DNA from: Candidatus Geothermincola secundus
GTDB lineage: Bacteria > Actinomycetota > Geothermincolia > Geothermincolales > Geothermincolaceae
Direction: 5' to 3'
NCBI GenBank assembly: GCA_015711755.1
Contig: JACVIY010000002.1
Location: forward strand, 1 to 50,867
Length of the DNA stretch: 50,867 bases
Shown here: positions 1 to 50,867 of the stretch, in pieces
Position numbering within the stretch: the first letter of the stretch is position 1
How the letters are laid out: each line of letters opens with the position of its first letter
Position numbers and translations under genes: made by a program
The notes under the pieces: generated by a model
Told to the model about the DNA's origin: nothing
Databases searched by the model: none
Seen by the model: only the letters and a program-made list of their open reading frames with translations

Positions 1-260
1 TCCTTGAGCCTGTCAAGCTCCTCGAAGGAGTATCCCAGAACATCCAGCACCGCCTCGAAAAGGGGCTCCGGCTTCAAGACCATCCCCGGCCCTCCCCCAA
101 AGGGGGCATCATCCACCGTTCGGTGCCTGCCTGAGCCCCAATCCCTTATGTCGTGGACCTCCAGGCGCAACAGGCCACGCTCCCGCGCCTTTCCCAGAAG
201 GCTCTCTTCAATAAAAGGCCGTATCATCCCGGGGAAGATGGTGAATATGTCGATCCTCAA
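1..260 (-). CDS. trmD: tRNA (guanine-37-N1)-methyltransferase, N-terminal part (cut by window edge)
   Basis: The 86 visible codons read MRIDIFTIFPGMI, then a GKARERGLL stretch, HDIRDWG, the RHRTVDD segment and PFGGGPGMVLKPEP. These are the conserved N-terminal blocks of TrmD, the SPOUT-fold enzyme that methylates G37 of tRNAs using S-adenosylmethionine. The start is a TTG at 260 with the site AAAGAGGAG about ten bases upstream (271-280); no better ATG is in frame. It follows rimM by 42 bases in the usual rpsP-khpA-rimM-trmD order, which supports the call. The C-terminal part lies outside the window. Confidence 0.93.
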   Translation of the reverse strand, partial: MRIDIFTIFPGMIRPFIEESLLGKARERGLLRLEVHDIRDWGSGRHRTVDDAPFGGGPGMVLKPEPLFEAVLDVLGYSFEELDRLK

Positions 261-302
261 AGGTCGGGCCCTCCTCTTTCCGCCGCACTTCAGCGGCGCT
301 TA

Positions 303-857
303 TTAAGTTCCCTCATCGCCCGCGGGCTCTTCGTCCTCGAGCATGCCGGGCAGGGGCTCTATATACATCCTGCCCCCCTCCAGGTCCACTCGCCTGACCA
401 CTTCCCGCAACAGGGGGACCAGCACCTCTTCCTCCCCTCGCACCACCAGAACGTCGTTGGATCCGGTCACCAGTATCTCCATTACCTCGCCCAAACGGCT
501 GCCCCGCGAGGTGAACACCTCCAGTCCGATGAGCTGATGCTCCCAGTAGGTGCCGGGCGGAGGAGGGCCTACCTCTTCCTCGGTCACCCACAGCTCCCTC
601 CCCTTGAGGGCGGCGGCCTGATCGCGGTCCTCTATGCCCTCGAACTTCACCAGCAGGCACCCCTGCACTGGCCGGGTGTTCTCCACCTTCAGCTCCCGGA
701 GCTCGCCCTCGAGGAGCAGAGTCCCTCCCACGCGGAAGCGCAGCGGGTTCTCGCTGGTGACGGCGACCTTCACCCAGCCCTTGAGGCCGTGGGGTTGGAT
801 CACTTTTCCGCTGATGATATAGCGCAACCGAGGCACCTCCGGGAACCGCATCCCCAT
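303..857 (-). CDS. rimM: Ribosome maturation factor RimM
   Basis: This 184-residue protein is the usual RimM length. RimM binds ribosomal protein S19 and assists maturation of the 30S head and 16S rRNA processing. The N-terminal RimM beta-barrel begins at YIISGKVIQPHGLKGWVKV (the GxIxxPhGlkG motif), and the C-terminal PRC-barrel half contains YWEHQLIGLEV, GSNDVLVV and the closing REVVRRVDLEGGRMYIEP. The last dozen residues are acidic and variable. The gene sits 24 bases after khpA, consistent with co-transcription from rpsP. The first MGM may be slightly too far upstream, as the conserved part starts around residue 11. Confidence 0.95.
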   Translation of the reverse strand: MGMRFPEVPRLRYIISGKVIQPHGLKGWVKVAVTSENPLRFRVGGTLLLEGELRELKVENTRPVQGCLLVKFEGIEDRDQAAALKGRELWVTEEEVGPPPPGTYWEHQLIGLEVFTSRGSRLGEVMEILVTGSNDVLVVRGEEEVLVPLLREVVRRVDLEGGRMYIEPLPGMLEDEEPAGDEGT

Positions 858-881
858 CCCGGCAGGCGGTCCCCGGGACGG

Positions 882-1115
882 TCAGTCCTTGACGTCGACT
901 ATGGTGTTGGTGTAGCCCTTCTTAACCGCCGCCGCCTTTATCAGGGTGCGGATGGCGTTGATGATGCGGCCGTTGCGGCCGATGACTTTGCCGGTGTCCT
1001 GCGGGGCCACCTGCAGCTCCAGGATGAGAGACTTCTCTCCTTCCCTGACGCTGACCTCCACCTGATCGGGGTTGTCAACGAGATGTCTTGCGATGTACTC
1101 GAGCAGTTCTTTCAT
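882..1115 (-). CDS. khpA: KH-domain RNA-binding protein KhpA
   Basis: This 77-residue single type-II KH-domain protein carries the RNA-binding loop IGRNGR (GxxG) near residue 44, followed by INAIRTLIKAAAVKKG. KhpA (YlqC) proteins bind RNA, often with KhpB, and sit between rpsP and rimM in many Gram-positive genomes, exactly as here. The ATG directly abuts the rpsP stop codon (TAG then ATG, no spacer), so translation is probably coupled. Length and position both fit the family. Confidence 0.94.
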   Translation of the reverse strand: MKELLEYIARHLVDNPDQVEVSVREGEKSLILELQVAPQDTGKVIGRNGRIINAIRTLIKAAAVKKGYTNTIVDVKD

Positions 1116-1418
1116 CTAATCCTCCCCTTGCTGCGCTTCCTCTTCCTCCGCTGCTCCGCCGCCCTCCCGGAAACGCTGCCAGATGCCCTTTAACTGGAGG
1201 AGCTTCTTTACCGGTTCGCTGGGTTGGGCTCCCTTCCTCAGCCATTCCAGGGCCTTCGCCTCGTCTATCTCGATGAGGGAAGGTTCGGGGCGGGGGTCGT
1301 ACTGGCCCAGGGTCTCGATGAACCTGCCGTCGCGCGGACTGCGGGCGTCCGCCACCACTATTCGGTAGAAGGGCCTTTTTTTAGTGCCCATCCGGCGCAA
1401 CCTGATCCTCACTGCCAA
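1116..1418 (-). CDS. rpsP: 30S ribosomal protein S16
   Basis: The mature sequence begins [20 protein letters not shown] and continues with [20 protein letters not shown] and a helix ending LKGIWQRF, the standard S16 blocks. I place the start at the TTG at 1418, which has AAAGGAGG nine bases upstream and gives the canonical MAVRIRL terminus and a 100-residue protein. A longer reading frame exists upstream but its extra N-terminus has no S16 similarity. The acidic C-terminal tail ([10 protein letters not shown]) is an ordinary lineage extension. It is probably the first gene of a khpA-rimM-trmD transcription unit, since 143 bases separate it from ffh. Confidence 0.95.
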
Positions 1419-1561
1419 GTGCTCAATCCTCCTTTCGGCCGCCGTTCGAAGCGACCTCTCGCGGACGTGCCGGGATGTAATGATATCGACCCGACTTTCG
1501 GTCTTCAAGCGACGGCTCGAAGGAACCGCACGAGATCGCCAGATAATTATACATCTTCGCC

Positions 1562-2887
1562 TTACAACTGGAAGGGGAAGCTCTTTCCCAGCTGGCGCGG
1601 GGAGAGCTTGCCCAGCTGCTTGATCATCTTCTGCATCTGCTGGAACTGCTGCAGGAGCCGGTTGACGTCCTGTATGGAGGTTCCGCTTCCGGCGGCTATC
1701 CTGCGCTTGCGGCTGGCCCCAAGGATATGCGGGTTGCGCCGTTCCTCAGGGGTCATGGAGAGGATGATGGCCTCGATGCGCTTTACCTGATCCTCTTCCA
1801 CCTTAAGCCCTTTGAGCTTCGAGGATACGCCGGGGATCATCCCCAGGATCTGGTCCAGCGGCCCCATCTTCTTCAGCTGCTGCATCTGTTCCAGGAAATC
1901 CTCCAAGTCGAACTGCTGGCGCCGCAGCTTCTCCTCCAGCTTCCTGGCCTTCTCCTGATCGTAGCTCTCTTGCGCTTTGTCGATGAGGGTGAGGAGGTCT
2001 CCCATGCCCAGGATGCGGGATGCCATGCGGTCCGGATGGAAGGGCTCCAGGTCCTCCAGTTTCTCCCCCACGCCGGCGAACTTGATGGGCTTGCCGGTGA
2101 CCGACTTGATGGAGAGGGCGGCGCCGCCTCGAGAATCCCCGTCCAGCTTGGTGAGGATGACCCCGTCGAAGTCCACCGCATGAAGGAAGGACTCGGCCAC
2201 GTTCACCGCGTCCTGGCCGGTCATGGCGTCCACCACCAGCAAGGTCTCGTGGGGGTGCACGCGCTCTTTCACTCGTACCAGCTCGTCCATCATCTCCTGG
2301 TCTATGTGCAGCCGCCCGGCGGTGTCGATGATCACCGTGTCGTATCCCTCTCTTCCCGCCCGCCTCACCGCCTCGGCGGCGATGTCCTCGGGTGCCGCCG
2401 CCCGGTCAGCGTGCACCGGCACCTCCACCCTCTCCCCCAGCTTCTCCAGCTGATCGATGGCGGCGGGGCGGTAGATGTCCGCCGCCGCCAGCAGGGGGCT
2501 GCGGCCTCCCGACTTCAGGTGGCGGGCCAGTTTGGCCGCGGCGGTGGTCTTCCCCGAACCCTGCAGGCCCACCAGCATTATCACCGTAGGCGGGTGCCCG
2601 GCGAAGTTGATGGAAGCGTTGGTCGAGCCCAGCAGCTCGGTGAGTTCCTCGTCCACGATCTTAATGACCTGCTGGGCGGGGGTCAGGGAACGCAGCACTT
2701 CCTGCCCTACCGCCCTCTCCTTGAGGTGGTTGGTGAAATCCTTGACCACGCGGAAATTGACATCCGCCTCTAAAAGGGCCAGGCGTATCTCCCTGGCCAC
2801 CTCCTCCACATGCTTCTCCGTTAGCTTGGCATGGCCTCGCAGGCGGCGGAAAACCTCCTGCAGCCTATCAGTCAGACTGTCAAACAT
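1562..2887 (-). CDS. ffh: Signal recognition particle protein Ffh (SRP54 GTPase)
   Basis: This is the 441-residue SRP GTPase that binds signal sequences of nascent membrane and secreted proteins with the SRP RNA. It has an N-terminal helical bundle (residues 1-90), the P-loop GLQGSGKT at 107-114, DTAGRLH near 188, [10 protein letters not shown] near 245, and the methionine-rich M domain (about 300-441) with [14 protein letters not shown] and the RNA-binding [20 protein letters not shown]. The protein ends without the long Gly/Met tail seen in some species. It lies between ftsY and rpsP, its common neighbourhood. Confidence 0.97.
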
Positions 2888-2989
2888 CCCTTTCGTGCAC
2901 CCCTTCCGTCCAAAGAGCTCTCAGGGGTTAAAGTATCGGAAGGAGAGCCCCCTGTCAAAGCCGGGGCAACCGGGATGGAAGGAGGCAAT

Positions 2990-3105
2990 GGGGTCGGGCC
3001 TCTTCGTATGTCCGGGACACCATCCTTTCCCTTATGGAGCGCAACTCCGGGGTCGTGCAAGAAAAGTTGAAGGTTTGGGCCTGGCCCCAAAATGAAGGTT
3101 TAGGG
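2990..3105. repeat. Dispersed repeat, copy A
   Basis: It begins GGGGTCGGGCCTCTTCGT and contains a 29-base core (3062-3090) identical to copy B at 49724-49752, with near-palindromic TTGGGCC-T-GGCCCCAA. It runs up to the ftsY stop codon. The middle parts of the two copies differ and are 10 bases apart in length. Confidence 0.75.
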
Positions 3106-4263
3106 GAAGAGGGCACGGGCGAAGGCCCCGGGGTCGAAGGCGTAAAGGTCGGTGAGCTTCTCTCCCACCCCGATGAGTTTTATGGGAACTCCCAGGGCAT
3201 GCTGGATGGCGATGACGATGCCGCCCTTGGCGGTGCCGTCCAGCTTGGTCAGAGCCACTCCCGTCAGCTCCACCGCCTCCTGGAAGAGGCGGGCCTGAAC
3301 CAGGCCGTTCTGGCCGGTGGTGGCGTCCAGCACCAGCAGGGTCTCAGTGACCGGGGCCTCTTTCGCGGCCACCCTCTTTATCTTCTTCAGTTCCTCCATG
3401 AGGTTTACTTTGGTGTGCAAACGTCCCGCCGTGTCCACGATGACCACGTCGACGTTCCTGGCTTTAGCCGACTGGACGGCATCGTAAGCGACCGCCGCGG
3501 CGTCCGCTCCCGGCCGGTGCTTGACGGTATGCACCCCCACTCTTTCTCCCCATATCTCCAGCTGCTCTATCCCGGCGGCCCGGAAGGTGTCTCCGGCCGC
3601 CAGCAGCACCTTCCCCCCCTGGCTCTTTATCATGTGGGCCAATTTGGCGATGGTGGTGGTCTTGCCGGTTCCGTTGACCCCGACCACCAACCATACACTG
3701 GGCCCCTCGGGAGCGTACCGCAGAGCCCTTCCCTCCATCCGCAGGACCGACTCTATCTCCTCCGCGAAAGCCCGCATGGCCTCGTCGGCCTCCCTGATCC
3801 GGTCGCGGGCTATGCGGTCTCTCAGCCTGTCAACCAGCAGCGCGGTCATCTCCAACCCCACATCGGCCCCGATGAGGATCTCCTCCACCTCTTCCCAGAA
3901 ACCCTCATCGAAGCGGCGCCTGGCGATGATCCTGGCCAGAGGGCTCACCCAGCCCCGGCGGCTCCTGGCCAAGCCCTCTCGCAGCCGCTCCGCCTCAGCC
4001 GAGGTCTCCTTTCCGTCCACCCCGGACTCACCGACCCCGCCGATCGAAACGGCTGCCGCTCCCGCCGTCCGCTGATCACCCGGTTCCCCTGCTTCTTCAG
4101 GCAGAGCAGCGTCGCGGGGCTCCTCTCTCTCGGGAGCAGCCCCCGCAGCGGCCTCCCCGATGCCTATCTCGACGGGTTTTGTGCTGCCGGCGACCGCCGC
4201 CTCCGCAGGCGCCTTTTCCGCGGCCCTTTCTTTCCTTCTCTCTTTCCTGCTCCGCTTGCCCAT
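3100..4263 (-). CDS. ftsY: Signal recognition particle receptor FtsY
   Basis: This SRP receptor GTPase docks ribosome-SRP complexes at the membrane. It has a charged Lys/Arg/Glu-rich N-terminal tail instead of a long acidic A domain, then the NG domain with GVNGTGKTTT, the FRAAGIEQLEIW segment, DTAGRLHTK and TKLDGTAKGG. I prefer the ATG at 4263 (MGKRSRKERR, 387 residues), preceded by GAGGGGAAAGG. An in-frame ATG at 4320 has no visible ribosome site. The TAA stop at 3100-3102 lies inside the 3' edge of a dispersed repeat (2990-3105). It is probably in one transcript with smc, 105 bases upstream. Confidence 0.96.
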   Translation of the reverse strand: MGKRSRKERRKERAAEKAPAEAAVAGSTKPVEIGIGEAAAGAAPEREEPRDAALPEEAGEPGDQRTAGAAAVSIGGVGESGVDGKETSAEAERLREGLARSRRGWVSPLARIIARRRFDEGFWEEVEEILIGADVGLEMTALLVDRLRDRIARDRIREADEAMRAFAEEIESVLRMEGRALRYAPEGPSVWLVVGVNGTGKTTTIAKLAHMIKSQGGKVLLAAGDTFRAAGIEQLEIWGERVGVHTVKHRPGADAAAVAYDAVQSAKARNVDVVIVDTAGRLHTKVNLMEELKKIKRVAAKEAPVTETLLVLDATTGQNGLVQARLFQEAVELTGVALTKLDGTAKGGIVIAIQHALGVPIKLIGVGEKLTDLYAFDPGAFARALFP

Positions 4264-4368
4264 ACCTTTCCCCTCGGGGTCCCTGACTGGAATACCTTTA
4301 CCTGAGAAATGATACATCACGGATATGGCGCCCGGAATACGCCGCGCCCCGGGAATGCAGAGCCCCGT

Positions 4369-7300
4369 TCAGGCCGGAACGGCGTCCTCCTCCCGCTCCC
4401 TCCGGAAACGCTGGGAGATGACCCGGGAGATTCCTCCCGCCTGCATGCTGACCCCATAGAGCACATCGGCTATCTCCATGGTGCGTTTCTGGTGGGTTAT
4501 GATGATGAGCTGGGAACCCTCCTTGAAATCGTCCAGCATGCGCAGGAAGCGGTGCAGGTTGACGTCATCCAGCGCCGCTTCCACCTCATCCAGGAAATAG
4601 AAGGGGCTGGGCCTGGTCTTGAAGATGGCGAAGAGAAAGGCCAGGGAGGCCAGGGCGGTTTCCCCCCCTGACAGCAGCGAAAGCTTCTTCAGGCGTTTGC
4701 CGGAAGGTTGCGCCTCTATCTCCACCCCCGTGTTCAGCAGGTCCTCCGGGTCGGTGAGGACCAGCTCCGCCCGCCCCTGGGGGAAGAGTCGGGAGAAAAG
4801 CTCCTGAAAGTGCAGGTTGACCTGGTCGAAGGTCTCTTTGAAGATGCTCATGATCTCGCGGTCCACCGCCCGCACCACCCTGGCCAGCGCCGCCTTGCTC
4901 TGGCGGAGGTCCTCCACCTGCTCGGTGAGGAATCGGTGGCGTTCCTGGGCGCTGCGGTATTCCTCCTCGGCCAGCAGGTTTACCTGACCCATGGCTTCCT
5001 TTCGCTCCCTCAATCCCTCCTCCAGCGACCGCAGCTCCTCCAGGGGGCGGTCCGGCATATACTCCTGCAGGGCCTGCTCCACCGGGATGCGGAACTCGTC
5101 CACCAGCTTGCCGGCCAGCATGTCCACGCGGGACCTCAGCTGCACCACCACCAGGTCGCGGTTATGCACCATCTCCCGCAGTTCTTCCACCCTCGCCTCG
5201 CAGGCCTCCAACTCTTGACGGTCCGCGGCGTTTTCCTGCTCCAGGGAGGACAGCTCTCCCTGCCCTCTGGCGTGTTCTTCCTTGTAACGACGCAGCAGCG
5301 TCTCGCCCCTGATCCCCAATCTCGAGAGGACCTCGATGAAGCGGCGTATCCCCTCTCTCTCGTCGGAAAGGCGGCTCTCCAGGCTGTCGGCGTCCCCGGG
5401 CAGCTCGGTCAATGAGGCACGCAGCTCCTCCAGGCGCTCCCGCAGATGCCTGACCCGCTCTGACGCCGCGGCGTGCTCTCGGTGAGCATGCCTCACCGCT
5501 TCCTCTTTTTCCTCCAGGAGGGATTTGGCCCGCCGCAGCCGCTCCTCCGCTTCCCTCAATAAGGGCCGCAGCCCCTCCATCTCGGCGGCATATCCGGCCG
5601 CCTCTCCCTCCACCGCCTCGGCCTGTGCTATGAGCTCGGCCATGGAAGCCCTCGTCTCTTCCAGCAGCTTGGCGTTCTCCTCAACCGCCGTCCTTAGGCC
5701 CTCCTCCCTCAAGGAGACCTCTCGTCCCTCGAGTTCCATGCGGTGCAGCTCTTCCTCCAGGCCGCGCCTTTCCTCCTCGGCCTCCCTGAGGTCCCTCTCC
5801 AGGCCCCGCAGAGCCTCCTCCACCATCTTCGATTCAGCCTCAATGCGCATGCCGTCCTCGCCGCGGTCCTCCAGCGCCTCCCGCAGCTGCTCGATCTCGC
5901 GGCGCCTCGCCAGGAGGTGGAAGGGAGAGGGGGATTGCCTTCCCCCTTTGAGGGTGCCCCGCGGGGCCACCATCTCCCCCTCCCTGGTCAGGAAGGTGAC
6001 CCGGTCGTATATATCCGCCAAGGCCAGGGCCTCCTGCATGCTCTCACACAGGACCACGTCCCCCAACAGATGCCGGAGCAGGGGCATGACCGGTTCCTCT
6101 CCCTCCACTGCCCGCAGAGCGGGAATGGCTCCCTGCACATGAGAAGCGGCACCGGCATCGTGTTCGGCCCCGCGGCGGAGCTCTTTCAGGCACAGGAACA
6201 GGGCCATGCCCGCCTCTTCCCTTCTAAGAAGCGATGCGGCGCGCTCCGCGTCTCGGGCGCTCTCAACGACCAGGGAGAAGAGCCAGGGGCCCAGGAAGGA
6301 CTCCAGGGCCCTCTCCCAAACCGGATTGATTTTTACAAGATGTAACAACATACCTTTTATCCCGGGAAGTCGCTCCCCTTCCTGCAGGATTCGGGCCGCC
6401 GCCGCCGCATAATCCAACCGTCGGCTGAACAGCTCCTGCAGGGCCTGCAGCCGAGCCATCAGTTGGAGCTCGTCCCCTTCGCAGGCCTTGCGGCGCTCGG
6501 CTATCTCCGCGGCTCTCTCCCTGATCTCTTCCAACTGCTCCCGCAGCTCTTTCCGCCTCGATTCCACGGCGGCCAGATCGCGCCGGCAGTGGCGCATCCC
6601 CGTCTCCAGCCGTCGGGAGAGCTCCCGGGCCTTCCGCAGGTCCTCCTCCGCCTCCCGCAAGCGTCCGTTCAAATCCTCCATTCGCGCGGACTGACGCGTG
6701 GCGGCCGCTCTCAGCTCCTCCGTCTTTTTCTTGGCCAACTCGGCCTCCCTGCGGCAGCGCCTCATCTCCTCAGCCAGCCGACCCCGCTCGCGTTCCGCGG
6801 CGGCCATGTCCCCCGCCGCCCGGAAACGCTCCTCCTCCGCCTCTTTGAGGGCGCGCGACGAAGCTTTCTCGCGCTCTCGCGATTCATCAGACTTTTCTTC
6901 CAGCTCCCGGATACGCCTCTCCAGTTGATTGCGGCGGCGGAGCAGCATGGACGCGACATCTCCAGGTGCCGCGGAGGTGGAAAGGTAGAGCCCCAACCGC
7001 TCCTCCAGAAGACCCTTCTCGCCGAGGACGCGCTCCAGGCATGACGAAAGGCGATACAGGCCCTCCTGCCGCCCTGAAAGCGATTCGCGCAGCCCCCGCG
7101 CCGCCTCCTCGTTTTCGCTCAGGCGCTTGCGCAGCTCCCTCAGTAGCGCCTGCCTCTCATCGAACTCGACTCGGACGCGCTCTTCCTCCCGCGCCCGGTT
7201 CTCCCACTGCTGCTGCAGATCCCGCAGCTCCGCCACCACCATGCCGATCTGCACCCGCCGCAGCTCCCGTTCCACCTCCCGGTAGCGCTCGGCCACCGCT

Positions 7301-7926
7301 GCCTGCCGCTCCAGGGGCTTGAGGGTCCTCCTCACTTCGGCTATCACATCCCCCAGACGCACCATGTCTTTGTCCACCGCGTCCAGCTTGCGAAGCGCCT
7401 TTTCCTTGCGGCGGCGGTGTTTCAGCAATCCCGCGGCCTCCTCTATGAACGACCTCCTCTCCTCGGGTCGGCTGCTGATGACCCGGTCCAAACGGTTCTG
7501 GCTGATGACCGCGGTGAGCTCCCTTCCCACCCCGAAATCGGAGAGTAGCTCCTGTATGTCCAGCAGCCGCGCCGGGGCCCGGTTCAGCAGATACTCGCTC
7601 TCCCCCGAGCGGAAGAGCTGGCGGGTCACCACCACCTCGTCGCAGTCCATGGGGACAGCGCGGCCGGTGTTGTCGAACACCAGGGAGACCTCGGCCATAC
7701 CCAGGGGCCCGCGAGAGGCGCTGCCGGCGAAGATGACGTCCTCCATGCGGCTGCCGCGGAGGTTGCGGGGGCTCTGCTCCCCCATGACCCAGAGCACCGC
7801 GTCGGCGATGTTGCTCTTGCCGCTGCCGTTAGGGCCCACGATGACCGATATGCCCGGCTCGAACTGCAGCGAGGTGCGGTCAGCGAAGGACTTGAAGCCC
7901 TTCAGCTCCAGTGACTTGAGGTACAT
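4369..7926 (-). CDS. smc: Chromosome segregation protein SMC
   Basis: This 1185-residue condensin subunit is the full family length. The N-terminal ATPase half has the Walker A motif GPNGSGKSN at 31-39. Two long coiled coils (roughly 170-500 and 680-1000, very rich in Glu, Arg, Leu and Ala) flank a hinge containing GIKGMLLHLVKINP and TLKGGRQSP. The C-terminal half has the signature KLSLLSGGE and the Walker B segment FYFLDEVEAALDD. It acts as a dimer with ScpA/ScpB in chromosome compaction. Its position upstream of ftsY and ffh is conserved in Gram-positive bacteria; no rnc gene is visible upstream. Confidence 0.97.
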   Translation of the reverse strand: MYLKSLELKGFKSFADRTSLQFEPGISVIVGPNGSGKSNIADAVLWVMGEQSPRNLRGSRMEDVIFAGSASRGPLGMAEVSLVFDNTGRAVPMDCDEVVVTRQLFRSGESEYLLNRAPARLLDIQELLSDFGVGRELTAVISQNRLDRVISSRPEERRSFIEEAAGLLKHRRRKEKALRKLDAVDKDMVRLGDVIAEVRRTLKPLERQAAVAERYREVERELRRVQIGMVVAELRDLQQQWENRAREEERVRVEFDERQALLRELRKRLSENEEAARGLRESLSGRQEGLYRLSSCLERVLGEKGLLEERLGLYLSTSAAPGDVASMLLRRRNQLERRIRELEEKSDESREREKASSRALKEAEEERFRAAGDMAAAERERGRLAEEMRRCRREAELAKKKTEELRAAATRQSARMEDLNGRLREAEEDLRKARELSRRLETGMRHCRRDLAAVESRRKELREQLEEIRERAAEIAERRKACEGDELQLMARLQALQELFSRRLDYAAAAARILQEGERLPGIKGMLLHLVKINPVWERALESFLGPWLFSLVVESARDAERAASLLRREEAGMALFLCLKELRRGAEHDAGAASHVQGAIPALRAVEGEEPVMPLLRHLLGDVVLCESMQEALALADIYDRVTFLTREGEMVAPRGTLKGGRQSPSPFHLLARRREIEQLREALEDRGEDGMRIEAESKMVEEALRGLERDLREAEEERRGLEEELHRMELEGREVSLREEGLRTAVEENAKLLEETRASMAELIAQAEAVEGEAAGYAAEMEGLRPLLREAEERLRRAKSLLEEKEEAVRHAHREHAAASERVRHLRERLEELRASLTELPGDADSLESRLSDEREGIRRFIEVLSRLGIRGETLLRRYKEEHARGQGELSSLEQENAADRQELEACEARVEELREMVHNRDLVVVQLRSRVDMLAGKLVDEFRIPVEQALQEYMPDRPLEELRSLEEGLRERKEAMGQVNLLAEEEYRSAQERHRFLTEQVEDLRQSKAALARVVRAVDREIMSIFKETFDQVNLHFQELFSRLFPQGRAELVLTDPEDLLNTGVEIEAQPSGKRLKKLSLLSGGETALASLAFLFAIFKTRPSPFYFLDEVEAALDDVNLHRFLRMLDDFKEGSQLIIITHQKRTMEIADVLYGVSMQAGGISRVISQRFRREREEDAVPA

Positions 7927-8313
7927 CCGCCATCATCTCCGTCCCGTCTTCTCAGCTTCCCGAGCGCTTACCCGCTTCGCTTTTTCTTCACCGCGCCGCC
8001 CAAAAAATCCTGCAAAGCCGGGCCCCCGCGGGCGGCATCGAAGAGATGATAACCCCGGCGGGAGACAAGCGGGAGAAGTCCGCTCCGGGGGCGCTTCAGG
8101 GGCGGCTGACCTCCGGCGCCGAGGGGCGGCCCTTTCTCGCCGTTCCCGACGGTTATTCCGCCGGTCGCCGGCATCCCTACCTAACTGACCGTCGGTCCCC
8201 TATGACAGTGGTTGCCCGCGTCCTTTGCCGGCAATATAATAGGCCTGTCCTCTGCGTGATATGCCTGCATCGAGGGCGGCAATGGAGATCCGAGGCCGGC
8301 GAGAGGAGGAGTG
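7927..8313. other. Intergenic region between divergent smc and ABC operon
   Basis: This 387-base gap separates divergent smc and the ABC transporter operon. The only signal I can support is the plus-strand promoter at 8212-8240. Short open frames exist on both strands, including a 68-codon minus-strand frame at 7968-8174, but none has recognisable similarity or a convincing ribosome site. Confidence 0.5.
8212..8240 (+). promoter_or_regulatory. Sigma-70-type promoter of the ABC-ROK operon
   Basis: TTGCCC (8212-8217), 17 bases, then TATAAT (8235-8240). Transcription should start near 8247, giving a leader of about 65 bases before the AGGAGG site at 8304-8309. Confidence 0.6.
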
Positions 8314-9270
8314 ATGTTCGCCGAGGTGGTTATCGAGGTCCGGGACCTGGTGAAGGTGTACGGGGACCGACGCGTCCTCAAGGGCATCGGCTTCGAGGTA
8401 CGGCGGGGGGAGGTCTTCGGGCTCCTGGGTGAGAACGGGGCGGGAAAGACCACCACCCTGGAGATAATCGAGGGCCTGCGCGCCCCCACCTCCGGGACGG
8501 CCACCGTCCTGGGCATGGACGTCGGCCGGGACATCTCCCGCATCAAGGAGAGGATAGGCGTGCAACTGCAGGCCTCCTCCTACTTCGAGCACCTCACCCT
8601 CCTGGAGATATTGGACCTCTTCCGCAGCTTCTACGACAGGGGACTGGAGCCGAGGGAGCTGCTCTCCCTGGTGGGGCTGCAGGACCGTGGCGGGATGAGG
8701 GTGGGTCAGCTCTCGGGAGGCCTCAGGCAGCGCTTCTCCATCGTCGCCGCCCTGGTCAACGACCCCGACGTGGTCTTCCTGGACGAGCCCACCACCGGTC
8801 TCGACCCGGTGGCCCGCCGCAATCTCTGGGACCTGGTGAGGAACATCCACGAGAAGGGCAAGACGGTCATCCTGACCAGCCACTACCTGGAGGAGGTGGA
8901 GGCGCTCTGCGGGAGGGTGGCCATCATCAAGGAGGGGGAGATCATAGCCACGGACACCGTGGCCGGCCTCATCCTCCAGCAGGAGAACCCCGTGCGCCTG
9001 GACTTCCTGCCGCGCGGCGGCCTCAGCGGCGATGCCCGTTCCCGCCTGTCGGCCATGGGAGTGCTGCAGGAATCGAGCGCCAGGGCGGGAGAGCTGACCC
9101 TTTTCCTCAAGGACATGGAAGGGCTCAAGGCGGCCCTGCGGGAACTGGAGCCGGTGGGCCTGGAGCGCATGGCCGTATCCACCGCCAGCCTCGAGGACGT
9201 CTTCGTGCGGCTCACCGGAGGCCGCATCACCGGAGAGGAAATGGAGCCGGCGGGGAGGGCCGCGCGATGA
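8314..9270 (+). CDS. ABC-2 type transporter, ATP-binding protein
   Basis: This 318-residue nucleotide-binding subunit is of the DrrA/CcmA-like class that pairs with ABC-2 permeases. It shows Walker A GENGAGKTT near residue 40, the Q-loop region GVQLQASSYF, signature LSGGLRQRFS, Walker B VVFLDEPTTGLD, and the switch histidine in LTSHYLEE. A C-terminal extension of about 90 residues (from about 225) is typical of exporters of drugs or lipids. AGGAGG lies four bases before the ATG at 8314; a GTG immediately before it is too close to that site. The stop codon overlaps the permease start (ATGA), so the two are translationally coupled. The substrate cannot be told from sequence. Confidence 0.92.
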   Translation: MFAEVVIEVRDLVKVYGDRRVLKGIGFEVRRGEVFGLLGENGAGKTTTLEIIEGLRAPTSGTATVLGMDVGRDISRIKERIGVQLQASSYFEHLTLLEILDLFRSFYDRGLEPRELLSLVGLQDRGGMRVGQLSGGLRQRFSIVAALVNDPDVVFLDEPTTGLDPVARRNLWDLVRNIHEKGKTVILTSHYLEEVEALCGRVAIIKEGEIIATDTVAGLILQQENPVRLDFLPRGGLSGDARSRLSAMGVLQESSARAGELTLFLKDMEGLKAALRELEPVGLERMAVSTASLEDVFVRLTGGRITGEEMEPAGRAAR

Positions 9271-10454
9271 AGCTCGGGAAGATATTCTCGGCCAGCGTCA
9301 AGACCATCTACCGGGACAAGATAGCCCTCTTCTGGGCCCTCGCCTTCCCCCTCATGTTCATCGCGCTGTTCGGCCTCTTCAGCATGGGCATGTCCGGCAA
9401 CAACCTGGGCAAGCTGGCCTGGCTGGACCGGGCCGGCGACGAGGCCTCACGGCAGCTCAGGCAGGCGGTGGCCGAATCCGACGTCTTCACCATCACCGAG
9501 GACTACACCGACCTCGAGGAGGCCAAGGAGGCCATGCGCAACAACAAGATAAACTTCGTCCTCCTGGTGGAGGGGCCGGACGGCCCCGACGGCGCCGCGG
9601 AAGGCGGCCGCATCTTCCCGGAGGTGACCCTGTTCACCGACGTGAAGAACCAGAACATCAACGCGGCGGCGGTGAGCTTCTTCGACGGGCTCAAGAAGCA
9701 GTTCTTCGCGGCCTCCATGATCGCCACCGTCGACGGCATCCTGCAGATACCCGACCTCGACCAGAACGCGCGGCAGTTCTACTCCTGGCTACGCGGGCAG
9801 CTGGAGGAATCATCGGAGCCGGTCCGCAGCCAGGAGGGCGGCAGGAATCCCGTGAAATACTTCGACATGGTCTTCGTGGGCCTGGTATGCATGGGGATCA
9901 TGAACTACGCGGTTACCGGGTTCGCCATCAACCTCGCCGCCATGCGCGAGCAGAAGATACTTAAGCGCCTGCTGACCACCCCCCTGCCCATCCACCGCTT
10001 CATGCTGGGGGAGATCCTGGCCTTCCTCGTCCTGGCCTTCGTCCAGCTGGGGATAATGCTGGCGGTGGGCATGGGCATGTTCGGGGCGAAGATCTACGCC
10101 GGCTGGTGGTTCCTCTTCCTCTTGGTCTTCCTGGGCGCCCTGCTCTTTCTCTCCCTGGGCTTCTTCCTGGCGGCCTTCGCCCGCACCGCCAACGCCGCCT
10201 CGGGCATGGCCAACGGCATAGCCATCCCCCTGATGTTCCTGGGAGGCGTCTTCTTCCCCCTGGAGGTGCTCCCCGGACCCTTCTACCAGACCTTCCGCTT
10301 CCTGCCGCTGGCCCCCATGATCCAGGCCATGCGCTCGGTCTGCCTGGAGGGCGACCCCGTCGCCGATCAGCTGCCGCGCATCATCATCATGCTGGTCTGG
10401 CTGGCGGTCATCGCCGGTCTGGGTCTCTACTTCTTCCGTTTCGGCGATGAGTGA
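9267..10454 (+). CDS. ABC-2 type transporter permease
   Basis: This 395-residue membrane subunit has the ABC2_membrane_3 layout. There is one N-terminal transmembrane helix (about residues 19-40, ALFWALAFPLMFIALFGLF), a large extracytoplasmic domain (about 45-205), then five helices from about 208 including GIMNYAVTGFAINLAAMREQ and LGGVFFPLEVLPG. The conserved cytoplasmic segment KILKRLLTTPLP sits between helices two and three. It begins inside the stop codon of the ATPase gene and overlaps the ROK kinase start by eight bases, so the three form one operon. Export of a small hydrophobic compound is the likely role, by family. Confidence 0.9.
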   Translation: MKLGKIFSASVKTIYRDKIALFWALAFPLMFIALFGLFSMGMSGNNLGKLAWLDRAGDEASRQLRQAVAESDVFTITEDYTDLEEAKEAMRNNKINFVLLVEGPDGPDGAAEGGRIFPEVTLFTDVKNQNINAAAVSFFDGLKKQFFAASMIATVDGILQIPDLDQNARQFYSWLRGQLEESSEPVRSQEGGRNPVKYFDMVFVGLVCMGIMNYAVTGFAINLAAMREQKILKRLLTTPLPIHRFMLGEILAFLVLAFVQLGIMLAVGMGMFGAKIYAGWWFLFLLVFLGALLFLSLGFFLAAFARTANAASGMANGIAIPLMFLGGVFFPLEVLPGPFYQTFRFLPLAPMIQAMRSVCLEGDPVADQLPRIIIMLVWLAVIAGLGLYFFRFGDE

Positions 10455-11397
10455 GCCGGCGTTCATCGGCCTGGACGCCGGCGGCACCCGCACCCGCGGC
10501 GTGCTGCTGGTGGGAAAGGGCAGGGTCACCTCTCTTGCCCGTCCCACCGACGGGCGAAGCGAGGAGTCGGTGCTGCGCGCACTCCTCGACGTCATCCGAG
10601 ACCTCCGCGAGTACGCCGGGCGGCTGGGGGTGAGCCCTCTGGGGCTGGGGGTGGGAATCGCCGGATACATCGACCACGAAAGGGGGGTGGTCACCGAATC
10701 CCCCAACCTGCCCCTGCGCGACCTGCCCCTGCGCGACCTGCTGGGCCGGGAAACCGGACTGCCGACGGTGGTGGACAACGACGCCAACTGCGCGGCCCTG
10801 GCGGAGAACCGGCTGGGGGCGGGGCGGGGCTGCCGGCATCAGGTCCATCTCACCCTGGGGACGGGCATCGGCGGGGGCATCATCATCGGCGGCGAGCTCT
10901 ACCGCGGTGCCAGCGGCTCCGCCGCCGAACTCGGGCATATCATCGTCCTCGAGGGAGGACCTCAGACCGCCTGCGGCCACGGCGGATGCCTGGAGGCGCT
11001 GGCCTCGGGCAGCGCGGTGGAGAGGGAGGCCAAGCTGCTAATGGAAGAGGGATGGATGCCTTTGGGAGTGAAGGTGAAGGGCTCCGAGCTCAATGCCGCG
11101 GACGTGGCCGCGGCGGCCCGCGCGGGAGACCCCGCGGCCCGGACCCTGTGGGAGCGCATGGGTCATTTCCTGGGGGTGGGGATGGCTTGCATCATCAACG
11201 CCCTCAACCCCGAGAGGCTGACGCTCTCGGGTGGTCTCACCGAGGCCTGGGACCTCTTCAGCGAGCCCATGATGGAAGGGGTGTCGCGCCATGCCGTGCC
11301 CTTGAGCTTTGAGGCCGTGCGCATCCTCACTTCGGAGCTCGGGGACTGGGGCGGGGCCATCGGCGCCGCCATCCTCTCCGCCGAAGCGGCGCATTGA
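10447..11397 (+). CDS. ROK-family sugar kinase (glucokinase-like)
   Basis: This 316-residue protein has the N-terminal phosphate loop LDAGGTRTRGVLL, the catalytic NDANCAALAE (VVDNDAN), LGTGIGGGIIIGG, and the ROK zinc motif, here CGHGGCLEALASG, with GAELGH-like SAAELGHI before it. ROK kinases phosphorylate glucose or related hexoses with ATP or polyphosphate; the exact sugar is not determinable. There is no N-terminal helix-turn-helix, so it is an enzyme, not a ROK repressor. Its start overlaps the permease stop by eight bases, which makes it the third gene of the ABC operon, although no functional link with an exporter is obvious. Confidence 0.9.
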   Translation: MSEPAFIGLDAGGTRTRGVLLVGKGRVTSLARPTDGRSEESVLRALLDVIRDLREYAGRLGVSPLGLGVGIAGYIDHERGVVTESPNLPLRDLPLRDLLGRETGLPTVVDNDANCAALAENRLGAGRGCRHQVHLTLGTGIGGGIIIGGELYRGASGSAAELGHIIVLEGGPQTACGHGGCLEALASGSAVEREAKLLMEEGWMPLGVKVKGSELNAADVAAAARAGDPAARTLWERMGHFLGVGMACIINALNPERLTLSGGLTEAWDLFSEPMMEGVSRHAVPLSFEAVRILTSELGDWGGAIGAAILSAEAAH

Positions 11398-11425
11398 CGC
11401 CTATCTACTTTTCGCACTCACGGAT

Positions 11426-11528
11426 AGGGTTAAATCGGTTTCAGGCGGTCTTGACTCGTCTTTCAAACACAGGAAAAGAGGACGAAGACAACACGGACAG
11501 GGTGAAGCCGGTTTCAGGCGGGCTTCAC
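11426..11528. repeat. Pair of 30-bp direct repeats, the second forming a perfect hairpin
   Basis: Two copies of a 30-base unit (11426-11455 and 11499-11528) match at 25 positions and share the core CGGTTTCAGGCGG. In the second copy, GTGAAGCC (11502-11509) and GGCTTCAC (11521-11528) form a perfect eight-pair stem around an 11-base loop. This hairpin spans the stop codon of the minus-strand methyltransferase gene (11514-11516) and could act as its terminator. Confidence 0.6.
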
Positions 11529-12341
11529 GGCCCTCACCCTGACGCTCTTGATCACAGGGGCCGCTTCCCTCAGGGCATGCGAAGCCATCCCCGACGGGGC
11601 CGCCGGAACGGTGCCGCAACACCCTTCATCCGAGGACGACTCCAGCGGGTAATCGCTCTCCTCCGCCACCTCGACCCTTTCGAAGCCGGCATCGCGGATG
11701 GCCTCCAGGTAATCCTCGACTTGCAAGGCGCCCGCGACGCAGGCGCACCAGGCCTCCTTGGAGGAGGCTACCTCCGGCGGCAGCGGCGCCCTCAGGGCCA
11801 TGTCGGAGACCATCAGCCTGCCGCCCGGCCTGAGCGCCCGCCATGCCTCCCTGAAGACCCGCCTCTTATCCGGTGAGAGGTTTATCACGCAGTTGGATAT
11901 GACCACATCCGCCTCTCCGTCCCGCACCGGGAGGTTCTCGATCTCCCCCAGGCGGAACTCCACGTTGGAGAACCCCCCTTCCTCGGCATTGCGGCGGGCC
12001 CGCTCCAGCATCTCGGGGGTCATGTCCACCCCGATGACCCGGCCCTGAGGGCCCACGCGGCGTGCGGCGATGAAACAATCCAGCCCCGCTCCGCATCCCA
12101 GGTCCAGCACGGTTTCGCCCTCCCGCAGGCCGGCCAGGGCCACCGGGTTGCCGCAGCCCAGTCCGAGGTCGGCCCCCGAAGGCACCGCGGCGAGATCCTC
12201 CTCGCCGTAACCGACCACCCGGCTGATCTCCGCGGGAGATCCCCCGCAGCAGGGGGAAGCGGAGCCGCAGCAAGATCCGCCGCCTTTGGCGACCTCCGCG
12301 TAACTGCCACGCACTTTCCCGCGTATCTCGTCCCCCTTCAT
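11514..12341 (-). CDS. arsM: Arsenite S-adenosylmethyltransferase (ArsM-like)
   Basis: This 275-residue class-I methyltransferase has the ArsM hallmarks: VRGSYAEVA at the N-terminus, LGLGCGNP (Cys63), the SAM loop VLDLGCGAGLDCFIAA, SNCVINLSPDKR (Cys151) and WCACVAGAL (Cys199/201). The cysteines correspond to the arsenic-binding set of the family. A Cys-rich N-terminal stretch (CC at 24-25 and 31-32) and a CC pair near 240 are extra thiols. The enzyme would methylate As(III) using SAM. Its ATG overlaps the stop of the AbrB-like gene (ATGA), so the two are co-translated; no arsR or ars pump is nearby. Confidence 0.85.
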   Translation of the reverse strand: MKGDEIRGKVRGSYAEVAKGGGSCCGSASPCCGGSPAEISRVVGYGEEDLAAVPSGADLGLGCGNPVALAGLREGETVLDLGCGAGLDCFIAARRVGPQGRVIGVDMTPEMLERARRNAEEGGFSNVEFRLGEIENLPVRDGEADVVISNCVINLSPDKRRVFREAWRALRPGGRLMVSDMALRAPLPPEVASSKEAWCACVAGALQVEDYLEAIRDAGFERVEVAEESDYPLESSSDEGCCGTVPAAPSGMASHALREAAPVIKSVRVRAVKPA

Positions 12342-12658
12342 CCTCTATCCTCCTTACGCGCATGCCTGCCGGAACGACTTACCGCCATCTCCCGCGAGGA
12401 GAACAGGGGCTCCAGGCTCTCCCGCACCATCTCGGCCAGTCCCTCGGCCCTCATCAAGACCAGGCAGCAGACGTCACTGTCGCGTTCCCAGCTGACCAGG
12501 GCGAGCTTTTCGCCCGCTCTGAGGCCGATGCGGTCGCGCAGCTCCTTGGGGAGGACCATCTGACCCCGCTCGTCCACGCCGATCAGCCCCTCCAGCCTGC
12601 AAACAGTCCCTGCCTCATCACCTTTGCAGCAGGACTTGCCCTGTTTCGCGGCGGCCAT
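12338..12658 (-). CDS. AbrB/MazE-type transcriptional regulator (HgcAB-associated-like)
   Basis: This 106-residue protein has a swapped-hairpin AbrB DNA-binding domain: GLIGVDERGQMVLPKELRDRIGLRAGEKLALVSWE (about residues 24-60). A cysteine cluster (SCCKG, VCR, and VCC later) is dispersed around it. This resembles the small AbrB-like proteins often found beside hgcAB or arsM genes, but no hgcAB is here. The start at 12658 has AAAGGAGG six bases upstream; an ATG at 12703 would ignore that site. As the first gene of an operon with arsM it may autoregulate in response to a thiol-binding metal(loid), which is inference. Confidence 0.8.
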   Translation of the reverse strand: MAAAKQGKSCCKGDEAGTVCRLEGLIGVDERGQMVLPKELRDRIGLRAGEKLALVSWERDSDVCCLVLMRAEGLAEMVRESLEPLFSSREMAVSRSGRHARKEDRG

Positions 12659-12677
12659 CTTTCCTCCTTTCAATTCT

Positions 12678-12713
12678 AATCTGATATTTCTGATAATTCT
12701 CAATATTCAGATT
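12678..12713 (-). promoter_or_regulatory. Inverted repeat (candidate operator) at the AbrB-arsM transcription start
   Basis: AATCTGATATT (12678-12688) and its near-complement AATATTCAGATT (12702-12713) are separated by 13 bases. The arms differ by one inserted base. The repeat covers the -10 box and the expected start of transcription, where a repressor would act. This AT-rich block stands out from its GC-rich surroundings. Confidence 0.5.
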
Positions 12714-12736
12714 ATCATGATGTTTGTGCATGTCAA
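12709..12736 (-). promoter_or_regulatory. Sigma-70-type promoter of the AbrB-arsM operon
   Basis: Read on the minus strand: TTGACA (12736-12731), 16 bases, TAATCT (12714-12709). The -35 box is a perfect consensus. Confidence 0.65.
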
Positions 12737-12820
12737 GCGGACATCGCCATCGGAAGGCCGGCCCTATGGCGCGGATGAAGCGGAGCTTTTGCCGAGCTGA
12801 CTCGGAAAGAGCCTGCGGAC

Positions 12821-13402
12821 TCAATCGCTCCCCCGCTGCACCGCCGCATCGCGGGCCAGGCGCATGGCCTCCTCCAGCTCCTCCGCCCGCTGGGATCCGA
12901 TGAGCAGGCGGCGCCCGTCGCGCAGGACCAGCTGCAACCCGCGGTCCCCGCGCACATTGTAAGCCCTTCCGCTCCTGCCCCAGCGGATTCCCCATCCACC
13001 GAACTCCCTGATGGGGCGGTAGCGGCGTGCCCGGAACTCCGCGATGTCCTGCCAGAGGAATACTCGGGGGCGTCGGTGGAAGGGGGCGAAACGCACGTAC
13101 AGGCCGTCCCGGCGCACCTCCACGACAAGCTCCATGGTGAGGAAGAGGAGGGGCACCCCCATCCCGACCAGGACCCAGGTGAAAGCGAGCAAGGCGTCAT
13201 CCACCGTCCCGGCTCCTTGCGGGCGGTGGAAAACGAACCGGGACAGGGCCATGGCCCAGATCCCCAGCGCCATCAGCGACACCAGCACCGCTATCCACCT
13301 CTGGGTGAAACGCTGGGTCTCGCTGAACGCGACCCCGCCGCCTTCTTGCATGAGCACCTTCTCAGCCAACCTCTCCGAGCGCCGCATCGCCTCAACTGTC
13401 AT
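12821..13402 (-). CDS. Membrane protein of the DUF6141 type
   Basis: The protein has the stretch FSETQRFTQRWI, two hydrophobic helices (about residues 40-60 and 75-97 from my start), then a soluble beta-rich domain with ELVVEVRRDGLYVRFAPFHRR and WGIRWGRSGRAYNVRGDRGLQLVL, ending LLIGSQRAEELEEAM. This is the layout of small bacterial DUF6141 proteins, with two membrane helices followed by a PH-like domain. The start is uncertain: ATGs at 13402 and 13387 and one further in lack a clear ribosome site. It appears to be a single gene, divergent from the ABC transporter at 13603. No function is known to me. Confidence 0.7.
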   Translation of the reverse strand: MTVEAMRRSERLAEKVLMQEGGGVAFSETQRFTQRWIAVLVSLMALGIWAMALSRFVFHRPQGAGTVDDALLAFTWVLVGMGVPLLFLTMELVVEVRRDGLYVRFAPFHRRPRVFLWQDIAEFRARRYRPIREFGGWGIRWGRSGRAYNVRGDRGLQLVLRDGRRLLIGSQRAEELEEAMRLARDAAVQRGSD

Positions 13403-13509
13403 TATGCCATAGGGGACATGGCCTCGCTGCCCGGAGGATAGGACCGGTCGCATTACTCCTCGAGCATGGCCCCGACGGTCTTGGGGCATCCATGGGCATG
13501 AGCGAGATC

Positions 13510-13538
13510 ATGCCCGCCTGCCGGCAAGCGGATAGAAT
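13510..13538 (+). promoter_or_regulatory. Putative promoter of the MacB-type ABC operon
   Basis: ATGCCC (13510-13515), 17 bases, TAGAAT (13533-13538). The -10 is near consensus, the -35 is weak. Confidence 0.45.
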
Positions 13539-13602
13539 GCTATAGCGTAATAACGGAGCGGGCTCCCGGCCGGGCGCCCCTATGGTGGTGAAGGAGGGCC
13601 GT

Positions 13603-14754
13603 TTGCTCAAATACATCGTACGCAACATGTGGAGGCGCAAGGCGCGCACCTTTTTGACCGTCTTCGGGATCGTGGTGGGCATCTTCGCCCTAACCGTGCT
13701 GGGCGGGCTGTCGGCCCGTCTTACCCAGCAGGTCAACGGGGCCCGCTCCTGGTTCACCAGCAAGATATCGGTGGTGCCGGAGGGCTCTTCCCTCTTCGGG
13801 GGCGGCGAAGGTTACCTGCCCCTTTCCAAGGTCGCGGAGATCGAGGAGGTCCCCGGGGTGAAGAGCGCGGTGGCCGGGTTCGGGTTAACCCTCACCAACG
13901 AGAGTTCGGGCTTCGGATCGCCCGAGCTCATCGTGGGCGCCGACCTCACCAGATCAAGCGACCTCCTCAATCTGGTGGACATAGGGCGGGGGCGCATCCT
14001 GGAGGAGGGCGACCGGGGCAAGGTGGTGCTGGGCTCCGTCCTGGCGGAGAAGTTCTCGGCCGGGCCGGGCGACATCGTGGATCTCAGGGGTCGCGCCTTC
14101 GAGGTGGTGGGCGTTTACCGGCCCACCCTCTCCGCGGTGGACGGCTTCGCCTTCATATCCTACGAGGAAGCGCTGGACCTCTTCCGCGCCGCTAACCCTT
14201 ATTTCCAGGTAGAGGACATCGCCGCCACCATAGACGTCTTGCCGCAGCCGGGGGTGGACATGGAGGAGCTGGCGGAGAGGATACGCGGCGAGGTGCAGGG
14301 GGTCAGGGTCATATCGCCCCGCGAGGCGGAGAAGCAGATAGGCCAGTTCAGCCTGATCTTCAACGCCATCCTGCTGGGCATCGCCTTCATCGCCCTGGTG
14401 GTGGGCGGGCTCTCCATCATCAACACTATGGTCATGTCGGTCTCGGAACGGGTGAGGGAGATCGGACTGAAGAAGGCCATCGGCGCGGAAACACGCTCGG
14501 TGCTCTCCGAATACCTGCTGGAATCGTCGCTCATCGGCCTCTCGGGGGGGACGGTGGGGACGGCTCTGGGCGTAGTGGCCATCGTGCTGCTCAACCGGGC
14601 CACCGCCTCCAGCAACGTAAGCGTGTTCGCCGTCACCCCGACGGTGGTGGCGGGTCCGGTGCTCTTCGCGGTGGTCCTGGGGACCCTGGCCGGGGTCTTC
14701 CCGGCGCTGCGGGCGGCCCGTCTCAAGCCGGTCGAGGCGCTCCGGGAGGATTGA
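13603..14754 (+). CDS. ABC transporter permease, MacB/FtsX type
   Basis: This 383-residue permease has an N-terminal helix after MLKYIVRNMWRRKARTFLTV, a large extracytoplasmic MacB-like periplasmic-core domain (about 40-255), and three C-terminal helices of the FtsX fold, including the conserved VMSVSERVREIGLKKAIGAE and the closing ALRAARLKPVEALRED. I choose the TTG at 13603 because AAGGAGG lies just upstream (13591-13597); an ATG at 13582 would overlap that site. The ATPase partner begins 14 bases after the stop. Such pairs export lipoproteins, peptides or drugs; without an outer-membrane partner here the role is unknown. Confidence 0.9.
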   Translation: MLKYIVRNMWRRKARTFLTVFGIVVGIFALTVLGGLSARLTQQVNGARSWFTSKISVVPEGSSLFGGGEGYLPLSKVAEIEEVPGVKSAVAGFGLTLTNESSGFGSPELIVGADLTRSSDLLNLVDIGRGRILEEGDRGKVVLGSVLAEKFSAGPGDIVDLRGRAFEVVGVYRPTLSAVDGFAFISYEEALDLFRAANPYFQVEDIAATIDVLPQPGVDMEELAERIRGEVQGVRVISPREAEKQIGQFSLIFNAILLGIAFIALVVGGLSIINTMVMSVSERVREIGLKKAIGAETRSVLSEYLLESSLIGLSGGTVGTALGVVAIVLLNRATASSNVSVFAVTPTVVAGPVLFAVVLGTLAGVFPALRAARLKPVEALRED

Positions 14755-14768
14755 GGGGTGATGAGCCG

Positions 14769-15485
14769 ATGATCGAGACGCGTTCCGTGAGAAAGACATA
14801 CCGGGTGGGCGAGCAGGAGATACGGGCGGTCGACGGAATAGACCTGTCCATAGGGGCGGGGGAGTTCCTATCTATAGTGGGGCCTTCCGGTTCCGGCAAG
14901 ACCACCCTGCTGCATCTGCTGGGCTGCCTCGACGCCCCCACCTCGGGGCAGGTGCTCATTGACGGGACCGACACCTCCACCCTCACCCCCACGGAACTGA
15001 CCCGACTCCGCAGGGAGAGGATCGGCTTCGTCTTCCAGGAGTTCAACCTGCTGCCGGTGCTGGACGCGGCGGAGAACGTGGAGCTGCCCCTCCGCTACAT
15101 GAAGGTCCACCCCGCCGAGAGGCGGCGCCGCGCCCTGGAGGCGCTGGAGCAGGTGGGCCTGGCCGACCGGGCCCGCAACCGGCCCTCCCAGCTCTCCGGG
15201 GGGGAACAGCAGCGGGTGGCGATAGCCCGCGCCCTGGTCACCCGGCCCTCGCTGGTGCTGGCGGACGAGCCCACCGGCGAGCTGGACACCCGCAACACCT
15301 GCCTGGTCATCGAGCTCATGCGGGACCTCAACCGGGAGACCGGCCAGACCTTTTGCATCGTCACCCACGATCCCCTGGTGGCATCGTACACCCGCAGGGT
15401 CATCACCCTGAGGGACGGCCGCATCGCCTCCGACCTGCCCGGCGAGGAGGCCGAGCTGGCCTGCGAGGGACGTCCGGAGGTGTGA
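14769..15485 (+). CDS. ABC transporter ATP-binding protein, LolD/MacB type
   Basis: This 238-residue ATPase shows Walker [11 protein letters not shown]-loop VFQEFNLLP, signature [15 protein letters not shown], Walker [13 protein letters not shown] and the switch His in IVTHDP. The sequence [14 protein letters not shown] with TGELD is typical of the LolD/MacB subfamily, which works with permeases like the one encoded just upstream. The ATG at 14769 follows GAGGGG by ten bases; a TTG at 14751 would overlap the permease stop and is less likely. The C-terminal tail after RDGRIASDL is short and acidic. Confidence 0.92.
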
Positions 15486-15509
15486 GGCAAGGGTTCGCGC
15501 CCGCTCTGC

Positions 15510-17888
15510 TCAGACGCATGTGCGGGAGATTATCTCCTCCTTGACCCCGTCGGGCAGGTCGTCGAAATAGGCGCAGTATCCCGCCACCCTGACCACCAGC
15601 CCGGGATGCTTCCCGGGATGGCGGCGGGCATCCTTCAGCAGTTCCGGGTCCAGCACGTTGAACTGCACCTCCATGCCCCCCGCAGCGCCGTAGGCCTCGA
15701 TGAGCGCCGCCAGCCTGGAGACTCCCTCCTCCCCCCGCAGGGTTCTCGGGTCGAAGCTGAGGTTGAGGGCGTAGCCGTTGGGCGCGAGAGGGGGAGGGAC
15801 CGAGCAGACCGAGCGGATGACGGCGGTGGGACCCTTACGGTCGCAGCCGCCTGCCGGGCTCAGGCTGGAAGCGAAGGGCTCCCCCGATCCCCTTCCGCTG
15901 GGAAGCGCCCCGGTTCGCCTGCCGAAAGCCACATGGCATGTCACCGAGTAAAAGCCGGCCACATAGGGCCCTCCCCGCTCGCTCCGGTAAGGCCGAAGGC
16001 AGCGGTTGAACATCTCGGCGGTCCACCGGGCGTAACCGTCGGGGAGGGGATGGTCGTTGCCGAACTTCGGCGCTTGCTTGAGTTCGGCCCGCAGGCGCGC
16101 GCGCTCGGGAGAGCCGCGAAAATCGCAGCGGAGCGCCTCCGCCACCTCTCCCATGCTGTGGCTCTTCCTGCGGAAGACCACCTCCTCCAGGGCGGCCAGG
16201 GAATCGGCCACATCCGCCAGTCCCACCCCCTGCACCCCGCTGGAAACGTAGCGGGCCCCTCCCTCGGTGAGGTCCCTGCCGCTCTCCGGGCAACCCTCCA
16301 CCAGGAGCGAGGAGAAGGGGGTGGGGTGATATTCGCGGTTTCCCCTCTCGATGAGCCGGAAATCCTCCATCATGCGTCCCAGCTGATACCGCACCTGGGC
16401 CTCGAATGCATCCAGCACGTCCTCCATGCTGCGGAAGGAAGCGGGGTCGGGCGTCGCTGTCCCCTCCCGGCGGCGCTTACCGAAGCGCCTGCCCCTGTTG
16501 AGCGCCAGTTCCAGACAGACGGGCAGGTTGAAGAGCCCGGCATCGGTGGAGAAGAAGCTCTTGCCGGGCAGCGACAGCTCCACGCATCCCACGATGCCGT
16601 AATCTCTCGCTTCTTCCAGCGGGTAACCCGATGAGGTGAGCGCCTCCACCGCCGCCTCGTCGCAATAGACCGCGGGCATGCCCTTCCCCTCCTGGGCCAC
16701 CTCGGCCACCCTCTCCAGGTAGCGGCGGGGAGAGCCGGCATGCACCCTCGCCTGGAAATTGGGGTCGCGCAGGCCGTATCCCTCCATGGCCTCGAGGAAG
16801 AGCATGGTCAGGTCGTTGACCGCGTCCCCGCCATCGCGGTCCATCCCCCCGATGGTAACCGCCTGGACCACCAGGTAACCGCCGTGGTATTCGCTTATGC
16901 GCTGCGAGAGCAGGAAGACGTGCTCCACCGCCTTGGCGGAGAAGCAGCGCAGTAGCTCCAGGGCCCGCTGTCGGGTGATGCGGCCCTCCTCGAGATCCCT
17001 GCGGTAATAAGGGTAGAGGTACTGGTCGGCGCGCCCGAAGGACACCGCGGAGTTGAGCCCCTCCAGTATGACCGCCAGGTGGGTGAGCCACAGCGACTGC
17101 AGGGCCTCATGGAAGGTGCGCGCCGGGCCGGCGGGGACTCGGCGGAGGATGCCCGCCATCTCCTCCAGTTCCTCCCTTCGCCGGCGATCCCTTTCCGCCC
17201 GGGCCTGCCTCTCCGCCTCCCGCGCCAGCCGCTCCGCGTAGGAGACGAGGCCCTCGAGGGCGATGCGGGCAGCGGCGTGAAAGGGGCCGTCCATCCCCTC
17301 GATCCTCTCGAGGAATCCCTCCGCCCCCAGGCGCAGCATCTCCGGATAACCCGGGATGAAGTGGCCGATGCCTCCCGCCTCGTTGATGAGATAGTAGGTG
17401 GGGTCGAGCTGTTCCCTCACGTATCCTGCCAGGCGACCGCTGCCGGCCAGGGCGCGCCAGGGCAGGTTGCGTCGGGCCCAGTAAGGGAAGACCCGAAAGA
17501 CAAGGTCGGCCCGCTCCCGCAGGGAAATCTCCAAAGGGGTCACCTTGCGCCGGCCTATCCAGAGAAGGTCCTCGCTCATCCACAGGGAGGCGAGCTCCGG
17601 CTGCAGCAGGGCGGAGACGCGGTGCGAGCCGGGGTTGCCCGCTATGAGCTCGTCCGGCCAGATGCGGGCGGACTTGTTGCAGAGAAGGTGGCGCAGGGCG
17701 CGGGCCCTGCGCAACGCCATGGGCGCTTCGGGTTCATCGTGGTGCCGGAAATAATCGGTGATAAGCGCGGCGCGTTCGGTGTCGAGGCAGACCGGCTCCC
17801 GTAGGAGCGCTTCCCTGATGCGGGAGAAGCGGTCGGAGCCGCGCTCTCCCTCAGTGACCCTCATGACCGAAGCCGTCTCCCGGGTCAT
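15510..17888 (-). CDS. Glycyl radical enzyme, GCVE-type (pyruvate formate-lyase 2 family), substrate unknown
   Basis: This 792-residue enzyme (from the ATG at 17888) has the active-site loop [15 protein letters not shown] (Cys435, Glu437) and the glycyl-radical loop [14 protein letters not shown] near the C-terminus (Gly770). CxE motifs of this kind occur in glycerol/diol dehydratases, choline lyase, hydroxyproline dehydratase and arylacetate decarboxylases, so it carries out a radical lyase reaction, not the two-cysteine reaction of true PFL. The specific substrate cannot be inferred. No activase is adjacent; two lie about 6-8 kb away. The start is uncertain (17963, 17888, 17864 are all possible), since the 5' end overlaps the DUF2007 gene. 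Confidence 0.88.
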
Positions 17889-18165
17889 CCTCTCCACCAC
17901 CTCTCGGCGTACCGCCCACCTCAGCACCAGCGGCTCTTTCGCGCAAACGCAGCAGTAGGCCACGGGCTCCCTCCAGCTCCTCCGGCGGCACCAGCACCCT
18001 GCTCAGGCCCACGCTGCCGAAATAGGGGCGGGGGACATCGGTTAGCTCGTAAGGGTGGAAGCCCTCCTCCTCGAGGATTCCCCTCACCAGCTCGGCCTCC
18101 ATGTACTCCCCGGTGAAGACCACCGGGAGTTCCCTGCCGCGCCGCAGGCAATCGAGCCAGCCCAT
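17851..18165 (-). CDS. DUF2007 (putative signal-transducing) protein
   Basis: This 104-residue protein has the DUF2007 core LPVVFTGEYMEAELVRGILEEEGF followed by YFGSVGLSRVLVPPEELEGARGLLLRL (residues 13-75), a small ferredoxin-like fold related to PII-type regulators. The last 30 residues are Gly/Asp-rich and disordered, and their codons overlap the start of the glycyl radical enzyme. The arrangement suggests co-transcription with that enzyme, but no functional connection is established. Only a weak GAGGG site precedes the ATG. Confidence 0.75.
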   Translation of the reverse strand: MGWLDCLRRGRELPVVFTGEYMEAELVRGILEEEGFHPYELTDVPRPYFGSVGLSRVLVPPEELEGARGLLLRLRERAAGAEVGGTPRGGGEDDPGDGFGHEGH

Positions 18166-18306
18166 ACGTCAATAATCCCTCATGCGCCCGTGGATGTCCA
18201 CGACATATGCCGGACGAACGGCATCCCGTCGCTTTGAGGGAAAGCCTCTGTGGTATATTCATCACGGGACCATCGCCGACTCGCGTGACTGAAGGAGGCA
18301 TCGAAC

Positions 18307-18678
18307 ATGAACGGCAGTGGCGGGAGTAAGCGCAGGGAAAGGTCGGTGAAGGTGGCGGGGATCCCCGTCCTCAGCGCCGGCGAGGGTTTCCGCTGGGGCC
18401 TGGTGGCGGCCGGGGAGACATCGGTGGGGCTGGTGGCCTCGGGCAATATCGCGGTGGGGCTGGTGGCCTCGGGAGCCCTCGCGGTGGGGCTGGTCACGAC
18501 GGGAGCCCTGAGCGTGGGGCTCATCAGCGCGGCGGGCGCCGTGGCCGTGGGGCGGAAGGCGGTGGGGGCCATCGCCATCGGCCGCGAGACCAAAGGGGCC
18601 ATCGCCATCGGCCGCCGAGCGGAAGGGGGCCTCGCCCTGGGGCTGGGCGGAAAGGGGGCGGAGGCGGATGCTGGATAA
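18307..18678 (+). CDS. Decapeptide-repeat protein (VGLVASGxxA repeats)
   Basis: This 123-residue protein is built of about nine consecutive ten-residue units from about residue 30: WGLVAAGETS, VGLVASGNIA, VGLVASGALA, VGLVTTGALS and so on, drifting to IGRETKGAIA and LGLGGKGA. The regular Val/Ile/Leu-Gly/Ala pattern predicts a small beta-solenoid. The first 29 residues are basic then hydrophobic, with no cleavable signal peptide. The underlying DNA is a 30-base tandem repeat (about 18392-18660). AAGGAGG lies nine bases before the ATG. The stop overlaps the universal stress protein start by 11 bases, so the two are coupled. I do not recognise a named family. Confidence 0.75.
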   Translation: MNGSGGSKRRERSVKVAGIPVLSAGEGFRWGLVAAGETSVGLVASGNIAVGLVASGALAVGLVTTGALSVGLISAAGAVAVGRKAVGAIAIGRETKGAIAIGRRAEGGLALGLGGKGAEADAG

Positions 18679-19123
18679 GGTACTCCTGTGCACCGACGGC
18701 TCCGAGGCGGCCGGCAGAGCCGTGGAGTTCGCGTCCCGCCTCCTGGCGGGGAGCCGCACCACCGTGACCCTGCTCATGGCGCTGGAGCGGGAAGCCCTCT
18801 ACCCCCCGGCATCCGCCGACGGGATGCTCCTTCCCGAGATGGTCCTGCCGCCACCCGCCGAGCTGGAAGAGGCGCTGGAGAACAGGGCCCGCGGCATCCT
18901 GGACAAGGCGGCGGCGACCCTTCGCGGCGAAGGGGTCTCCGTGGAGACCTCCATCGCCTGGGGCTCGGCAGCGCGCGAGATCATCAGGGAGGCCGGCGAG
19001 GGCTCCTACGACCTGATCATCCTGGGCCGCCACGGCCATGGGGTCCTGAGGGGATTCCTCATCGGATCGGTGAGCGACCGGGTGGTCCGCCACTCACCCT
19101 GCCCGGTGCTGGTGGTCCACTGA
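18668..19123 (+). CDS. Universal stress protein (UspA family, ATP-binding type)
   Basis: This 151-residue single Usp domain starts with DKVLLCTDGSEAAGRAVEFA and ends with LGRHGHGVLRGFLIGSVSDRVVRHSPCPVLVV. The G-x2-G-x9-G-S pattern (GRHGHGVLRGFLIGS) is the ATP-binding signature of the MJ0577-like branch. Usp proteins modulate survival under starvation or stress by poorly known means. It overlaps the repeat protein by 11 bases and is followed by a convergent gene after 22 bases. Confidence 0.93.
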   Translation: MLDKVLLCTDGSEAAGRAVEFASRLLAGSRTTVTLLMALEREALYPPASADGMLLPEMVLPPPAELEEALENRARGILDKAAATLRGEGVSVETSIAWGSAAREIIREAGEGSYDLIILGRHGHGVLRGFLIGSVSDRVVRHSPCPVLVVH

Positions 19124-19145
19124 AGGGCGCTCTCGCGGAGGGGCC

Positions 19146-19433
19146 CTAAAGCTCCCCCTCTATCTCCTCGACCTCCTTGCGCCCCGCCTCCAGCTCCTGG
19201 CCCTGCTCATCGTCCAGCCTGAGCAGCAGGGCCTGGAACTCGCCCATATGGGTCTTCTCCTCCCTGGCGATGTCCAGGAAGACCGCTCTTATCAGAGGGT
19301 TGTCGGTCATGGACGCCAGCTGCTCGTACAGGCTAACCGCGTCCAGCTCGGCGATCATGCCCACCCGCACCAGCTCGCGGTCGAGTTGCTCGCCGCTCAG
19401 CCTGTCCAGGTCGAAGGGTATCTCCGAGAGCAT
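19146..19433 (-). CDS. Ferritin-like diiron protein (encapsulated-ferritin/rubrerythrin-like)
   Basis: This 95-residue protein has two helices bearing a ferritin-like metal site: VGMIAELDAVSLYEQLASM and FLDIAREEKTHMGEFQALL (ExxH-type EEKTH), plus LLRLDDEQGQEL after them. The short length resembles the half-ferritins (EncFtn) that load into encapsulin nanocompartments, which oxidise and store iron as oligomers. No encapsulin gene is in this window. The ATG at 19433 has GGGGAGG six bases upstream; an in-frame ATG at 19487 lacks one. It is convergent with the universal stress gene. Confidence 0.72.
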   Translation of the reverse strand: MLSEIPFDLDRLSGEQLDRELVRVGMIAELDAVSLYEQLASMTDNPLIRAVFLDIAREEKTHMGEFQALLLRLDDEQGQELEAGRKEVEEIEGEL

Positions 19434-19585
19434 CTCTACCTCCCCATATCCTTTTCCGGTTTCCCGCGAAAACGTTATTCCCGGCACTCCCGCTCCTTAA
19501 ACAACGTACCCGACCATCGCTCTCGCTCGCGCCTATTGACGTGTGTCATCGCGAACTGCCCTCCGTATGCCGTTAACTCGAGTTG

Positions 19586-20233
19586 ATGGACAAGAGGAAG
19601 TTCACCATGGCCCTGGCGGCGGTCCTCCTGCTCGCTTTGGCATACCTTGCCTGGGCCAGGCAGAGAGGAAGTGACACTCCCGTCGTCACCGCTCAGTCTG
19701 AGAGCGGGGAGACGGTGGAGGTCACCCCGGTGGAGAGGATGAGGGTGCGCACGGCGGAGGACGCCCCGCCGCTGGACGCGGCCACCTGGAGGCTGGAGGT
19801 TTACGGACTGGTGGAGAGGGAACTGACGCTCACCATGCGGGATATGCTCGCCCTTCCCGCGGAGGAGCGGCTGGTCGAGCTGCCCTGTGTGGAGGGCTGG
19901 AGCGAGACGGCTCTCTGGAAGGGGGCGCGCCTCTCCCTGCTGCTGGAGCGGGCCCGCCCCCTCCCGGAAGCGGAAACGGTGGTGTTCATCTCGCCGGGCG
20001 GCTACACCACCTCCCTGACCCTCGAGGACATAAGGGAGACCGACCCCCTGCTGGCCTGGCAAGTCAACGGGGAGCCATTGCCGCAAGAGCAGGGATTCCC
20101 CCTGCGGCTGGTGGTCCCCCACCGCCTGGGGTACAAGTGGATAAAATGGGTCACCGGGATACGGCTGATCGAGGGTGATTACGAGGGATACTGGGAGAGC
20201 TACGGCTACTCCAACGAGGCCAGGGCCGATTAG
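19586..20233 (+). CDS. Membrane-anchored molybdopterin-dependent oxidoreductase (sulfite oxidase fold)
   Basis: This 215-residue protein has an N-terminal hydrophobic segment (residues 6-25) acting as signal or anchor. A sulfite-oxidase-type Mo-binding domain follows, with WRLEVYGLVERELTLTMRDML, LPCVEGWSETALWKGARL (the cysteine ligating molybdenum), GGYTTSLTLEDI, LAWQVNGEPLPQEQGFPLRLVVPHRLGYKWIKWV. It resembles MsrP/YedY and stand-alone Oxidored_molyb proteins, and would act outside the membrane. The substrate could be sulfoxides, sulfite or other. No cytochrome or heme partner is adjacent. The ATG at 19586 lacks a strong ribosome site; a TTG at 19583 is also possible. Confidence 0.85.
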   Translation: MDKRKFTMALAAVLLLALAYLAWARQRGSDTPVVTAQSESGETVEVTPVERMRVRTAEDAPPLDAATWRLEVYGLVERELTLTMRDMLALPAEERLVELPCVEGWSETALWKGARLSLLLERARPLPEAETVVFISPGGYTTSLTLEDIRETDPLLAWQVNGEPLPQEQGFPLRLVVPHRLGYKWIKWVTGIRLIEGDYEGYWESYGYSNEARAD

Positions 20234-20373
20234 GCCGCCTCAGCGCAGTAGCCCGTCATGCTGATGGAGGCAACCATCCATATCCCGCACCTTTTAAAAT
20301 GTCAATGGGTGGCATCCCGGACCTCTCGAGACCTCATCATCTCACGCCTTTACATGAGATCGGATCTGTGGGC

Positions 20374-21759
20374 TCACAGGAGAAGCGAGGATATGGCGCG
20401 GTCCAGGTCCTCCAGGTTGCGGCATACCCGCGCCTCCTTGAGATGGGGCATGTATTCCCCCATCACGCTGTCCCCGGTATCCCAGAAGGGCCGCGGCTCG
20501 GGGTTGAGCCAGATGATGCCGCGGGAACGGCGGGCCATGTTCTCCAGTGCTCCCGCGCAGGGGTCGTTCTGGTTGTTGCGCGCGTCCCCTATTATCAATA
20601 TGTAGGTGCGGTACCCCACGTCCTGCAGGTATTCATCGCAGAACTGGCGGAAGACGCTGCCGAAATCGGAGCGTGCGTAGTAGACGATGTCCGCCTCCTG
20701 CAGGGCCATGCGCACGCCCTCCTCGATGCTCTCCTCGTCGAAGAAGGAGGTCACCTCGCCCAGCTCGTCCACGAAGACGAAGGAGCGCACCCGGGCCAGG
20801 CAGTCCTGGATGGTATATACGAACCGCAGCATGAACTGTGATACCCTGGCCACCGAGCTGGATACGTCGCAGAGCACCAAGAGCTCCACCTTCTCCCGCC
20901 GGCGGCGCCTCATCACCAGGCGGAAGGGTATGCCCCCGTGCTGCATGTTGCGCCGCAGGGTGCCCTTGACGTCCAGGCGACCGCGGCTCGAGCTCTTCTC
21001 CCGCAGGGCCAGCTTGTTGCGCAGCCGCCGCGCCAGGGCGTAGACGGCTTCCCGCATCAGCTGCAGCTCGGCCTCGTCCAGCTCCGACAGCGGCCTTCCC
21101 ATCAGGCGCTTCATCCTCTCGGACCGCGAAGCCCCGCCGGCTCGCCTGGTCTGCTCCCTTTCCACGAACCGCCGCACCGCCGAGCGGAACTCTTCCCGCA
21201 GCTCTTCGAAAATCCGGCGCAGCTCCTCAAGAGAGCCCTCCTCCCATCCCGCTTCCCGCAGGAGCTCCAGCAGTCGCGCCAGCTCCGCCTCCGCTCCTTC
21301 CCAATCGAAGGAGTCGAAGATACGCCGTGTGTACATGCCCACCTGCTGCCGTGTTTGGAGCTGAGAGGTCCCCACGCCTCGGGCACCCTGCCTGATGAGG
21401 GTCTCCCATTCTCCTCCCTGCCCCGTCAAGAGCGTCATCAACAGGAGGGCACCCGCCGCTTCGCCTTCCCGGGCCGCGAGCTCCAGCTCTTCCTCGAGCT
21501 TCCTTTTGAGATCATCGTCCAGCGCCCCGTCATCCTCGGGGCGAGGGAGCCCGTAAAAATAGAGGGGGAACAGCTCCTCGAAGACGGAGAGGTCCCGCGA
21601 GCGCTTGATCAGGGTGGACCGCAGGGCCGTTTTGAAGAAAACGAGGTCGGTCAGGTCCACTGCCCTCAAGGCCCGCAGCGCGTCCATCACCTCAGCCGGC
21701 GACACAGGTATCCCGGCGCCGCGCAGTCCTTCGATGAAATCCATGACCCTATCCTGCAA
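20374..21759 (-). CDS. VWA-domain protein, CoxE type
   Basis: This 461-residue protein has a charged helical N-terminal region (1-285) and a von Willebrand A domain with the MIDAS motif DVSSS (Asp298, Ser300, Ser302), FVDELGEVTSFF and YILIIGDARNN. CoxE-like VWA proteins pair with MoxR AAA+ ATPases, as here (32 bases from the MoxR gene), to remodel or insert metal into partner enzymes. It is the last gene of a minus-strand run that begins at the X-succinate synthase (29504), so the client may be that enzyme. That link is inferred from position only. Confidence 0.88.
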   Translation of the reverse strand: MQDRVMDFIEGLRGAGIPVSPAEVMDALRALRAVDLTDLVFFKTALRSTLIKRSRDLSVFEELFPLYFYGLPRPEDDGALDDDLKRKLEEELELAAREGEAAGALLLMTLLTGQGGEWETLIRQGARGVGTSQLQTRQQVGMYTRRIFDSFDWEGAEAELARLLELLREAGWEEGSLEELRRIFEELREEFRSAVRRFVEREQTRRAGGASRSERMKRLMGRPLSELDEAELQLMREAVYALARRLRNKLALREKSSSRGRLDVKGTLRRNMQHGGIPFRLVMRRRRREKVELLVLCDVSSSVARVSQFMLRFVYTIQDCLARVRSFVFVDELGEVTSFFDEESIEEGVRMALQEADIVYYARSDFGSVFRQFCDEYLQDVGYRTYILIIGDARNNQNDPCAGALENMARRSRGIIWLNPEPRPFWDTGDSVMGEYMPHLKEARVCRNLEDLDRAISSLLL

Positions 21760-21791
21760 AGCCCGCCTCCCCGGTCTTCACGCAGTCTCCG

Positions 21792-22745
21792 TCAGTCCGC
21801 AAGCAGGCGCGCGCTCTCTGCTACTTTAGCGATGTCCTTCTCGTATTTGAGGATGACGTTGAGCGTACCCCTCAGTGTATCCCGGTCGAGCTTCTCCGCG
21901 TTGAGGACCAGCAGGGCCCGTGCCCAGTCCAGGGTCTCGCTGATGCCGGGGGGCTTCTTCAGGTCCAGCTTGCGTATGCGCTGCACCGCCTCCACCACCT
22001 GCGCGGCCAGCTCCTCCCTGATGCCCGGCACCTTGGCCAGCACGATGGCGGTCTCCCGTTCCCTCCCGGGGAAATCCAGGTAGAGATGGAGGCAGCGCCT
22101 CTTCAGGGCGTCGCTCATCTCCCGGGAGTTGTTGCTGGTGAGCACGACCATGGGGATATGCCTGGCGGTTATCGTGCCTATCTCGGGTATGGATACCTGG
22201 AAATCGGAGAGCACCTCCAGCAGGAAGGCCTCGAACTCCGGGTCGGATTTGTCCACCTCATCGATGAGCAGCACCGCCGGCTCATCGGAGATGATGGCCC
22301 GCAGCAGAGGCCGGGGGACCACGAACTTCCGGGAGAAGAAGACCTCGTCCTGCCGGGCCACTCTCTCCACCGCCTCGGCCAGGGAGCTGACCCCGGCCAG
22401 CTCCTGCGCCAGCACGTCCTTGAGGATCTGGGTGTAGAGCAGCTGCTTGGCGTATTCCCATTCATACAGCGCCTTGGACTCGTCAAGCCCCTCGTAACAC
22501 TGCAGGCGGATGAACTCCCATCCCAGGGCGGCGGCGACCACCTTGCCCAGATCGGTCTTGCCCACGCCCGCAGGGCCCTCGACCAGCAGGGGCTTTCGCA
22601 GCTGCTGCGCCAGATAGATAACTGTCGCCGTTTCCCGGCTGCATATATACCCCTGTTCCGCCAGCCGCTCCACGACCTCCTGCGGATCGCCGAACATCTC
22701 GCCGCTCCCTTCCCGGCCCGGGGGACCGCCCTCCCGGCCGCTCAT
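21792..22745 (-). CDS. MoxR-family AAA+ ATPase
   Basis: This 317-residue AAA+ protein has Walker A VEGPAGVGKTDL, Walker B AVLLIDEVDKSDPEFEAFLLEVL, sensor 1 VVLTSNNSREMSDALKRRCL and a lid with PPGISETLDWARALLVL. This is the CoxD/NorQ-like MoxR branch, which acts with VWA proteins in enzyme maturation; benzylsuccinate synthase operons carry a related ATPase (BssE). Its ATG overlaps the HD gene stop by four bases (ATGA). An internal ATG at 22697, preceded by AAGGGAG, would remove a 16-residue Gly-rich lead and fits the family equally well. Confidence 0.92.
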   Translation of the reverse strand: MSGREGGPPGREGSGEMFGDPQEVVERLAEQGYICSRETATVIYLAQQLRKPLLVEGPAGVGKTDLGKVVAAALGWEFIRLQCYEGLDESKALYEWEYAKQLLYTQILKDVLAQELAGVSSLAEAVERVARQDEVFFSRKFVVPRPLLRAIISDEPAVLLIDEVDKSDPEFEAFLLEVLSDFQVSIPEIGTITARHIPMVVLTSNNSREMSDALKRRCLHLYLDFPGRERETAIVLAKVPGIREELAAQVVEAVQRIRKLDLKKPPGISETLDWARALLVLNAEKLDRDTLRGTLNVILKYEKDIAKVAESARLLAD

Positions 22746-23488
22746 CGCTCCAGTTCCCCGCGCAGCCTGCGGTAGATGCGCATGCCTATATCCAACCCGC
22801 GGTCGATGAAATCCGGACCATAGCGGCGGCCGGTGCCGGTCCTGAAAGTGGACTTGATGCGCTCTATGCCCCCCATCGAGGGGAGGAAATGATCGAGCAA
22901 GACCGCCAGAGATATGTCGAACGGCGCCGCCATGGACCAGACCGTGCTGATGAAGTTGTCGGGGCCCCAGCGGAACTTATCCGCATCATAAAGCGAGTCG
23001 GAGAGCAGGCGGCAGGCGGGTTCTTCCAGCGCCTCGGTCTCCCGGAAAGCCTCATGGTTGCGGATGGCCGCGGCCACCGCCTCTATCTCCCATGCTTCCA
23101 ATCCCCTCTGAAACAGTATTCCCGCCGCCTCCTCTGCCCCGCGCCTGGCGTGATCGCTCTCCTCGCGCTTGACGTCATGCAGGGTGCCGGCAAGATGGGC
23201 CAGGCGCACCAGGCCGCGCACTTCGCCATCCGGCCGCCCGGCGGCCTCGATGATGATGACCGCCCCGGCATCAACGGCCACTTTGCGGACGTGGTCCAGG
23301 CCGTGCCCCAGCCGGTCGTAGCGCTCCCCCACCAGCCGCAGGCAATCCTGCACCAGCGTGTCCCTCTCGAAGCGGAGGCGCGATTCCCCCACCTCAGCCG
23401 CCCTCTCCCGGTAGAACAGAGGGGGCAGCACGGTCGCGGCTATCTCCTCGGAGACGCTGCGTGCCCATTCCAGCTCGCGCCGCTCCAT
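22742..23488 (-). CDS. HD-domain phosphohydrolase-like protein
   Basis: This 248-residue protein has an HD superfamily metal site: HGLDHVRKV, then LAHLAGTLHDVKREESDHARRGAEEAA (the HD pair in LHD), and AAAIRNHE, followed by LSDSLYDADKFRWGPDN. The layout resembles metal-dependent phosphohydrolases acting on nucleotides. The ATG at 23488 has GGGAGA upstream; a frame upstream to 23551 has no similarity. It overlaps the MoxR start by four bases, so it belongs to the same unit, but a role in hydrocarbon metabolism or enzyme maturation is not evident. A 287-base gap separates it from the zinc-ribbon gene upstream. Confidence 0.85.
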   Translation of the reverse strand: MERRELEWARSVSEEIAATVLPPLFYRERAAEVGESRLRFERDTLVQDCLRLVGERYDRLGHGLDHVRKVAVDAGAVIIIEAAGRPDGEVRGLVRLAHLAGTLHDVKREESDHARRGAEEAAGILFQRGLEAWEIEAVAAAIRNHEAFRETEALEEPACRLLSDSLYDADKFRWGPDNFISTVWSMAAPFDISLAVLLDHFLPSMGGIERIKSTFRTGTGRRYGPDFIDRGLDIGMRIYRRLRGELER

Positions 23489-23775
23489 CACCGTCTCCCG
23501 TCCGTGACCCTTTCCGGCTCGGCTCCGATCCCTCCAAAAGGCGGGCCCCATTCTGGAGCGAGCGCCGCCGCGGGGGATGCGGCCATTAGATTTTATCGGA
23601 TGAGGCGGGTTCCAGCTTCATGCGGTCAGCGCCTCTCCGCCGGCCAGAGAAAAAGAAGCCGCGGACGGCAGGCGTCGGTGAAGGGCAGACTCCTCGTTTT
23701 CAACCTGAGCCTTTCGCCTGCTGCCCGCGGCAGTGGGGCATGTTTCCGTTTTCCGCCGCGTTGGCTTTGCCGCCG

Positions 23776-24123
23776 TCAGGAGGACGGGGCTCCCGCCCTC
23801 TTGATGCGGCGCCTCGCCATTCTGATGAAGTCATCCAGCGGGGCAAGGTTCAGACAGCGGTTGAGCTCCGTCAGCTCCCGCAGGATAACCTCCGCCTCTC
23901 CCGTCATCCCCTTCCCCATGGCTTCTTCCAAGCGTCTGGCCATCTCCCTGGCTTTTTCCTCGTATCCCTCCTGCATCTCCTGGCGGTCGCAGATGACTTT
24001 GTTGCCGCAGCGGGGGCACGCCCGAAATACCAGGGGACCGCAGCACATAACATTGCCGATCATGCGGAAGAGCGCGGCCTCCCCCTGAAAGCCGCATCCG
24101 TCGCAAGTGATCATGGGATCCAT
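23776..24123 (-). CDS. Zinc-ribbon protein with helical tail (X-succinate synthase operon)
   Basis: This 115-residue protein has an N-terminal zinc ribbon MITCDGCGFQGEAALFRMIG followed by CCGPLVFRACPRCGNKVICDR (CxxC pairs at both knuckles), then an all-helical charged tail ending DDFIRMARRRIKRAG. The ribbon matches those of the two small proteins at 26249-26416 and 26413-26646, so three related ribbons occur in this operon. The ATG at 24123 follows AGGAGA by nine bases; a longer frame upstream is not coding. The function is unknown. Ribbon proteins of this kind could be accessory subunits or transcription-linked factors. Confidence 0.75.
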   Translation of the reverse strand: MDPMITCDGCGFQGEAALFRMIGNVMCCGPLVFRACPRCGNKVICDRQEMQEGYEEKAREMARRLEEAMGKGMTGEAEVILRELTELNRCLNLAPLDDFIRMARRRIKRAGAPSS

Positions 24124-24169
24124 GTCCCGCGCTCTCCTGCAGCTTTCCGCCTGAGCCCGGCGGGAGCCC

Positions 24170-24334
24170 TCAGCGCGCCTGGAAGGAGGCGCACTGGTCC
24201 GCGGCCTTGTCCGCGCTAACCGGCTTGGCCGTCCAGTACTGACTCTTTCCGTCATCCTCCCGCTGAACGCAGTCCCCACGGCCGGGGTCCTCTTCCAGGG
24301 GGAAGAACCATTTGCACTCGCTGCAGCTGGCCAT
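24170..24334 (-). CDS. Small HiPIP-like iron-sulfur subunit of X-succinate synthase (BssB/BssC-like), 54 residues
   Basis: This short gene encodes MASCSECKWFFP, then DPGRGDCVQREDDG, QYWTAKPVSADKAADQCASF. Four cysteines (4, 7, 22, 48) are spaced as in the BssB/BssC and AssB/AssC small subunits of fumarate-adding enzymes, which each hold one [4Fe-4S] cluster in a HiPIP-like fold; the phrase YWxxKPV is also typical. GAGGGAGG lies about ten bases before the ATG, 15 bases after the activase stop. The small subunits solubilise the large subunit and control its active site. It is easily missed because of its length, and a second candidate subunit lies at 26651-26953. Confidence 0.85.
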   Translation of the reverse strand: MASCSECKWFFPLEEDPGRGDCVQREDDGKSQYWTAKPVSADKAADQCASFQAR

Positions 24335-24349
24335 TTTCCCTTTCCTCCC

Positions 24350-25273
24350 TCATCCGCCTACGGTCACTTCAAGGTCCCGCAACAGGAAGACCTCCACGAT
24401 CTCGCGCAGTCTTTCCTCGGGGTATCCCTCACCTTGCGGGAAGGGGTATTCCAATCCGAACACGCGGTATTTGGCTCCCGCATAGGGGTGGTATGGGAGC
24501 ACGTCCACTTCCAGGCCGCCTGCCGCCTGTTGCCGCAGCCCGGCCACGAAAGCGGCGGTGGCCTTCAGGTTTTCCTCATCATCGTTCACCCCGGGTATGA
24601 GCGGCACCCGCACCCGCATGGCCACTCCCGACTCCGCAACCCTGCGGGCGTTCTCCAGGATGAGGCCGTTGGAGCGCCCGCAGAAGGCGCGATGCCTGTC
24701 AGGGTCCATGTGCTTGATGTCGTAGAGCACGAAATCGGCGCCCTCAAGGGCCTTTTTCAGCTTCTCCCAGGGCGCGTGCCCGCAGGTATCCAGGGCGGTG
24801 TGTATGCCCCTTTCCTTTGCCGCTTTCAAGAGGGCCGCCGCGAACTCCGGCTGGGCCAGGGGCTCACCTCCGGAGAGGGTCATGCCGCCCCCTGAATTGC
24901 GGTAGAAGGGCTTGTCCCGCTCCACCTCCGCCATTATCTCCTCAACGCCGGCCTCCCTACCCCAGACCACCATGGCCTCATGGGGGCAGGCCTCGGCGCA
25001 AGAAAAGCAATCGATGCACCTGCCCTTGTCGATGCGCGGCCTGCGTTCCCCCGCCATGGATATCGCCCCCGCCGGACAGATCTCCATGCAAGTTCCGCAA
25101 CCCTCGCAGTTGGGCGAGTAGGGGAAGACCTCCGGGAAGCGCCGATTTCCCTCGGGATTGTGGCACCAGCGGCAGTTGAGCAGGCATCCCTTGAGGAAGA
25201 CGGTGGTGCGGATGCCCGGTCCGTCGCATAGGGAATATGTCTGTATGTCGGTGATGTACCCCTTGATGTCCAT
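24350..25273 (-). CDS. Glycyl radical enzyme activase 1 (radical SAM)
   Basis: This 307-residue activase generates the glycyl radical by 5'-deoxyadenosyl chemistry. It carries the radical-SAM motif C30-x3-C34-x2-C37 (KGCLLNCRWC), two inserted ferredoxin clusters (CEGCGTCMEIC and CIDCFSCAEAC) typical of activases outside the PFL type, the SAM-binding GGGMTLSGGEPL and VRVPLIPGVNDD. It lies nine bases downstream of a second activase. One of the pair should serve the X-succinate synthase of this operon. The other could serve the glycyl radical enzyme at 15510-17888, which has none beside it. Confidence 0.93.
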   Translation of the reverse strand: MDIKGYITDIQTYSLCDGPGIRTTVFLKGCLLNCRWCHNPEGNRRFPEVFPYSPNCEGCGTCMEICPAGAISMAGERRPRIDKGRCIDCFSCAEACPHEAMVVWGREAGVEEIMAEVERDKPFYRNSGGGMTLSGGEPLAQPEFAAALLKAAKERGIHTALDTCGHAPWEKLKKALEGADFVLYDIKHMDPDRHRAFCGRSNGLILENARRVAESGVAMRVRVPLIPGVNDDEENLKATAAFVAGLRQQAAGGLEVDVLPYHPYAGAKYRVFGLEYPFPQGEGYPEERLREIVEVFLLRDLEVTVGG

Positions 25274-25282
25274 TTCCGCTCC

Positions 25283-26230
25283 CTATCCCCCGATGGTGGT
25301 CTTGATGCCCCTGCCCTCCAGGATCTCCCGGAAGTCCTCAACGTCGTATTCGGAGAGGCTTTCCGTCTCCTCATAGTCCCATTCCCTCCCCAGCCAGCGG
25401 TACTTGTCCTGGCACCAGTTGTGGAAGGGCAGTATGTCCACCTGAAGCAGGGCCGGTTTGAGCGTTTCCAGGAACTCGGCTATACGCCCCATCTGCTCGG
25501 TGGAGTCGTTGAAGCCGGGGATCACCGGCACCCGCACTATGATGCTCTCGCCCTCACAGGCAAGCCGGGCCAGGTTGGCGAGTATGGGCGAGTTGCTCAC
25601 CCCGGTGCGCAGAAGGTGCAGCTTTCCGCTCAGGCACTTGATGTCGTAGAGAAAGATGTCCACGTAGGGCCGGAGGGAATCCAGTACCTCCCAGGAGCAG
25701 AACCCGCTGGTGTCCAGGCAGGTATGGATGCCGCGGCGCTTGGCCTCACTCAGCAGCGCCAAGGTGAAGCGGGGAAAGCTGGTCGGCTCACCGCCGGTCA
25801 GCGTGAGCCCCCCCTCCGAGTTGTTGTAGAAAGGGATGTCCCGCTCAACCTCATCCAGTATCTCTTCCACGGTCATCCTCTCGCCCACCCGCAACAGGGC
25901 TTCATAGATGCACGCTTCCACGCATTTCATGCAGCGGTCGCACTTCTCGCGGTCTATCTTGTGGTAATGACGGCCCTCGTCATCGGGGTCCAGTTCCACC
26001 GGAGGTTGTACGGCACCTTGCGGGCACGCGTCGAAGCAGCGTCCGCACTGCCGGCAGAGGCTCTGCTTCCAGTAGATCTCGGGCCTGAAATCGATGCACT
26101 CGGGGTTATGGCACCAAGCACACTGCAGGGCGCATCCCTTGAGGAAGACGGTGGTGCGGATGCCCGGCCCGTCGTTTATGGAGAACCTCTGGATGTTGGT
26201 GACGTAGGCCTTCTCGCCGTCCTCGTGCAT
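25283..26230 (-). CDS. Glycyl radical enzyme activase 2 (radical SAM, BssD/AssD-like)
   Basis: This 315-residue activase has the radical-SAM motif C33-x3-C37-x2-C40 (KGCALQCAWC), two ferredoxin-like cluster motifs (CRQCGRCFDAC and CDRCMKCVEAC), GGLTLTGGEPTSF and VRVPVIPGFND. The sequence from VTNIQRFSINDGPGIRTTVFLKGC is close to the other activase but the two differ throughout, so they are paralogs, not a recent duplication. As the first activase gene after the synthase and its small subunit, it is the more likely BssD-type partner, by order only. Confidence 0.93.
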   Translation of the reverse strand: MHEDGEKAYVTNIQRFSINDGPGIRTTVFLKGCALQCAWCHNPECIDFRPEIYWKQSLCRQCGRCFDACPQGAVQPPVELDPDDEGRHYHKIDREKCDRCMKCVEACIYEALLRVGERMTVEEILDEVERDIPFYNNSEGGLTLTGGEPTSFPRFTLALLSEAKRRGIHTCLDTSGFCSWEVLDSLRPYVDIFLYDIKCLSGKLHLLRTGVSNSPILANLARLACEGESIIVRVPVIPGFNDSTEQMGRIAEFLETLKPALLQVDILPFHNWCQDKYRWLGREWDYEETESLSEYDVEDFREILEGRGIKTTIGG

Positions 26231-26248
26231 GCCCGCCGCCCCGCCGCC

Positions 26249-26416
26249 TCAGGCCTTCGCCGCCTTCTCGCGGCGCTCCTCCTCCAGCTCGTTGCAGACC
26301 ACCCAGTTGTAGCATTTCGGGCACTCGCGGTATGCCGTCTCCGCATCCAAGGTCGTGTTGTAAAGGTAGCGGAATTCGGACTTGTGCCCCTCGAAGCCGC
26401 ATTTATCGCATCTCAT
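26249..26416 (-). CDS. Small zinc-ribbon protein, 55 residues
   Basis: The 55-residue product MRCDKCGFEGHKSEFRYLY, then AYRECPKCYNWVVCNELEEE, is a rubredoxin-like or zinc ribbon with CxxC at both ends and a charged helical tail. It is a paralog of the ribbons at 26413-26646 and 23776-24123. GGAGG lies about seven bases before the ATG, and that ATG overlaps the stop of the preceding ribbon gene (ATGA). The upstream part of the longer open frame is not coding. Function unknown; it belongs to the synthase operon by position. Confidence 0.78.
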   Translation of the reverse strand: MRCDKCGFEGHKSEFRYLYNTTLDAETAYRECPKCYNWVVCNELEEERREKAAKA

Positions 26417-26646
26417 CTCGCATCCTCCGTATCCTCCCTGATGAACTTCTTCCCGAACACCGGCGAAAGCCCCCAGGGGCGCGCCGGCTCCCGCAGTTCC
26501 CGCTCCTCCTCCACCTCGTTGAAGTAGTTGATCTCGCGGCAAACGGGGCAGCGCCGCAGGGAGACCGCCCCGATGCCCTCGGCCGGCCCCAGGTAGCGGA
26601 ACTCCGCCAACGACCCCCTGTATCCGCAGCGCACGCAGCCCGCCAT
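26413..26646 (-). CDS. Small zinc-ribbon protein, 77 residues
   Basis: This 77-residue protein starts MAGCVRCGYRGSLAEFRYLG and continues VSLRRCPVCREINYFNEVEEE, giving a CxxC...CxxC knuckle as in the neighbouring 55-residue protein, with a different C-terminal tail (GLSPVFGKKFIRED). It starts four bases after the stop of the 100-residue iron-sulfur-type gene and its own stop overlaps the next ribbon gene. The pair are probably made together as accessory proteins of the synthase. Family not recognised. Confidence 0.78.
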   Translation of the reverse strand: MAGCVRCGYRGSLAEFRYLGPAEGIGAVSLRRCPVCREINYFNEVEEERELREPARPWGLSPVFGKKFIREDTEDAR

Positions 26647-26650
26647 GCCT

Positions 26651-26953
26651 CTACTTCTCCTCGATTTGCCTCTGGGGACGGAAGGTGGGGTCCCACATGA
26701 ACTCGCTGGTGTCGGTGCGGATGCGGTCTATCTCCTTGTACTGGGAGCACTGAGAGGCGTCGGTGTTGTCGAAGACCACCTTGTTCAGCTCGTTCTCCAC
26801 GATCACCGCGCAGTGGCCGTCGCCCGCCGCAGAGGCGGAGTGCTGGCGGAAGTGCTCGCACTTGCCGCAGGCTTTCTCGGGCATCGCCTGCCTGCCTTTC
26901 TGCACCCCCCCCATCACGAACTGATCCCGAAGCTTGGCCCAATCATCGCTCAT
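26651..26953 (-). CDS. Small HiPIP-like subunit of X-succinate synthase (AssC/BssB-like)
   Basis: This 100-residue protein has four cysteines, 29 and 32 (ACGKCEHF), 48 (GDGHCAV) and 69 (ASQCSQY), spaced like the [4Fe-4S]-binding small subunits of benzylsuccinate and alkylsuccinate synthases. The EKACGKCEHFR start and the C-terminal FMWDPTFRPQ are compatible with that family. It directly follows the large-subunit gene (46 bases), the usual operon position. A second, shorter candidate subunit at 24170-24334 would complete the alpha-beta-gamma set known for Bss. It is likely a structural partner that shields the radical. Confidence 0.8.
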   Translation of the reverse strand: MSDDWAKLRDQFVMGGVQKGRQAMPEKACGKCEHFRQHSASAAGDGHCAVIVENELNKVVFDNTDASQCSQYKEIDRIRTDTSEFMWDPTFRPQRQIEEK

Positions 26954-26999
26954 CTCCCAGACCTCCTCCCGCCTTCCGGTACTCGAGCCCGCTCCCGCA

Positions 27000-29504
27000 T
27001 CAGCTGCCCAGCGACTGCACGTTGCGGGCGATGATGGTGTCCTGGGTCTTCTTGTTGAGGTCGATGAAGTGAGCCGAGTAACCGGCTATGCGCACGATGA
27101 GCTCGGGGTACTTCTCCGGCTCCTTCTGGGCCGCCTTAAGCGTCTCGTTGTCCACCATGTTGAACTGCACGTGGTCGATGCCCAGATCCGCCCAGGTCTT
27201 TATGTAGGAATGCCAGATCTGGAAGCCCTTCTCCCCCGCCAGCTGGGTGGGATTGAGCCGCTGGTTGAGCAGGGTGGCTCGCACCGCCCCGATGTGGTCT
27301 ATCTTGGCGACAGAGCGGAGCACTGCCGTGGGCCCCTTCTTGTCCAATCCCGCCCCCGGCGAGCAGCCCCCATCGTAAAGGGTATCGCCCAGCCGCCTCC
27401 CGTTAGGCAGCGCCCACACTTTGGTGGCATTGGTAACGTAGGCGGCGATATTCTCCGGAAGCGGCGGCCAGGGGTTCCCGGTGGGATCCTTTATCTCCCA
27501 CGAATGGGCGGCCACGTCGTTATGGCAGCGCACGTGGATTTGATCCACATAATCGTCATCGTTGCCCCACTTGGGAGCGCGCACGAAATCCATGCGCATC
27601 TCCTCATAGCCCTCCCAGTTGTTGCGGAGGGCCTCGATGAGCTGAGCCATGGTGTATTTCCTCTCATCGAAGACGAGCTTTTTCACCGCGGCCAGGGAAT
27701 CCCCCGTCTCCATCCAAGCGAAGAAGGTAATCCAGGAGTTGCCCCGCTCGCTGGGGTGAGCGGAGTCCACCCCCAGGTCCACGCAGCGCTCGTAGATGGC
27801 CGAGAGGAATGGCCGCGGGTCCAGCTCGGAGGAGTTGTAACGGCCCGCCCCGGTCACCTTGGTGAGCGTGTCCATCATCCACTTGATCTGGGTGTACCAG
27901 GCTTGATAGAGCTCCTCGAAGCTCTCGAACTTGGAAGCGTCCCCGGTGTGGGGGCCGAACTGCATCTGCAGCACCTGATCGAACCCGTCGAAGAGCGCGT
28001 ATTCCATGGCCTTGGCGGCGATGATGGTGGCATTGGCCATGCGGAAAGGCTGACAGCCCCATTTGGTGTCGGGGCAGGGGGACATGCAGGCCTGATGCAC
28101 CCAGCGCCTTGCTTCCTTGAGGGGATGGCGGTGCCAATGCATGGCGTTGGCGATGAGGATGGGATCGTTGCGCATGGAGGGATAGCCCAGCCCCTGGCGG
28201 ATGCACTCGAAGACGTTGCGCAGCGTCTGCATGCGCACCTGTGGATGGTAACGGAAGGCGAAGGTGGGGTTGGCCACCCTCACCAGCCGCGCCGCCTCCA
28301 GCAGGCAGTCGGTCATGTCGTTGCAGGCGTCGGTCCCGTCCTCGTTGACCCCCCCCAGGGTCCATACCCAGGTACCGGTGATGCCCTGCAGGGTGTCTCT
28401 CGCCAGCATCAACCAGAACCAGCCCACTTCGTAGCAGCGGATGAGGAACTCTCCGGTGAGGTCGAGGGCCTCTTCCTTCGTCAGCACCTTGTCCTGATTG
28501 ACATCCTTGTCGTAGAAGGGCCCGTGCCAGTAGTCGGGCCGGGCGGGCCAGGCCCCGTCGCAGGCCTCGTAGCGGGTTAGTATCTGTACGAAGTGGTCGA
28601 ACTGCAAGGATTCCCACAGATGCTCCGGCGGTCTTGCCGGCACCTTCCAGCAGGTCTCGGCGATGCGTTCCAGCTCCTGCTTGCGCTGCGGGTCGGTCTC
28701 GAAGTTCTCGGCGATTATGCGCGCCAGCCGGCTGTAGCGGCGGGCCCAGCGCACGGCCGCCTCCAGGGTTATCTTCATGGCCTTCCAGATGTCCAGCTTC
28801 TTGTAATACTCGTAGTCCTCAGGCTCGGGCACCCTGCGGTATATCCTCTCCTCCGCCTCCGCCATTTTCGCGTCGATCTCGGCGATGATACCCTCGAAAC
28901 CCAGGCGGAACATGTAGTCCCACTGCTTGGTGCAGTAGCCGATGCGGTGTATGGGAAGCCCCCAGCCTATGGCCCCGGTCATCAGCTTGACTATCTCCTC
29001 AGGGGGCAGCTTGGAGAACATCTTGGTCCCGGCGGTCTGGGGGTTCCAGTAATCGCAGATCTCCCTGATGATGCGCAGGCTCCGCTCCTCCGGCTCGGGG
29101 ATGACCGTGCGGTCGTTGTAGAGGTCCTCGTTGAGGAGGAAGAGTATCTCGGGGTGCCAGACGATGGTATGCGGGCGCGAGCCGAGGTAGCCCATTATCT
29201 GAGCGTGGTCCTGGATGAAGATGGTTATGTTGTCCCATACGTGGGCCAGGGCCTTGGCATGCCTGATGATCAGGGGGTCATGTTCGTTGGCCTGAAAGGC
29301 CTGGGTATAGAGGATGGGCCTTTCCAGATCCACTTTCACCCCGGGCTGATAGCCCGAGCCCTTGGCCCCCTTCTTCCAGACCGCCTTTCGCAGGTAATCG
29401 AGGCGTTTGGATCGCTTCTGCTCGGCCCACCACCACCATTGCCCGCTCTTTTCGATCTCCTCGATGCTCCTCATCTCCACAGCCGACATCTTTGGACCCC
29501 CCAT
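27000..29504 (-). CDS. X-succinate synthase large subunit (alkylsuccinate/benzylsuccinate synthase family glycyl radical enzyme)
   Basis: This 834-residue enzyme has the active-site loop VHQACMSPCPDT (Cys473), the fumarate-binding Arg488 fifteen residues later (QPFRMANAT), the segment QFGPHTGDASKFESFEELYQAW, and the radical loop VRIAGYSAHFIDL (Gly808). The spacing matches benzylsuccinate synthase, where I recall Cys493, Arg508 and Gly829. Such enzymes abstract hydrogen from a hydrocarbon and add the radical to fumarate. The linked mutase, CoA ligase and decarboxylase-like genes favour an alkane or alkyl substrate over toluene, whose route uses a CoA-transferase (bbs genes). AAGGA precedes the ATG at 29504. 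Exact substrate is inferred. Confidence 0.9.
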   Translation of the reverse strand: MGGPKMSAVEMRSIEEIEKSGQWWWWAEQKRSKRLDYLRKAVWKKGAKGSGYQPGVKVDLERPILYTQAFQANEHDPLIIRHAKALAHVWDNITIFIQDHAQIMGYLGSRPHTIVWHPEILFLLNEDLYNDRTVIPEPEERSLRIIREICDYWNPQTAGTKMFSKLPPEEIVKLMTGAIGWGLPIHRIGYCTKQWDYMFRLGFEGIIAEIDAKMAEAEERIYRRVPEPEDYEYYKKLDIWKAMKITLEAAVRWARRYSRLARIIAENFETDPQRKQELERIAETCWKVPARPPEHLWESLQFDHFVQILTRYEACDGAWPARPDYWHGPFYDKDVNQDKVLTKEEALDLTGEFLIRCYEVGWFWLMLARDTLQGITGTWVWTLGGVNEDGTDACNDMTDCLLEAARLVRVANPTFAFRYHPQVRMQTLRNVFECIRQGLGYPSMRNDPILIANAMHWHRHPLKEARRWVHQACMSPCPDTKWGCQPFRMANATIIAAKAMEYALFDGFDQVLQMQFGPHTGDASKFESFEELYQAWYTQIKWMMDTLTKVTGAGRYNSSELDPRPFLSAIYERCVDLGVDSAHPSERGNSWITFFAWMETGDSLAAVKKLVFDERKYTMAQLIEALRNNWEGYEEMRMDFVRAPKWGNDDDYVDQIHVRCHNDVAAHSWEIKDPTGNPWPPLPENIAAYVTNATKVWALPNGRRLGDTLYDGGCSPGAGLDKKGPTAVLRSVAKIDHIGAVRATLLNQRLNPTQLAGEKGFQIWHSYIKTWADLGIDHVQFNMVDNETLKAAQKEPEKYPELIVRIAGYSAHFIDLNKKTQDTIIARNVQSLGS

Positions 29505-29670
29505 CTCGTCCTTGCCTCTCCAGCGTTTCGGAGAGGATCCCGCCTCCCGACCGATATGCCCGGACGACCGGGCTTTGACATGCAGGGAACGCCGTCACTG
29601 GGTGCTCAGATGTTATCTTCGGGTGCTGCGAACTTTGGTGAAAAAACTACGGAATGAAATCTCTGAACTC

Positions 29671-29700
29671 ATCTTATGGATGGCCTCTCCATACAGTCAA
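29671..29700 (-). promoter_or_regulatory. Promoter of the X-succinate synthase operon
   Basis: On the minus strand TTGACT (29700-29695), 18 bases, TAAGAT (29676-29671). Transcription would start near 29664, leaving a leader of about 160 bases before the synthase ATG. Confidence 0.5.
29675..29693. promoter_or_regulatory. Candidate operator TATGGA-N7-TCCATA within the promoter spacer
   Basis: A perfect 6-6 base inverted repeat, TATGGA (29675-29680) and TCCATA (29688-29693), lies between the -35 and -10 boxes of the synthase promoter. A bound repressor there would block polymerase. A TATGGATA sequence near 31300, in the mutase/PrpD intergenic region, has a related half-site. No regulator gene is in the cluster. 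Confidence 0.45.
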
Positions 29701-29775
29701 GACGGGTGTTTGTTCATTTATGCGGCATTATTGAGGGCCGATTCACCCTGATTTTCCAAGAAACGGTCGAGGTCT

Positions 29776-29799
29776 GAACATATCAAGCCGATAATGTTC
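29776..29799. repeat. Inverted repeat upstream of the synthase promoter
   Basis: GAACATATC (29776-29784) and GATAATGTTC (29790-29799) are near-perfect complements with a five-base centre and one extra base. It could be a second regulator site or part of a transcript hairpin. Confidence 0.4.
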
Positions 29800-29882
29800 A
29801 ATAAGCTTCCCTTAGAAGGGTTAGTGGAACACGAACCTGGTTCTTCGGCGACGCATCGGATTTGGAATCCGGCGCGCTGCTG

Positions 29883-31247
29883 TCATGAGCCGTAGAGGGC
29901 CATCAACTCCCCCAGATCCTCAAGCCGCTCCAGGCCCTTGAGCATATCAAGAGTCCTCTCCGCCACCTCGCGGCTCTTCAGCAGCTGTACGCATTCCAGG
30001 TATTTATCATGGATCTGCTCCTCGCTCATGGCATTGCCCGGCTCGCCCAGCGGTCTTTCCACATCCGCCTCGAAGACCGCCCCGTCCTTCATGGCCACGG
30101 TCAGATGGGCGGCGAAGGGGCTGACGGCCTCCCCCTCCAGGTCCTGCCAGACAAAGCGGGATATGGCCTCGGAGATATCCTCGCCGACAACCCTCTCATC
30201 GGTGAATTGGCGCACCCCCACCTTTCCGTCCAGGAGCGCGGCGCTCACGCAGAACTCCAGACTGAACTTTCCCTCCAGCCCGGAGCGGGGGCGGTGGTAA
30301 GTCAGCACGCCCCTCAGCCAGGAAGGAACCCGGCACTCCACGCGCTCCAGCGACGCTGGGTCCATATCGCCCCTGTCCTCGAGCACCTGCCGCCTTACCA
30401 GCAGCGCAGCGTCTATCGCTCCCTGGGGACCGCGGCAGCAGGGGTAGGGCTTGAAGCTCAGACCGGGGTCGAGCAATTCCCAAGGTCGTCCCAGAGAGGA
30501 GGCCATCTCGGCCGCCCGATGAGTATCCCCGGACAGGCAGCGGGCCAGGCCGTTCTCCCCGAAGAGGCAGTCGGGGTTGGCGGTGAACCTTTGTTCCGCG
30601 AGCTGCGCCGCCATGACCCCCTGCATGGCGGCGAGTCCCGCGTGCAGGGGTTTGGTCATGGTCCCGAAATTGGCGCGCACTCCGTTGGCCATGGAGCAGG
30701 CAATACCCAAAGCGTGGGCGGCTTCTTCCTCCCCAAGGCCCAGCAGCCTGCTGCAGGACGCCGCTGCTCCCAGCGTGCCCATGACGCTGGTCATATGCCA
30801 GCCGATGGCGTAGGGGTTGCCCCCCAGAGCCTGCCCCGCTTTGGCGGCGACTTCCAGCCCCGCTATGTAAGCGAGGATGCAGTCGCGCCCGCTTCTGCCC
30901 CTCTCCTCGGCTATGGCTATCACCGCCGGCACCAAAGCCACCGAGGGATGGCCGAGCATGCGGAAGCACACGTCATCGTAATCCAGGGCATGCGCCGCCG
31001 TCCCGTTGGCCAGGGCCGCCCAAGGAGCCGAGGTCTTCGAGCCGTTCAGGAGCAAGGTCGAGGACGGACGCCCCCCCAAGGCCACCGCCCACCGCGTCGC
31101 GATGCGCGAGGATTCGTCCTCCAGTCCCGCAAGGGCCACACCCATGCAGTCGATGATGGGCAGAACGGCGGCCCTCTTCGCTTCCTCCGGGATGTCCCCA
31201 TAATCCAGCCCGCATACCCAACGAGCAACATCCATCAATTCATCCAT
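29883..31247 (-). CDS. MmgE/PrpD family protein (2-methylcitrate dehydratase/aconitate decarboxylase-like)
   Basis: This 454-residue protein has the MmgE/PrpD fold: an N-terminal helical domain with PIIDCMGVALAG, GTAAHALDYDDVCFRMLGHPSVALVPAVIAIAEE, and GWHMTSVMGTLGAAASCSRLLGL, then a C-terminal domain with FKPYPCCRGPQGAIDAALL. Members dehydrate 2-methylcitrate, decarboxylate cis-aconitate or act on other tricarboxylates and succinates. Here it lies alone between the divergent synthase operon and the mutase operon, on the minus strand, with AAGGGGG upstream of the ATG. It might process a substituted succinate or help regenerate fumarate; neither can be shown. Confidence 0.85.
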   Translation of the reverse strand: MDELMDVARWVCGLDYGDIPEEAKRAAVLPIIDCMGVALAGLEDESSRIATRWAVALGGRPSSTLLLNGSKTSAPWAALANGTAAHALDYDDVCFRMLGHPSVALVPAVIAIAEERGRSGRDCILAYIAGLEVAAKAGQALGGNPYAIGWHMTSVMGTLGAAASCSRLLGLGEEEAAHALGIACSMANGVRANFGTMTKPLHAGLAAMQGVMAAQLAEQRFTANPDCLFGENGLARCLSGDTHRAAEMASSLGRPWELLDPGLSFKPYPCCRGPQGAIDAALLVRRQVLEDRGDMDPASLERVECRVPSWLRGVLTYHRPRSGLEGKFSLEFCVSAALLDGKVGVRQFTDERVVGEDISEAISRFVWQDLEGEAVSPFAAHLTVAMKDGAVFEADVERPLGEPGNAMSEEQIHDKYLECVQLLKSREVAERTLDMLKGLERLEDLGELMALYGS

Positions 31248-31403
31248 CCTTCATCCCCCTTTTCACCGTGCCTTAATTGAACACTTCCCATTTAATTTGT
31301 ATGGATACGGAAAACGATTATCCCCCCAATTACCTTGGACCTCGCGGGCATCCGACCCAAAAACCGGGAAAGTGACCCTCTCGCTGAACATTGCGCCTTC
31401 GAT

Positions 31404-31431
31404 TTGTTCAAAAATGATGAAGTTGTATAAA
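31404..31431 (+). promoter_or_regulatory. Putative promoter of the mutase-ligase operon
   Basis: TTGTTC (31404-31409), 16 bases, TATAAA (31426-31431). The predicted leader is about 225 bases long. Confidence 0.45.
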
Positions 31432-31589
31432 ATAACTCGCTGATGCTTGACGCCTTGCCGAATCGATGCTTAATATACGTCTTGATGCGGCCCGATCATA
31501 ACACAGCCACACGGCACTGTAAAGAAGTTCCTTTTGCGGCTATGTTTCAGCAATACAGGCAAATCTGAAGGCCAGATATATTCTTTTCC

Positions 31590-31639
31590 GTCACACAAAT
31601 GACGTCGCGGGGCTCCGCCTCGAAAGGCGGGACTGTGAC
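31590..31639 (+). promoter_or_regulatory. Leader hairpin upstream of the B12 mutase small subunit
   Basis: An outer stem GTCACA (31590-31595) with TGTGAC (31634-31639) encloses a tight hairpin CCGCCT-CGAA-AGGCGG (31615-31630). It ends about ten bases before the ribosome site AAAAGGAG, so it could affect translation. Confidence 0.4.
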
Positions 31640-31662
31640 TCGGATGAAAAGGAGATGGTGCC

Positions 31663-32079
31663 ATGGCGCGGAGTTCAACCGAACCCGGAAAGAGGGTGAG
31701 GGTCATGGTCGCCAAGCCGGGGCTGGACGGCCATGACCGAGGCGCGAAAGTCCTGGCTCTGGCTCTGAAGGATGCCGGCATGGAGGTCATCTATCTGGGA
31801 TTGCGCCAATCACCCGAGAGCATCGCCCGCAGCGCGGTGGACGAGAATGTGGACGTGGTCTGCCTCAGTTGTCTTTCGGGAGCCCACAACCACCTCTTCC
31901 CCGAAGTGGTGAGGAAGCTGCGCGAGATGGGGGCGGGGGATATCCCCGTACTGGGAGGAGGCCTCATACCGGAGGAGGACCGCGATTTCCTGAGGAGCGA
32001 GGGCGTGGCCGAGGTCTTCTCCCCCACCGTGCCGATGAAGGAGGTCGTCAGGCGTATAGAGGAGTTGGCGCAGCGATGA
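31663..32079 (+). CDS. Cobalamin-binding small subunit of an acyl-CoA mutase (McmB/McmS-like)
   Basis: This 138-residue B12-binding domain has the DxHxxG motif in PGLDGHDRGAKV (the base-off histidine), then SCLSGAHNHLFPEV and GGGLIPEEDRDFL. It is the small subunit of a two-chain adenosylcobalamin-dependent mutase whose large subunit starts 54 bases downstream. An AAAAGGAG site precedes the ATG. In two-subunit methylmalonyl-CoA mutases and in the carbon-skeleton mutases linked to alkylsuccinate synthase (mcmS type), this protein carries the cofactor. It is the first gene of the mutase-ligase operon. Confidence 0.94.
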   Translation: MARSSTEPGKRVRVMVAKPGLDGHDRGAKVLALALKDAGMEVIYLGLRQSPESIARSAVDENVDVVCLSCLSGAHNHLFPEVVRKLREMGAGDIPVLGGGLIPEEDRDFLRSEGVAEVFSPTVPMKEVVRRIEELAQR

Positions 32080-32133
32080 GCCGCGGCTCCCGACCGCCTC
32101 GGATGACCTTGGTCGGTGATATGGAGGTGACGG

Positions 32134-33804
32134 ATGACCAAGGATAATGATCCCGCGACGCTTCGCCAGGCTTACGAGAACTGGCGCAATGAAGTGCTGG
32201 CCCGAACCGCCGCCAAATGGGGGCGCAGCCTGGAAGACATGCCCAAGAGCGTCTATACGCCCCTTGACCTGGAGGATCACGATTACCTGAGGGATCTGGG
32301 CTTCCCCGGGCAGTATCCTTTCACCCGCGGAGTCTACCCCACCGCCATACCCGGCGGGCTCTTCGGCGTCCGCCAGTACTCCGGTTTCGGCACGGCCGAG
32401 GAGACCCGCGATCGGCTGCGCTACCTCATCGGCAGAGGCCAAGCCGGGTTCAGTCTGGCCTCAGACCTTCCCACCCAGATCGGCTACGACTCCGACCATC
32501 CCCTGGCCCGGGGAGAGATAGGCCGCATCGGGGTGGCCATCGATACATTGGAAGATTTGGACACGATCCTTGAGGCCTTCGAAGATAAGACGCAGCCCTT
32601 CGTGAGCCGCCCCTCTTTCACCGCCAACTCTCAGGCCGCGGTGATCATCGCCATGTTCGTCGCCCTTGCCGATAAATACGGGGTGCCCCTGGAGAACATC
32701 ACCGGCACCATACAAAACGACATCCTCAAGGAGTACGTGGCCCGCGGCACCTACATCTACCCGCCGCGTCCCTCGCTGAAGCTGGTGGGCGACACCATCG
32801 AGTTCTGCGCGAAGCGCATGCCCCGCTTCAACTTCATCAGCATCTCCGGCTACCATATCCGCGAGGCGGGCGCCTCACCCGCCCAAGAGATAGCCTTCAC
32901 CCTTTCCAACGGCATAGCCTATGTCGAGGAGGGCCTGCGCCGCGGCCTCTCGGTGGACGATTTCGCCCCGCGCATCTCCTTCATCTTCGCCTCGGGCATC
33001 CTCTTCTTCGAGGAAGTGGCCAAGTTCCGCGCCTGCCGGCGCATCTGGGCCAGGACCATGAAGGAGCGTTTCGGGGCATCCAAGCCTGATTCCCAGAAGC
33101 TCCGCTTCGCTTCCGGCTTCGCCGGCTCCACTTACACCTCCCGCCGCCCGCTCAACAACATCATACGAGCCACCATCGAGTGCTTCGCTTCCATAGCCGG
33201 GGGAGCCACCGGCAGCGCGGTAGCCCCCTATGACGAAGCCATCTGCCTCCCCACCGAGGAAAGCAGCCTCATCGCTCTGGACACGCCGCGCATACTGGGG
33301 TACGAGGCCAAGGTCACCGACGTTAACGACCCCCTGGGGGGGTCCTACTACGTGGAAGCCCTCACCGATCAGCTGGAGGAGGAGGCTCTCTCCATCATGC
33401 GCGTTATCGAGGACATGGGAGGAGCGGTCGCGGCAATCGAGAACGGCTACATGCAGGGGGAGATCGCCAAAGGGGCTTACGAGCAGTTCAAGCAGATGGA
33501 GTCGGGGGAGAAGACGGTGGTGGGTGTGAACCGCTTCGAGACCGAGGAGTTCACCGTATGCGAGACCTTCCGGCTGGACCCCCAGGTGGAGGAAAAACAA
33601 CTGAAGCGTCTGGCTGCGGCTAAGAAAAGGCGCGATCCCGCCGCGGTCAGGGATTCGCTGAAGCGCTTAAGGGGAGCGGCCGAGAGGGATGAGAACGTGA
33701 TGGAGCCGCTCCTGGATGCGGTCAAGCGCAATGCCACGGTGGGCGAGATATGCGACGTCTTCCGCGATGTATGGGGGGAGTACAGGCCGCCTCAGGGAAT
33801 CTGA
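32134..33804 (+). CDS. Acyl-CoA mutase large subunit (methylmalonyl-CoA mutase family)
   Basis: This 556-residue catalytic subunit (TIM barrel, no B12 domain) has VRQYSGFGTAEET (Tyr82, matching MCM Tyr89), TIQNDILKEYVARGTYIYPP (Arg204, matching Arg207, which binds the substrate carboxylate) and SISGYHIREAGA (His241, matching His244). Tyr plus Arg indicates a dicarboxylyl-CoA substrate, unlike isobutyryl-CoA mutases (Phe and Gln). The usual FRPW just before VRQY is replaced by GGLF, and about four residues are inserted near VSRPSFTAN. These changes suit a bulkier substrate such as an alkylsuccinyl-CoA. GGAGG lies six bases before the ATG. Confidence 0.92.
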   Translation: MTKDNDPATLRQAYENWRNEVLARTAAKWGRSLEDMPKSVYTPLDLEDHDYLRDLGFPGQYPFTRGVYPTAIPGGLFGVRQYSGFGTAEETRDRLRYLIGRGQAGFSLASDLPTQIGYDSDHPLARGEIGRIGVAIDTLEDLDTILEAFEDKTQPFVSRPSFTANSQAAVIIAMFVALADKYGVPLENITGTIQNDILKEYVARGTYIYPPRPSLKLVGDTIEFCAKRMPRFNFISISGYHIREAGASPAQEIAFTLSNGIAYVEEGLRRGLSVDDFAPRISFIFASGILFFEEVAKFRACRRIWARTMKERFGASKPDSQKLRFASGFAGSTYTSRRPLNNIIRATIECFASIAGGATGSAVAPYDEAICLPTEESSLIALDTPRILGYEAKVTDVNDPLGGSYYVEALTDQLEEEALSIMRVIEDMGGAVAAIENGYMQGEIAKGAYEQFKQMESGEKTVVGVNRFETEEFTVCETFRLDPQVEEKQLKRLAAAKKRRDPAAVRDSLKRLRGAAERDENVMEPLLDAVKRNATVGEICDVFRDVWGEYRPPQGI

Positions 33805-33904
33805 AAAACGAGGCTTGAGGCGCCGGAGTGCCGTGCCCTGCGTGGACTGCCTTTGCCGCCGTCCGTCATAGATCTTTGTAAGATGAGAACAGGGGGTGTT
33901 CGAG

Positions 33905-35443
33905 ATGAACGTGGGGGAGTGGGCTTATAAGCGATCCATCAACCCTCTTTCCGGGAACAAAGTGGCCTTCGTGGCCGAGGGCAGGGAATACACTTACCGC
34001 GATTTCAACAAGAGGGTCAACCGCCTGGCCAACGGCCTTCTTTCGCTGGGGCTGCGCAAAGGGGACCGCGTGGCCGGACTCTTCTTCAACTGCGTCCCCT
34101 TCATGGACGCCTATTTCGCCTGCGCCAAGTGCGGCTTCATCTGGGTGCCGCTGAACTTCCGCCTCACCGCCTCCGAGCTGGCGGGCCTCTTCGAGGATAC
34201 CCGGCCCCGCGCCTTTCTCTTCCATTCGGAGTTCAACGACCGGGTGACCGAGCTTCGGGGACTGTACGACAAACCGCTTGAACTATGGGCGGTAGCGGGC
34301 GAGCCGGTGCCCGACTTCGCCGAGGACTACGAAGCGTGGGCAGCCGGTTTCGACGATTCGGAGCCGAGGGCGCCGGAGCCGCCGGACATGGAGGACCCCC
34401 AGATGCTCATGTTCACCTCCGGTACCACCGGCAAGCCCAAAGGCGCGCTGCTGCCCCACCGCAAGACCTTCTTCAACACCTTCAACGACGTTCTCGAGCT
34501 TCTCTTCGATTCCAACGCCGTATCCCTGGTCTCCATACCCATATTCCACTCGGGGGGCATCAACATCATCACCATGCCCACCTTCTACTGCGGGGGCACG
34601 GTCATCTTCCAGAAGTTCTGGAACCCCCAGGAGGCTCTCCAGATCATCAACGACCGCAAGGTGACCCATTTCGGGGCGGTGCCCACCATGCTGCAGATGA
34701 TGCTGGACGTGCCCGACTTCGAGCGCTATGACCTGAGCTCCCTGCGGGGAGTGGGCATCGGCGGCTCTCCCGCCTCCCGGGAGCTCCTGGAGAACATCCG
34801 CGACCGCATGAAAGTGCCCCTGGTGGCCCAGGTCTTCGGATGCACCGAGACCTCGGTGGTATGCTACTGCACCAACATGGAGAAGATAGGCAGCGCGGGG
34901 CTGCCCCAGTTCCTGGGAGACGTCAAGGTGATCAAGGAGGACGGGAGCGAGGTCACTCCAGGTTCCGGTGAAGTGGGGGAGGTCTGCGCCAGGGGGCCCA
35001 TGGTCATGTTGGGTTACTGGAACAACCCCGAGGCCACCGCCGAGGCCATCGTCGACGGCTGGTTCCACTTCGGCGACCTGGCCACCGTGGACGAGGACGG
35101 ATACATCTACATAGTCGACCGCAAGAAGGACATGATCATCAGCGGCGGCGAGAACATCTATCCCGCCGAGGTCGAGAAGGTGCTGTCCACCCACCCCGCC
35201 GTCGCCGACGTGGCGGTGATCGGCGCGCCCGATCCAAAATGGGGCGAGGTGGGGCTGGCCCTGGTGGTCCCGCGGGAGGGGCGGGAAATAACCCTTCAGG
35301 AAATAGAGGATTTCTGCGAAGGCAAACTGGCCCGCTATAAGATACCCAAGCAGCTTTTAAAGGTGGAGTCCATCCCCCGCACCCTCACCGGTAAGATACT
35401 GAAGAAGGAGCTGCGGCAGGCCTACCTGGAACAGCGGAGCTGA
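33905..35443 (+). CDS. Acyl-CoA synthetase (AMP-forming), AssK-like candidate
   Basis: This 512-residue ANL-superfamily ligase has the P-loop MFTSGTTGKPKGALLPH, the A5 region QVFGCTETS, GWFHFGDLATVDEDGYIYIVDRKKDMIISGGENIYPAEVE and the catalytic Lys in PRTLTGKILKKELR. It would activate a carboxylic acid with ATP and CoA. In alkane-degrading anaerobes a similar enzyme (AssK) forms alkylsuccinyl-CoA for the mutase; the location between mutase and crotonase genes fits. I choose the ATG at 33905 with GGGGG eight bases upstream rather than the GTG at 33896. Substrate is inferred from context. Confidence 0.92.
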   Translation: MNVGEWAYKRSINPLSGNKVAFVAEGREYTYRDFNKRVNRLANGLLSLGLRKGDRVAGLFFNCVPFMDAYFACAKCGFIWVPLNFRLTASELAGLFEDTRPRAFLFHSEFNDRVTELRGLYDKPLELWAVAGEPVPDFAEDYEAWAAGFDDSEPRAPEPPDMEDPQMLMFTSGTTGKPKGALLPHRKTFFNTFNDVLELLFDSNAVSLVSIPIFHSGGINIITMPTFYCGGTVIFQKFWNPQEALQIINDRKVTHFGAVPTMLQMMLDVPDFERYDLSSLRGVGIGGSPASRELLENIRDRMKVPLVAQVFGCTETSVVCYCTNMEKIGSAGLPQFLGDVKVIKEDGSEVTPGSGEVGEVCARGPMVMLGYWNNPEATAEAIVDGWFHFGDLATVDEDGYIYIVDRKKDMIISGGENIYPAEVEKVLSTHPAVADVAVIGAPDPKWGEVGLALVVPREGREITLQEIEDFCEGKLARYKIPKQLLKVESIPRTLTGKILKKELRQAYLEQRS

Positions 35444-35485
35444 AAAGCGGGTAAAGGGGCAGAGGGGCGAGGAGGAGGAACGGTG

Positions 35486-36286
35486 ATGACCGAAGGGAAC
35501 GAGCTGTTGGTGGAGAGAGACGGGCCGGTGGCACTGCTGACCCTGAACCGCCCGGAGAAGCGCAACGCCCTGTCCTCTTCCCTTCTGGTGTCGCTGGTCG
35601 GGGCCCTGCGGGACCTGGAAGCGGAGGGCGAGGTGCGCTGCGTGGTCCTGCGCGGGGCCGGCGATAAGGCCTTTTCCGCCGGGATGGACCTCTCCGCTCT
35701 GCCGGAAGGCATACCCGCCGACATACAGTCCCTCATCGAGGAGAAGGGGCCGCTGGCCTACGGCCTGGACGCGGTGGAGGAATGCCCGCTCCCGGTCATC
35801 GCCATGATCCGCGGTTGGTGCCTGGGGGCGGGCTGCGAAACCGCCATGGCCTGCGATCTGCGGGTGGGCGCCGCGGGGTGCCGCATGGGCATGCCGCCGG
35901 CGCGCCTGGGCATCGTCTACCCGCCGGAGGGCCTAAACCGCTTCTTACGCGCCGTCGGGCCCTCGGTGACCCGCAAGATATTCCTCACCGCGCGCTACTT
36001 CGAGGGCGAGGAGGCGCTGGCCGGCGGGATGCTGCACTACCTGGTGCCGGACGACCGGCTGGAGGAGTTCACCATGGATCTGGCGCGTGAGGTGGCCGGG
36101 CTCGCTCCCCTTTCCCTGGCCGGGCATAAGCGCTCCCTTTTCCACCTCACCCGCCCGTCCCCTCTTTCCGCGGAGGCGCGGTCGGAGATCGACGGGCTGA
36201 TGGCCCGGGCCCTGGCCAGCGAGGATGCCCGCGAGGGCCTGGCCGCCTTCGTCCAGAAGAGGGAGCCGCGTTTCACCGGAAAGTAG
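35486..36286 (+). CDS. Crotonase-superfamily protein, candidate (alkyl)malonyl-CoA decarboxylase
   Basis: This 266-residue crotonase has the oxyanion-hole segments FSAGMDLS and WCLGAGCETAMACDL (Glu118), and ARLGIVYPPEG with Tyr145. The second catalytic Glu of enoyl-CoA hydratases is absent. As I recall E. coli methylmalonyl-CoA decarboxylase (YgfG/ScpB), its Glu113 and Tyr140 align here, and the stretches TARYFEGEEALAGGMLHYLV and the final EDAREGLAAFVQKREPRFTGK-like end also match; its His66 is Met67 here. Decarboxylation of alkylmalonyl-CoA is the step needed after the mutase. It could still be a hydratase or isomerase. Confidence 0.8.
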   Translation: MTEGNELLVERDGPVALLTLNRPEKRNALSSSLLVSLVGALRDLEAEGEVRCVVLRGAGDKAFSAGMDLSALPEGIPADIQSLIEEKGPLAYGLDAVEECPLPVIAMIRGWCLGAGCETAMACDLRVGAAGCRMGMPPARLGIVYPPEGLNRFLRAVGPSVTRKIFLTARYFEGEEALAGGMLHYLVPDDRLEEFTMDLAREVAGLAPLSLAGHKRSLFHLTRPSPLSAEARSEIDGLMARALASEDAREGLAAFVQKREPRFTGK

Positions 36287-36315
36287 CAGTGGGGGCCCCT
36301 TCCCATCACGAGAAG

Positions 36316-36340
36316 AGGCGGGGCCTTAAAACCCCCGCCT
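36316..36340. terminator. Convergent terminator between crotonase and superoxide reductase genes
   Basis: AGGCGGGG (36316-36323) and CCCCGCCT (36333-36340) form an eight-pair stem with a nine-base loop, between the two convergent genes. Confidence 0.6.
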
Positions 36341-36367
36341 TGCTAGGAGATAAGCCCGGTCGCCTTT

Positions 36368-36745
36368 TCAGCTGCTCTTCCAGAGCCCGTGGAGGTTGCA
36401 GTACTCGCGGGCGGTGACACCCTCTCGGGGAACCGCGAACCTGCCCTCGGGAGCTATGCCCGGCTTGAGGAAGATGCGGAAAGAAGAGTCGCCGGCGACG
36501 ATCTGCACCCACTCGATATAATGGTCGTCCTGCATGGGGTGAGCCACCTCGCCCACCTTGACCAGCACGCCGTCCTCGGCGACCTCCACCACGGGTACGT
36601 GTTTCTCCACCGCGGCGTCCACCATTCCCTCGACCTGCAGCGCCATGGGCTGCCCGCAGCAGACCAGCTCGCCCTTGCCCGCGTGCAGCACTTCCACGAT
36701 GTTCCCGCAGATCTCGCACTTGTAGACCTGTAGCCTTTCCGTCAT
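36368..36745 (-). CDS. dfx: Desulfoferrodoxin (superoxide reductase)
   Basis: This 125-residue protein has an N-terminal desulforedoxin-type iron site (Cys10, Cys13, Cys29, Cys30 in YKCEICG and LVCCGQPM). The C-terminal neelaredoxin domain has EKHVPV, HPMQDDHYIEWVQI and CNLHGLW, supplying the His4-Cys centre. It reduces superoxide to hydrogen peroxide, a protection typical of anaerobes. AAGGAGG lies ten bases before the ATG at 36745; a longer upstream frame has no similarity. It is a single gene, convergent with the mutase operon. Confidence 0.96.
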   Translation of the reverse strand: MTERLQVYKCEICGNIVEVLHAGKGELVCCGQPMALQVEGMVDAAVEKHVPVVEVAEDGVLVKVGEVAHPMQDDHYIEWVQIVAGDSSFRIFLKPGIAPEGRFAVPREGVTAREYCNLHGLWKSS

Positions 36746-36867
36746 CGACCGATACCTCCTTCGCTCCGTTATATCCACGCGCCTGCGATACCGGGTTTTC
36801 TTATACCCGGTAGGGCGAGGCGGTAAACGATAGGGGCGGACCCGCGGAAGGCAGGGAAAGGAGCGCT

Positions 36868-37191
36868 CTACCCCTGTTCTTTGTTGAACATCTCGAAGAG
36901 CATGTGGGGGGATATGGCATCCTCGCGGTGCTCGCTGGCGTAATCGTCGATATAGGGGACCGCCAGTTTGTTCCAGGTCTCGTGATCCCAAGGGTTGTCG
37001 TTTAGGATGAGGGCCACGGCGTAACTCTCCCCGTCATTGGTCATGGCCTGTATCTCGCAGGCGGAGATTTTCTCCTCCAACATGCGCGTCAAGGCGTCGC
37101 GGAGGATGGTCAGAGCCGCGCTGTTGCCAACGATGCTTGCCTTATCGTGGTAGAAGAACTGGGAGAATATATGTAGAAGGGGATACTCCAA
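36868..37191 (-). CDS. Hypothetical protein, 107 residues
   Basis: From a TTG at 37191 with GAGGAGG nine bases upstream, the product reads MEYPLLHIFSQFFYHDKASI, then GNSAALTILRDALTRMLEEK, SACEIQAMTNDGESYAVALI and WNKLAVPYIDDY. It is soluble and mixed alpha/beta, with no membrane segment or metal motif. I do not recognise the family. It stands alone 122 bases upstream of the superoxide reductase on the same strand, so the two might share a transcript. Confidence 0.65.
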   Translation of the reverse strand: MEYPLLHIFSQFFYHDKASIVGNSAALTILRDALTRMLEEKISACEIQAMTNDGESYAVALILNDNPWDHETWNKLAVPYIDDYASEHREDAISPHMLFEMFNKEQG

Positions 37192-37346
37192 TCTCTCACA
37201 CCTCCTCGAGGGCACCCGTGCCCCGCTCCATGTGCCTCTTTCCCGCTACCCTCGCCTCACGCGACGATCATTTGCCGAATCTCCTATCGGCAGAATCCGT
37301 TCATTTCTTCAGCCATGGCCTCGACGACAAGATTTTACGACCTGAA

Positions 37347-37448
37347 GCGGATCCGTAGCAAGATGAGCGGAGGCCCAGCTACGGTCTTCCGCCATTCGCC
37401 GACCCCCTGAGGAAAAAGCCTTTCCGCCGAGAGCGGGCTTTTTCCTCA
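37347..37448 (+). ncRNA. Candidate structured small RNA ending in a terminator
   Basis: The span has two features: a composite stem GCGGA plus CCGTAGC pairing with GCTACGG plus TCCGC (about 37347-37391), then a 13-pair inverted repeat with a U-rich arm (37408-37448). No protein frame here is convincing, and the nearest plus-strand gene is the downstream tRNA. No promoter with both boxes is clear upstream, so this remains a candidate. Confidence 0.35.
37408..37448. terminator. Strong rho-independent terminator (bidirectional)
   Basis: TGAGGAAAAAGCC (37408-37420) and GGCTTTTTCCTCA (37436-37448) are perfect 13-base complements. The A and T tracts in the arms make it functional in both directions. 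It isolates the tRNA gene from upstream transcription. Confidence 0.75.
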
Positions 37449-37477
37449 ACGTTGCGGAGGGTTCGCCGCTGATGGTT

Positions 37478-37483
37478 TATAAT
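37478..37483 (+). promoter_or_regulatory. -10 box of the tRNA-Lys gene
   Basis: A consensus TATAAT lies six bases before the tRNA, so transcription starts at or near its first base. The -35 is not clear. Confidence 0.6.
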
Positions 37484-37489
37484 CCTGAT

Positions 37490-37565
37490 GGGCCGCTAGC
37501 TCAGTCGGCAGAGCACCGGACTTTTAATCCGGGTGTCCTGGGTTCGAGCCCCAGGCGGCCCACCA
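37490..37565 (+). tRNA. tRNA-Lys (anticodon TTT, CCA encoded)
   Basis: The acceptor stem pairs GGGCCGC (37490-37496) with GCGGCCC (37555-37561). The D arm has GCTCAGTCGGCAGAGC, the anticodon loop is CTTTTAA with anticodon TTT at 37523-37525, and the T arm is CCTGG-GTTCGAGC-CCAGG. The discriminator A and an encoded CCA end the 76-base gene. All arms pair. Confidence 0.97.
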
Positions 37566-37689
37566 GCAAAACCGCGCTTGAGAGGCTCGATTGCCTCCCC
37601 GCACCGATCTCTCCGTAAGGATGTTCCTTTCCTTATGAGCGCTTTCCTAACCGTAATCATTGAACCACTTCCGAAAATACATGCTATCC

Positions 37690-37695
37690 TATAAT
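37690..37695 (+). promoter_or_regulatory. -10 box upstream of the HAMP protein gene
   Basis: TATAAT at 37690-37695; no good -35 at the right distance. Confidence 0.4.
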
Positions 37696-37793
37696 GATGA
37701 AAAACATGGACCGCAAGGCCCGCTCGATGCGGAAGAGGCCGCGGCAGCGGGGCTGTGATCGGAGGCGGGACGGCTCGAAGGAGGTCGAAGCGG

Positions 37794-38750
37794 ATGGACG
37801 TCACCGGCGGAGAGAAGTTATGGTTGAAGAAGAGGCGCTCACGGGTGCTCTGGGAGATAACCGCTCTGGTAGCGTTGGTATATGTAGTAGGAGGGCTGGC
37901 GGCGTTCTTCATCGCCCGGACTTCCTACAACCGCCTCTCTCGCAAGAGCACCGACAGGCTCATCGAGGAGAAGGCGGAGACCATCGCCTCCAGCTACGAT
38001 TACCTCGCCGACATGGAGATGCAGCGTCTGTCCCGTGAATACGGTTACGAGAACATCGACCGCCCCAAGCTCTATGAAAAGCTTCTTAAGAAGGACCCCG
38101 ACGACCTGGACCCCCTTCAGGAATACCTGATCAATATGTTGCAGAACATGGAGCGATCCGAGCTGCTGGACCTGCAGTATATCTTCATGATCATTCCGCC
38201 CAATCCCTTCACTCCCAAGCCCGTCAACTTCGCCTCCAACGACCGCTCCCTGCTCTATGCGGATCTGCCTGAGCCCATCAGCCGGGCCATCGAAGAGGAG
38301 AAGTCTTGGATCATCATGGAGGAAGGCCTACCCGAGCTGGGGCTTGAGGGAGAGCAGCTGGTCACCTTCACCAGGATCCCCTCTCCCGTGTCCCCCGACG
38401 TGCTGGTTACCTTCACCGGCATCACCCCCATGGCCCAGGACGTGGCCGAGATCAAGAGGTTCTACGATGACGAGAAGGGCAGCACCATGGCCAGGTTCGG
38501 CCTTGCGGTGGTCATCGGGGTGGTCCTGGTCATCTTCATCACCTTCTTCCTGCTGCGTTATCTCATCAGCAAGCGCATCACCGAGCCCATCGACCTCCTC
38601 TGCGGCGAGGCCGAGGAGGTGCTGGAGGGCAACCTCGACATCGAGGTGGTGGTGCACCGCGGCGGTGAGTTCGAGGGGCTGGAGACCGCCTTCCGCAAGA
38701 TGGTGGAGAGCTTCCGCAAATACATAGCCAAGAGCATCGGCGAGGGATAA
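37794..38750 (+). CDS. HAMP-domain membrane protein
   Basis: This 318-residue protein has a first membrane helix (about 17-42, WEITALVALVYVVGGLAAFFIA), an extracellular region of about 190 residues with no recognised ligand domain, and a second helix (about 232-256, FGLAVVIGVVLVIFITFFLL). A HAMP linker follows (RYLISKRITEPIDLLCGEAEEVLEGNLDIEV) and a short tail. There is no kinase, cyclase or methyl-accepting domain after the HAMP, so it may signal by protein contact or be a truncated receptor. The ATG at 37794 has AAGGAGG nine bases upstream. Confidence 0.85.
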   Translation: MDVTGGEKLWLKKRRSRVLWEITALVALVYVVGGLAAFFIARTSYNRLSRKSTDRLIEEKAETIASSYDYLADMEMQRLSREYGYENIDRPKLYEKLLKKDPDDLDPLQEYLINMLQNMERSELLDLQYIFMIIPPNPFTPKPVNFASNDRSLLYADLPEPISRAIEEEKSWIIMEEGLPELGLEGEQLVTFTRIPSPVSPDVLVTFTGITPMAQDVAEIKRFYDDEKGSTMARFGLAVVIGVVLVIFITFFLLRYLISKRITEPIDLLCGEAEEVLEGNLDIEVVVHRGGEFEGLETAFRKMVESFRKYIAKSIGEG

Positions 38751-38763
38751 GAGGCAGCGTCGA

Positions 38764-38788
38764 AAGGGCCGGGGGAAACTCGGCCCTT
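38764..38788 (+). terminator. Hairpin after the HAMP protein gene
   Basis: AAGGGCCG (38764-38771) pairs with CGGCCCTT (38781-38788), followed by a loose pyrimidine run. Confidence 0.5.
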
Positions 38789-38854
38789 CATCCAGCTCCT
38801 CTTTTCCGTTCGATCGGAGATGAGGGCGCGGCAGATAAAGGAAGGTGGCCGTGG

Positions 38855-39787
38855 TTGTCTGAAGAAGGGGTAAGGCATTACAGCCGCGGGCTTTTCCATG
38901 TCGCCAAACTCATCTGGGCGCTGGGGGAGCGAGTCCTCCGAACCCTGCTGCTCAACCGCTGCGCGCCTCGCATCGGCGGCATAGAGAGGAATATCCGCTA
39001 CCGTTTTGGCGGAAGCCGCCTGCAGTCCCTGGACGTCTTCAGGCCGCGGGGCGAGCCACCCTGGCCCGTGCTGGTCTATATCCACGGCGGGGGCTTCCAT
39101 TTCGGGGACAAACGCACCTATGACCGCGTCTGCCGCCGTTTCGCCTCAGGAGGGCACCTGGTCTGCAACATCAATTACCGCATGGCCCCCCGCTGGGGAT
39201 ACCCCGAGCAGGTTCAGGACGTAGCCGCGGCCATCGCCTGGGCCGCCGATAACGCCTCCTGGTTCGGGGGCGACACCGAGAGGATCTTCATCGCCGGCGA
39301 TTCGGCCGGCGCCTACTTCGCCGCGGAATACGCCGCCCTGATGCTGGACGAAGGACTGGCGAGAAGGGTGCCTGTCGGGGGGTGCGTGCCACCGGAACGG
39401 CTGCGGGGCCTGCTCCTGTTCTACGGCGCCTTCGACTTCGAGAGGGTGCAGCGCACCTCCTTCCCCTTCGTAAGGGAGATGGCCACCGGCTTCCTGGGGC
39501 GGGATCCCGCCGTCTTCGCGGAGAGGGCAAGTGAGGCTTCTCCGCTTCGGCATATATCTCCCGGGTTCCCGCCATGCTTCATCGCCACCAGCGAGATAGA
39601 CCCGCTCCACCCCGAGTCGCTGGAACTGCGGAACAGGCTCTCGGAGGAGGGCCTTCCCTTCCGGCTCCTGACGCTTCCGGCCGCGCAATATCCATTCACC
39701 TGGCACGGTTTTCTCAATTTCTGGTGGTGCAGGGGTGCCCGCCGGACCATGCGGGAGGCCCTGGCCTTCCTGGAAGAGCAGCGCTGA
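38855..39787 (+). CDS. Alpha/beta hydrolase (hormone-sensitive-lipase-type esterase)
   Basis: This 310-residue esterase has the oxyanion-hole motif YIHGGGFHFGD, the nucleophile elbow FIAGDSAGAYFA, an Asp in TSEIDPLHPES and a His in FTWHGFLNF, the HSL-family triad. The N-terminal part is amphipathic without a signal peptide. It would hydrolyse short-chain esters in the cytoplasm; the natural substrate is unknown. The start is a TTG at 38855 preceded by GGAAGGTGG; no ATG is available near it. The HAMP gene ends 104 bases upstream, with a hairpin between. Confidence 0.88.
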   Translation: MSEEGVRHYSRGLFHVAKLIWALGERVLRTLLLNRCAPRIGGIERNIRYRFGGSRLQSLDVFRPRGEPPWPVLVYIHGGGFHFGDKRTYDRVCRRFASGGHLVCNINYRMAPRWGYPEQVQDVAAAIAWAADNASWFGGDTERIFIAGDSAGAYFAAEYAALMLDEGLARRVPVGGCVPPERLRGLLLFYGAFDFERVQRTSFPFVREMATGFLGRDPAVFAERASEASPLRHISPGFPPCFIATSEIDPLHPESLELRNRLSEEGLPFRLLTLPAAQYPFTWHGFLNFWWCRGARRTMREALAFLEEQR

Positions 39788-39844
39788 GGAAGCTATCGGT
39801 CCATTCTCGAGCTCGCCCTCGCCCAGGCGCCCCGCGGGTTGCAC

Positions 39845-40300
39845 TCAGTCAACATCGACGGAGTTGCCGCAGCGGTTGCACCGCTTGGCCCCCCTGAACA
39901 GGGTATTGCCGCAATCGGGGCAGTGATACCTCCTCTCCTCTTCCTCCACCCACCGCTCCGTGCCCCACTCCCGCCACTGGGGTATGGCTCGCAGCATGAC
40001 CTTCCTTCCAACCGGCATGATGAAGCCCTCCACGTGCTCGCAGGGCCAGTCCGGGCACTGATGGCAGCCCTCGTAGCCGCGCTCCCGCGTGCAGGACTTG
40101 AAGGGGCAGACCCTGCAGTAGAGGAAGACCCTGTCCTCCTCGGCGTTGCATCCCTCGCAGCGTATCTCCTCCGGCGGCACGTTGTAGACGGTGGACAGGC
40201 GCTCCTTGAACTTGAGGTTGCCGTCGCGATGGGCGATGAGGATCCCGCAGACCCCGCAGTAGAGCCCGCAGGGCGAGAGCCATTCCCTTTTCGCTGTCAT
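39845..40300 (-). CDS. DUF3795-type cysteine-rich protein with C-terminal zinc ribbon
   Basis: This 151-residue protein has the DUF3795 beginning LSPCGLYCGVCGILIAH, CEGCNAEEDRVFLYC, CPFKSCTRERGYEGCHQCPDWPC, and a C-terminal zinc ribbon YHCPDCGNTLFRGAKRCNRC. Eight or more cysteines in the first part could bind metal or clusters. The ATG at 40300 has GGAGG six to seven bases upstream. Members are common in anaerobic bacteria and archaea and their role is unknown. It is 133 bases downstream of the DUF2130 gene on the same strand. Confidence 0.85.
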   Translation of the reverse strand: MTAKREWLSPCGLYCGVCGILIAHRDGNLKFKERLSTVYNVPPEEIRCEGCNAEEDRVFLYCRVCPFKSCTRERGYEGCHQCPDWPCEHVEGFIMPVGRKVMLRAIPQWREWGTERWVEEEERRYHCPDCGNTLFRGAKRCNRCGNSVDVD

Positions 40301-40433
40301 GCCCGTCCTCCGGGAATGCAGCCGGCGCTTCTTGCCGGCGCCGATCCGCAGCGCAGGCCGACAGGGGCGCAGCTTCGCTTTCCCGCGGTCCGGCGGCGGC
40401 TCCATCCAGTTTGGCCGAGGGCCGACGGTCTAT

Positions 40434-41720
40434 TCACCATTCGAGGACCTCCCCTTCCTCCTCCGCCTCCAGCTCCCCGTCGTCGCCCGCCGCTATGGCC
40501 TTGAGGTCCAGGCTCTTTATCTCCGGCAGGGAGGCCCCGATGATGCCCTGAAGCTCCCCGTACATACCGGATGTGCTCGCGATGACCCTCTCTATCTGCT
40601 TCTCCCGCTTCTTCCAAAGTCTCTGCATGGCCTGCCTCTCTTTGTCGAGGTCGGCCTGCATGGCCTGGAAGGCCTCCACTATGGCGGCCACCTTCTGGCG
40701 GAAGGAGGGGCCGGACAGGTAGTCGTAGAGCATTTCCATCTTTTGCTCCCGGCCCTCGGCGGCGGCCCTGGCCCGGGACACCTCTCGCAGCTGCATCCTC
40801 AGAGCGAAGGCCAGTCCCTCCAGGGAGGAGCGGTCGCACACCCATATGCCCTGGATGTTCCCCATGCCGCTCAGCCCCCGAGGCAAGGCCCGGCTCACGA
40901 TCACGGCTATGTCCGCTCCCGCCTCCCGTTGATCCGTCTTGAGCTTGTCAATCCATCCATCGCTCCAGTTGCGGGTGTTCTTGGCCTCCCAGATGATGGT
41001 GCCGCAGGGGCGGCCGATCTCGTCATTCACCTTTTGAAGCAGGTCGGCGCCCCGCTGCCCTATCTTCACCGCCTCGAAGTCGTCCTCCGGGCAGAGTCGC
41101 CGCAGCACGTCCTCCAGCACTTCCTCCAAGGCCTCCCCGTGATCGCGGCCGGAGCCGCCCTCCGCCCTCCGCCTGGCCTCATCCAGCTGCTTCGTCAGCG
41201 CCTCCAGCTTGCCCTGGTATTCCTTTTCCTTCAGCTCGAACTGCTGGGCCAGTGCCGCGTGGAGCTCCTCGGTCAGCTTCTTCCTCTCTTCGTCCAGGCG
41301 CCTCTCCATCTCCAGCTGCTGTTCCTGCCGAGCCCGCTCCAGCTCCCTCTCCCTGCGGCGCAGCTCCAGCTCGTGTTTCCGCAGTTCGGCGAGGTTGCGG
41401 TCCCTCTCTTCCAGCTGCCTTTGCAGATCCTCCAGCTCCTGCTGCTGGGCCTTTCGGGCCTCAGCCGCGGCTTCCTTCTCCAGCTCGGCCCGCGCCTGCT
41501 CCAGACGCCTGCCCAGCTCCTCATCGAAGGACCGCAGCCGCTCCTCCAGCTCTCTCTCCCTCTTCTCCATCTCGTCCTGTCGGCGTTGCATCTCCTTTTC
41601 GCGCTTGGCCATCACCGCTCTGAGCTCCTTCTCCAGCTCGCTCCTCATCCGAGCGGAGATGGCCTCGGTCAGGGGTATCTCGCAGCCGCATTCCGGGCAT
41701 ATTATCACCTGTTCGGACAT
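40434..41720 (-). CDS. DUF2130 protein (coiled coil with nuclease-like domain)
   Basis: This 428-residue protein has an N-terminal zinc-finger-like CPECGCEIP, a long coiled coil (about 25-200), then the DUF2130 domain with IGQRGADLLQKV and CGTIIWEAKNTRNWSDGWIDKLKTDQ, where WEAKNT resembles the ExK of restriction-endonuclease-fold nucleases, plus ADIAVIVSRALP and GIWVCDRSSL. A C-terminal coiled coil and acidic tail follow. DUF2130 proteins are widespread and uncharacterised. The start MSEQVIICPEC is at 41720; a TATAAT lies at 41765-41770 on this strand. Confidence 0.85.
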   Translation of the reverse strand: MSEQVIICPECGCEIPLTEAISARMRSELEKELRAVMAKREKEMQRRQDEMEKRERELEERLRSFDEELGRRLEQARAELEKEAAAEARKAQQQELEDLQRQLEERDRNLAELRKHELELRRRERELERARQEQQLEMERRLDEERKKLTEELHAALAQQFELKEKEYQGKLEALTKQLDEARRRAEGGSGRDHGEALEEVLEDVLRRLCPEDDFEAVKIGQRGADLLQKVNDEIGRPCGTIIWEAKNTRNWSDGWIDKLKTDQREAGADIAVIVSRALPRGLSGMGNIQGIWVCDRSSLEGLAFALRMQLREVSRARAAAEGREQKMEMLYDYLSGPSFRQKVAAIVEAFQAMQADLDKERQAMQRLWKKREKQIERVIASTSGMYGELQGIIGASLPEIKSLDLKAIAAGDDGELEAEEEGEVLEW

Positions 41721-41772
41721 GTCTTTCCCCTTTCCTTTCCCGATAATAAGCCCTTACCATGATCATTATAGG

Positions 41773-41795
41773 GGGAGGCGGTGACATCGCCTCCC
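41773..41795 (-). terminator. Hairpin downstream of the ARPP-1-like gene
   Basis: GGGAGGCG (41773-41780) and CGCCTCCC (41788-41795) form a perfect eight-pair stem with a seven-base loop, 33 bases past the stop at 41828. Confidence 0.55.
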
Positions 41796-41827
41796 GGATG
41801 CGATGCCGGGCCGCCCGACGCCCGGCT

Positions 41828-42832
41828 TCAATATACGATGAAACCGCGGCGCGAGCGGAAATCGCCCATTCGGCCCGGCCCCCATCCGCCGTTCCCTACC
41901 GCCTCCTCATCCGCGCGGAAAAAGGCGGCGTGGATGACCCGTTTGCGCCAGACCAGGGCGGTCCCCAGGGCCCGCGGGGAACGGAAGCGGTGGTCCGGGC
42001 CCAGTCCCGTGGACTTGAAGACGCTCTCCGAGCATCCCTTGAGGTCTTTAAGGAAGGCCCGCGCCTGCTTGATGCCGGGCTTCCGGCCCCCCGCTCCGTT
42101 CCGAAGCACAAGCGCCTCGACGGCATAGCCGCGCAGCAGCTTGGGATGCAGGGCGGAGTAGGCCCCGAGGCGGGAGAGCATATCCAGGCCGGCCGGCTCC
42201 CCGCCCAGGAAGACGAGAAGGCCTTTTTGCCCCGGAACCGGCTTGAGGGATCTCACGAAATCCTCCAGCTCGGCGCGGCGGCCGTCGAAAATCTCGCGCA
42301 TGGCCTCGGTGCGCGAGCCAGTTCCCAGGTCGGCGGACATCATCCTGACGGAATCCCAGACACCGTCCTGATCGGAGCGGAAGCCCATCCTGGCCTCAAG
42401 GCTGCCGTGAACCGACAGGTTTTTCTCCCGCCTGCAGCTGCGCGGCATCACGTAGGGCGAGGCCGAGAATCTCTCCGAACGGCAGCTCCAGCGTCCCGCC
42501 TCGGTGGAGCTCACCGGGATCTTCAGCTCCGCTCCCGCCGCCACCAGCACGCTCGTGTTGAGCACGCGGTTCTGCCTGGCGCCCACCACCTCCTCGCCGT
42601 CGAGCACGAGCACCGGCCTCTCGCCGCCGTTGGCCACGAGCAGTTCGGGCACGGAGCCCTCTTCGCTCACCTCCCTGACCTCCAGGGTCCCCCGATGAAG
42701 GGCCTCATCCAGGGTGACGCAGAGCGGCCTCGGCTTCTGCGGATGATGCAGGGGGAACACGGTCAGCCCGCCGTACGCCCTGCCCTCCCCCACCATGATG
42801 CCCTCGAGGAACTCGGCCACGATGCCTTCCAT
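41828..42832 (-). CDS. ARPP-1 (DUF6569) domain protein
   Basis: This 334-residue protein has the ARPP-1 signatures YGGLTVFPLH, LDEALHRGTLEVREVSEEGSVPELLVAN, VLVLDGEEVVGARQNRVLNTSVLVAAG and IPVSSTEAGRWSCRSERF. The C-terminal half (about 200-334) is less conserved. ARPP-1 proteins are associated with ADP-ribosylglycohydrolase and rhodanese-phosphatase genes in some genomes, but neither is here. The ATG at 42832 is preceded by GGGGG nine bases away. It is divergent from the gene at 42982. Confidence 0.8.
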   Translation of the reverse strand: MEGIVAEFLEGIMVGEGRAYGGLTVFPLHHPQKPRPLCVTLDEALHRGTLEVREVSEEGSVPELLVANGGERPVLVLDGEEVVGARQNRVLNTSVLVAAGAELKIPVSSTEAGRWSCRSERFSASPYVMPRSCRREKNLSVHGSLEARMGFRSDQDGVWDSVRMMSADLGTGSRTEAMREIFDGRRAELEDFVRSLKPVPGQKGLLVFLGGEPAGLDMLSRLGAYSALHPKLLRGYAVEALVLRNGAGGRKPGIKQARAFLKDLKGCSESVFKSTGLGPDHRFRSPRALGTALVWRKRVIHAAFFRADEEAVGNGGWGPGRMGDFRSRRGFIVY

Positions 42833-42878
42833 TTCCTTCGACCCCCTTTTCCTCTTTTCGCGGATCCGACACACGCGC

Positions 42879-42908
42879 TTGACTTTCTCTCTTTTAAAGA
42901 AATATCAT
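42879..42908 (+). promoter_or_regulatory. Promoter of the gene at 42982
   Basis: TTGACT (42879-42884), 18 bases, TATCAT (42903-42908). The gap 42875-42981 is strongly AT-rich and includes an imperfect palindrome TTATAG...CTATAA between 42925 and 42950. Confidence 0.5.
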
Positions 42909-42981
42909 AAGCGTGTAAAGTTAATTTATAGTATTATTATAGTGCTATAAGTGACATAATAATTTCTATCAAGGAGACTTT

Positions 42982-43626
42982 TTGGAGAAAAAAGATTATT
43001 CTCGGCTGGAATGCCGCATAAAGCGGCGAAACCGCATGATCCCCTGCGTCTTCCTCATCGACGCCAGCAGGGAGCCGGCCATGGCCTGCATATTCGACCC
43101 GCGCACCCGCGAGTCCCTGGACCATGCCAGGATCTACGGGCCGCGGGCGCTGAAGACCCACGCCTACAATTTCGCCTATATCGAGTCCCGAGACGGAGGG
43201 CCCCTGCTGGAGAAGCGGCCCTCCAACCGCCACGAGGCCGAGGCCTTCACCCGCGCCATACTCGAGAACGCCGAGGCCATCTCCAGGGAGGAGTATTTCC
43301 GGGAACTGGAGCTGGTGATCTGGCCGCCGCAGCGCGAGTGGGAGATACCGCAGGGCGGGGTGAAGAGAGCGGCCTTGAGCAGGGATCCCGTCTCCGCTCC
43401 GATCAGCGCATTTCGCACGGCACTAGCCGACGAGGGCGGGATGTTCCTCACCGCCTTTTCCCCTCAAGAAGGCCCGTCTCCCCGATTCGAGGGCCCCGCG
43501 CGTGAGGGAAAGCGGGGGAGCGAACGCAAGGCGATCATCAGGGAGATGGTCCGCCTGATGGAGTCGATGGAGCTGGAGGACCTGAGGGAGCTTCTGCGGT
43601 TCTCCCGCATGCTCCTCGAGGATTGA
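42982..43626 (+). CDS. Hypothetical protein, 214 residues
   Basis: From a TTG at 42982 (AAGGAG six bases upstream) the product is soluble, with CVFLIDASREPAMACIFDPRTR, YGPRALKTHAYNFAYIESRDG, WPPQREWEIPQGG, and a C-terminal helical part AIIREMVRLMESMELEDLREL. I do not recognise a family or catalytic motif. It is preceded by an AT-rich promoter region that may be regulated, and is followed after 120 bases by a membrane protein gene on the same strand. Confidence 0.7.
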   Translation: MEKKDYSRLECRIKRRNRMIPCVFLIDASREPAMACIFDPRTRESLDHARIYGPRALKTHAYNFAYIESRDGGPLLEKRPSNRHEAEAFTRAILENAEAISREEYFRELELVIWPPQREWEIPQGGVKRAALSRDPVSAPISAFRTALADEGGMFLTAFSPQEGPSPRFEGPAREGKRGSERKAIIREMVRLMESMELEDLRELLRFSRMLLED

Positions 43627-43670
43627 CCTCTTTACCCCCTCCCCCGCCGATCTGCCCTTGCGCCCCGCGG

Positions 43671-43676
43671 TATAAT
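43671..43676 (+). promoter_or_regulatory. -10 box upstream of the membrane protein gene
   Basis: A consensus TATAAT at 43671-43676; the -35 is unclear. A start near 43683 would place the in-frame GTG at 43684 right at the transcript end (a leaderless option). Confidence 0.4.
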
Positions 43677-43746
43677 CTGCCGGGTGCGTGTAGACGCCGA
43701 GCTCTTCTTTTCCCGGCGGACAGGTCACCGAAAGGGTGGGAGATCG

Positions 43747-44448
43747 TTGAGCGGAGCCGTTTTCTCCTTTCTCATCTTCGCCCTTTATGCCGGCATGGGC
43801 GCTTATCTGGCGATGCTGGACGGCAAGAGGGGCGGGGAACGCGCGGCCCAGCTCGCTTTCGGGCTGACCTTCGCGGTGGTCTCCCTGGTCTATCTGCTCA
43901 CCGGCCTCCAGCAGGTCTTTCACCGCCTGGGGCATCCCCTGGCCGACCGCTCCTTCGCCCTCTTCTCCATGTACGCGGCCTTCTCCGCCACCATCCCCGC
44001 CAGCTACTTCGCCTCCTGGATAGCCCACCTCGACCGGCGCCGCGCCCGCCTGGTCATGATCTGCTTCGTCGCCCTTTCCTGCATATCCTACGGCATCATC
44101 AGCACCGCGCCCACGCGCCCTCTGGAATATTCCTGGGGCTCCACCTGGGACTTCGACTCCACCGCCCTGCGGCTCTACTTCCAGCTGGCCGGCGGCCTGC
44201 CCGCCTTGGTGGCCTTCTCGCAGTTCGTCCTGCTCTCCCTCTCGCCCATCAGGCCCCGGAGGGTGAGGCGCCGCATCATACTGGTCACCGCTTCCTTCCT
44301 GTGCATCATAGCCGGCTGGATGGTGATGCCCACCGGAAGGGAGATCCTGGTGGCGGGTTCGCGGGCGCTGTTGCTCCTGGGCGCCCTCCTGGCCATGGCC
44401 GCCTACTATCCGCCGAGTATCCCCCGCGGGAGAGGGACGTCGCCGTGA
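43747..44448 (+). CDS. Hypothetical integral membrane protein
   Basis: The 233-residue product from the TTG at 43747 (GGGAG about five bases upstream) has about seven hydrophobic helices, including GAVFSFLIFALYAGMGAYLAM, LTFAVVSLVYLLTGLQQVF, LVMICFVALSCISYGIIS and ALLLLGALLAMAAYY. There is no transporter or enzyme motif. A longer frame from a GTG at 43684 is possible if the message is leaderless, because a TATAAT lies just upstream. It converges on the frameshifted membrane gene at 44501-45101. Confidence 0.65.
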   Translation: MSGAVFSFLIFALYAGMGAYLAMLDGKRGGERAAQLAFGLTFAVVSLVYLLTGLQQVFHRLGHPLADRSFALFSMYAAFSATIPASYFASWIAHLDRRRARLVMICFVALSCISYGIISTAPTRPLEYSWGSTWDFDSTALRLYFQLAGGLPALVAFSQFVLLSLSPIRPRRVRRRIILVTASFLCIIAGWMVMPTGREILVAGSRALLLLGALLAMAAYYPPSIPRGRGTSP

Positions 44449-44500
44449 GCGAGGCGCGTCACTGCCGCGGAGGGGGCTGCGCGAGGCCTGAGTTTCAGGC

Positions 44501-45101
44501 GCTCCCTGCCCCTGGGCCGCTGCCGCCTCCATGGCCGCCTGCAGCTCCTCCATGGTCATCCCCGACTCCTTCTTCAGGCGTCTGTCAGGATATACGCGGG
44601 TGAAGAGGATGGCGCTTCCCAGGAAGGCGGCGGCAGCGGCCCAGGTCACCCATTTTGGCACCTGGTCTATGAAAACGGCGCGGAGCAGGGAGGCGGCGAC
44701 AAGCCCGGCCATGGCCGCGGCCCATACCCAGGCGATGATCGTGTTATGGAGATGAACAGGGGCTGCTCCCATTGCTCCCTGGGCACCTGCTCCCGGGCGA
44801 ACCGCAGGGTGAAAGGCCTGCGGATGGCCAGGGAGACCAGGATGATGGCCAGCAGGGCGAAGTCGGCGATGACGAAGGCCCAGCGGTCCATCCAGGCCTC
44901 GCTCACGCTGAAGGATATGGCGGACAGGAAGATGAAGAAGGCCAAGGTCCCGATGTCCGGTATCTTGCCCCGGCGGCGCGCCAGGCGGTAGGCGTTGACA
45001 GCAGCGCACACGCCCAGGGCCGAAAAAGCACCCGCGACGCGGTTGAACGGGGCTATGACCCAGAAGACAATCCACGGCCCGAAGCTCAGGAATACCTGCA
45101 C
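44501..45101 (-). pseudogene. Frameshifted conserved membrane protein
   Basis: The first part from a GTG at 45101 reads FLSFGPWIVFWVIAPFN, KIPDIGTLAFFIFLSAISF, FAREQVPREQWEQPLFISI, then loses frame near 44750. The minus-one frame continues NTIIAWVWAAAMAGLVAASL, FIDQVPKWVTWAAAAAFLG and EELQAAMEAAAAQ. One extra C in the CTCCATAACACG run would join them as PLFISINTIIAWVW. The result would be a four- to five-helix membrane protein. Beyond about 44501 no in-frame stop is found, so a second lesion is possible. It could be a genuine mutation or an assembly indel. Confidence 0.7.
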
Positions 45102-45657
45102 CTTTCCCCCCTTCGCCTGACGTCTCCGTATAGCATGCCTTTCCCCTCCTCACCCTCACGCGGCGCGGAAGCGGTTCGGAAAACCACGCGTGACGCCTAT
45201 TATCCAATGGGACCGTTGCGACATCAATGAAATCGCGGCGAGGCGCGAGGTCGGCCTCCAGGACCCCCATCCTGAAAATGTGGAGCCGTGCCCATGTCAT
45301 CACGAGGAGCGCCCGCATCAGGCACGACATGCCTACTGCGGCAGGCGACCGGAAGAGGCACCGCGACTTGGCGATCCCGGCACTCTCATGCGGGTGGCGG
45401 TTTGCGCTGGGACGGAGATCGCCGCGCAACGGCCTTCGGCCTCCGCTCGCGATGACTGTTGGAGATTGGGGGGATGACCCGAACTGGAGTCGAAATTTTC
45501 ATCGCCTGTGGTGCCGCGCCCGGGCGGCGTGGGGGACTGCAAGAAAGGAGCTGACCTGGATGATGATCGAGCTGTAAAGTCTTTATCGGCGAGAGCGGGT
45601 CTTGCCGGCATGGCCACGAGGTCATCCGTTCCAGAAATCATGGAGGCGGAGAGGGAG
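45102..45657. other. Gene-free region with a dispersed repeat
   Basis: No supported gene lies in these 556 bases. They contain the 161-bp element at 45296-45456; the rest shows only random open frames. It separates the divergent frameshifted gene and the small HXXEE-like gene. Confidence 0.5.
45296..45456. repeat. 161-bp element with terminal inverted repeats (MITE-like)
   Basis: The left end GTCATCACGAGGAGCG (45296-45311) and right end CGCTCGCGATGAC (45444-45456) are inverted copies with small mismatches. Inside, GGCGATC (about 45370) is inverted as GATCGCC (45417-45423), so the whole element can fold. Many bacterial genomes carry non-coding repeats with GTCATNNCGAG ends, and this looks like one. 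Only one copy is in the window. Confidence 0.6.
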
Positions 45658-46143
45658 ATGGACTGGGTCTTCTGGGCGCTGGCGGCGGCGGGAGCGGCGC
45701 GCGCGGCCGAGGAATGTTCGGGCAGGTTCCCGGGACTGAACCGCCTCGCCGGCGGAAGTAACCGGCCGGCGCGTTCCCGACCGGCCCCGGCCTTATGTCT
45801 GGCGATCAACGCGGCTTCCGTCGCCCTGATGGTGGTGGTGGCGATGCTCTGGCCCCGCCATCCCCTCCTCTGCCTGTCCGTCCCCGCATGGCTCACGGTG
45901 AGCGCCATCCTGCACCTCATACCCGCGGCGGCCACGCGGCGATGGGCGCCGGGCTCCCTCTCCGCCCTGCTGCTCCAGCTGCCGCTCTCCATATACGCCT
46001 TCCACGTGGCGGACGGGGCGGGGCTGGACGGGACCGTCAACGTCCTGGCCGCCTTCGCCCTGGGTTCCCTGTGGATGCTGGCGTCCTTCGCCTCCTCCCT
46101 CCTGCTCTGGGTGGTGGAAGAACGGTTCTCAGGCCCGAGCTGA
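45658..46143 (+). CDS. HXXEE-like small membrane protein
   Basis: The 161-residue product has an N-terminal helix with ARAAEECSGRFPGL (a degenerate HxxEE motif, His replaced by Ala), then LCLAINAASVALMVVVAML, ILHLIPAAATRRWAPGSLSALLLQLPLSIYAF, and a final helix SLWMLASFASSLLLWVVEERF. The H-x(6-7)-R-x-x-PG pattern matches the second motif of the HXXEE membrane family. The start is uncertain: ATG at 45658 has GGAGG eleven bases upstream, while 45640 and 45610 are also in frame. Function unknown. Confidence 0.6.
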   Translation: MDWVFWALAAAGAARAAEECSGRFPGLNRLAGGSNRPARSRPAPALCLAINAASVALMVVVAMLWPRHPLLCLSVPAWLTVSAILHLIPAAATRRWAPGSLSALLLQLPLSIYAFHVADGAGLDGTVNVLAAFALGSLWMLASFASSLLLWVVEERFSGPS

Positions 46144-46193
46144 AGTAAGGCGGAGGAGCCAGCAAGCTCTGTCCCTCGGCATCACAAGTGGAG

Positions 46194-46217
46194 GGGGCCG
46201 GGGTCCCGGTCCCCTTT
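46194..46217. terminator. Convergent GC-rich terminator
   Basis: GGGG-CCGGG then CCCGG-T-CCCC followed by TTT lies between the convergent genes ending at 46143 and 46240. Confidence 0.55.
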
Positions 46218-46239
46218 CCGCCGGCAGGGCGCGCATCAA

Positions 46240-46668
46240 TCAGAACTTCATCAGGCCGGCGAAGCCCAGGAACAGTCCCGAGCCGAGGACGAGCACCGGG
46301 CTGTATTCCGGCTGATACCCGCGGTAACCCATCACCAGGGCCAGGATGGACATGATGACCACCACGCTGGCCGCGGTGCTGTAGGCCCAGCCGGGGCTGC
46401 GGGAGAGCCGGAAGTCGTCATTCACGAACTTGGCGCCGAGTACCGAGAGAGCGAAGACGGCGCAGGCGGCCCCGACCACGAGAGACACCATGCCGTAGGG
46501 AGTCCGGTAGCCCCTCACCGGGTCTCCCCCCGCCGTCCGGAAGAAGCTGAGCCAGGTGAAGATGGCGACTGTCGCCGAGCTCACCATGGCCAGGAAATCT
46601 CCCGTTGGTTTGGATGCCTCCTCCTTCTCTCCCGCGACCAGAGAGAGATCCCGATTCTCCGAAAGCAT
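46240..46668 (-). CDS. Hypothetical membrane protein, 142 residues
   Basis: From the ATG at 46668 (AAAGGAGG four bases upstream) the product has a polar N-terminus and four hydrophobic segments: LAMVSSATVAIFTWLSFF, GMVSLVVGAACAVFALSVLG, STAASVVVIMSILALVMGY and SPVLVLGSGLFLGFAGLM. No motif identifies it. It might be a small DUF-type membrane protein; I do not recognise which. It is followed by a strong convergent terminator. Confidence 0.7.
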   Translation of the reverse strand: MLSENRDLSLVAGEKEEASKPTGDFLAMVSSATVAIFTWLSFFRTAGGDPVRGYRTPYGMVSLVVGAACAVFALSVLGAKFVNDDFRLSRSPGWAYSTAASVVVIMSILALVMGYRGYQPEYSPVLVLGSGLFLGFAGLMKF

Positions 46669-46866
46669 CTTTCCTCCTTTCCTCATTCGTTTCCGCATCC
46701 TCCGGTCAGAAAGATAAGCGGGCAGATGTTCCATTGGGGTTTATTCGTGGTTAATATTCACTCACTTTCGGGAAATTTTCGGTGTAGGACATGTCGCGGG
46801 AACGGCGGACGGCCATCATGCCGACACAGCTATATCCGAGGCCGGACACGACCTGGAGAGATGTCC

Positions 46867-48030
46867 TCAACCACTTCCCGGGTCTTCTTCCCCGGTGAGC
46901 ATGTCGTGAACCCGGGGCATCCACTCGCTGATGGAGATGGACTGGGGGCACCTGGTTTCGCATTCACCGCATCCACAGCAGCGGTCGGCTCTCTCGTCCC
47001 CGGGGAAGAAACGCCGGTATCGCAACCGGGAGGAGCGCAACCCATCATACATGGCCGCGTAGTTCACCAGGTCGAAAAGGCCGGGGATGTTCACGCCGGA
47101 GGGGCAGGGGAGGCAGTACCCGCAGTTCGTGCAGGGCACCTCGCGCCTCGCCTCCAGGGTCTCGCGGACGCGCCGGATGAGCTCCTCCTCCGCCGGAGAG
47201 AGAGGATCGCGGCCCGCCCTGTCCGCGGAGGCCAGGTTCTCCTCCACCTGTCGGAGGTCGCTCATCCCGCTCAGGACCACGCTCACCTCGGGTTGCCCCC
47301 ACAGCCACTGCAGGGCGAGGTCCGCGGGGGCGCGGCGCACCCCGAGATCCTCGAAGAGGCCCCTTATCTCGGGGGGAGGGGAGGCCAGGCAACCCCCCAG
47401 CAACGGCTCCATCACCGCCACCGCCAGACCCTTACGAGCGGCGTGTCTCAGTCCCTCCGTGCCCGCCTGGTTCTCGACATCCATGTAGTTGTACTGGATG
47501 AGGGCCACCGTCCAGCCGTCGTAATCGTCCACGATGCGCCTGAAAGAGGCCAGGCGGTCGTGGAAGGAGAAACCCAGGTGTCTGACGAGGCCCTCCCTTA
47601 CCGCTCGCTCCGCCTCCTCCAGCAGTCCGAGACGGAGGACCTCCTCCCAGCGGCGTCGGTTCAGGCCGTGGAACATGTAAACGTCGAGGCGGTCCGTCGC
47701 CAGGCGGCGCAGCTGCTCTTCCAGGAACCGGCGGAAGTCGGCTCTCTCCTTTACCATCCAAACCGGGTTCTTGGTGGCCAGCATGACCCGCTCCCGGTAG
47801 CCCCTGGAGAGGGCGCGGGAGAGGAAGGGCTCGCTCATCTCCCCGTGATAGGTGTAGGCGGTGTCTATGTAGTTCAGCCCCCCGTCTATGGCCCGGCGCA
47901 ACATGGCGGTGGCCGCCGCCTCGTCTATGTTCGGGCTGCCCGGAAGCCCGTCTGTGGTCGGGAGGCGCATGCAGCCGAACCCGAGCGCGGAGACGGACAG
48001 CCCCGTCTTTCCGAAAGGCCTGTATCGCAA
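46867..48030 (-). CDS. Aldo/keto reductase with C-terminal ferredoxin domain
   Basis: This 387-residue protein has an AKR barrel: MRYRPFGKTGLSVSALGFG, NYIDTAYTYHGE (catalytic Tyr and Asp), LATKNPVW, DVYMFHGL, and LGFSFHDR. A C-terminal iron-sulfur domain has CTNCGYCLPCPSGVNIP and CCGCGECETRCPQSISI. Such AKR-ferredoxin fusions are common in anaerobes; the substrate is unknown. I choose the TTG at 48030, which gives the canonical MRYRPFGKTG terminus and has GGGAAGG nine bases upstream; ATGs at 48063 and 48087 lack a site. It lies directly downstream of a decayed IS110 element. Confidence 0.88.
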   Translation of the reverse strand: MRYRPFGKTGLSVSALGFGCMRLPTTDGLPGSPNIDEAAATAMLRRAIDGGLNYIDTAYTYHGEMSEPFLSRALSRGYRERVMLATKNPVWMVKERADFRRFLEEQLRRLATDRLDVYMFHGLNRRRWEEVLRLGLLEEAERAVREGLVRHLGFSFHDRLASFRRIVDDYDGWTVALIQYNYMDVENQAGTEGLRHAARKGLAVAVMEPLLGGCLASPPPEIRGLFEDLGVRRAPADLALQWLWGQPEVSVVLSGMSDLRQVEENLASADRAGRDPLSPAEEELIRRVRETLEARREVPCTNCGYCLPCPSGVNIPGLFDLVNYAAMYDGLRSSRLRYRRFFPGDERADRCCGCGECETRCPQSISISEWMPRVHDMLTGEEDPGSG

Positions 48031-48113
48031 ATCCGCATCACCTTCCCTTATGCGGTCTTCCATCCGTATTCTAAACAGATGGAACATCTCGCCCGGATTT
48101 TCAAGATAAATTC

Positions 48114-49289
48114 TTAGTGCCTCACCTCATAGACCCTCCCCTCCTTCTGCATGCTCCAGATCACCCTCACCAGATGCCTTCCCAGGGACCGCACCGCCTG
48201 GTTGTGCCCCCTGCCCTCGGAGCGCTTGCGCTGGTAGTAGGAGCCGGAACGGCTGACCATGCGGGAGTTATGCCAGGAGGCGGCCATCATGGTCACCTTG
48301 GCCCTCTTGTTCACCTGGCGGGGGACTCTGGTGCCCCGCCAGGACCCGGACTGATGGTCCAGGGGACACATGCCCAGAAAAATGGCCAGGGAGGCCTCAC
48401 CGGAAAAGCGGGAGAAGCTCCCCATCTCCCCGGCCAGCTCGCACGCCAAGATAAAGGAGAACCCGGGGATGGCGGAGAGCAGGCTGGTCTCGGCGAATCG
48501 CGGCAGCAGCTCGCCCCTCCTGGCCTCGAGAAGGGAGATCTCCTCCTTGAGCTTAAGCAGGCGGGCGGCATCGGAGGAGACCATGGGGCCAACGCAGGAC
48601 ACCTCCTCGGAGAAGGTGGCGCCCCTCTGCCAGGAGCGGATGGCCCCGCAGTAGGTCTTGCCCACCCCCGGGGATCTTCAGGATGCTCTCGGGGCGCATG
48701 CGGCCAGGGAGGAAAGATCGGGGCGGGAGCAGAGGAAGCGCAGGTTCTCCACCGATCCGGTGATGCGCGGCAACTCTGGACATAACGAGCGCAGGTCACA
48801 GGTCAGGCGGCAGGCCACCCTGACCTTCTCCCGCACCAGCTCTCTGCGGCGGCGGGTGAGCCTCTTGAGCTGCCGGTTGGACCTGGGGCACCTCCACCAC
48901 CGGGGCCAGCACTCCCCGGGCGGCGGGGTGCTTTCCCTTGAGGGCCAGAAGGGTGGAGATGAGCCAGGCGTCCCGGCGGTCGCTCTTGGCCGGAGCGGAG
49001 AAGATCTCCCGGAAGCGGGCCATCTTGAGGTTGTTCACGTTGAAAAGGGCCCGGCCCCGGGAGAGGATGCGGCCGTCCAGGGGGCGGGCGTGTCCCCCGT
49101 ATCCCTCCAATGGCCACGGCCACCGGACCTCCTTTGCGGTGATGCTCCACCCGGCGGAAGAAGTGCCGGAAGCCCTCCTCGTCGTGGGGTATGGCGAATT
49201 CCTCCAGGATCTGCCCCTCGGGTGAGGCGATGCAGACCTGGTGGGAGATCGCCCCCCATATCGATGCCCACACAAAGTGAGGATCGCAA
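48114..49289 (-). pseudogene. IS110-family transposase, frameshifted
   Basis: Reading from a TTG at 49289 (AAGGAGG six bases upstream), fragments in all three frames form one IS110 transposase: VGIDMG, HQVCIASPEGQILEEFAI, EGYGGHARPLDGRIL, NNLKMARFREIFSAPAKSDR, NRQLKRLTRRRRELVREKV, ITGSVENLRFL, SILKIPG, GKTYCGAIRSWQRG. The intact C-terminal Transposase_20 part follows (LSAIPGFSFILACELAGEMG, FLGMCPLDHQSGSWRGTRVP). At least five frame changes occur, several at G runs (near 49254, 49110, 48885, 48700, 48668). The DEDD catalytic domain is therefore broken. It could be decay or sequence error. Confidence 0.85.
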
Positions 49290-49540
49290 AGGCCGCCTCC
49301 TTCTCTCTTTTGGGGGAAAGGGGGAGTTACGCCCGTCAGTTCACGTCTACCGTCAGAGCCGCTTGAGGCATCATCTCGTCTGACCCATGCGGGCATATGA
49401 GGGGGCGGGGGCGGCGATTCAGCCCGGGCGGCATCAGCCTTAAGAGGCAGATCTACTGACCTCGGAAGCCACACCCCCGCCATATCTTGAGTCTGCCCTT
49501 CCACCCCTATCTCAACAACAGCATGATTCTACTCCGGAAG
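48114..49540 (-). mobile_element. IS110-type insertion sequence remnant (boundaries approximate)
   Basis: The transposase pseudogene plus about 250 bases of non-coding sequence upstream of it (49290-49540). IS110 elements lack long terminal inverted repeats, so the ends cannot be fixed from one copy. In the IS110 group the non-coding left end encodes the bridge RNA that guides recombination. The upstream block contains several short inverted repeats but I cannot define the RNA by eye. Confidence 0.6.
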
Positions 49541-49844
49541 GGATGGTCCCTGGAAACACCAAGCCTCAGGGAGTCATCCTTCAGGACAATCCCTTCAATG
49601 CCGGATCCGGGCAAAATTAGATGGTAGACCCGCTGAACCGCGTGAGTATCCACTGGGCAGGGGGGTCAGGCCTCTTTGTCGTTCTGGGTGCCTTTGCATG
49701 CGCATCTCCAGGGCAGTGCTGAAAAAAGTTGAAGGTTTGGGCCTGGCCCCAAGTTGAAGGTTTTTGGAAAAATGTGCAATGTGAAGGGCTGATCCCATGT
49801 GGTAGACTTTTCGGCAAGACATCGGGCCGCGCAAAGGAGGAGAG
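49290..49844. other. Gene-free region between IS110 remnant and lipoprotein gene
   Basis: These 555 bases hold the upstream end of the IS110 element, repeat copy B (49662-49767) and, at the right edge, the ribosome site of the lipoprotein gene. Open frames here are short and on both strands, with no similarity. Confidence 0.5.
49662..49767. repeat. Dispersed repeat, copy B
   Basis: It begins GGGGTCAGGCCTCTTTGT and shares with copy A the 29-base identical core (49724-49752). In this copy the motif GTTGAAGGTTT occurs on both sides of the palindrome. It lies between the IS110 remnant and the lipoprotein gene. Confidence 0.75.
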
Positions 49845-50489
49845 ATGAACGGTGGGCGGATGAAGAGGGGGTTGTCATTGTCAAGCTTCCTGGGGATGGC
49901 CCTTACGGTTTTGATCCTCCTGGGAGCTGCGGGATGCGGAGGGAAGGGGGCCGACCAAGCCAAGCAGGCCTTCGTCGACGGGATCATCAGCATCCTGGAG
50001 GACAATCAGTCCCACCCGGAGATAATGGAGGAGGGACAGAAAGCTTTCATCGCCTACTATCAGTCCGGCTTCGGCGACCTGGAGAAAGCGGCGGCGGCGG
50101 CGGAATCCTTCGAGAAGAGCAACGAGAAGGACGCGGGGACCCTGCGCGAGCTGGGCGAGCTGGAGAAGCCGGATGACCGAGCTTCGGCCATAGCAGCCGG
50201 ACTGGAAGAGGGCATAAGGACCATGGATGAAGGGAACTCCCGCTACGCGGAGGAGCTGCGCCGGGCTGCGGGGCAGAGCCAGGAGCAGCGGGCGGGCATA
50301 AACGAGGCGGGCAAAGCGATCATGGAGCGGCACTACCTGCCCGGTCTCGACGCCATCATCTCCGCCCTGGACGGTCTGTCCGGTTACGTGAGGGATCACG
50401 GGCTGCAGGGCGAAAAGCGGCTGCAGGAGATGCTGGACAAGTTCAGGCAGGAGCGGCGCGAGACGGAGATGAGCCTGAAATACATGTAG
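49845..50489 (+). CDS. Lipoprotein, function unknown
   Basis: This 214-residue protein has a signal peptide (KRGLSLSSFLGMALTVLILL) and lipobox LGAAGC at residues 26-31, so it is anchored outside the membrane by Cys31. The mature part is charged and alpha-helical (AKQAFVDGIISILEDNQSH, EELRRAAGQSQEQRAGINEA), with coiled-coil character. GGAGGAG lies just before the ATG. I do not recognise a family. It precedes another exported protein on the same strand. Confidence 0.85.
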   Translation: MNGGRMKRGLSLSSFLGMALTVLILLGAAGCGGKGADQAKQAFVDGIISILEDNQSHPEIMEEGQKAFIAYYQSGFGDLEKAAAAAESFEKSNEKDAGTLRELGELEKPDDRASAIAAGLEEGIRTMDEGNSRYAEELRRAAGQSQEQRAGINEAGKAIMERHYLPGLDAIISALDGLSGYVRDHGLQGEKRLQEMLDKFRQERRETEMSLKYM

Positions 50490-50561
50490 CGGTGGGGGCC
50501 TAGGATAAACGGCACGACCATCTCAAGAGACCGCGGGCTCTTTCGGGTTCTCGCTATTTTC

Positions 50562-50867
50562 ATGAGCAGGCCTATTCGCAAAGCTCTTTTGCTAGCCCTC
50601 CTCCTGCCTTTGTCCGCGGCGACCCTCGGCCGGGGCTTATCCGCGGAATCCCGGCCCCTAACGGCGGGCGCCTGTACGGGGTCGGCGTTTAAGCGGGCTC
50701 ACAGGGACCTTAACCGCGACGCGACCCGAGTAACTTCCGTTCTTTATGCTGCGGCCACATCGGGGCAAGGCCGCTCCTTCGCCCACGACTCCGCGGGGGT
50801 GACTTCCCCCTCCACCCTGTGGTATCTGGCGGAGGGATGCACCGAGGGCGGCTTCGAGACCTGGGTG
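50562..50867 (+). CDS. Secreted protein, N-terminal part (WYLAEG-motif), cut by window edge
   Basis: The 102 visible residues begin MSRPIRKALLLALLLPLSAA, a signal peptide, then a Ser/Thr/Arg-rich stretch with one Cys, and end SPSTLWYLAEGCTEGGFETWV. The WYLAEG-C/T-x-GGFETW motif recurs in large extracellular proteins of deep-branching actinobacteria and Chloroflexota, often as repeated beta-sandwich modules. The frame runs open to the window end. No strong ribosome site precedes the ATG; the rest of the protein is needed to classify it. Confidence 0.75.
   Translation, partial: MSRPIRKALLLALLLPLSAATLGRGLSAESRPLTAGACTGSAFKRAHRDLNRDATRVTSVLYAAATSGQGRSFAHDSAGVTSPSTLWYLAEGCTEGGFETWV

Follow-up and report, generated by a model that had tools for sequence, protein, structure and literature searches.

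Among the closest described counterparts of the locus reported here is MasBCDE, the (1-methylalkyl)succinate synthase of strain HxN1 (PDB 9o8u); the 2025 paper on the MASS structure termed the C2 epimerase unknown (PMC12358834). Published ass pathways assign decarboxylation to a Pcc-type protein (PMC6776118, PMC10811727). According to PMC4561516, alkylbenzenes are also activated by Mas-type strains (co-activation), and alkylbenzene users make a single succinate isomer. Among actinobacteria, PMC8878594 describes Ca. Syntraliphaticia (Liu et al., 2020), thermophilic paraffin degraders in which fumarate activation of alkanes was inferred from metatranscriptomics.

The window (the whole stretch of DNA analysed, 50,867 nucleotides) carries a locus that, judged from sequence, very probably encodes an Ass/Mas-type pathway of anaerobic n-alkane activation. 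Its features are as follows.

20374..21759, minus: MadC-like VWA protein, below family cut-offs
21792..22745, minus: MadB-like MoxR ATPase, below family cut-offs
23776..24114, minus: MasE-like subunit 3, 112 aa from an inferred start; 40% identical to subunit 2, conserved in relatives
24170..24334, minus: MasC/BssC-type gamma subunit, 54 aa; Pfam BssC_TutF E 1.8e-16, MasC E 2e-10, TutF E 4e-8
24350..25273, minus: glycyl-radical-enzyme activase 2, radical SAM; TIGR02494 342 bits
25283..26230, minus: glycyl-radical-enzyme activase 1, radical SAM; TIGR02494 345 bits, over cut-off
26249..26416, minus: MasE-like subunit 2, 55 aa; 41% identity to subunit 1, conserved in relatives and deltaproteobacterial ass loci
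26413..26646, minus: MasE-like (MASS delta, rubredoxin-like) subunit 1, 77 aa, CxxC...CxxC; phmmer 9o8u_D E 7e-5
26651..26953, minus: MasB-like (MASS beta, HiPIP-fold) subunit, 100 aa, 4 Cys; phmmer 9o8u_B E 3e-9, syntenic in relatives
27000..29489, minus: assA/masD, putative alkylsuccinate synthase catalytic glycyl-radical subunit, by MasD identity, active-site residues, tree and fold
29883..31247, minus: MmgE/PrpD-family protein (Pfam MmgE_PrpD), proposed alkylsuccinate C2 epimerase
31663..32079, plus: B12-binding small subunit of acyl-CoA mutase; TIGR00640 157 bits, over cut-off
32134..33804, plus: acyl-CoA mutase large subunit, plain methylmalonyl type; TIGR00641 617 bits, over cut-off
33896..35443, plus: acyl-CoA synthetase, AssK-like; NF004837 498 bits, over cut-off
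35483..36286, plus: crotonase-fold protein, proposed alkylmalonyl-CoA decarboxylase, by active-site motif and absence of PccB in relatives

Host and layout of the locus

The open reading frames named in the original prediction were verified on the minus strand (27000-29504, 25283-26230, 24350-25273, 21792-22745, 20374-21759) and the plus strand (31663-32079, 32134-33804, 33896-35443, 35483-36286); the MmgE/PrpD gene (29883-31247), which sits between the two halves of the locus, was absent from its list. A second glycyl-radical enzyme (GRE), not an X-succinate synthase (XSS), lies on the contig at 15510-17963.

The host was rightly predicted to be an actinobacterium: the genome is a draft MAG of an uncultured, Geothermincolia-type relative of Ca. 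Geothermincola, and at 83% completeness absences from it count for little. Ten genomes of the same order carry the synthase. Entry of the cluster into the bin from a deltaproteobacterium would fit the nearest GREs outside the actinobacteria, which are 76% identical and come from a MAG labelled Deltaproteobacteria, but such mis-binning is extremely improbable: several same-order MAGs from different sites bear orthologous loci with conserved neighbours and GREs that are 84-93% identical (full-length copies), the same-order GREs form one supported clade in the tree, and the contig also bears ffh, ftsY and smc, three genes that would count here if their own affinity is actinobacterial.

The synthase complex

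The 834-residue protein shares 58% identity with MasD of strain HxN1, scores 1126 bits against MasD in phmmer (E printed as 0), compared with 542 for BssA and at most 340 for other GREs, and finds its best fold match in MasD (9o8u, TM 0.93). The tree places it within a 36-row Ass/Mas clade (SH-aLRT 100) and outside the separate Bss-type clade (support 100). Cys473, Arg488 and Gly808 lie exactly where predicted and align with MasD C477, R492 and G814, the last being the glycyl-radical Gly. Across nine MasD sites (W185, F192, Y194, C477, R492, T598, F600, E690 and G814; roles from PMC12358834), eight are kept, so that five of the six further pocket residues (W185, F192, Y194, T598, F600, E690) are retained; the exception, F192, is Ile here and is also variable in D. 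alkenivorans and Smithella. TutD differs at five of the nine in the same alignment. By class, on these comparisons of sequence and predicted fold, it is a genuine catalytic subunit of a (1-methylalkyl)succinate synthase; a Bss-type or non-XSS placement was rejected on the tree and the pocket residues. Both refuting conditions attached to the original prediction were thereby checked and neither held: the enzyme falls within the XSS clade and retains the equivalent of Arg488.

Translation probably starts at M6 (29489) instead of at the listed 29504, because a TAG lies just upstream of M6 in five relatives. Stop-codon recoding of the in-frame TAGs in the relatives' GREs was rejected, as these fall just upstream of the likely start; that rejection covers TAGs, and the GRE of one relative (G015) has a TAA.

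Could the enzyme act on alkylbenzenes or other arylalkanes, in the manner of Bss, Nms or Ibs? It shares the XSS fold and the fumarate Arg with BssA, and there is the alkylbenzene co-activation reported for Mas-type strains; against this stand its place in the Ass/Mas clade, pocket residues of MasD and not Bss type, and linkage to a mutase and an acyl-CoA synthetase, which together leave this substrate range very unlikely. The substrate class with the best support is that of the n-alkanes.

All three kinds of MasBCDE accessory subunit, beta, gamma and delta, have homologues here. Where two HiPIP-like subunits had been predicted, the count is five small Cys-rich proteins: one MasB-like, one MasC/BssC-like and three MasE/rubredoxin-like paralogues, the start of MasE-like subunit 2 overlapping the stop of subunit 1. 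Both predicted radical-SAM activases were recovered; activase 1 scores 297 bits against the BssD model (below that model's cut-off) and is about 50-55% identical to the activase of most deltaproteobacterial ass loci, and activase 2 is present in only some relatives. The MoxR/VWA pair, by contrast with its predicted role as a locus component, is not significantly similar to the BssE-type pair found in Desulfatibacillum, for which reason a role as BssE-type chaperones was rejected, and is absent from the relatives' loci; it probably lies outside the conserved locus.

Downstream steps of the proposed pathway

Candidate genes for all four predicted steps (fumarate addition, CoA ligation, rearrangement, decarboxylation) are present at this alkane-type fumarate-addition locus. 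Once one or both activases have activated it, a glycyl-radical complex of MasBCDE type would join alkane and fumarate into (1-methylalkyl)succinate; its Ass/Mas class is well supported, its activity and the alkane chain length are inferred. The MmgE/PrpD protein may then epimerise C2 of this product or of its CoA ester. Going by family and context, the acyl-CoA synthetase would form the CoA ester, the B12 mutase would produce (2-methylalkyl)malonyl-CoA by shifting the carbonyl-CoA group, CO2 would be removed by the crotonase-fold protein and not by a PccB-type carboxyltransferase, and the branched acyl-CoA would enter beta-oxidation.

The acyl-CoA synthetase is as predicted, with about 35-40% identity to ass-linked synthetases of deltaproteobacteria and about 70% to those of relatives. 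For rearrangement, the two-chain mutase genes were confirmed, but the type differs: the large subunit keeps Tyr82/Arg204 and has no residues inserted before the Tyr89 equivalent, as against 13-19 in 22 other locus-linked mutases, the insertion-bearing type being that of most ass loci, including those of close relatives. As the window mutase is not of its close relatives' locus type, this step is less certain than first stated, and the enzyme might serve methylmalonyl-CoA instead.

The MmgE/PrpD protein matches B. subtilis IRG1, iminodisuccinate (IDS) epimerase and cis-aconitate decarboxylase (CAD), with TM 0.86-0.87 to 7bra, 2hp0 and 6r6u. D89, D91, H100, H151, K199 and H202, common to IDS-epimerase and B. 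subtilis IRG1, occur in 34/34 ass-linked rows. The gene is embedded in canonical deltaproteobacterial ass loci; the actinobacterial loci have it, as do most of the deltaproteobacterial ones examined. Among Desulfobacteria it occurs in 22/23 ass-type, 7/12 Bss-type and 0/20 XSS-free genomes. Its presence in Bss-type genomes, some of which also have linked mutases, led us to reject it as a strictly alkane-specific marker. That it is instead a 2-methylcitrate dehydratase, or another dehydratase or decarboxylase recycling propionyl-CoA to fumarate, is a possibility we take seriously without favouring it: the family name and the need to regenerate fumarate speak for it, and the Bss-type occurrences, set beside the single isomer reported for alkylbenzene users, speak against an epimerase. 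Yet the gene tracks assA closely, and the protein is nearer to CAD/IDS-epimerase than to PrpD/MmgE both by fold (TM by query length 0.84-0.87 vs 0.47-0.80) and by sequence (26-32% vs 13-19% identity). It belongs to the CAD/IDS-epimerase subgroup, and its sequence makes it a candidate alkylsuccinate C2 epimerase. Occurrence of the family in ass clusters may already be noted in PMC7180275, since MmgE and PrpD are each named once in that article; PMC12290011, on methylsuccinate utilisation, which names the PrpD family 24 times and an epimerase 15 times, is a possible direct precedent.

For the crotonase-fold protein, we take the marks of the methylmalonyl-CoA decarboxylase YgfG/ScpB to be the lack of the second hydratase Glu, Tyr140 and His66. 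The predicted decarboxylase-like character stood in two respects, a Pro at the second hydratase Glu position in the window protein and its syntenic relatives and retention of Tyr140, and failed in the third, His66 being replaced and not conserved among ass-linked crotonases. An ordinary beta-oxidation enoyl-CoA hydratase, with decarboxylation left to another enzyme such as a carboxyltransferase, is unlikely, though it draws on the higher score of the enoyl-CoA hydratase subfamily model (215 bits, cut-off 291) over that for methylmalonyl-CoA decarboxylase (181 bits, likewise short of its cut-off), on the published Pcc-type assignments and on the PF01039 gene in the D. alkenivorans ass locus. 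Besides the Pro and Tyr, what weighs against it is that full-length PccB (PF01039) was not found in 10/11 ass-positive Geothermincolia, including 95-99% complete genomes, which makes the crotonase-fold protein the best decarboxylase candidate. Taken jointly, that the MmgE/PrpD protein inverts C2 of (1-methylalkyl)succinate and that the adjacent crotonase decarboxylates alkylmalonyl-CoA is a tentative proposal; if true, no enzyme would be missing any longer from the fumarate-addition route of anaerobic alkane degradation.

The genome holds 23 acyl-CoA dehydrogenase matches and CODH/ACS (CdhC in 17/17 genomes). DsrA had no match in this genome and was over cut-off in 0/17. Given these three observations, sulfate reduction is a poorer fit than growth on alkanes as an acetogen or a syntroph.

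Novelty and comparison with known systems

The original prediction of a new lineage of anaerobic hydrocarbon users did not hold, an actinobacterial case having been reported in 2020 (as described in PMC8878594) and same-order MAGs bearing the locus being already public as Ca. Geothermincola/Solincola. What the comparison adds is that Geothermincolia, a class of actinobacteria, carry a complete Ass/Mas locus whose active site is of MasD type. Several genera and sites are represented, so that hot-spring and deep-subsurface hydrocarbon surveys should count this lineage; across phyla, it yields testable genes for C2 epimerisation and for alkylmalonyl-CoA decarboxylation in PccB-less genomes.

MasBCDE of HxN1 resembles the window locus in its catalytic subunit, its pocket (save F192I) and its beta, gamma and delta subunits; the window differs in having three delta-like paralogues, not one, two activases and an actinobacterial host. 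The ass loci of Desulfatibacillum alkenivorans and Smithella share both mutase subunits, PrpD, activase, BssC, AssA, MasE-like protein, crotonase and acyl-CoA synthetase, but differ in gene order, in their mutase insertion and in MeaB and the BssE-type ATPase/VWA pair, which were not found in the actinobacterial loci; D. alkenivorans additionally has PccB, unlike 10/11 ass-positive Geothermincolia. The E. coli scpA-argK-scpB-scpC operon acts on succinyl/methylmalonyl-CoA and involves no fumarate addition, unlike the window, but likewise sets a mutase beside a crotonase-fold decarboxylase. Ca. Syntraliphaticia, as described in PMC8878594, is alike in pairing an actinobacterial host with alkane activation by fumarate.

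Catalytic subunit and gene arrangement

The open reading frames of the original prediction were recovered at its coordinates, and the locus comprises:

31663-32079 (+), mutase small subunit
32134-33804 (+), mutase large subunit
33896-35443 (+), acyl-CoA synthetase
35483-36286 (+), crotonase
29883-31247 (-), MmgE/PrpD-family protein (PrpD)
27000-29504 (-), 834-residue glycyl-radical enzyme (GRE; probable start at 29489)
26651-26953, homologue of the beta subunit of MASS (the MasBCDE complex of strain HxN1)
26413-26646, MASS delta homologue
26249-26416, further delta-like paralogue
25283-26230, radical-SAM activase
24350-25273, radical-SAM activase
24170-24334, MASS gamma homologue
23776-24114, further delta-like paralogue

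The GRE scored 1126 bits (58% identity) against MasD of strain HxN1 (PDB 9o8u), compared with 542 bits against BssA/TutD and at most 340 bits against other solved glycyl-radical enzymes. Alignment confirmed the active-site residues already proposed, Cys473, Arg488 and Gly808, which correspond to Cys477, Arg492 and the radical Gly of MasD, and the residues highlighted for MASS (PMC12358834) are conserved, except that Phe192 is replaced by Ile. In a 60-row tree, the enzyme was placed inside the Ass/Mas clade (SH-aLRT 100), separate from the Bss-type clade (SH-aLRT 100) and from other GREs. Its AlphaFold2 model (mean pLDDT 79.8, low over approximately the last 40 residues) had 9o8u as closest fold match (TM 0.93). 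Genes are closely spaced from 29489 down to 23776, which, judging from coordinates, is consistent with a single operon.

A second GRE on the contig (15510-17963, -) carries Ser at the Arg position and was rejected as an X-succinate synthase (XSS); contig C41 of this genome encodes a third GRE. Four GREs (loci L036, L037, L038 and L039, from genomes G284, G145, G113 and G340) form a deep clade sister to all XSS sampled here (SH-aLRT 99), retaining Cys, Gly and an Arg close to the fumarate-Arg position, with a crotonase or acyl-CoA synthetase homologue nearby; they may represent a new XSS-like enzyme.

Host lineage and energy metabolism

The window is one entire contig of a 2.39 Mb genome (169 contigs, 83% complete) and also carries tRNA-Lys (37490-37565) and ffh, ftsY and smc (1562-7926). 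Synteny of the locus is kept in same-order genomes (nearest named, Ca. Geothermincola primus; others, Ca. Solincola), where full-length GRE copies share 84-93% identity; the closest GREs outside the group (76%) come from a MAG labelled Deltaproteobacteria. The suggestion of a new lineage of hydrocarbon users does not hold at phylum level, since a 2022 paper (PMC8878594, citing Liu et al. 2020) describes Ca. Syntraliphaticia, a probable new class of Actinobacteria from a thermophilic methanogenic community, for which metatranscriptomics pointed to alkane activation with fumarate. A literature search, with subscription papers largely outside its reach, found no link between Geothermincolia by name and alkylsuccinate synthase.

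CdhC was detected in 17/17 genomes and DsrA above the cut-off in 0/17; together with 23 acyl-CoA dehydrogenase matches in the window's own genome, this pattern would fit acetogenic or syntrophic life.

Candidate enzymes for rearrangement, decarboxylation and epimerisation

The large mutase subunit retains the Tyr and Arg that correspond to those of methylmalonyl-CoA mutase. It lacks a 13-19 residue insertion that 22 further locus-linked mutases carry, among them the ones from its closest relatives; plain-type mutases occur in some other ass loci too. Its best match in the set (51%) lies near the 76%-identical GRE of locus L047. The insertion, conserved and near the substrate-binding Tyr, is typical of most ass-linked acyl-CoA mutases (e.g. 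L060, L084, L043) and could be diagnostic of alkylsuccinyl-CoA mutase.

The crotonase has Pro in place of the second hydratase Glu and retains the equivalent of YgfG Tyr140 but not that of His66; this pattern also holds for its syntenic relatives and for the ass-linked crotonases that match best. Full-length PF01039 carboxyltransferase was not detected in 10/11 ass-positive Geothermincolia genomes (all but G015), several of them 95-99% complete, in a search positive in 12/14 control genomes. The active-site pattern and the failure to detect the carboxyltransferase favour the crotonase as putative decarboxylase.

The C2 epimerase has been described as an unknown enzyme (PMC12358834; PMC4561516), and alkane-degrading Smithella lacks alpha-methylacyl-CoA racemase (PMC6776118). 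PrpD of the window type occurs in 11/11 ass-positive genomes versus 1/18 others in the class (Fisher p = 3.5e-7) and, at ≥160 bits in Desulfobacteria, in 22/23 ass-type genomes, 7/12 Bss-type genomes and 0/20 without a strong XSS match (ass-type versus none, p = 2e-11), although these p-values overstate independent events because the genomes are related. Active-site motifs common to PrpD and iminodisuccinate epimerase are invariant, and the model (pLDDT 89.3) lies closer to cis-aconitate decarboxylase and iminodisuccinate epimerase than to 2-methylcitrate dehydratase. Actinobacterial and deltaproteobacterial PrpDs form no single clade in a tree poorly resolved at depth. By elimination and substrate analogy with iminodisuccinate, PrpD is our leading candidate for the C2 epimerase, an assignment to which we give slightly less than an even chance; that it and the crotonase assignment both hold is a shade more doubtful. 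A PrpD homologue in a Bss-type genome (G469 C1:1128412-1129716, locus L194) contains two in-frame TGA codons, which may reflect either a pseudogene or selenocysteine.

Comparison with other ass loci

In the relatives (L028-L034, L043, L044, L048 and L104), the ass locus adjoins genes for a biotin ligase and for an OadA/PYC-like protein with a biotin domain, possibly serving oxaloacetate/fumarate supply; the OadA copies share 81-100% identity, and the window lacks the pair. PrpD was a neighbour in 13 of the 22 non-actinobacterial loci whose flanks both extend for at least 7 kb; the corresponding counts were 15 for the large mutase, 12 for crotonase and 10 for acyl-CoA synthetase. Deltaproteobacterial ass loci, for example in Desulfatibacillum alkenivorans and Smithella, share with the window the mutase, PrpD, activase, BssC, AssA, a MasE-like protein, crotonase and acyl-CoA synthetase.

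Follow-up and report, generated by a model that had tools for sequence, protein, structure and literature searches.

A 266-residue crotonase-fold protein, encoded by a stop-free reading frame at positions 35486 to 36286 of the forward strand, is probably a cofactor-free decarboxylase of the YgfG type that acts on (2-methylalkyl)malonyl-CoA in the alkylsuccinate pathway; its reaction, its substrate and the roles of its residues are predictions. The window, that is, the whole stretch of 50,867 nucleotides analyzed here, opens contig C2 in a metagenome-assembled genome (MAG) of 2.39 Mb and 83% completeness. This MAG is of the Geothermincolia type within Actinomycetota, and its closest named relatives are Candidatus Solincola and further unclassified Actinomycetota MAGs. 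The initial annotation had suggested an alkylmalonyl-CoA decarboxylase, and this interpretation gained support, at the level of sequence and structure prediction, from the conserved ligase-crotonase-AssA gene order, the MasD relationship of the neighboring synthase, the absence of the usual carboxyltransferase candidates, the Tyr/Arg type of the mutase and the structural match.

The crotonase gene belongs to a forward-strand operon comprising the small, B12-binding mutase subunit mutS (31663 to 32079; TIGR00640, 2.7e-46), the large subunit of the B12-dependent acyl-CoA mutase, mutL (32134 to 33804), an AMP-forming acyl-CoA ligase presumed to be an AssK-like alkylsuccinate-CoA ligase (33896 to 35443, start approximate; Pfam AMP-binding, 4e-83) and the crotonase itself, with intergenic gaps of 54, ~100, and 42 bp, and GAGGAGGA was found upstream of the crotonase start. 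Since the next gene, encoding a desulfoferrodoxin (superoxide reductase; 36368 to 36745) convergent with the crotonase, lies on the opposite strand, the crotonase is the last operon gene in the window, and the gene coordinates agree with the initial annotation on this point. A tRNA-Lys gene is located near the desulfoferrodoxin (37490 to 37565). Upstream of the operon, the reverse strand carries the catalytic subunit of a glycyl-radical alkylsuccinate synthase (AssA/MasD; 27000 to 29504; Pfam PFL-like and Gly_radical), whose best solved relative is the 1-methyl-alkyl-succinate synthase MasD (9o8u, 1126 bits), followed by TutD (542), together with its radical-SAM activase (25283 to 26230; TIGR02494, 2.5e-103, and synteny) and a second radical-SAM glycyl-radical activase in tandem (24350 to 25273; synteny). 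AssA/MasD, ligase, and B12 mutase are thus linked as in an alkylsuccinate (fumarate addition) cluster, and the MasD-like enzyme with its two activases bears out the earlier assumption that this pathway is present at the locus. An MmgE/PrpD-family protein (29883 to 31247, reverse strand) is retained in every intact alkylsuccinate cluster among the relatives and is also reported from the ass cluster of Desulfoglaeba alkanexedens (PMC7180275). Past the activases, the synthase strand also encodes a MadB-like AAA ATPase and a MadC-like VWA protein (20374 to 22745), and a second glycyl-radical enzyme of 817 aa (15510 to 17963, reverse strand) scored 615 bits with TIGR01774, under the model cut-off.

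In the proposed pathway, AssA would form (1-methylalkyl)succinate by fumarate addition, the ligase would convert this product to its CoA thioester, the mutase would shift the CoA-carbonyl group to give (2-methylalkyl)malonyl-CoA, and the crotonase would release the free carboxyl as CO2, yielding 4-methylalkanoyl-CoA for beta-oxidation. Enzymes of the crotonase superfamily are known to work through an oxyanion hole and an enolate (PMC1431709). The fold and the comparison with YgfG suggest that the thioester enolate, once CO2 is lost, would be held in an oxyanion hole made of backbone NH groups close to Met67 and Ala115, and that Tyr145 and Glu118 would line the pocket in which hydratases place their two acid-base glutamates; by analogy with YgfG, these two side chains may orient the carboxylate and/or protonate the enolate. 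The open literature consulted gave no account of what Tyr140 does in YgfG.

Membership in the crotonase superfamily was indicated by Pfam ECH_1 (5e-48) and by the crotonase fold of the AlphaFold model and its PDB matches. A 60-sequence alignment paired E118 with YgfG E113, P138 with P133, and Y145 with Y140. The initial annotation had placed Glu118 and Tyr145 opposite YgfG Glu113 and Tyr140 at a constant offset and had reported the second hydratase glutamate as missing; the offset is indeed 5 at both positions, and Pro138, like Pro133 of YgfG, occupies the site of that glutamate. The protein therefore has the Glu113/Tyr140 equivalents of a YgfG-like decarboxylase and just the first of the two catalytic glutamates of an enoyl-CoA hydratase. 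At the same three sites, hydratases carry Glu, Glu, and in most cases Pro or Ala, and PaaF, CaiD, FadB, and the Metallosphaera 3HP-CoA dehydratase are each E/E/P in the alignment. E/P/Y was found in 15 of 16 close homologues (50 to 70% identity), the remaining one being E/S/Y, with E118 and Y145 conserved in all 16. None of the other crotonases compared from the same genome has the set, and own_L001, L003, L004, L005, and L007 carry both glutamates. Because the pattern is kept in close homologues and absent from these other crotonases, it is not due to chance.

Among NCBIfam models, the crotonase scored 215 with PRK06127, 192 with PRK06144, and 181 with the methylmalonyl-CoA decarboxylase model NF008506, each below the respective cut-off; assignment to the strict NF008506 equivalog (curated cut-off, 257 bits) was not made. 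Across 296 genomes from the phylum, the methylmalonyl-CoA decarboxylase model reached 1e-55 with close homologues of the crotonase only. With the PRK06127 model, neither the phylum sample nor the controls gave matches at the threshold applied. Phylogenetic analysis grouped the crotonase family with YgfG at 98/92, and at 100/99 after the active-site columns had been deleted and five sequences with long branches or strong divergence omitted. In a wider tree with PRK06127, PRK06144, and others added, the crotonase family, YgfG, and a haloarchaeal E/P/Y protein formed one group (93/83). This haloarchaeal protein (L151:1483-2262) is plasmid encoded, is annotated as "enoyl-CoA hydratase-related," and scored 236 bits with the methylmalonyl-CoA decarboxylase model (cut-off, 257).

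Clustering with enoyl-CoA hydratases or isomerases, which the initial annotation had regarded as evidence against a decarboxylase, did not occur in the trees, and holding the crotonase family with the hydratases was rejected in the approximately unbiased (AU) test (p=0.007). A clade with PRK06127 was not rejected (p=0.295), and this test does not decide for YgfG. Thus, there is good support for excluding the crotonase from the hydratases and fair support for placing YgfG as the nearest relative of the family. A hydratase or isomerase for the beta-oxidation of 4-methylalkanoyl-CoA would agree with the Pfam family name and the overall crotonase fold, and the downstream pathway needs a hydratase too. 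However, residues, tree, and AU test all speak against such an enzyme, the second catalytic glutamate being Pro in nearly all close homologues, and both glutamates are present in other crotonases of the genome; we therefore rejected this reading as decidedly improbable.

The predicted structure is also consistent with a YgfG-type decarboxylase. In the AlphaFold model (pLDDT, 91.5; pTM, 0.89), the comparison with YgfG proposed at the outset gave three methylmalonyl-CoA decarboxylase crystal structures as the best matches, at ranks 1 to 3 in VIA-align (Z, 32.3, 31.8, and 31.3; 251 to 252 residues aligned), followed by MenB (Z, 30.6; ~208 residues), where Z differences below 1 count as ties. Foldseek TM-scores among the matches listed were 0.86 to 0.88 for methylmalonyl-CoA decarboxylase and 0.70 to 0.82 for the others; ordered by E-value, several hydratases rank ahead. 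EchA6 of Mycobacterium tuberculosis likewise matches the crotonase model over its full length, and the function is not established by this modeled fold alone.

The mutase provides a further indication of the substrate. Four large mutase subunits were found in the genome, and only the one in the window has both the Tyr of an RQY motif and the Arg of an ARGTY motif, which we take to be the residues with which methylmalonyl-CoA mutase binds the carboxylate of its substrate; the mutases of the relatives' clusters carry the same Tyr and Arg. Another large subunit of this genome (C151) has Phe/Gln at these sites, presumably as in isobutyryl-CoA mutase. The best PDB match of the window mutase, the hydroxyisobutyryl-CoA mutase 4r3u, has Ile/Gln there, and this assignment was rejected. 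A mutase with Tyr/Arg fits a succinyl-type substrate, and its product would be a substituted malonyl-CoA, so that decarboxylation would be needed. The window subunit is 46% identical to that of the relatives' clusters: the large mutase subunit is exchanged in the window genome, and ligase, crotonase, and AssA are kept.

The same residues, found in this mutase alone within the genome, would also suit a methylmalonyl-CoA decarboxylase proper, with the mutase converting succinyl-CoA to methylmalonyl-CoA and the crotonase yielding propionyl-CoA, as in E. coli scpABC, and alkanes being no substrate; mutase and YgfG share one operon in E. coli and Yersinia. We consider this unlikely, since the linkage to acyl-CoA ligase and AssA is fixed in relatives, no ScpC-like CoA transferase was identified within the cluster, and the cluster mutases are only 35 to 38% identical to the E. 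coli mutase.

The decarboxylation step in known alkane degraders had been described initially as usually ascribed to carboxylase/decarboxylase subunits, and published accounts indeed name a carboxyltransferase or propionyl-CoA carboxylase (PccB) (PMC9576796, PMC8163825, PMC6776118), the genes for post-activation steps being stated as unclear (PMC8163825). The only Carboxyl_trans proteins of the genome are AccD and AccA (287 and 279 aa), encoded beside AccC, FabH, and FabG; given this location inside a fatty-acid synthesis cluster, they were rejected as the decarboxylase. Two AssA-positive relatives (G005 and G008) have the same AccA/AccD set, no Carboxyl_trans protein was found above threshold in AssA-positive G010, G011, G012, and G016, and G003 differs in having one larger carboxyltransferase. 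Most AssA-positive genomes have no PccB/MmdA-type carboxyltransferase, and OAD_beta, the beta subunit of sodium-pump decarboxylases, was not found in genomes of the order. A search for malonyl-CoA decarboxylase (PF05292) gave no match, yet control genomes were silent as well. AccA/AccD or another enzyme could act instead. On balance, and with less assurance than for the reaction itself, we favor the view that the crotonase lineage is a dedicated (2-methylalkyl)malonyl-CoA decarboxylase in Geothermincolia, which would replace the presumed biotin-dependent carboxyltransferase, so that the step would no longer conserve energy or serve transcarboxylation.

Relatives within Actinomycetota, represented by incomplete MAGs, were surveyed. 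AssA was detected in 10 of 18 genomes of the order, the window genome included, and the crotonase gene in nine of these 10; in the tenth (G010), the contig breaks at the locus, one contig beginning with PrpD and another with AssA. Six genomes (G005, G008, G009, G011, G012, and G016) show the full series of mutL2, radical SAM/PDZ, mutS, PrpD (reverse), ligase, crotonase, AssA, and activase in this order, and the same cluster is split or partial in G001 and G003. The crotonase lies between ligase and AssA in every intact relative cluster, with assA directly after it, unlike in the window; the cluster ligases, 70 to 72% identical to the window ligase, adjoin the crotonase upstream in both. The radical-SAM protein with a PDZ domain separates the large from the small mutase subunit in the relatives' clusters (L028:3619-5643, L113, L116, and L117) and is absent there in the window.

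Homologues with the same residues also occur in AssA-free genomes (G006, G007, G013, and G018 to G027). G013 retains mutase, ligase, and crotonase, with no AssA in the ~3 kb left of the contig, and in G006 the crotonase stands by itself. A diverged branch (50 to 56%) in G007 and other families of the class (L121 to L125) is located elsewhere, adjoining a PaaG-like crotonase in some genomes, and one genome with this branch (G018) is without any B12 acyl-CoA mutase. Given these homologues, the family probably predates alkane degradation or extends beyond it, and its substrate in AssA-free genomes may be another malonyl-CoA derivative. The diverged homologues, including the mutase-less case and those beside the PaaG-like protein, would also fit a metabolite-repair decarboxylase (compare ECHDC1 for ethylmalonyl-CoA) or another E/P/Y reaction, recruited beside AssA and not acting on its product. 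We give this very little credence in view of the strict ligase-AssA position in all intact clusters and because no other decarboxylase candidate was found.

Assignments of the alkylsuccinate-pathway decarboxylase in the literature found are no more than guesses, and a single protein, small, soluble, and open to a clear-cut assay, would render this step directly testable. If the crotonase is this decarboxylase, CO2 would be released without a biotin or sodium-pump machine, which would affect the energetics of anaerobic alkane breakdown. Moreover, an automatic "enoyl-CoA hydratase" label, as on the window crotonase, can conceal a pathway enzyme.

Compared with known systems, the carboxyltransferase, PccB, or "mcd" proteins proposed in D. 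alkenivorans AK-01, Hermodarchaeota, Atribacteria, and Ca. Alkanivorans would serve the same step as the crotonase, but they are unrelated biotin-dependent enzymes that were not found in most AssA-positive genomes examined. The PRK06127 "enoyl-CoA hydratases" share with the crotonase its top NCBIfam score, the absence of the second Glu and, in one member of the two examined, a Tyr at the position of Tyr145; however, both bona fide members have Ala for Glu118 and adjacent CoA-transferases, and the crotonase falls under the PRK06127 cut-off. ECHDC1, the ethylmalonyl-CoA decarboxylase, is a crotonase-fold decarboxylase of a malonyl-CoA derivative. E. coli YgfG/ScpB (PDB 1ef8, 1ef9, and 6n92) shares the full-length fold (Z, 32.3; 252 residues), the E113/P133/Y140 equivalents, and an operon with a B12 mutase, whereas the crotonase is ~32% identical to it, scores below the NF008506 cut-off, and has an acyl-CoA ligase and an alkylsuccinate synthase as neighbors where YgfG has MeaB and a CoA transferase. 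YgfG is a known example of a crotonase-type decarboxylase; to judge from the literature found, a dedicated role for such an enzyme in alkylsuccinate degradation would be new.
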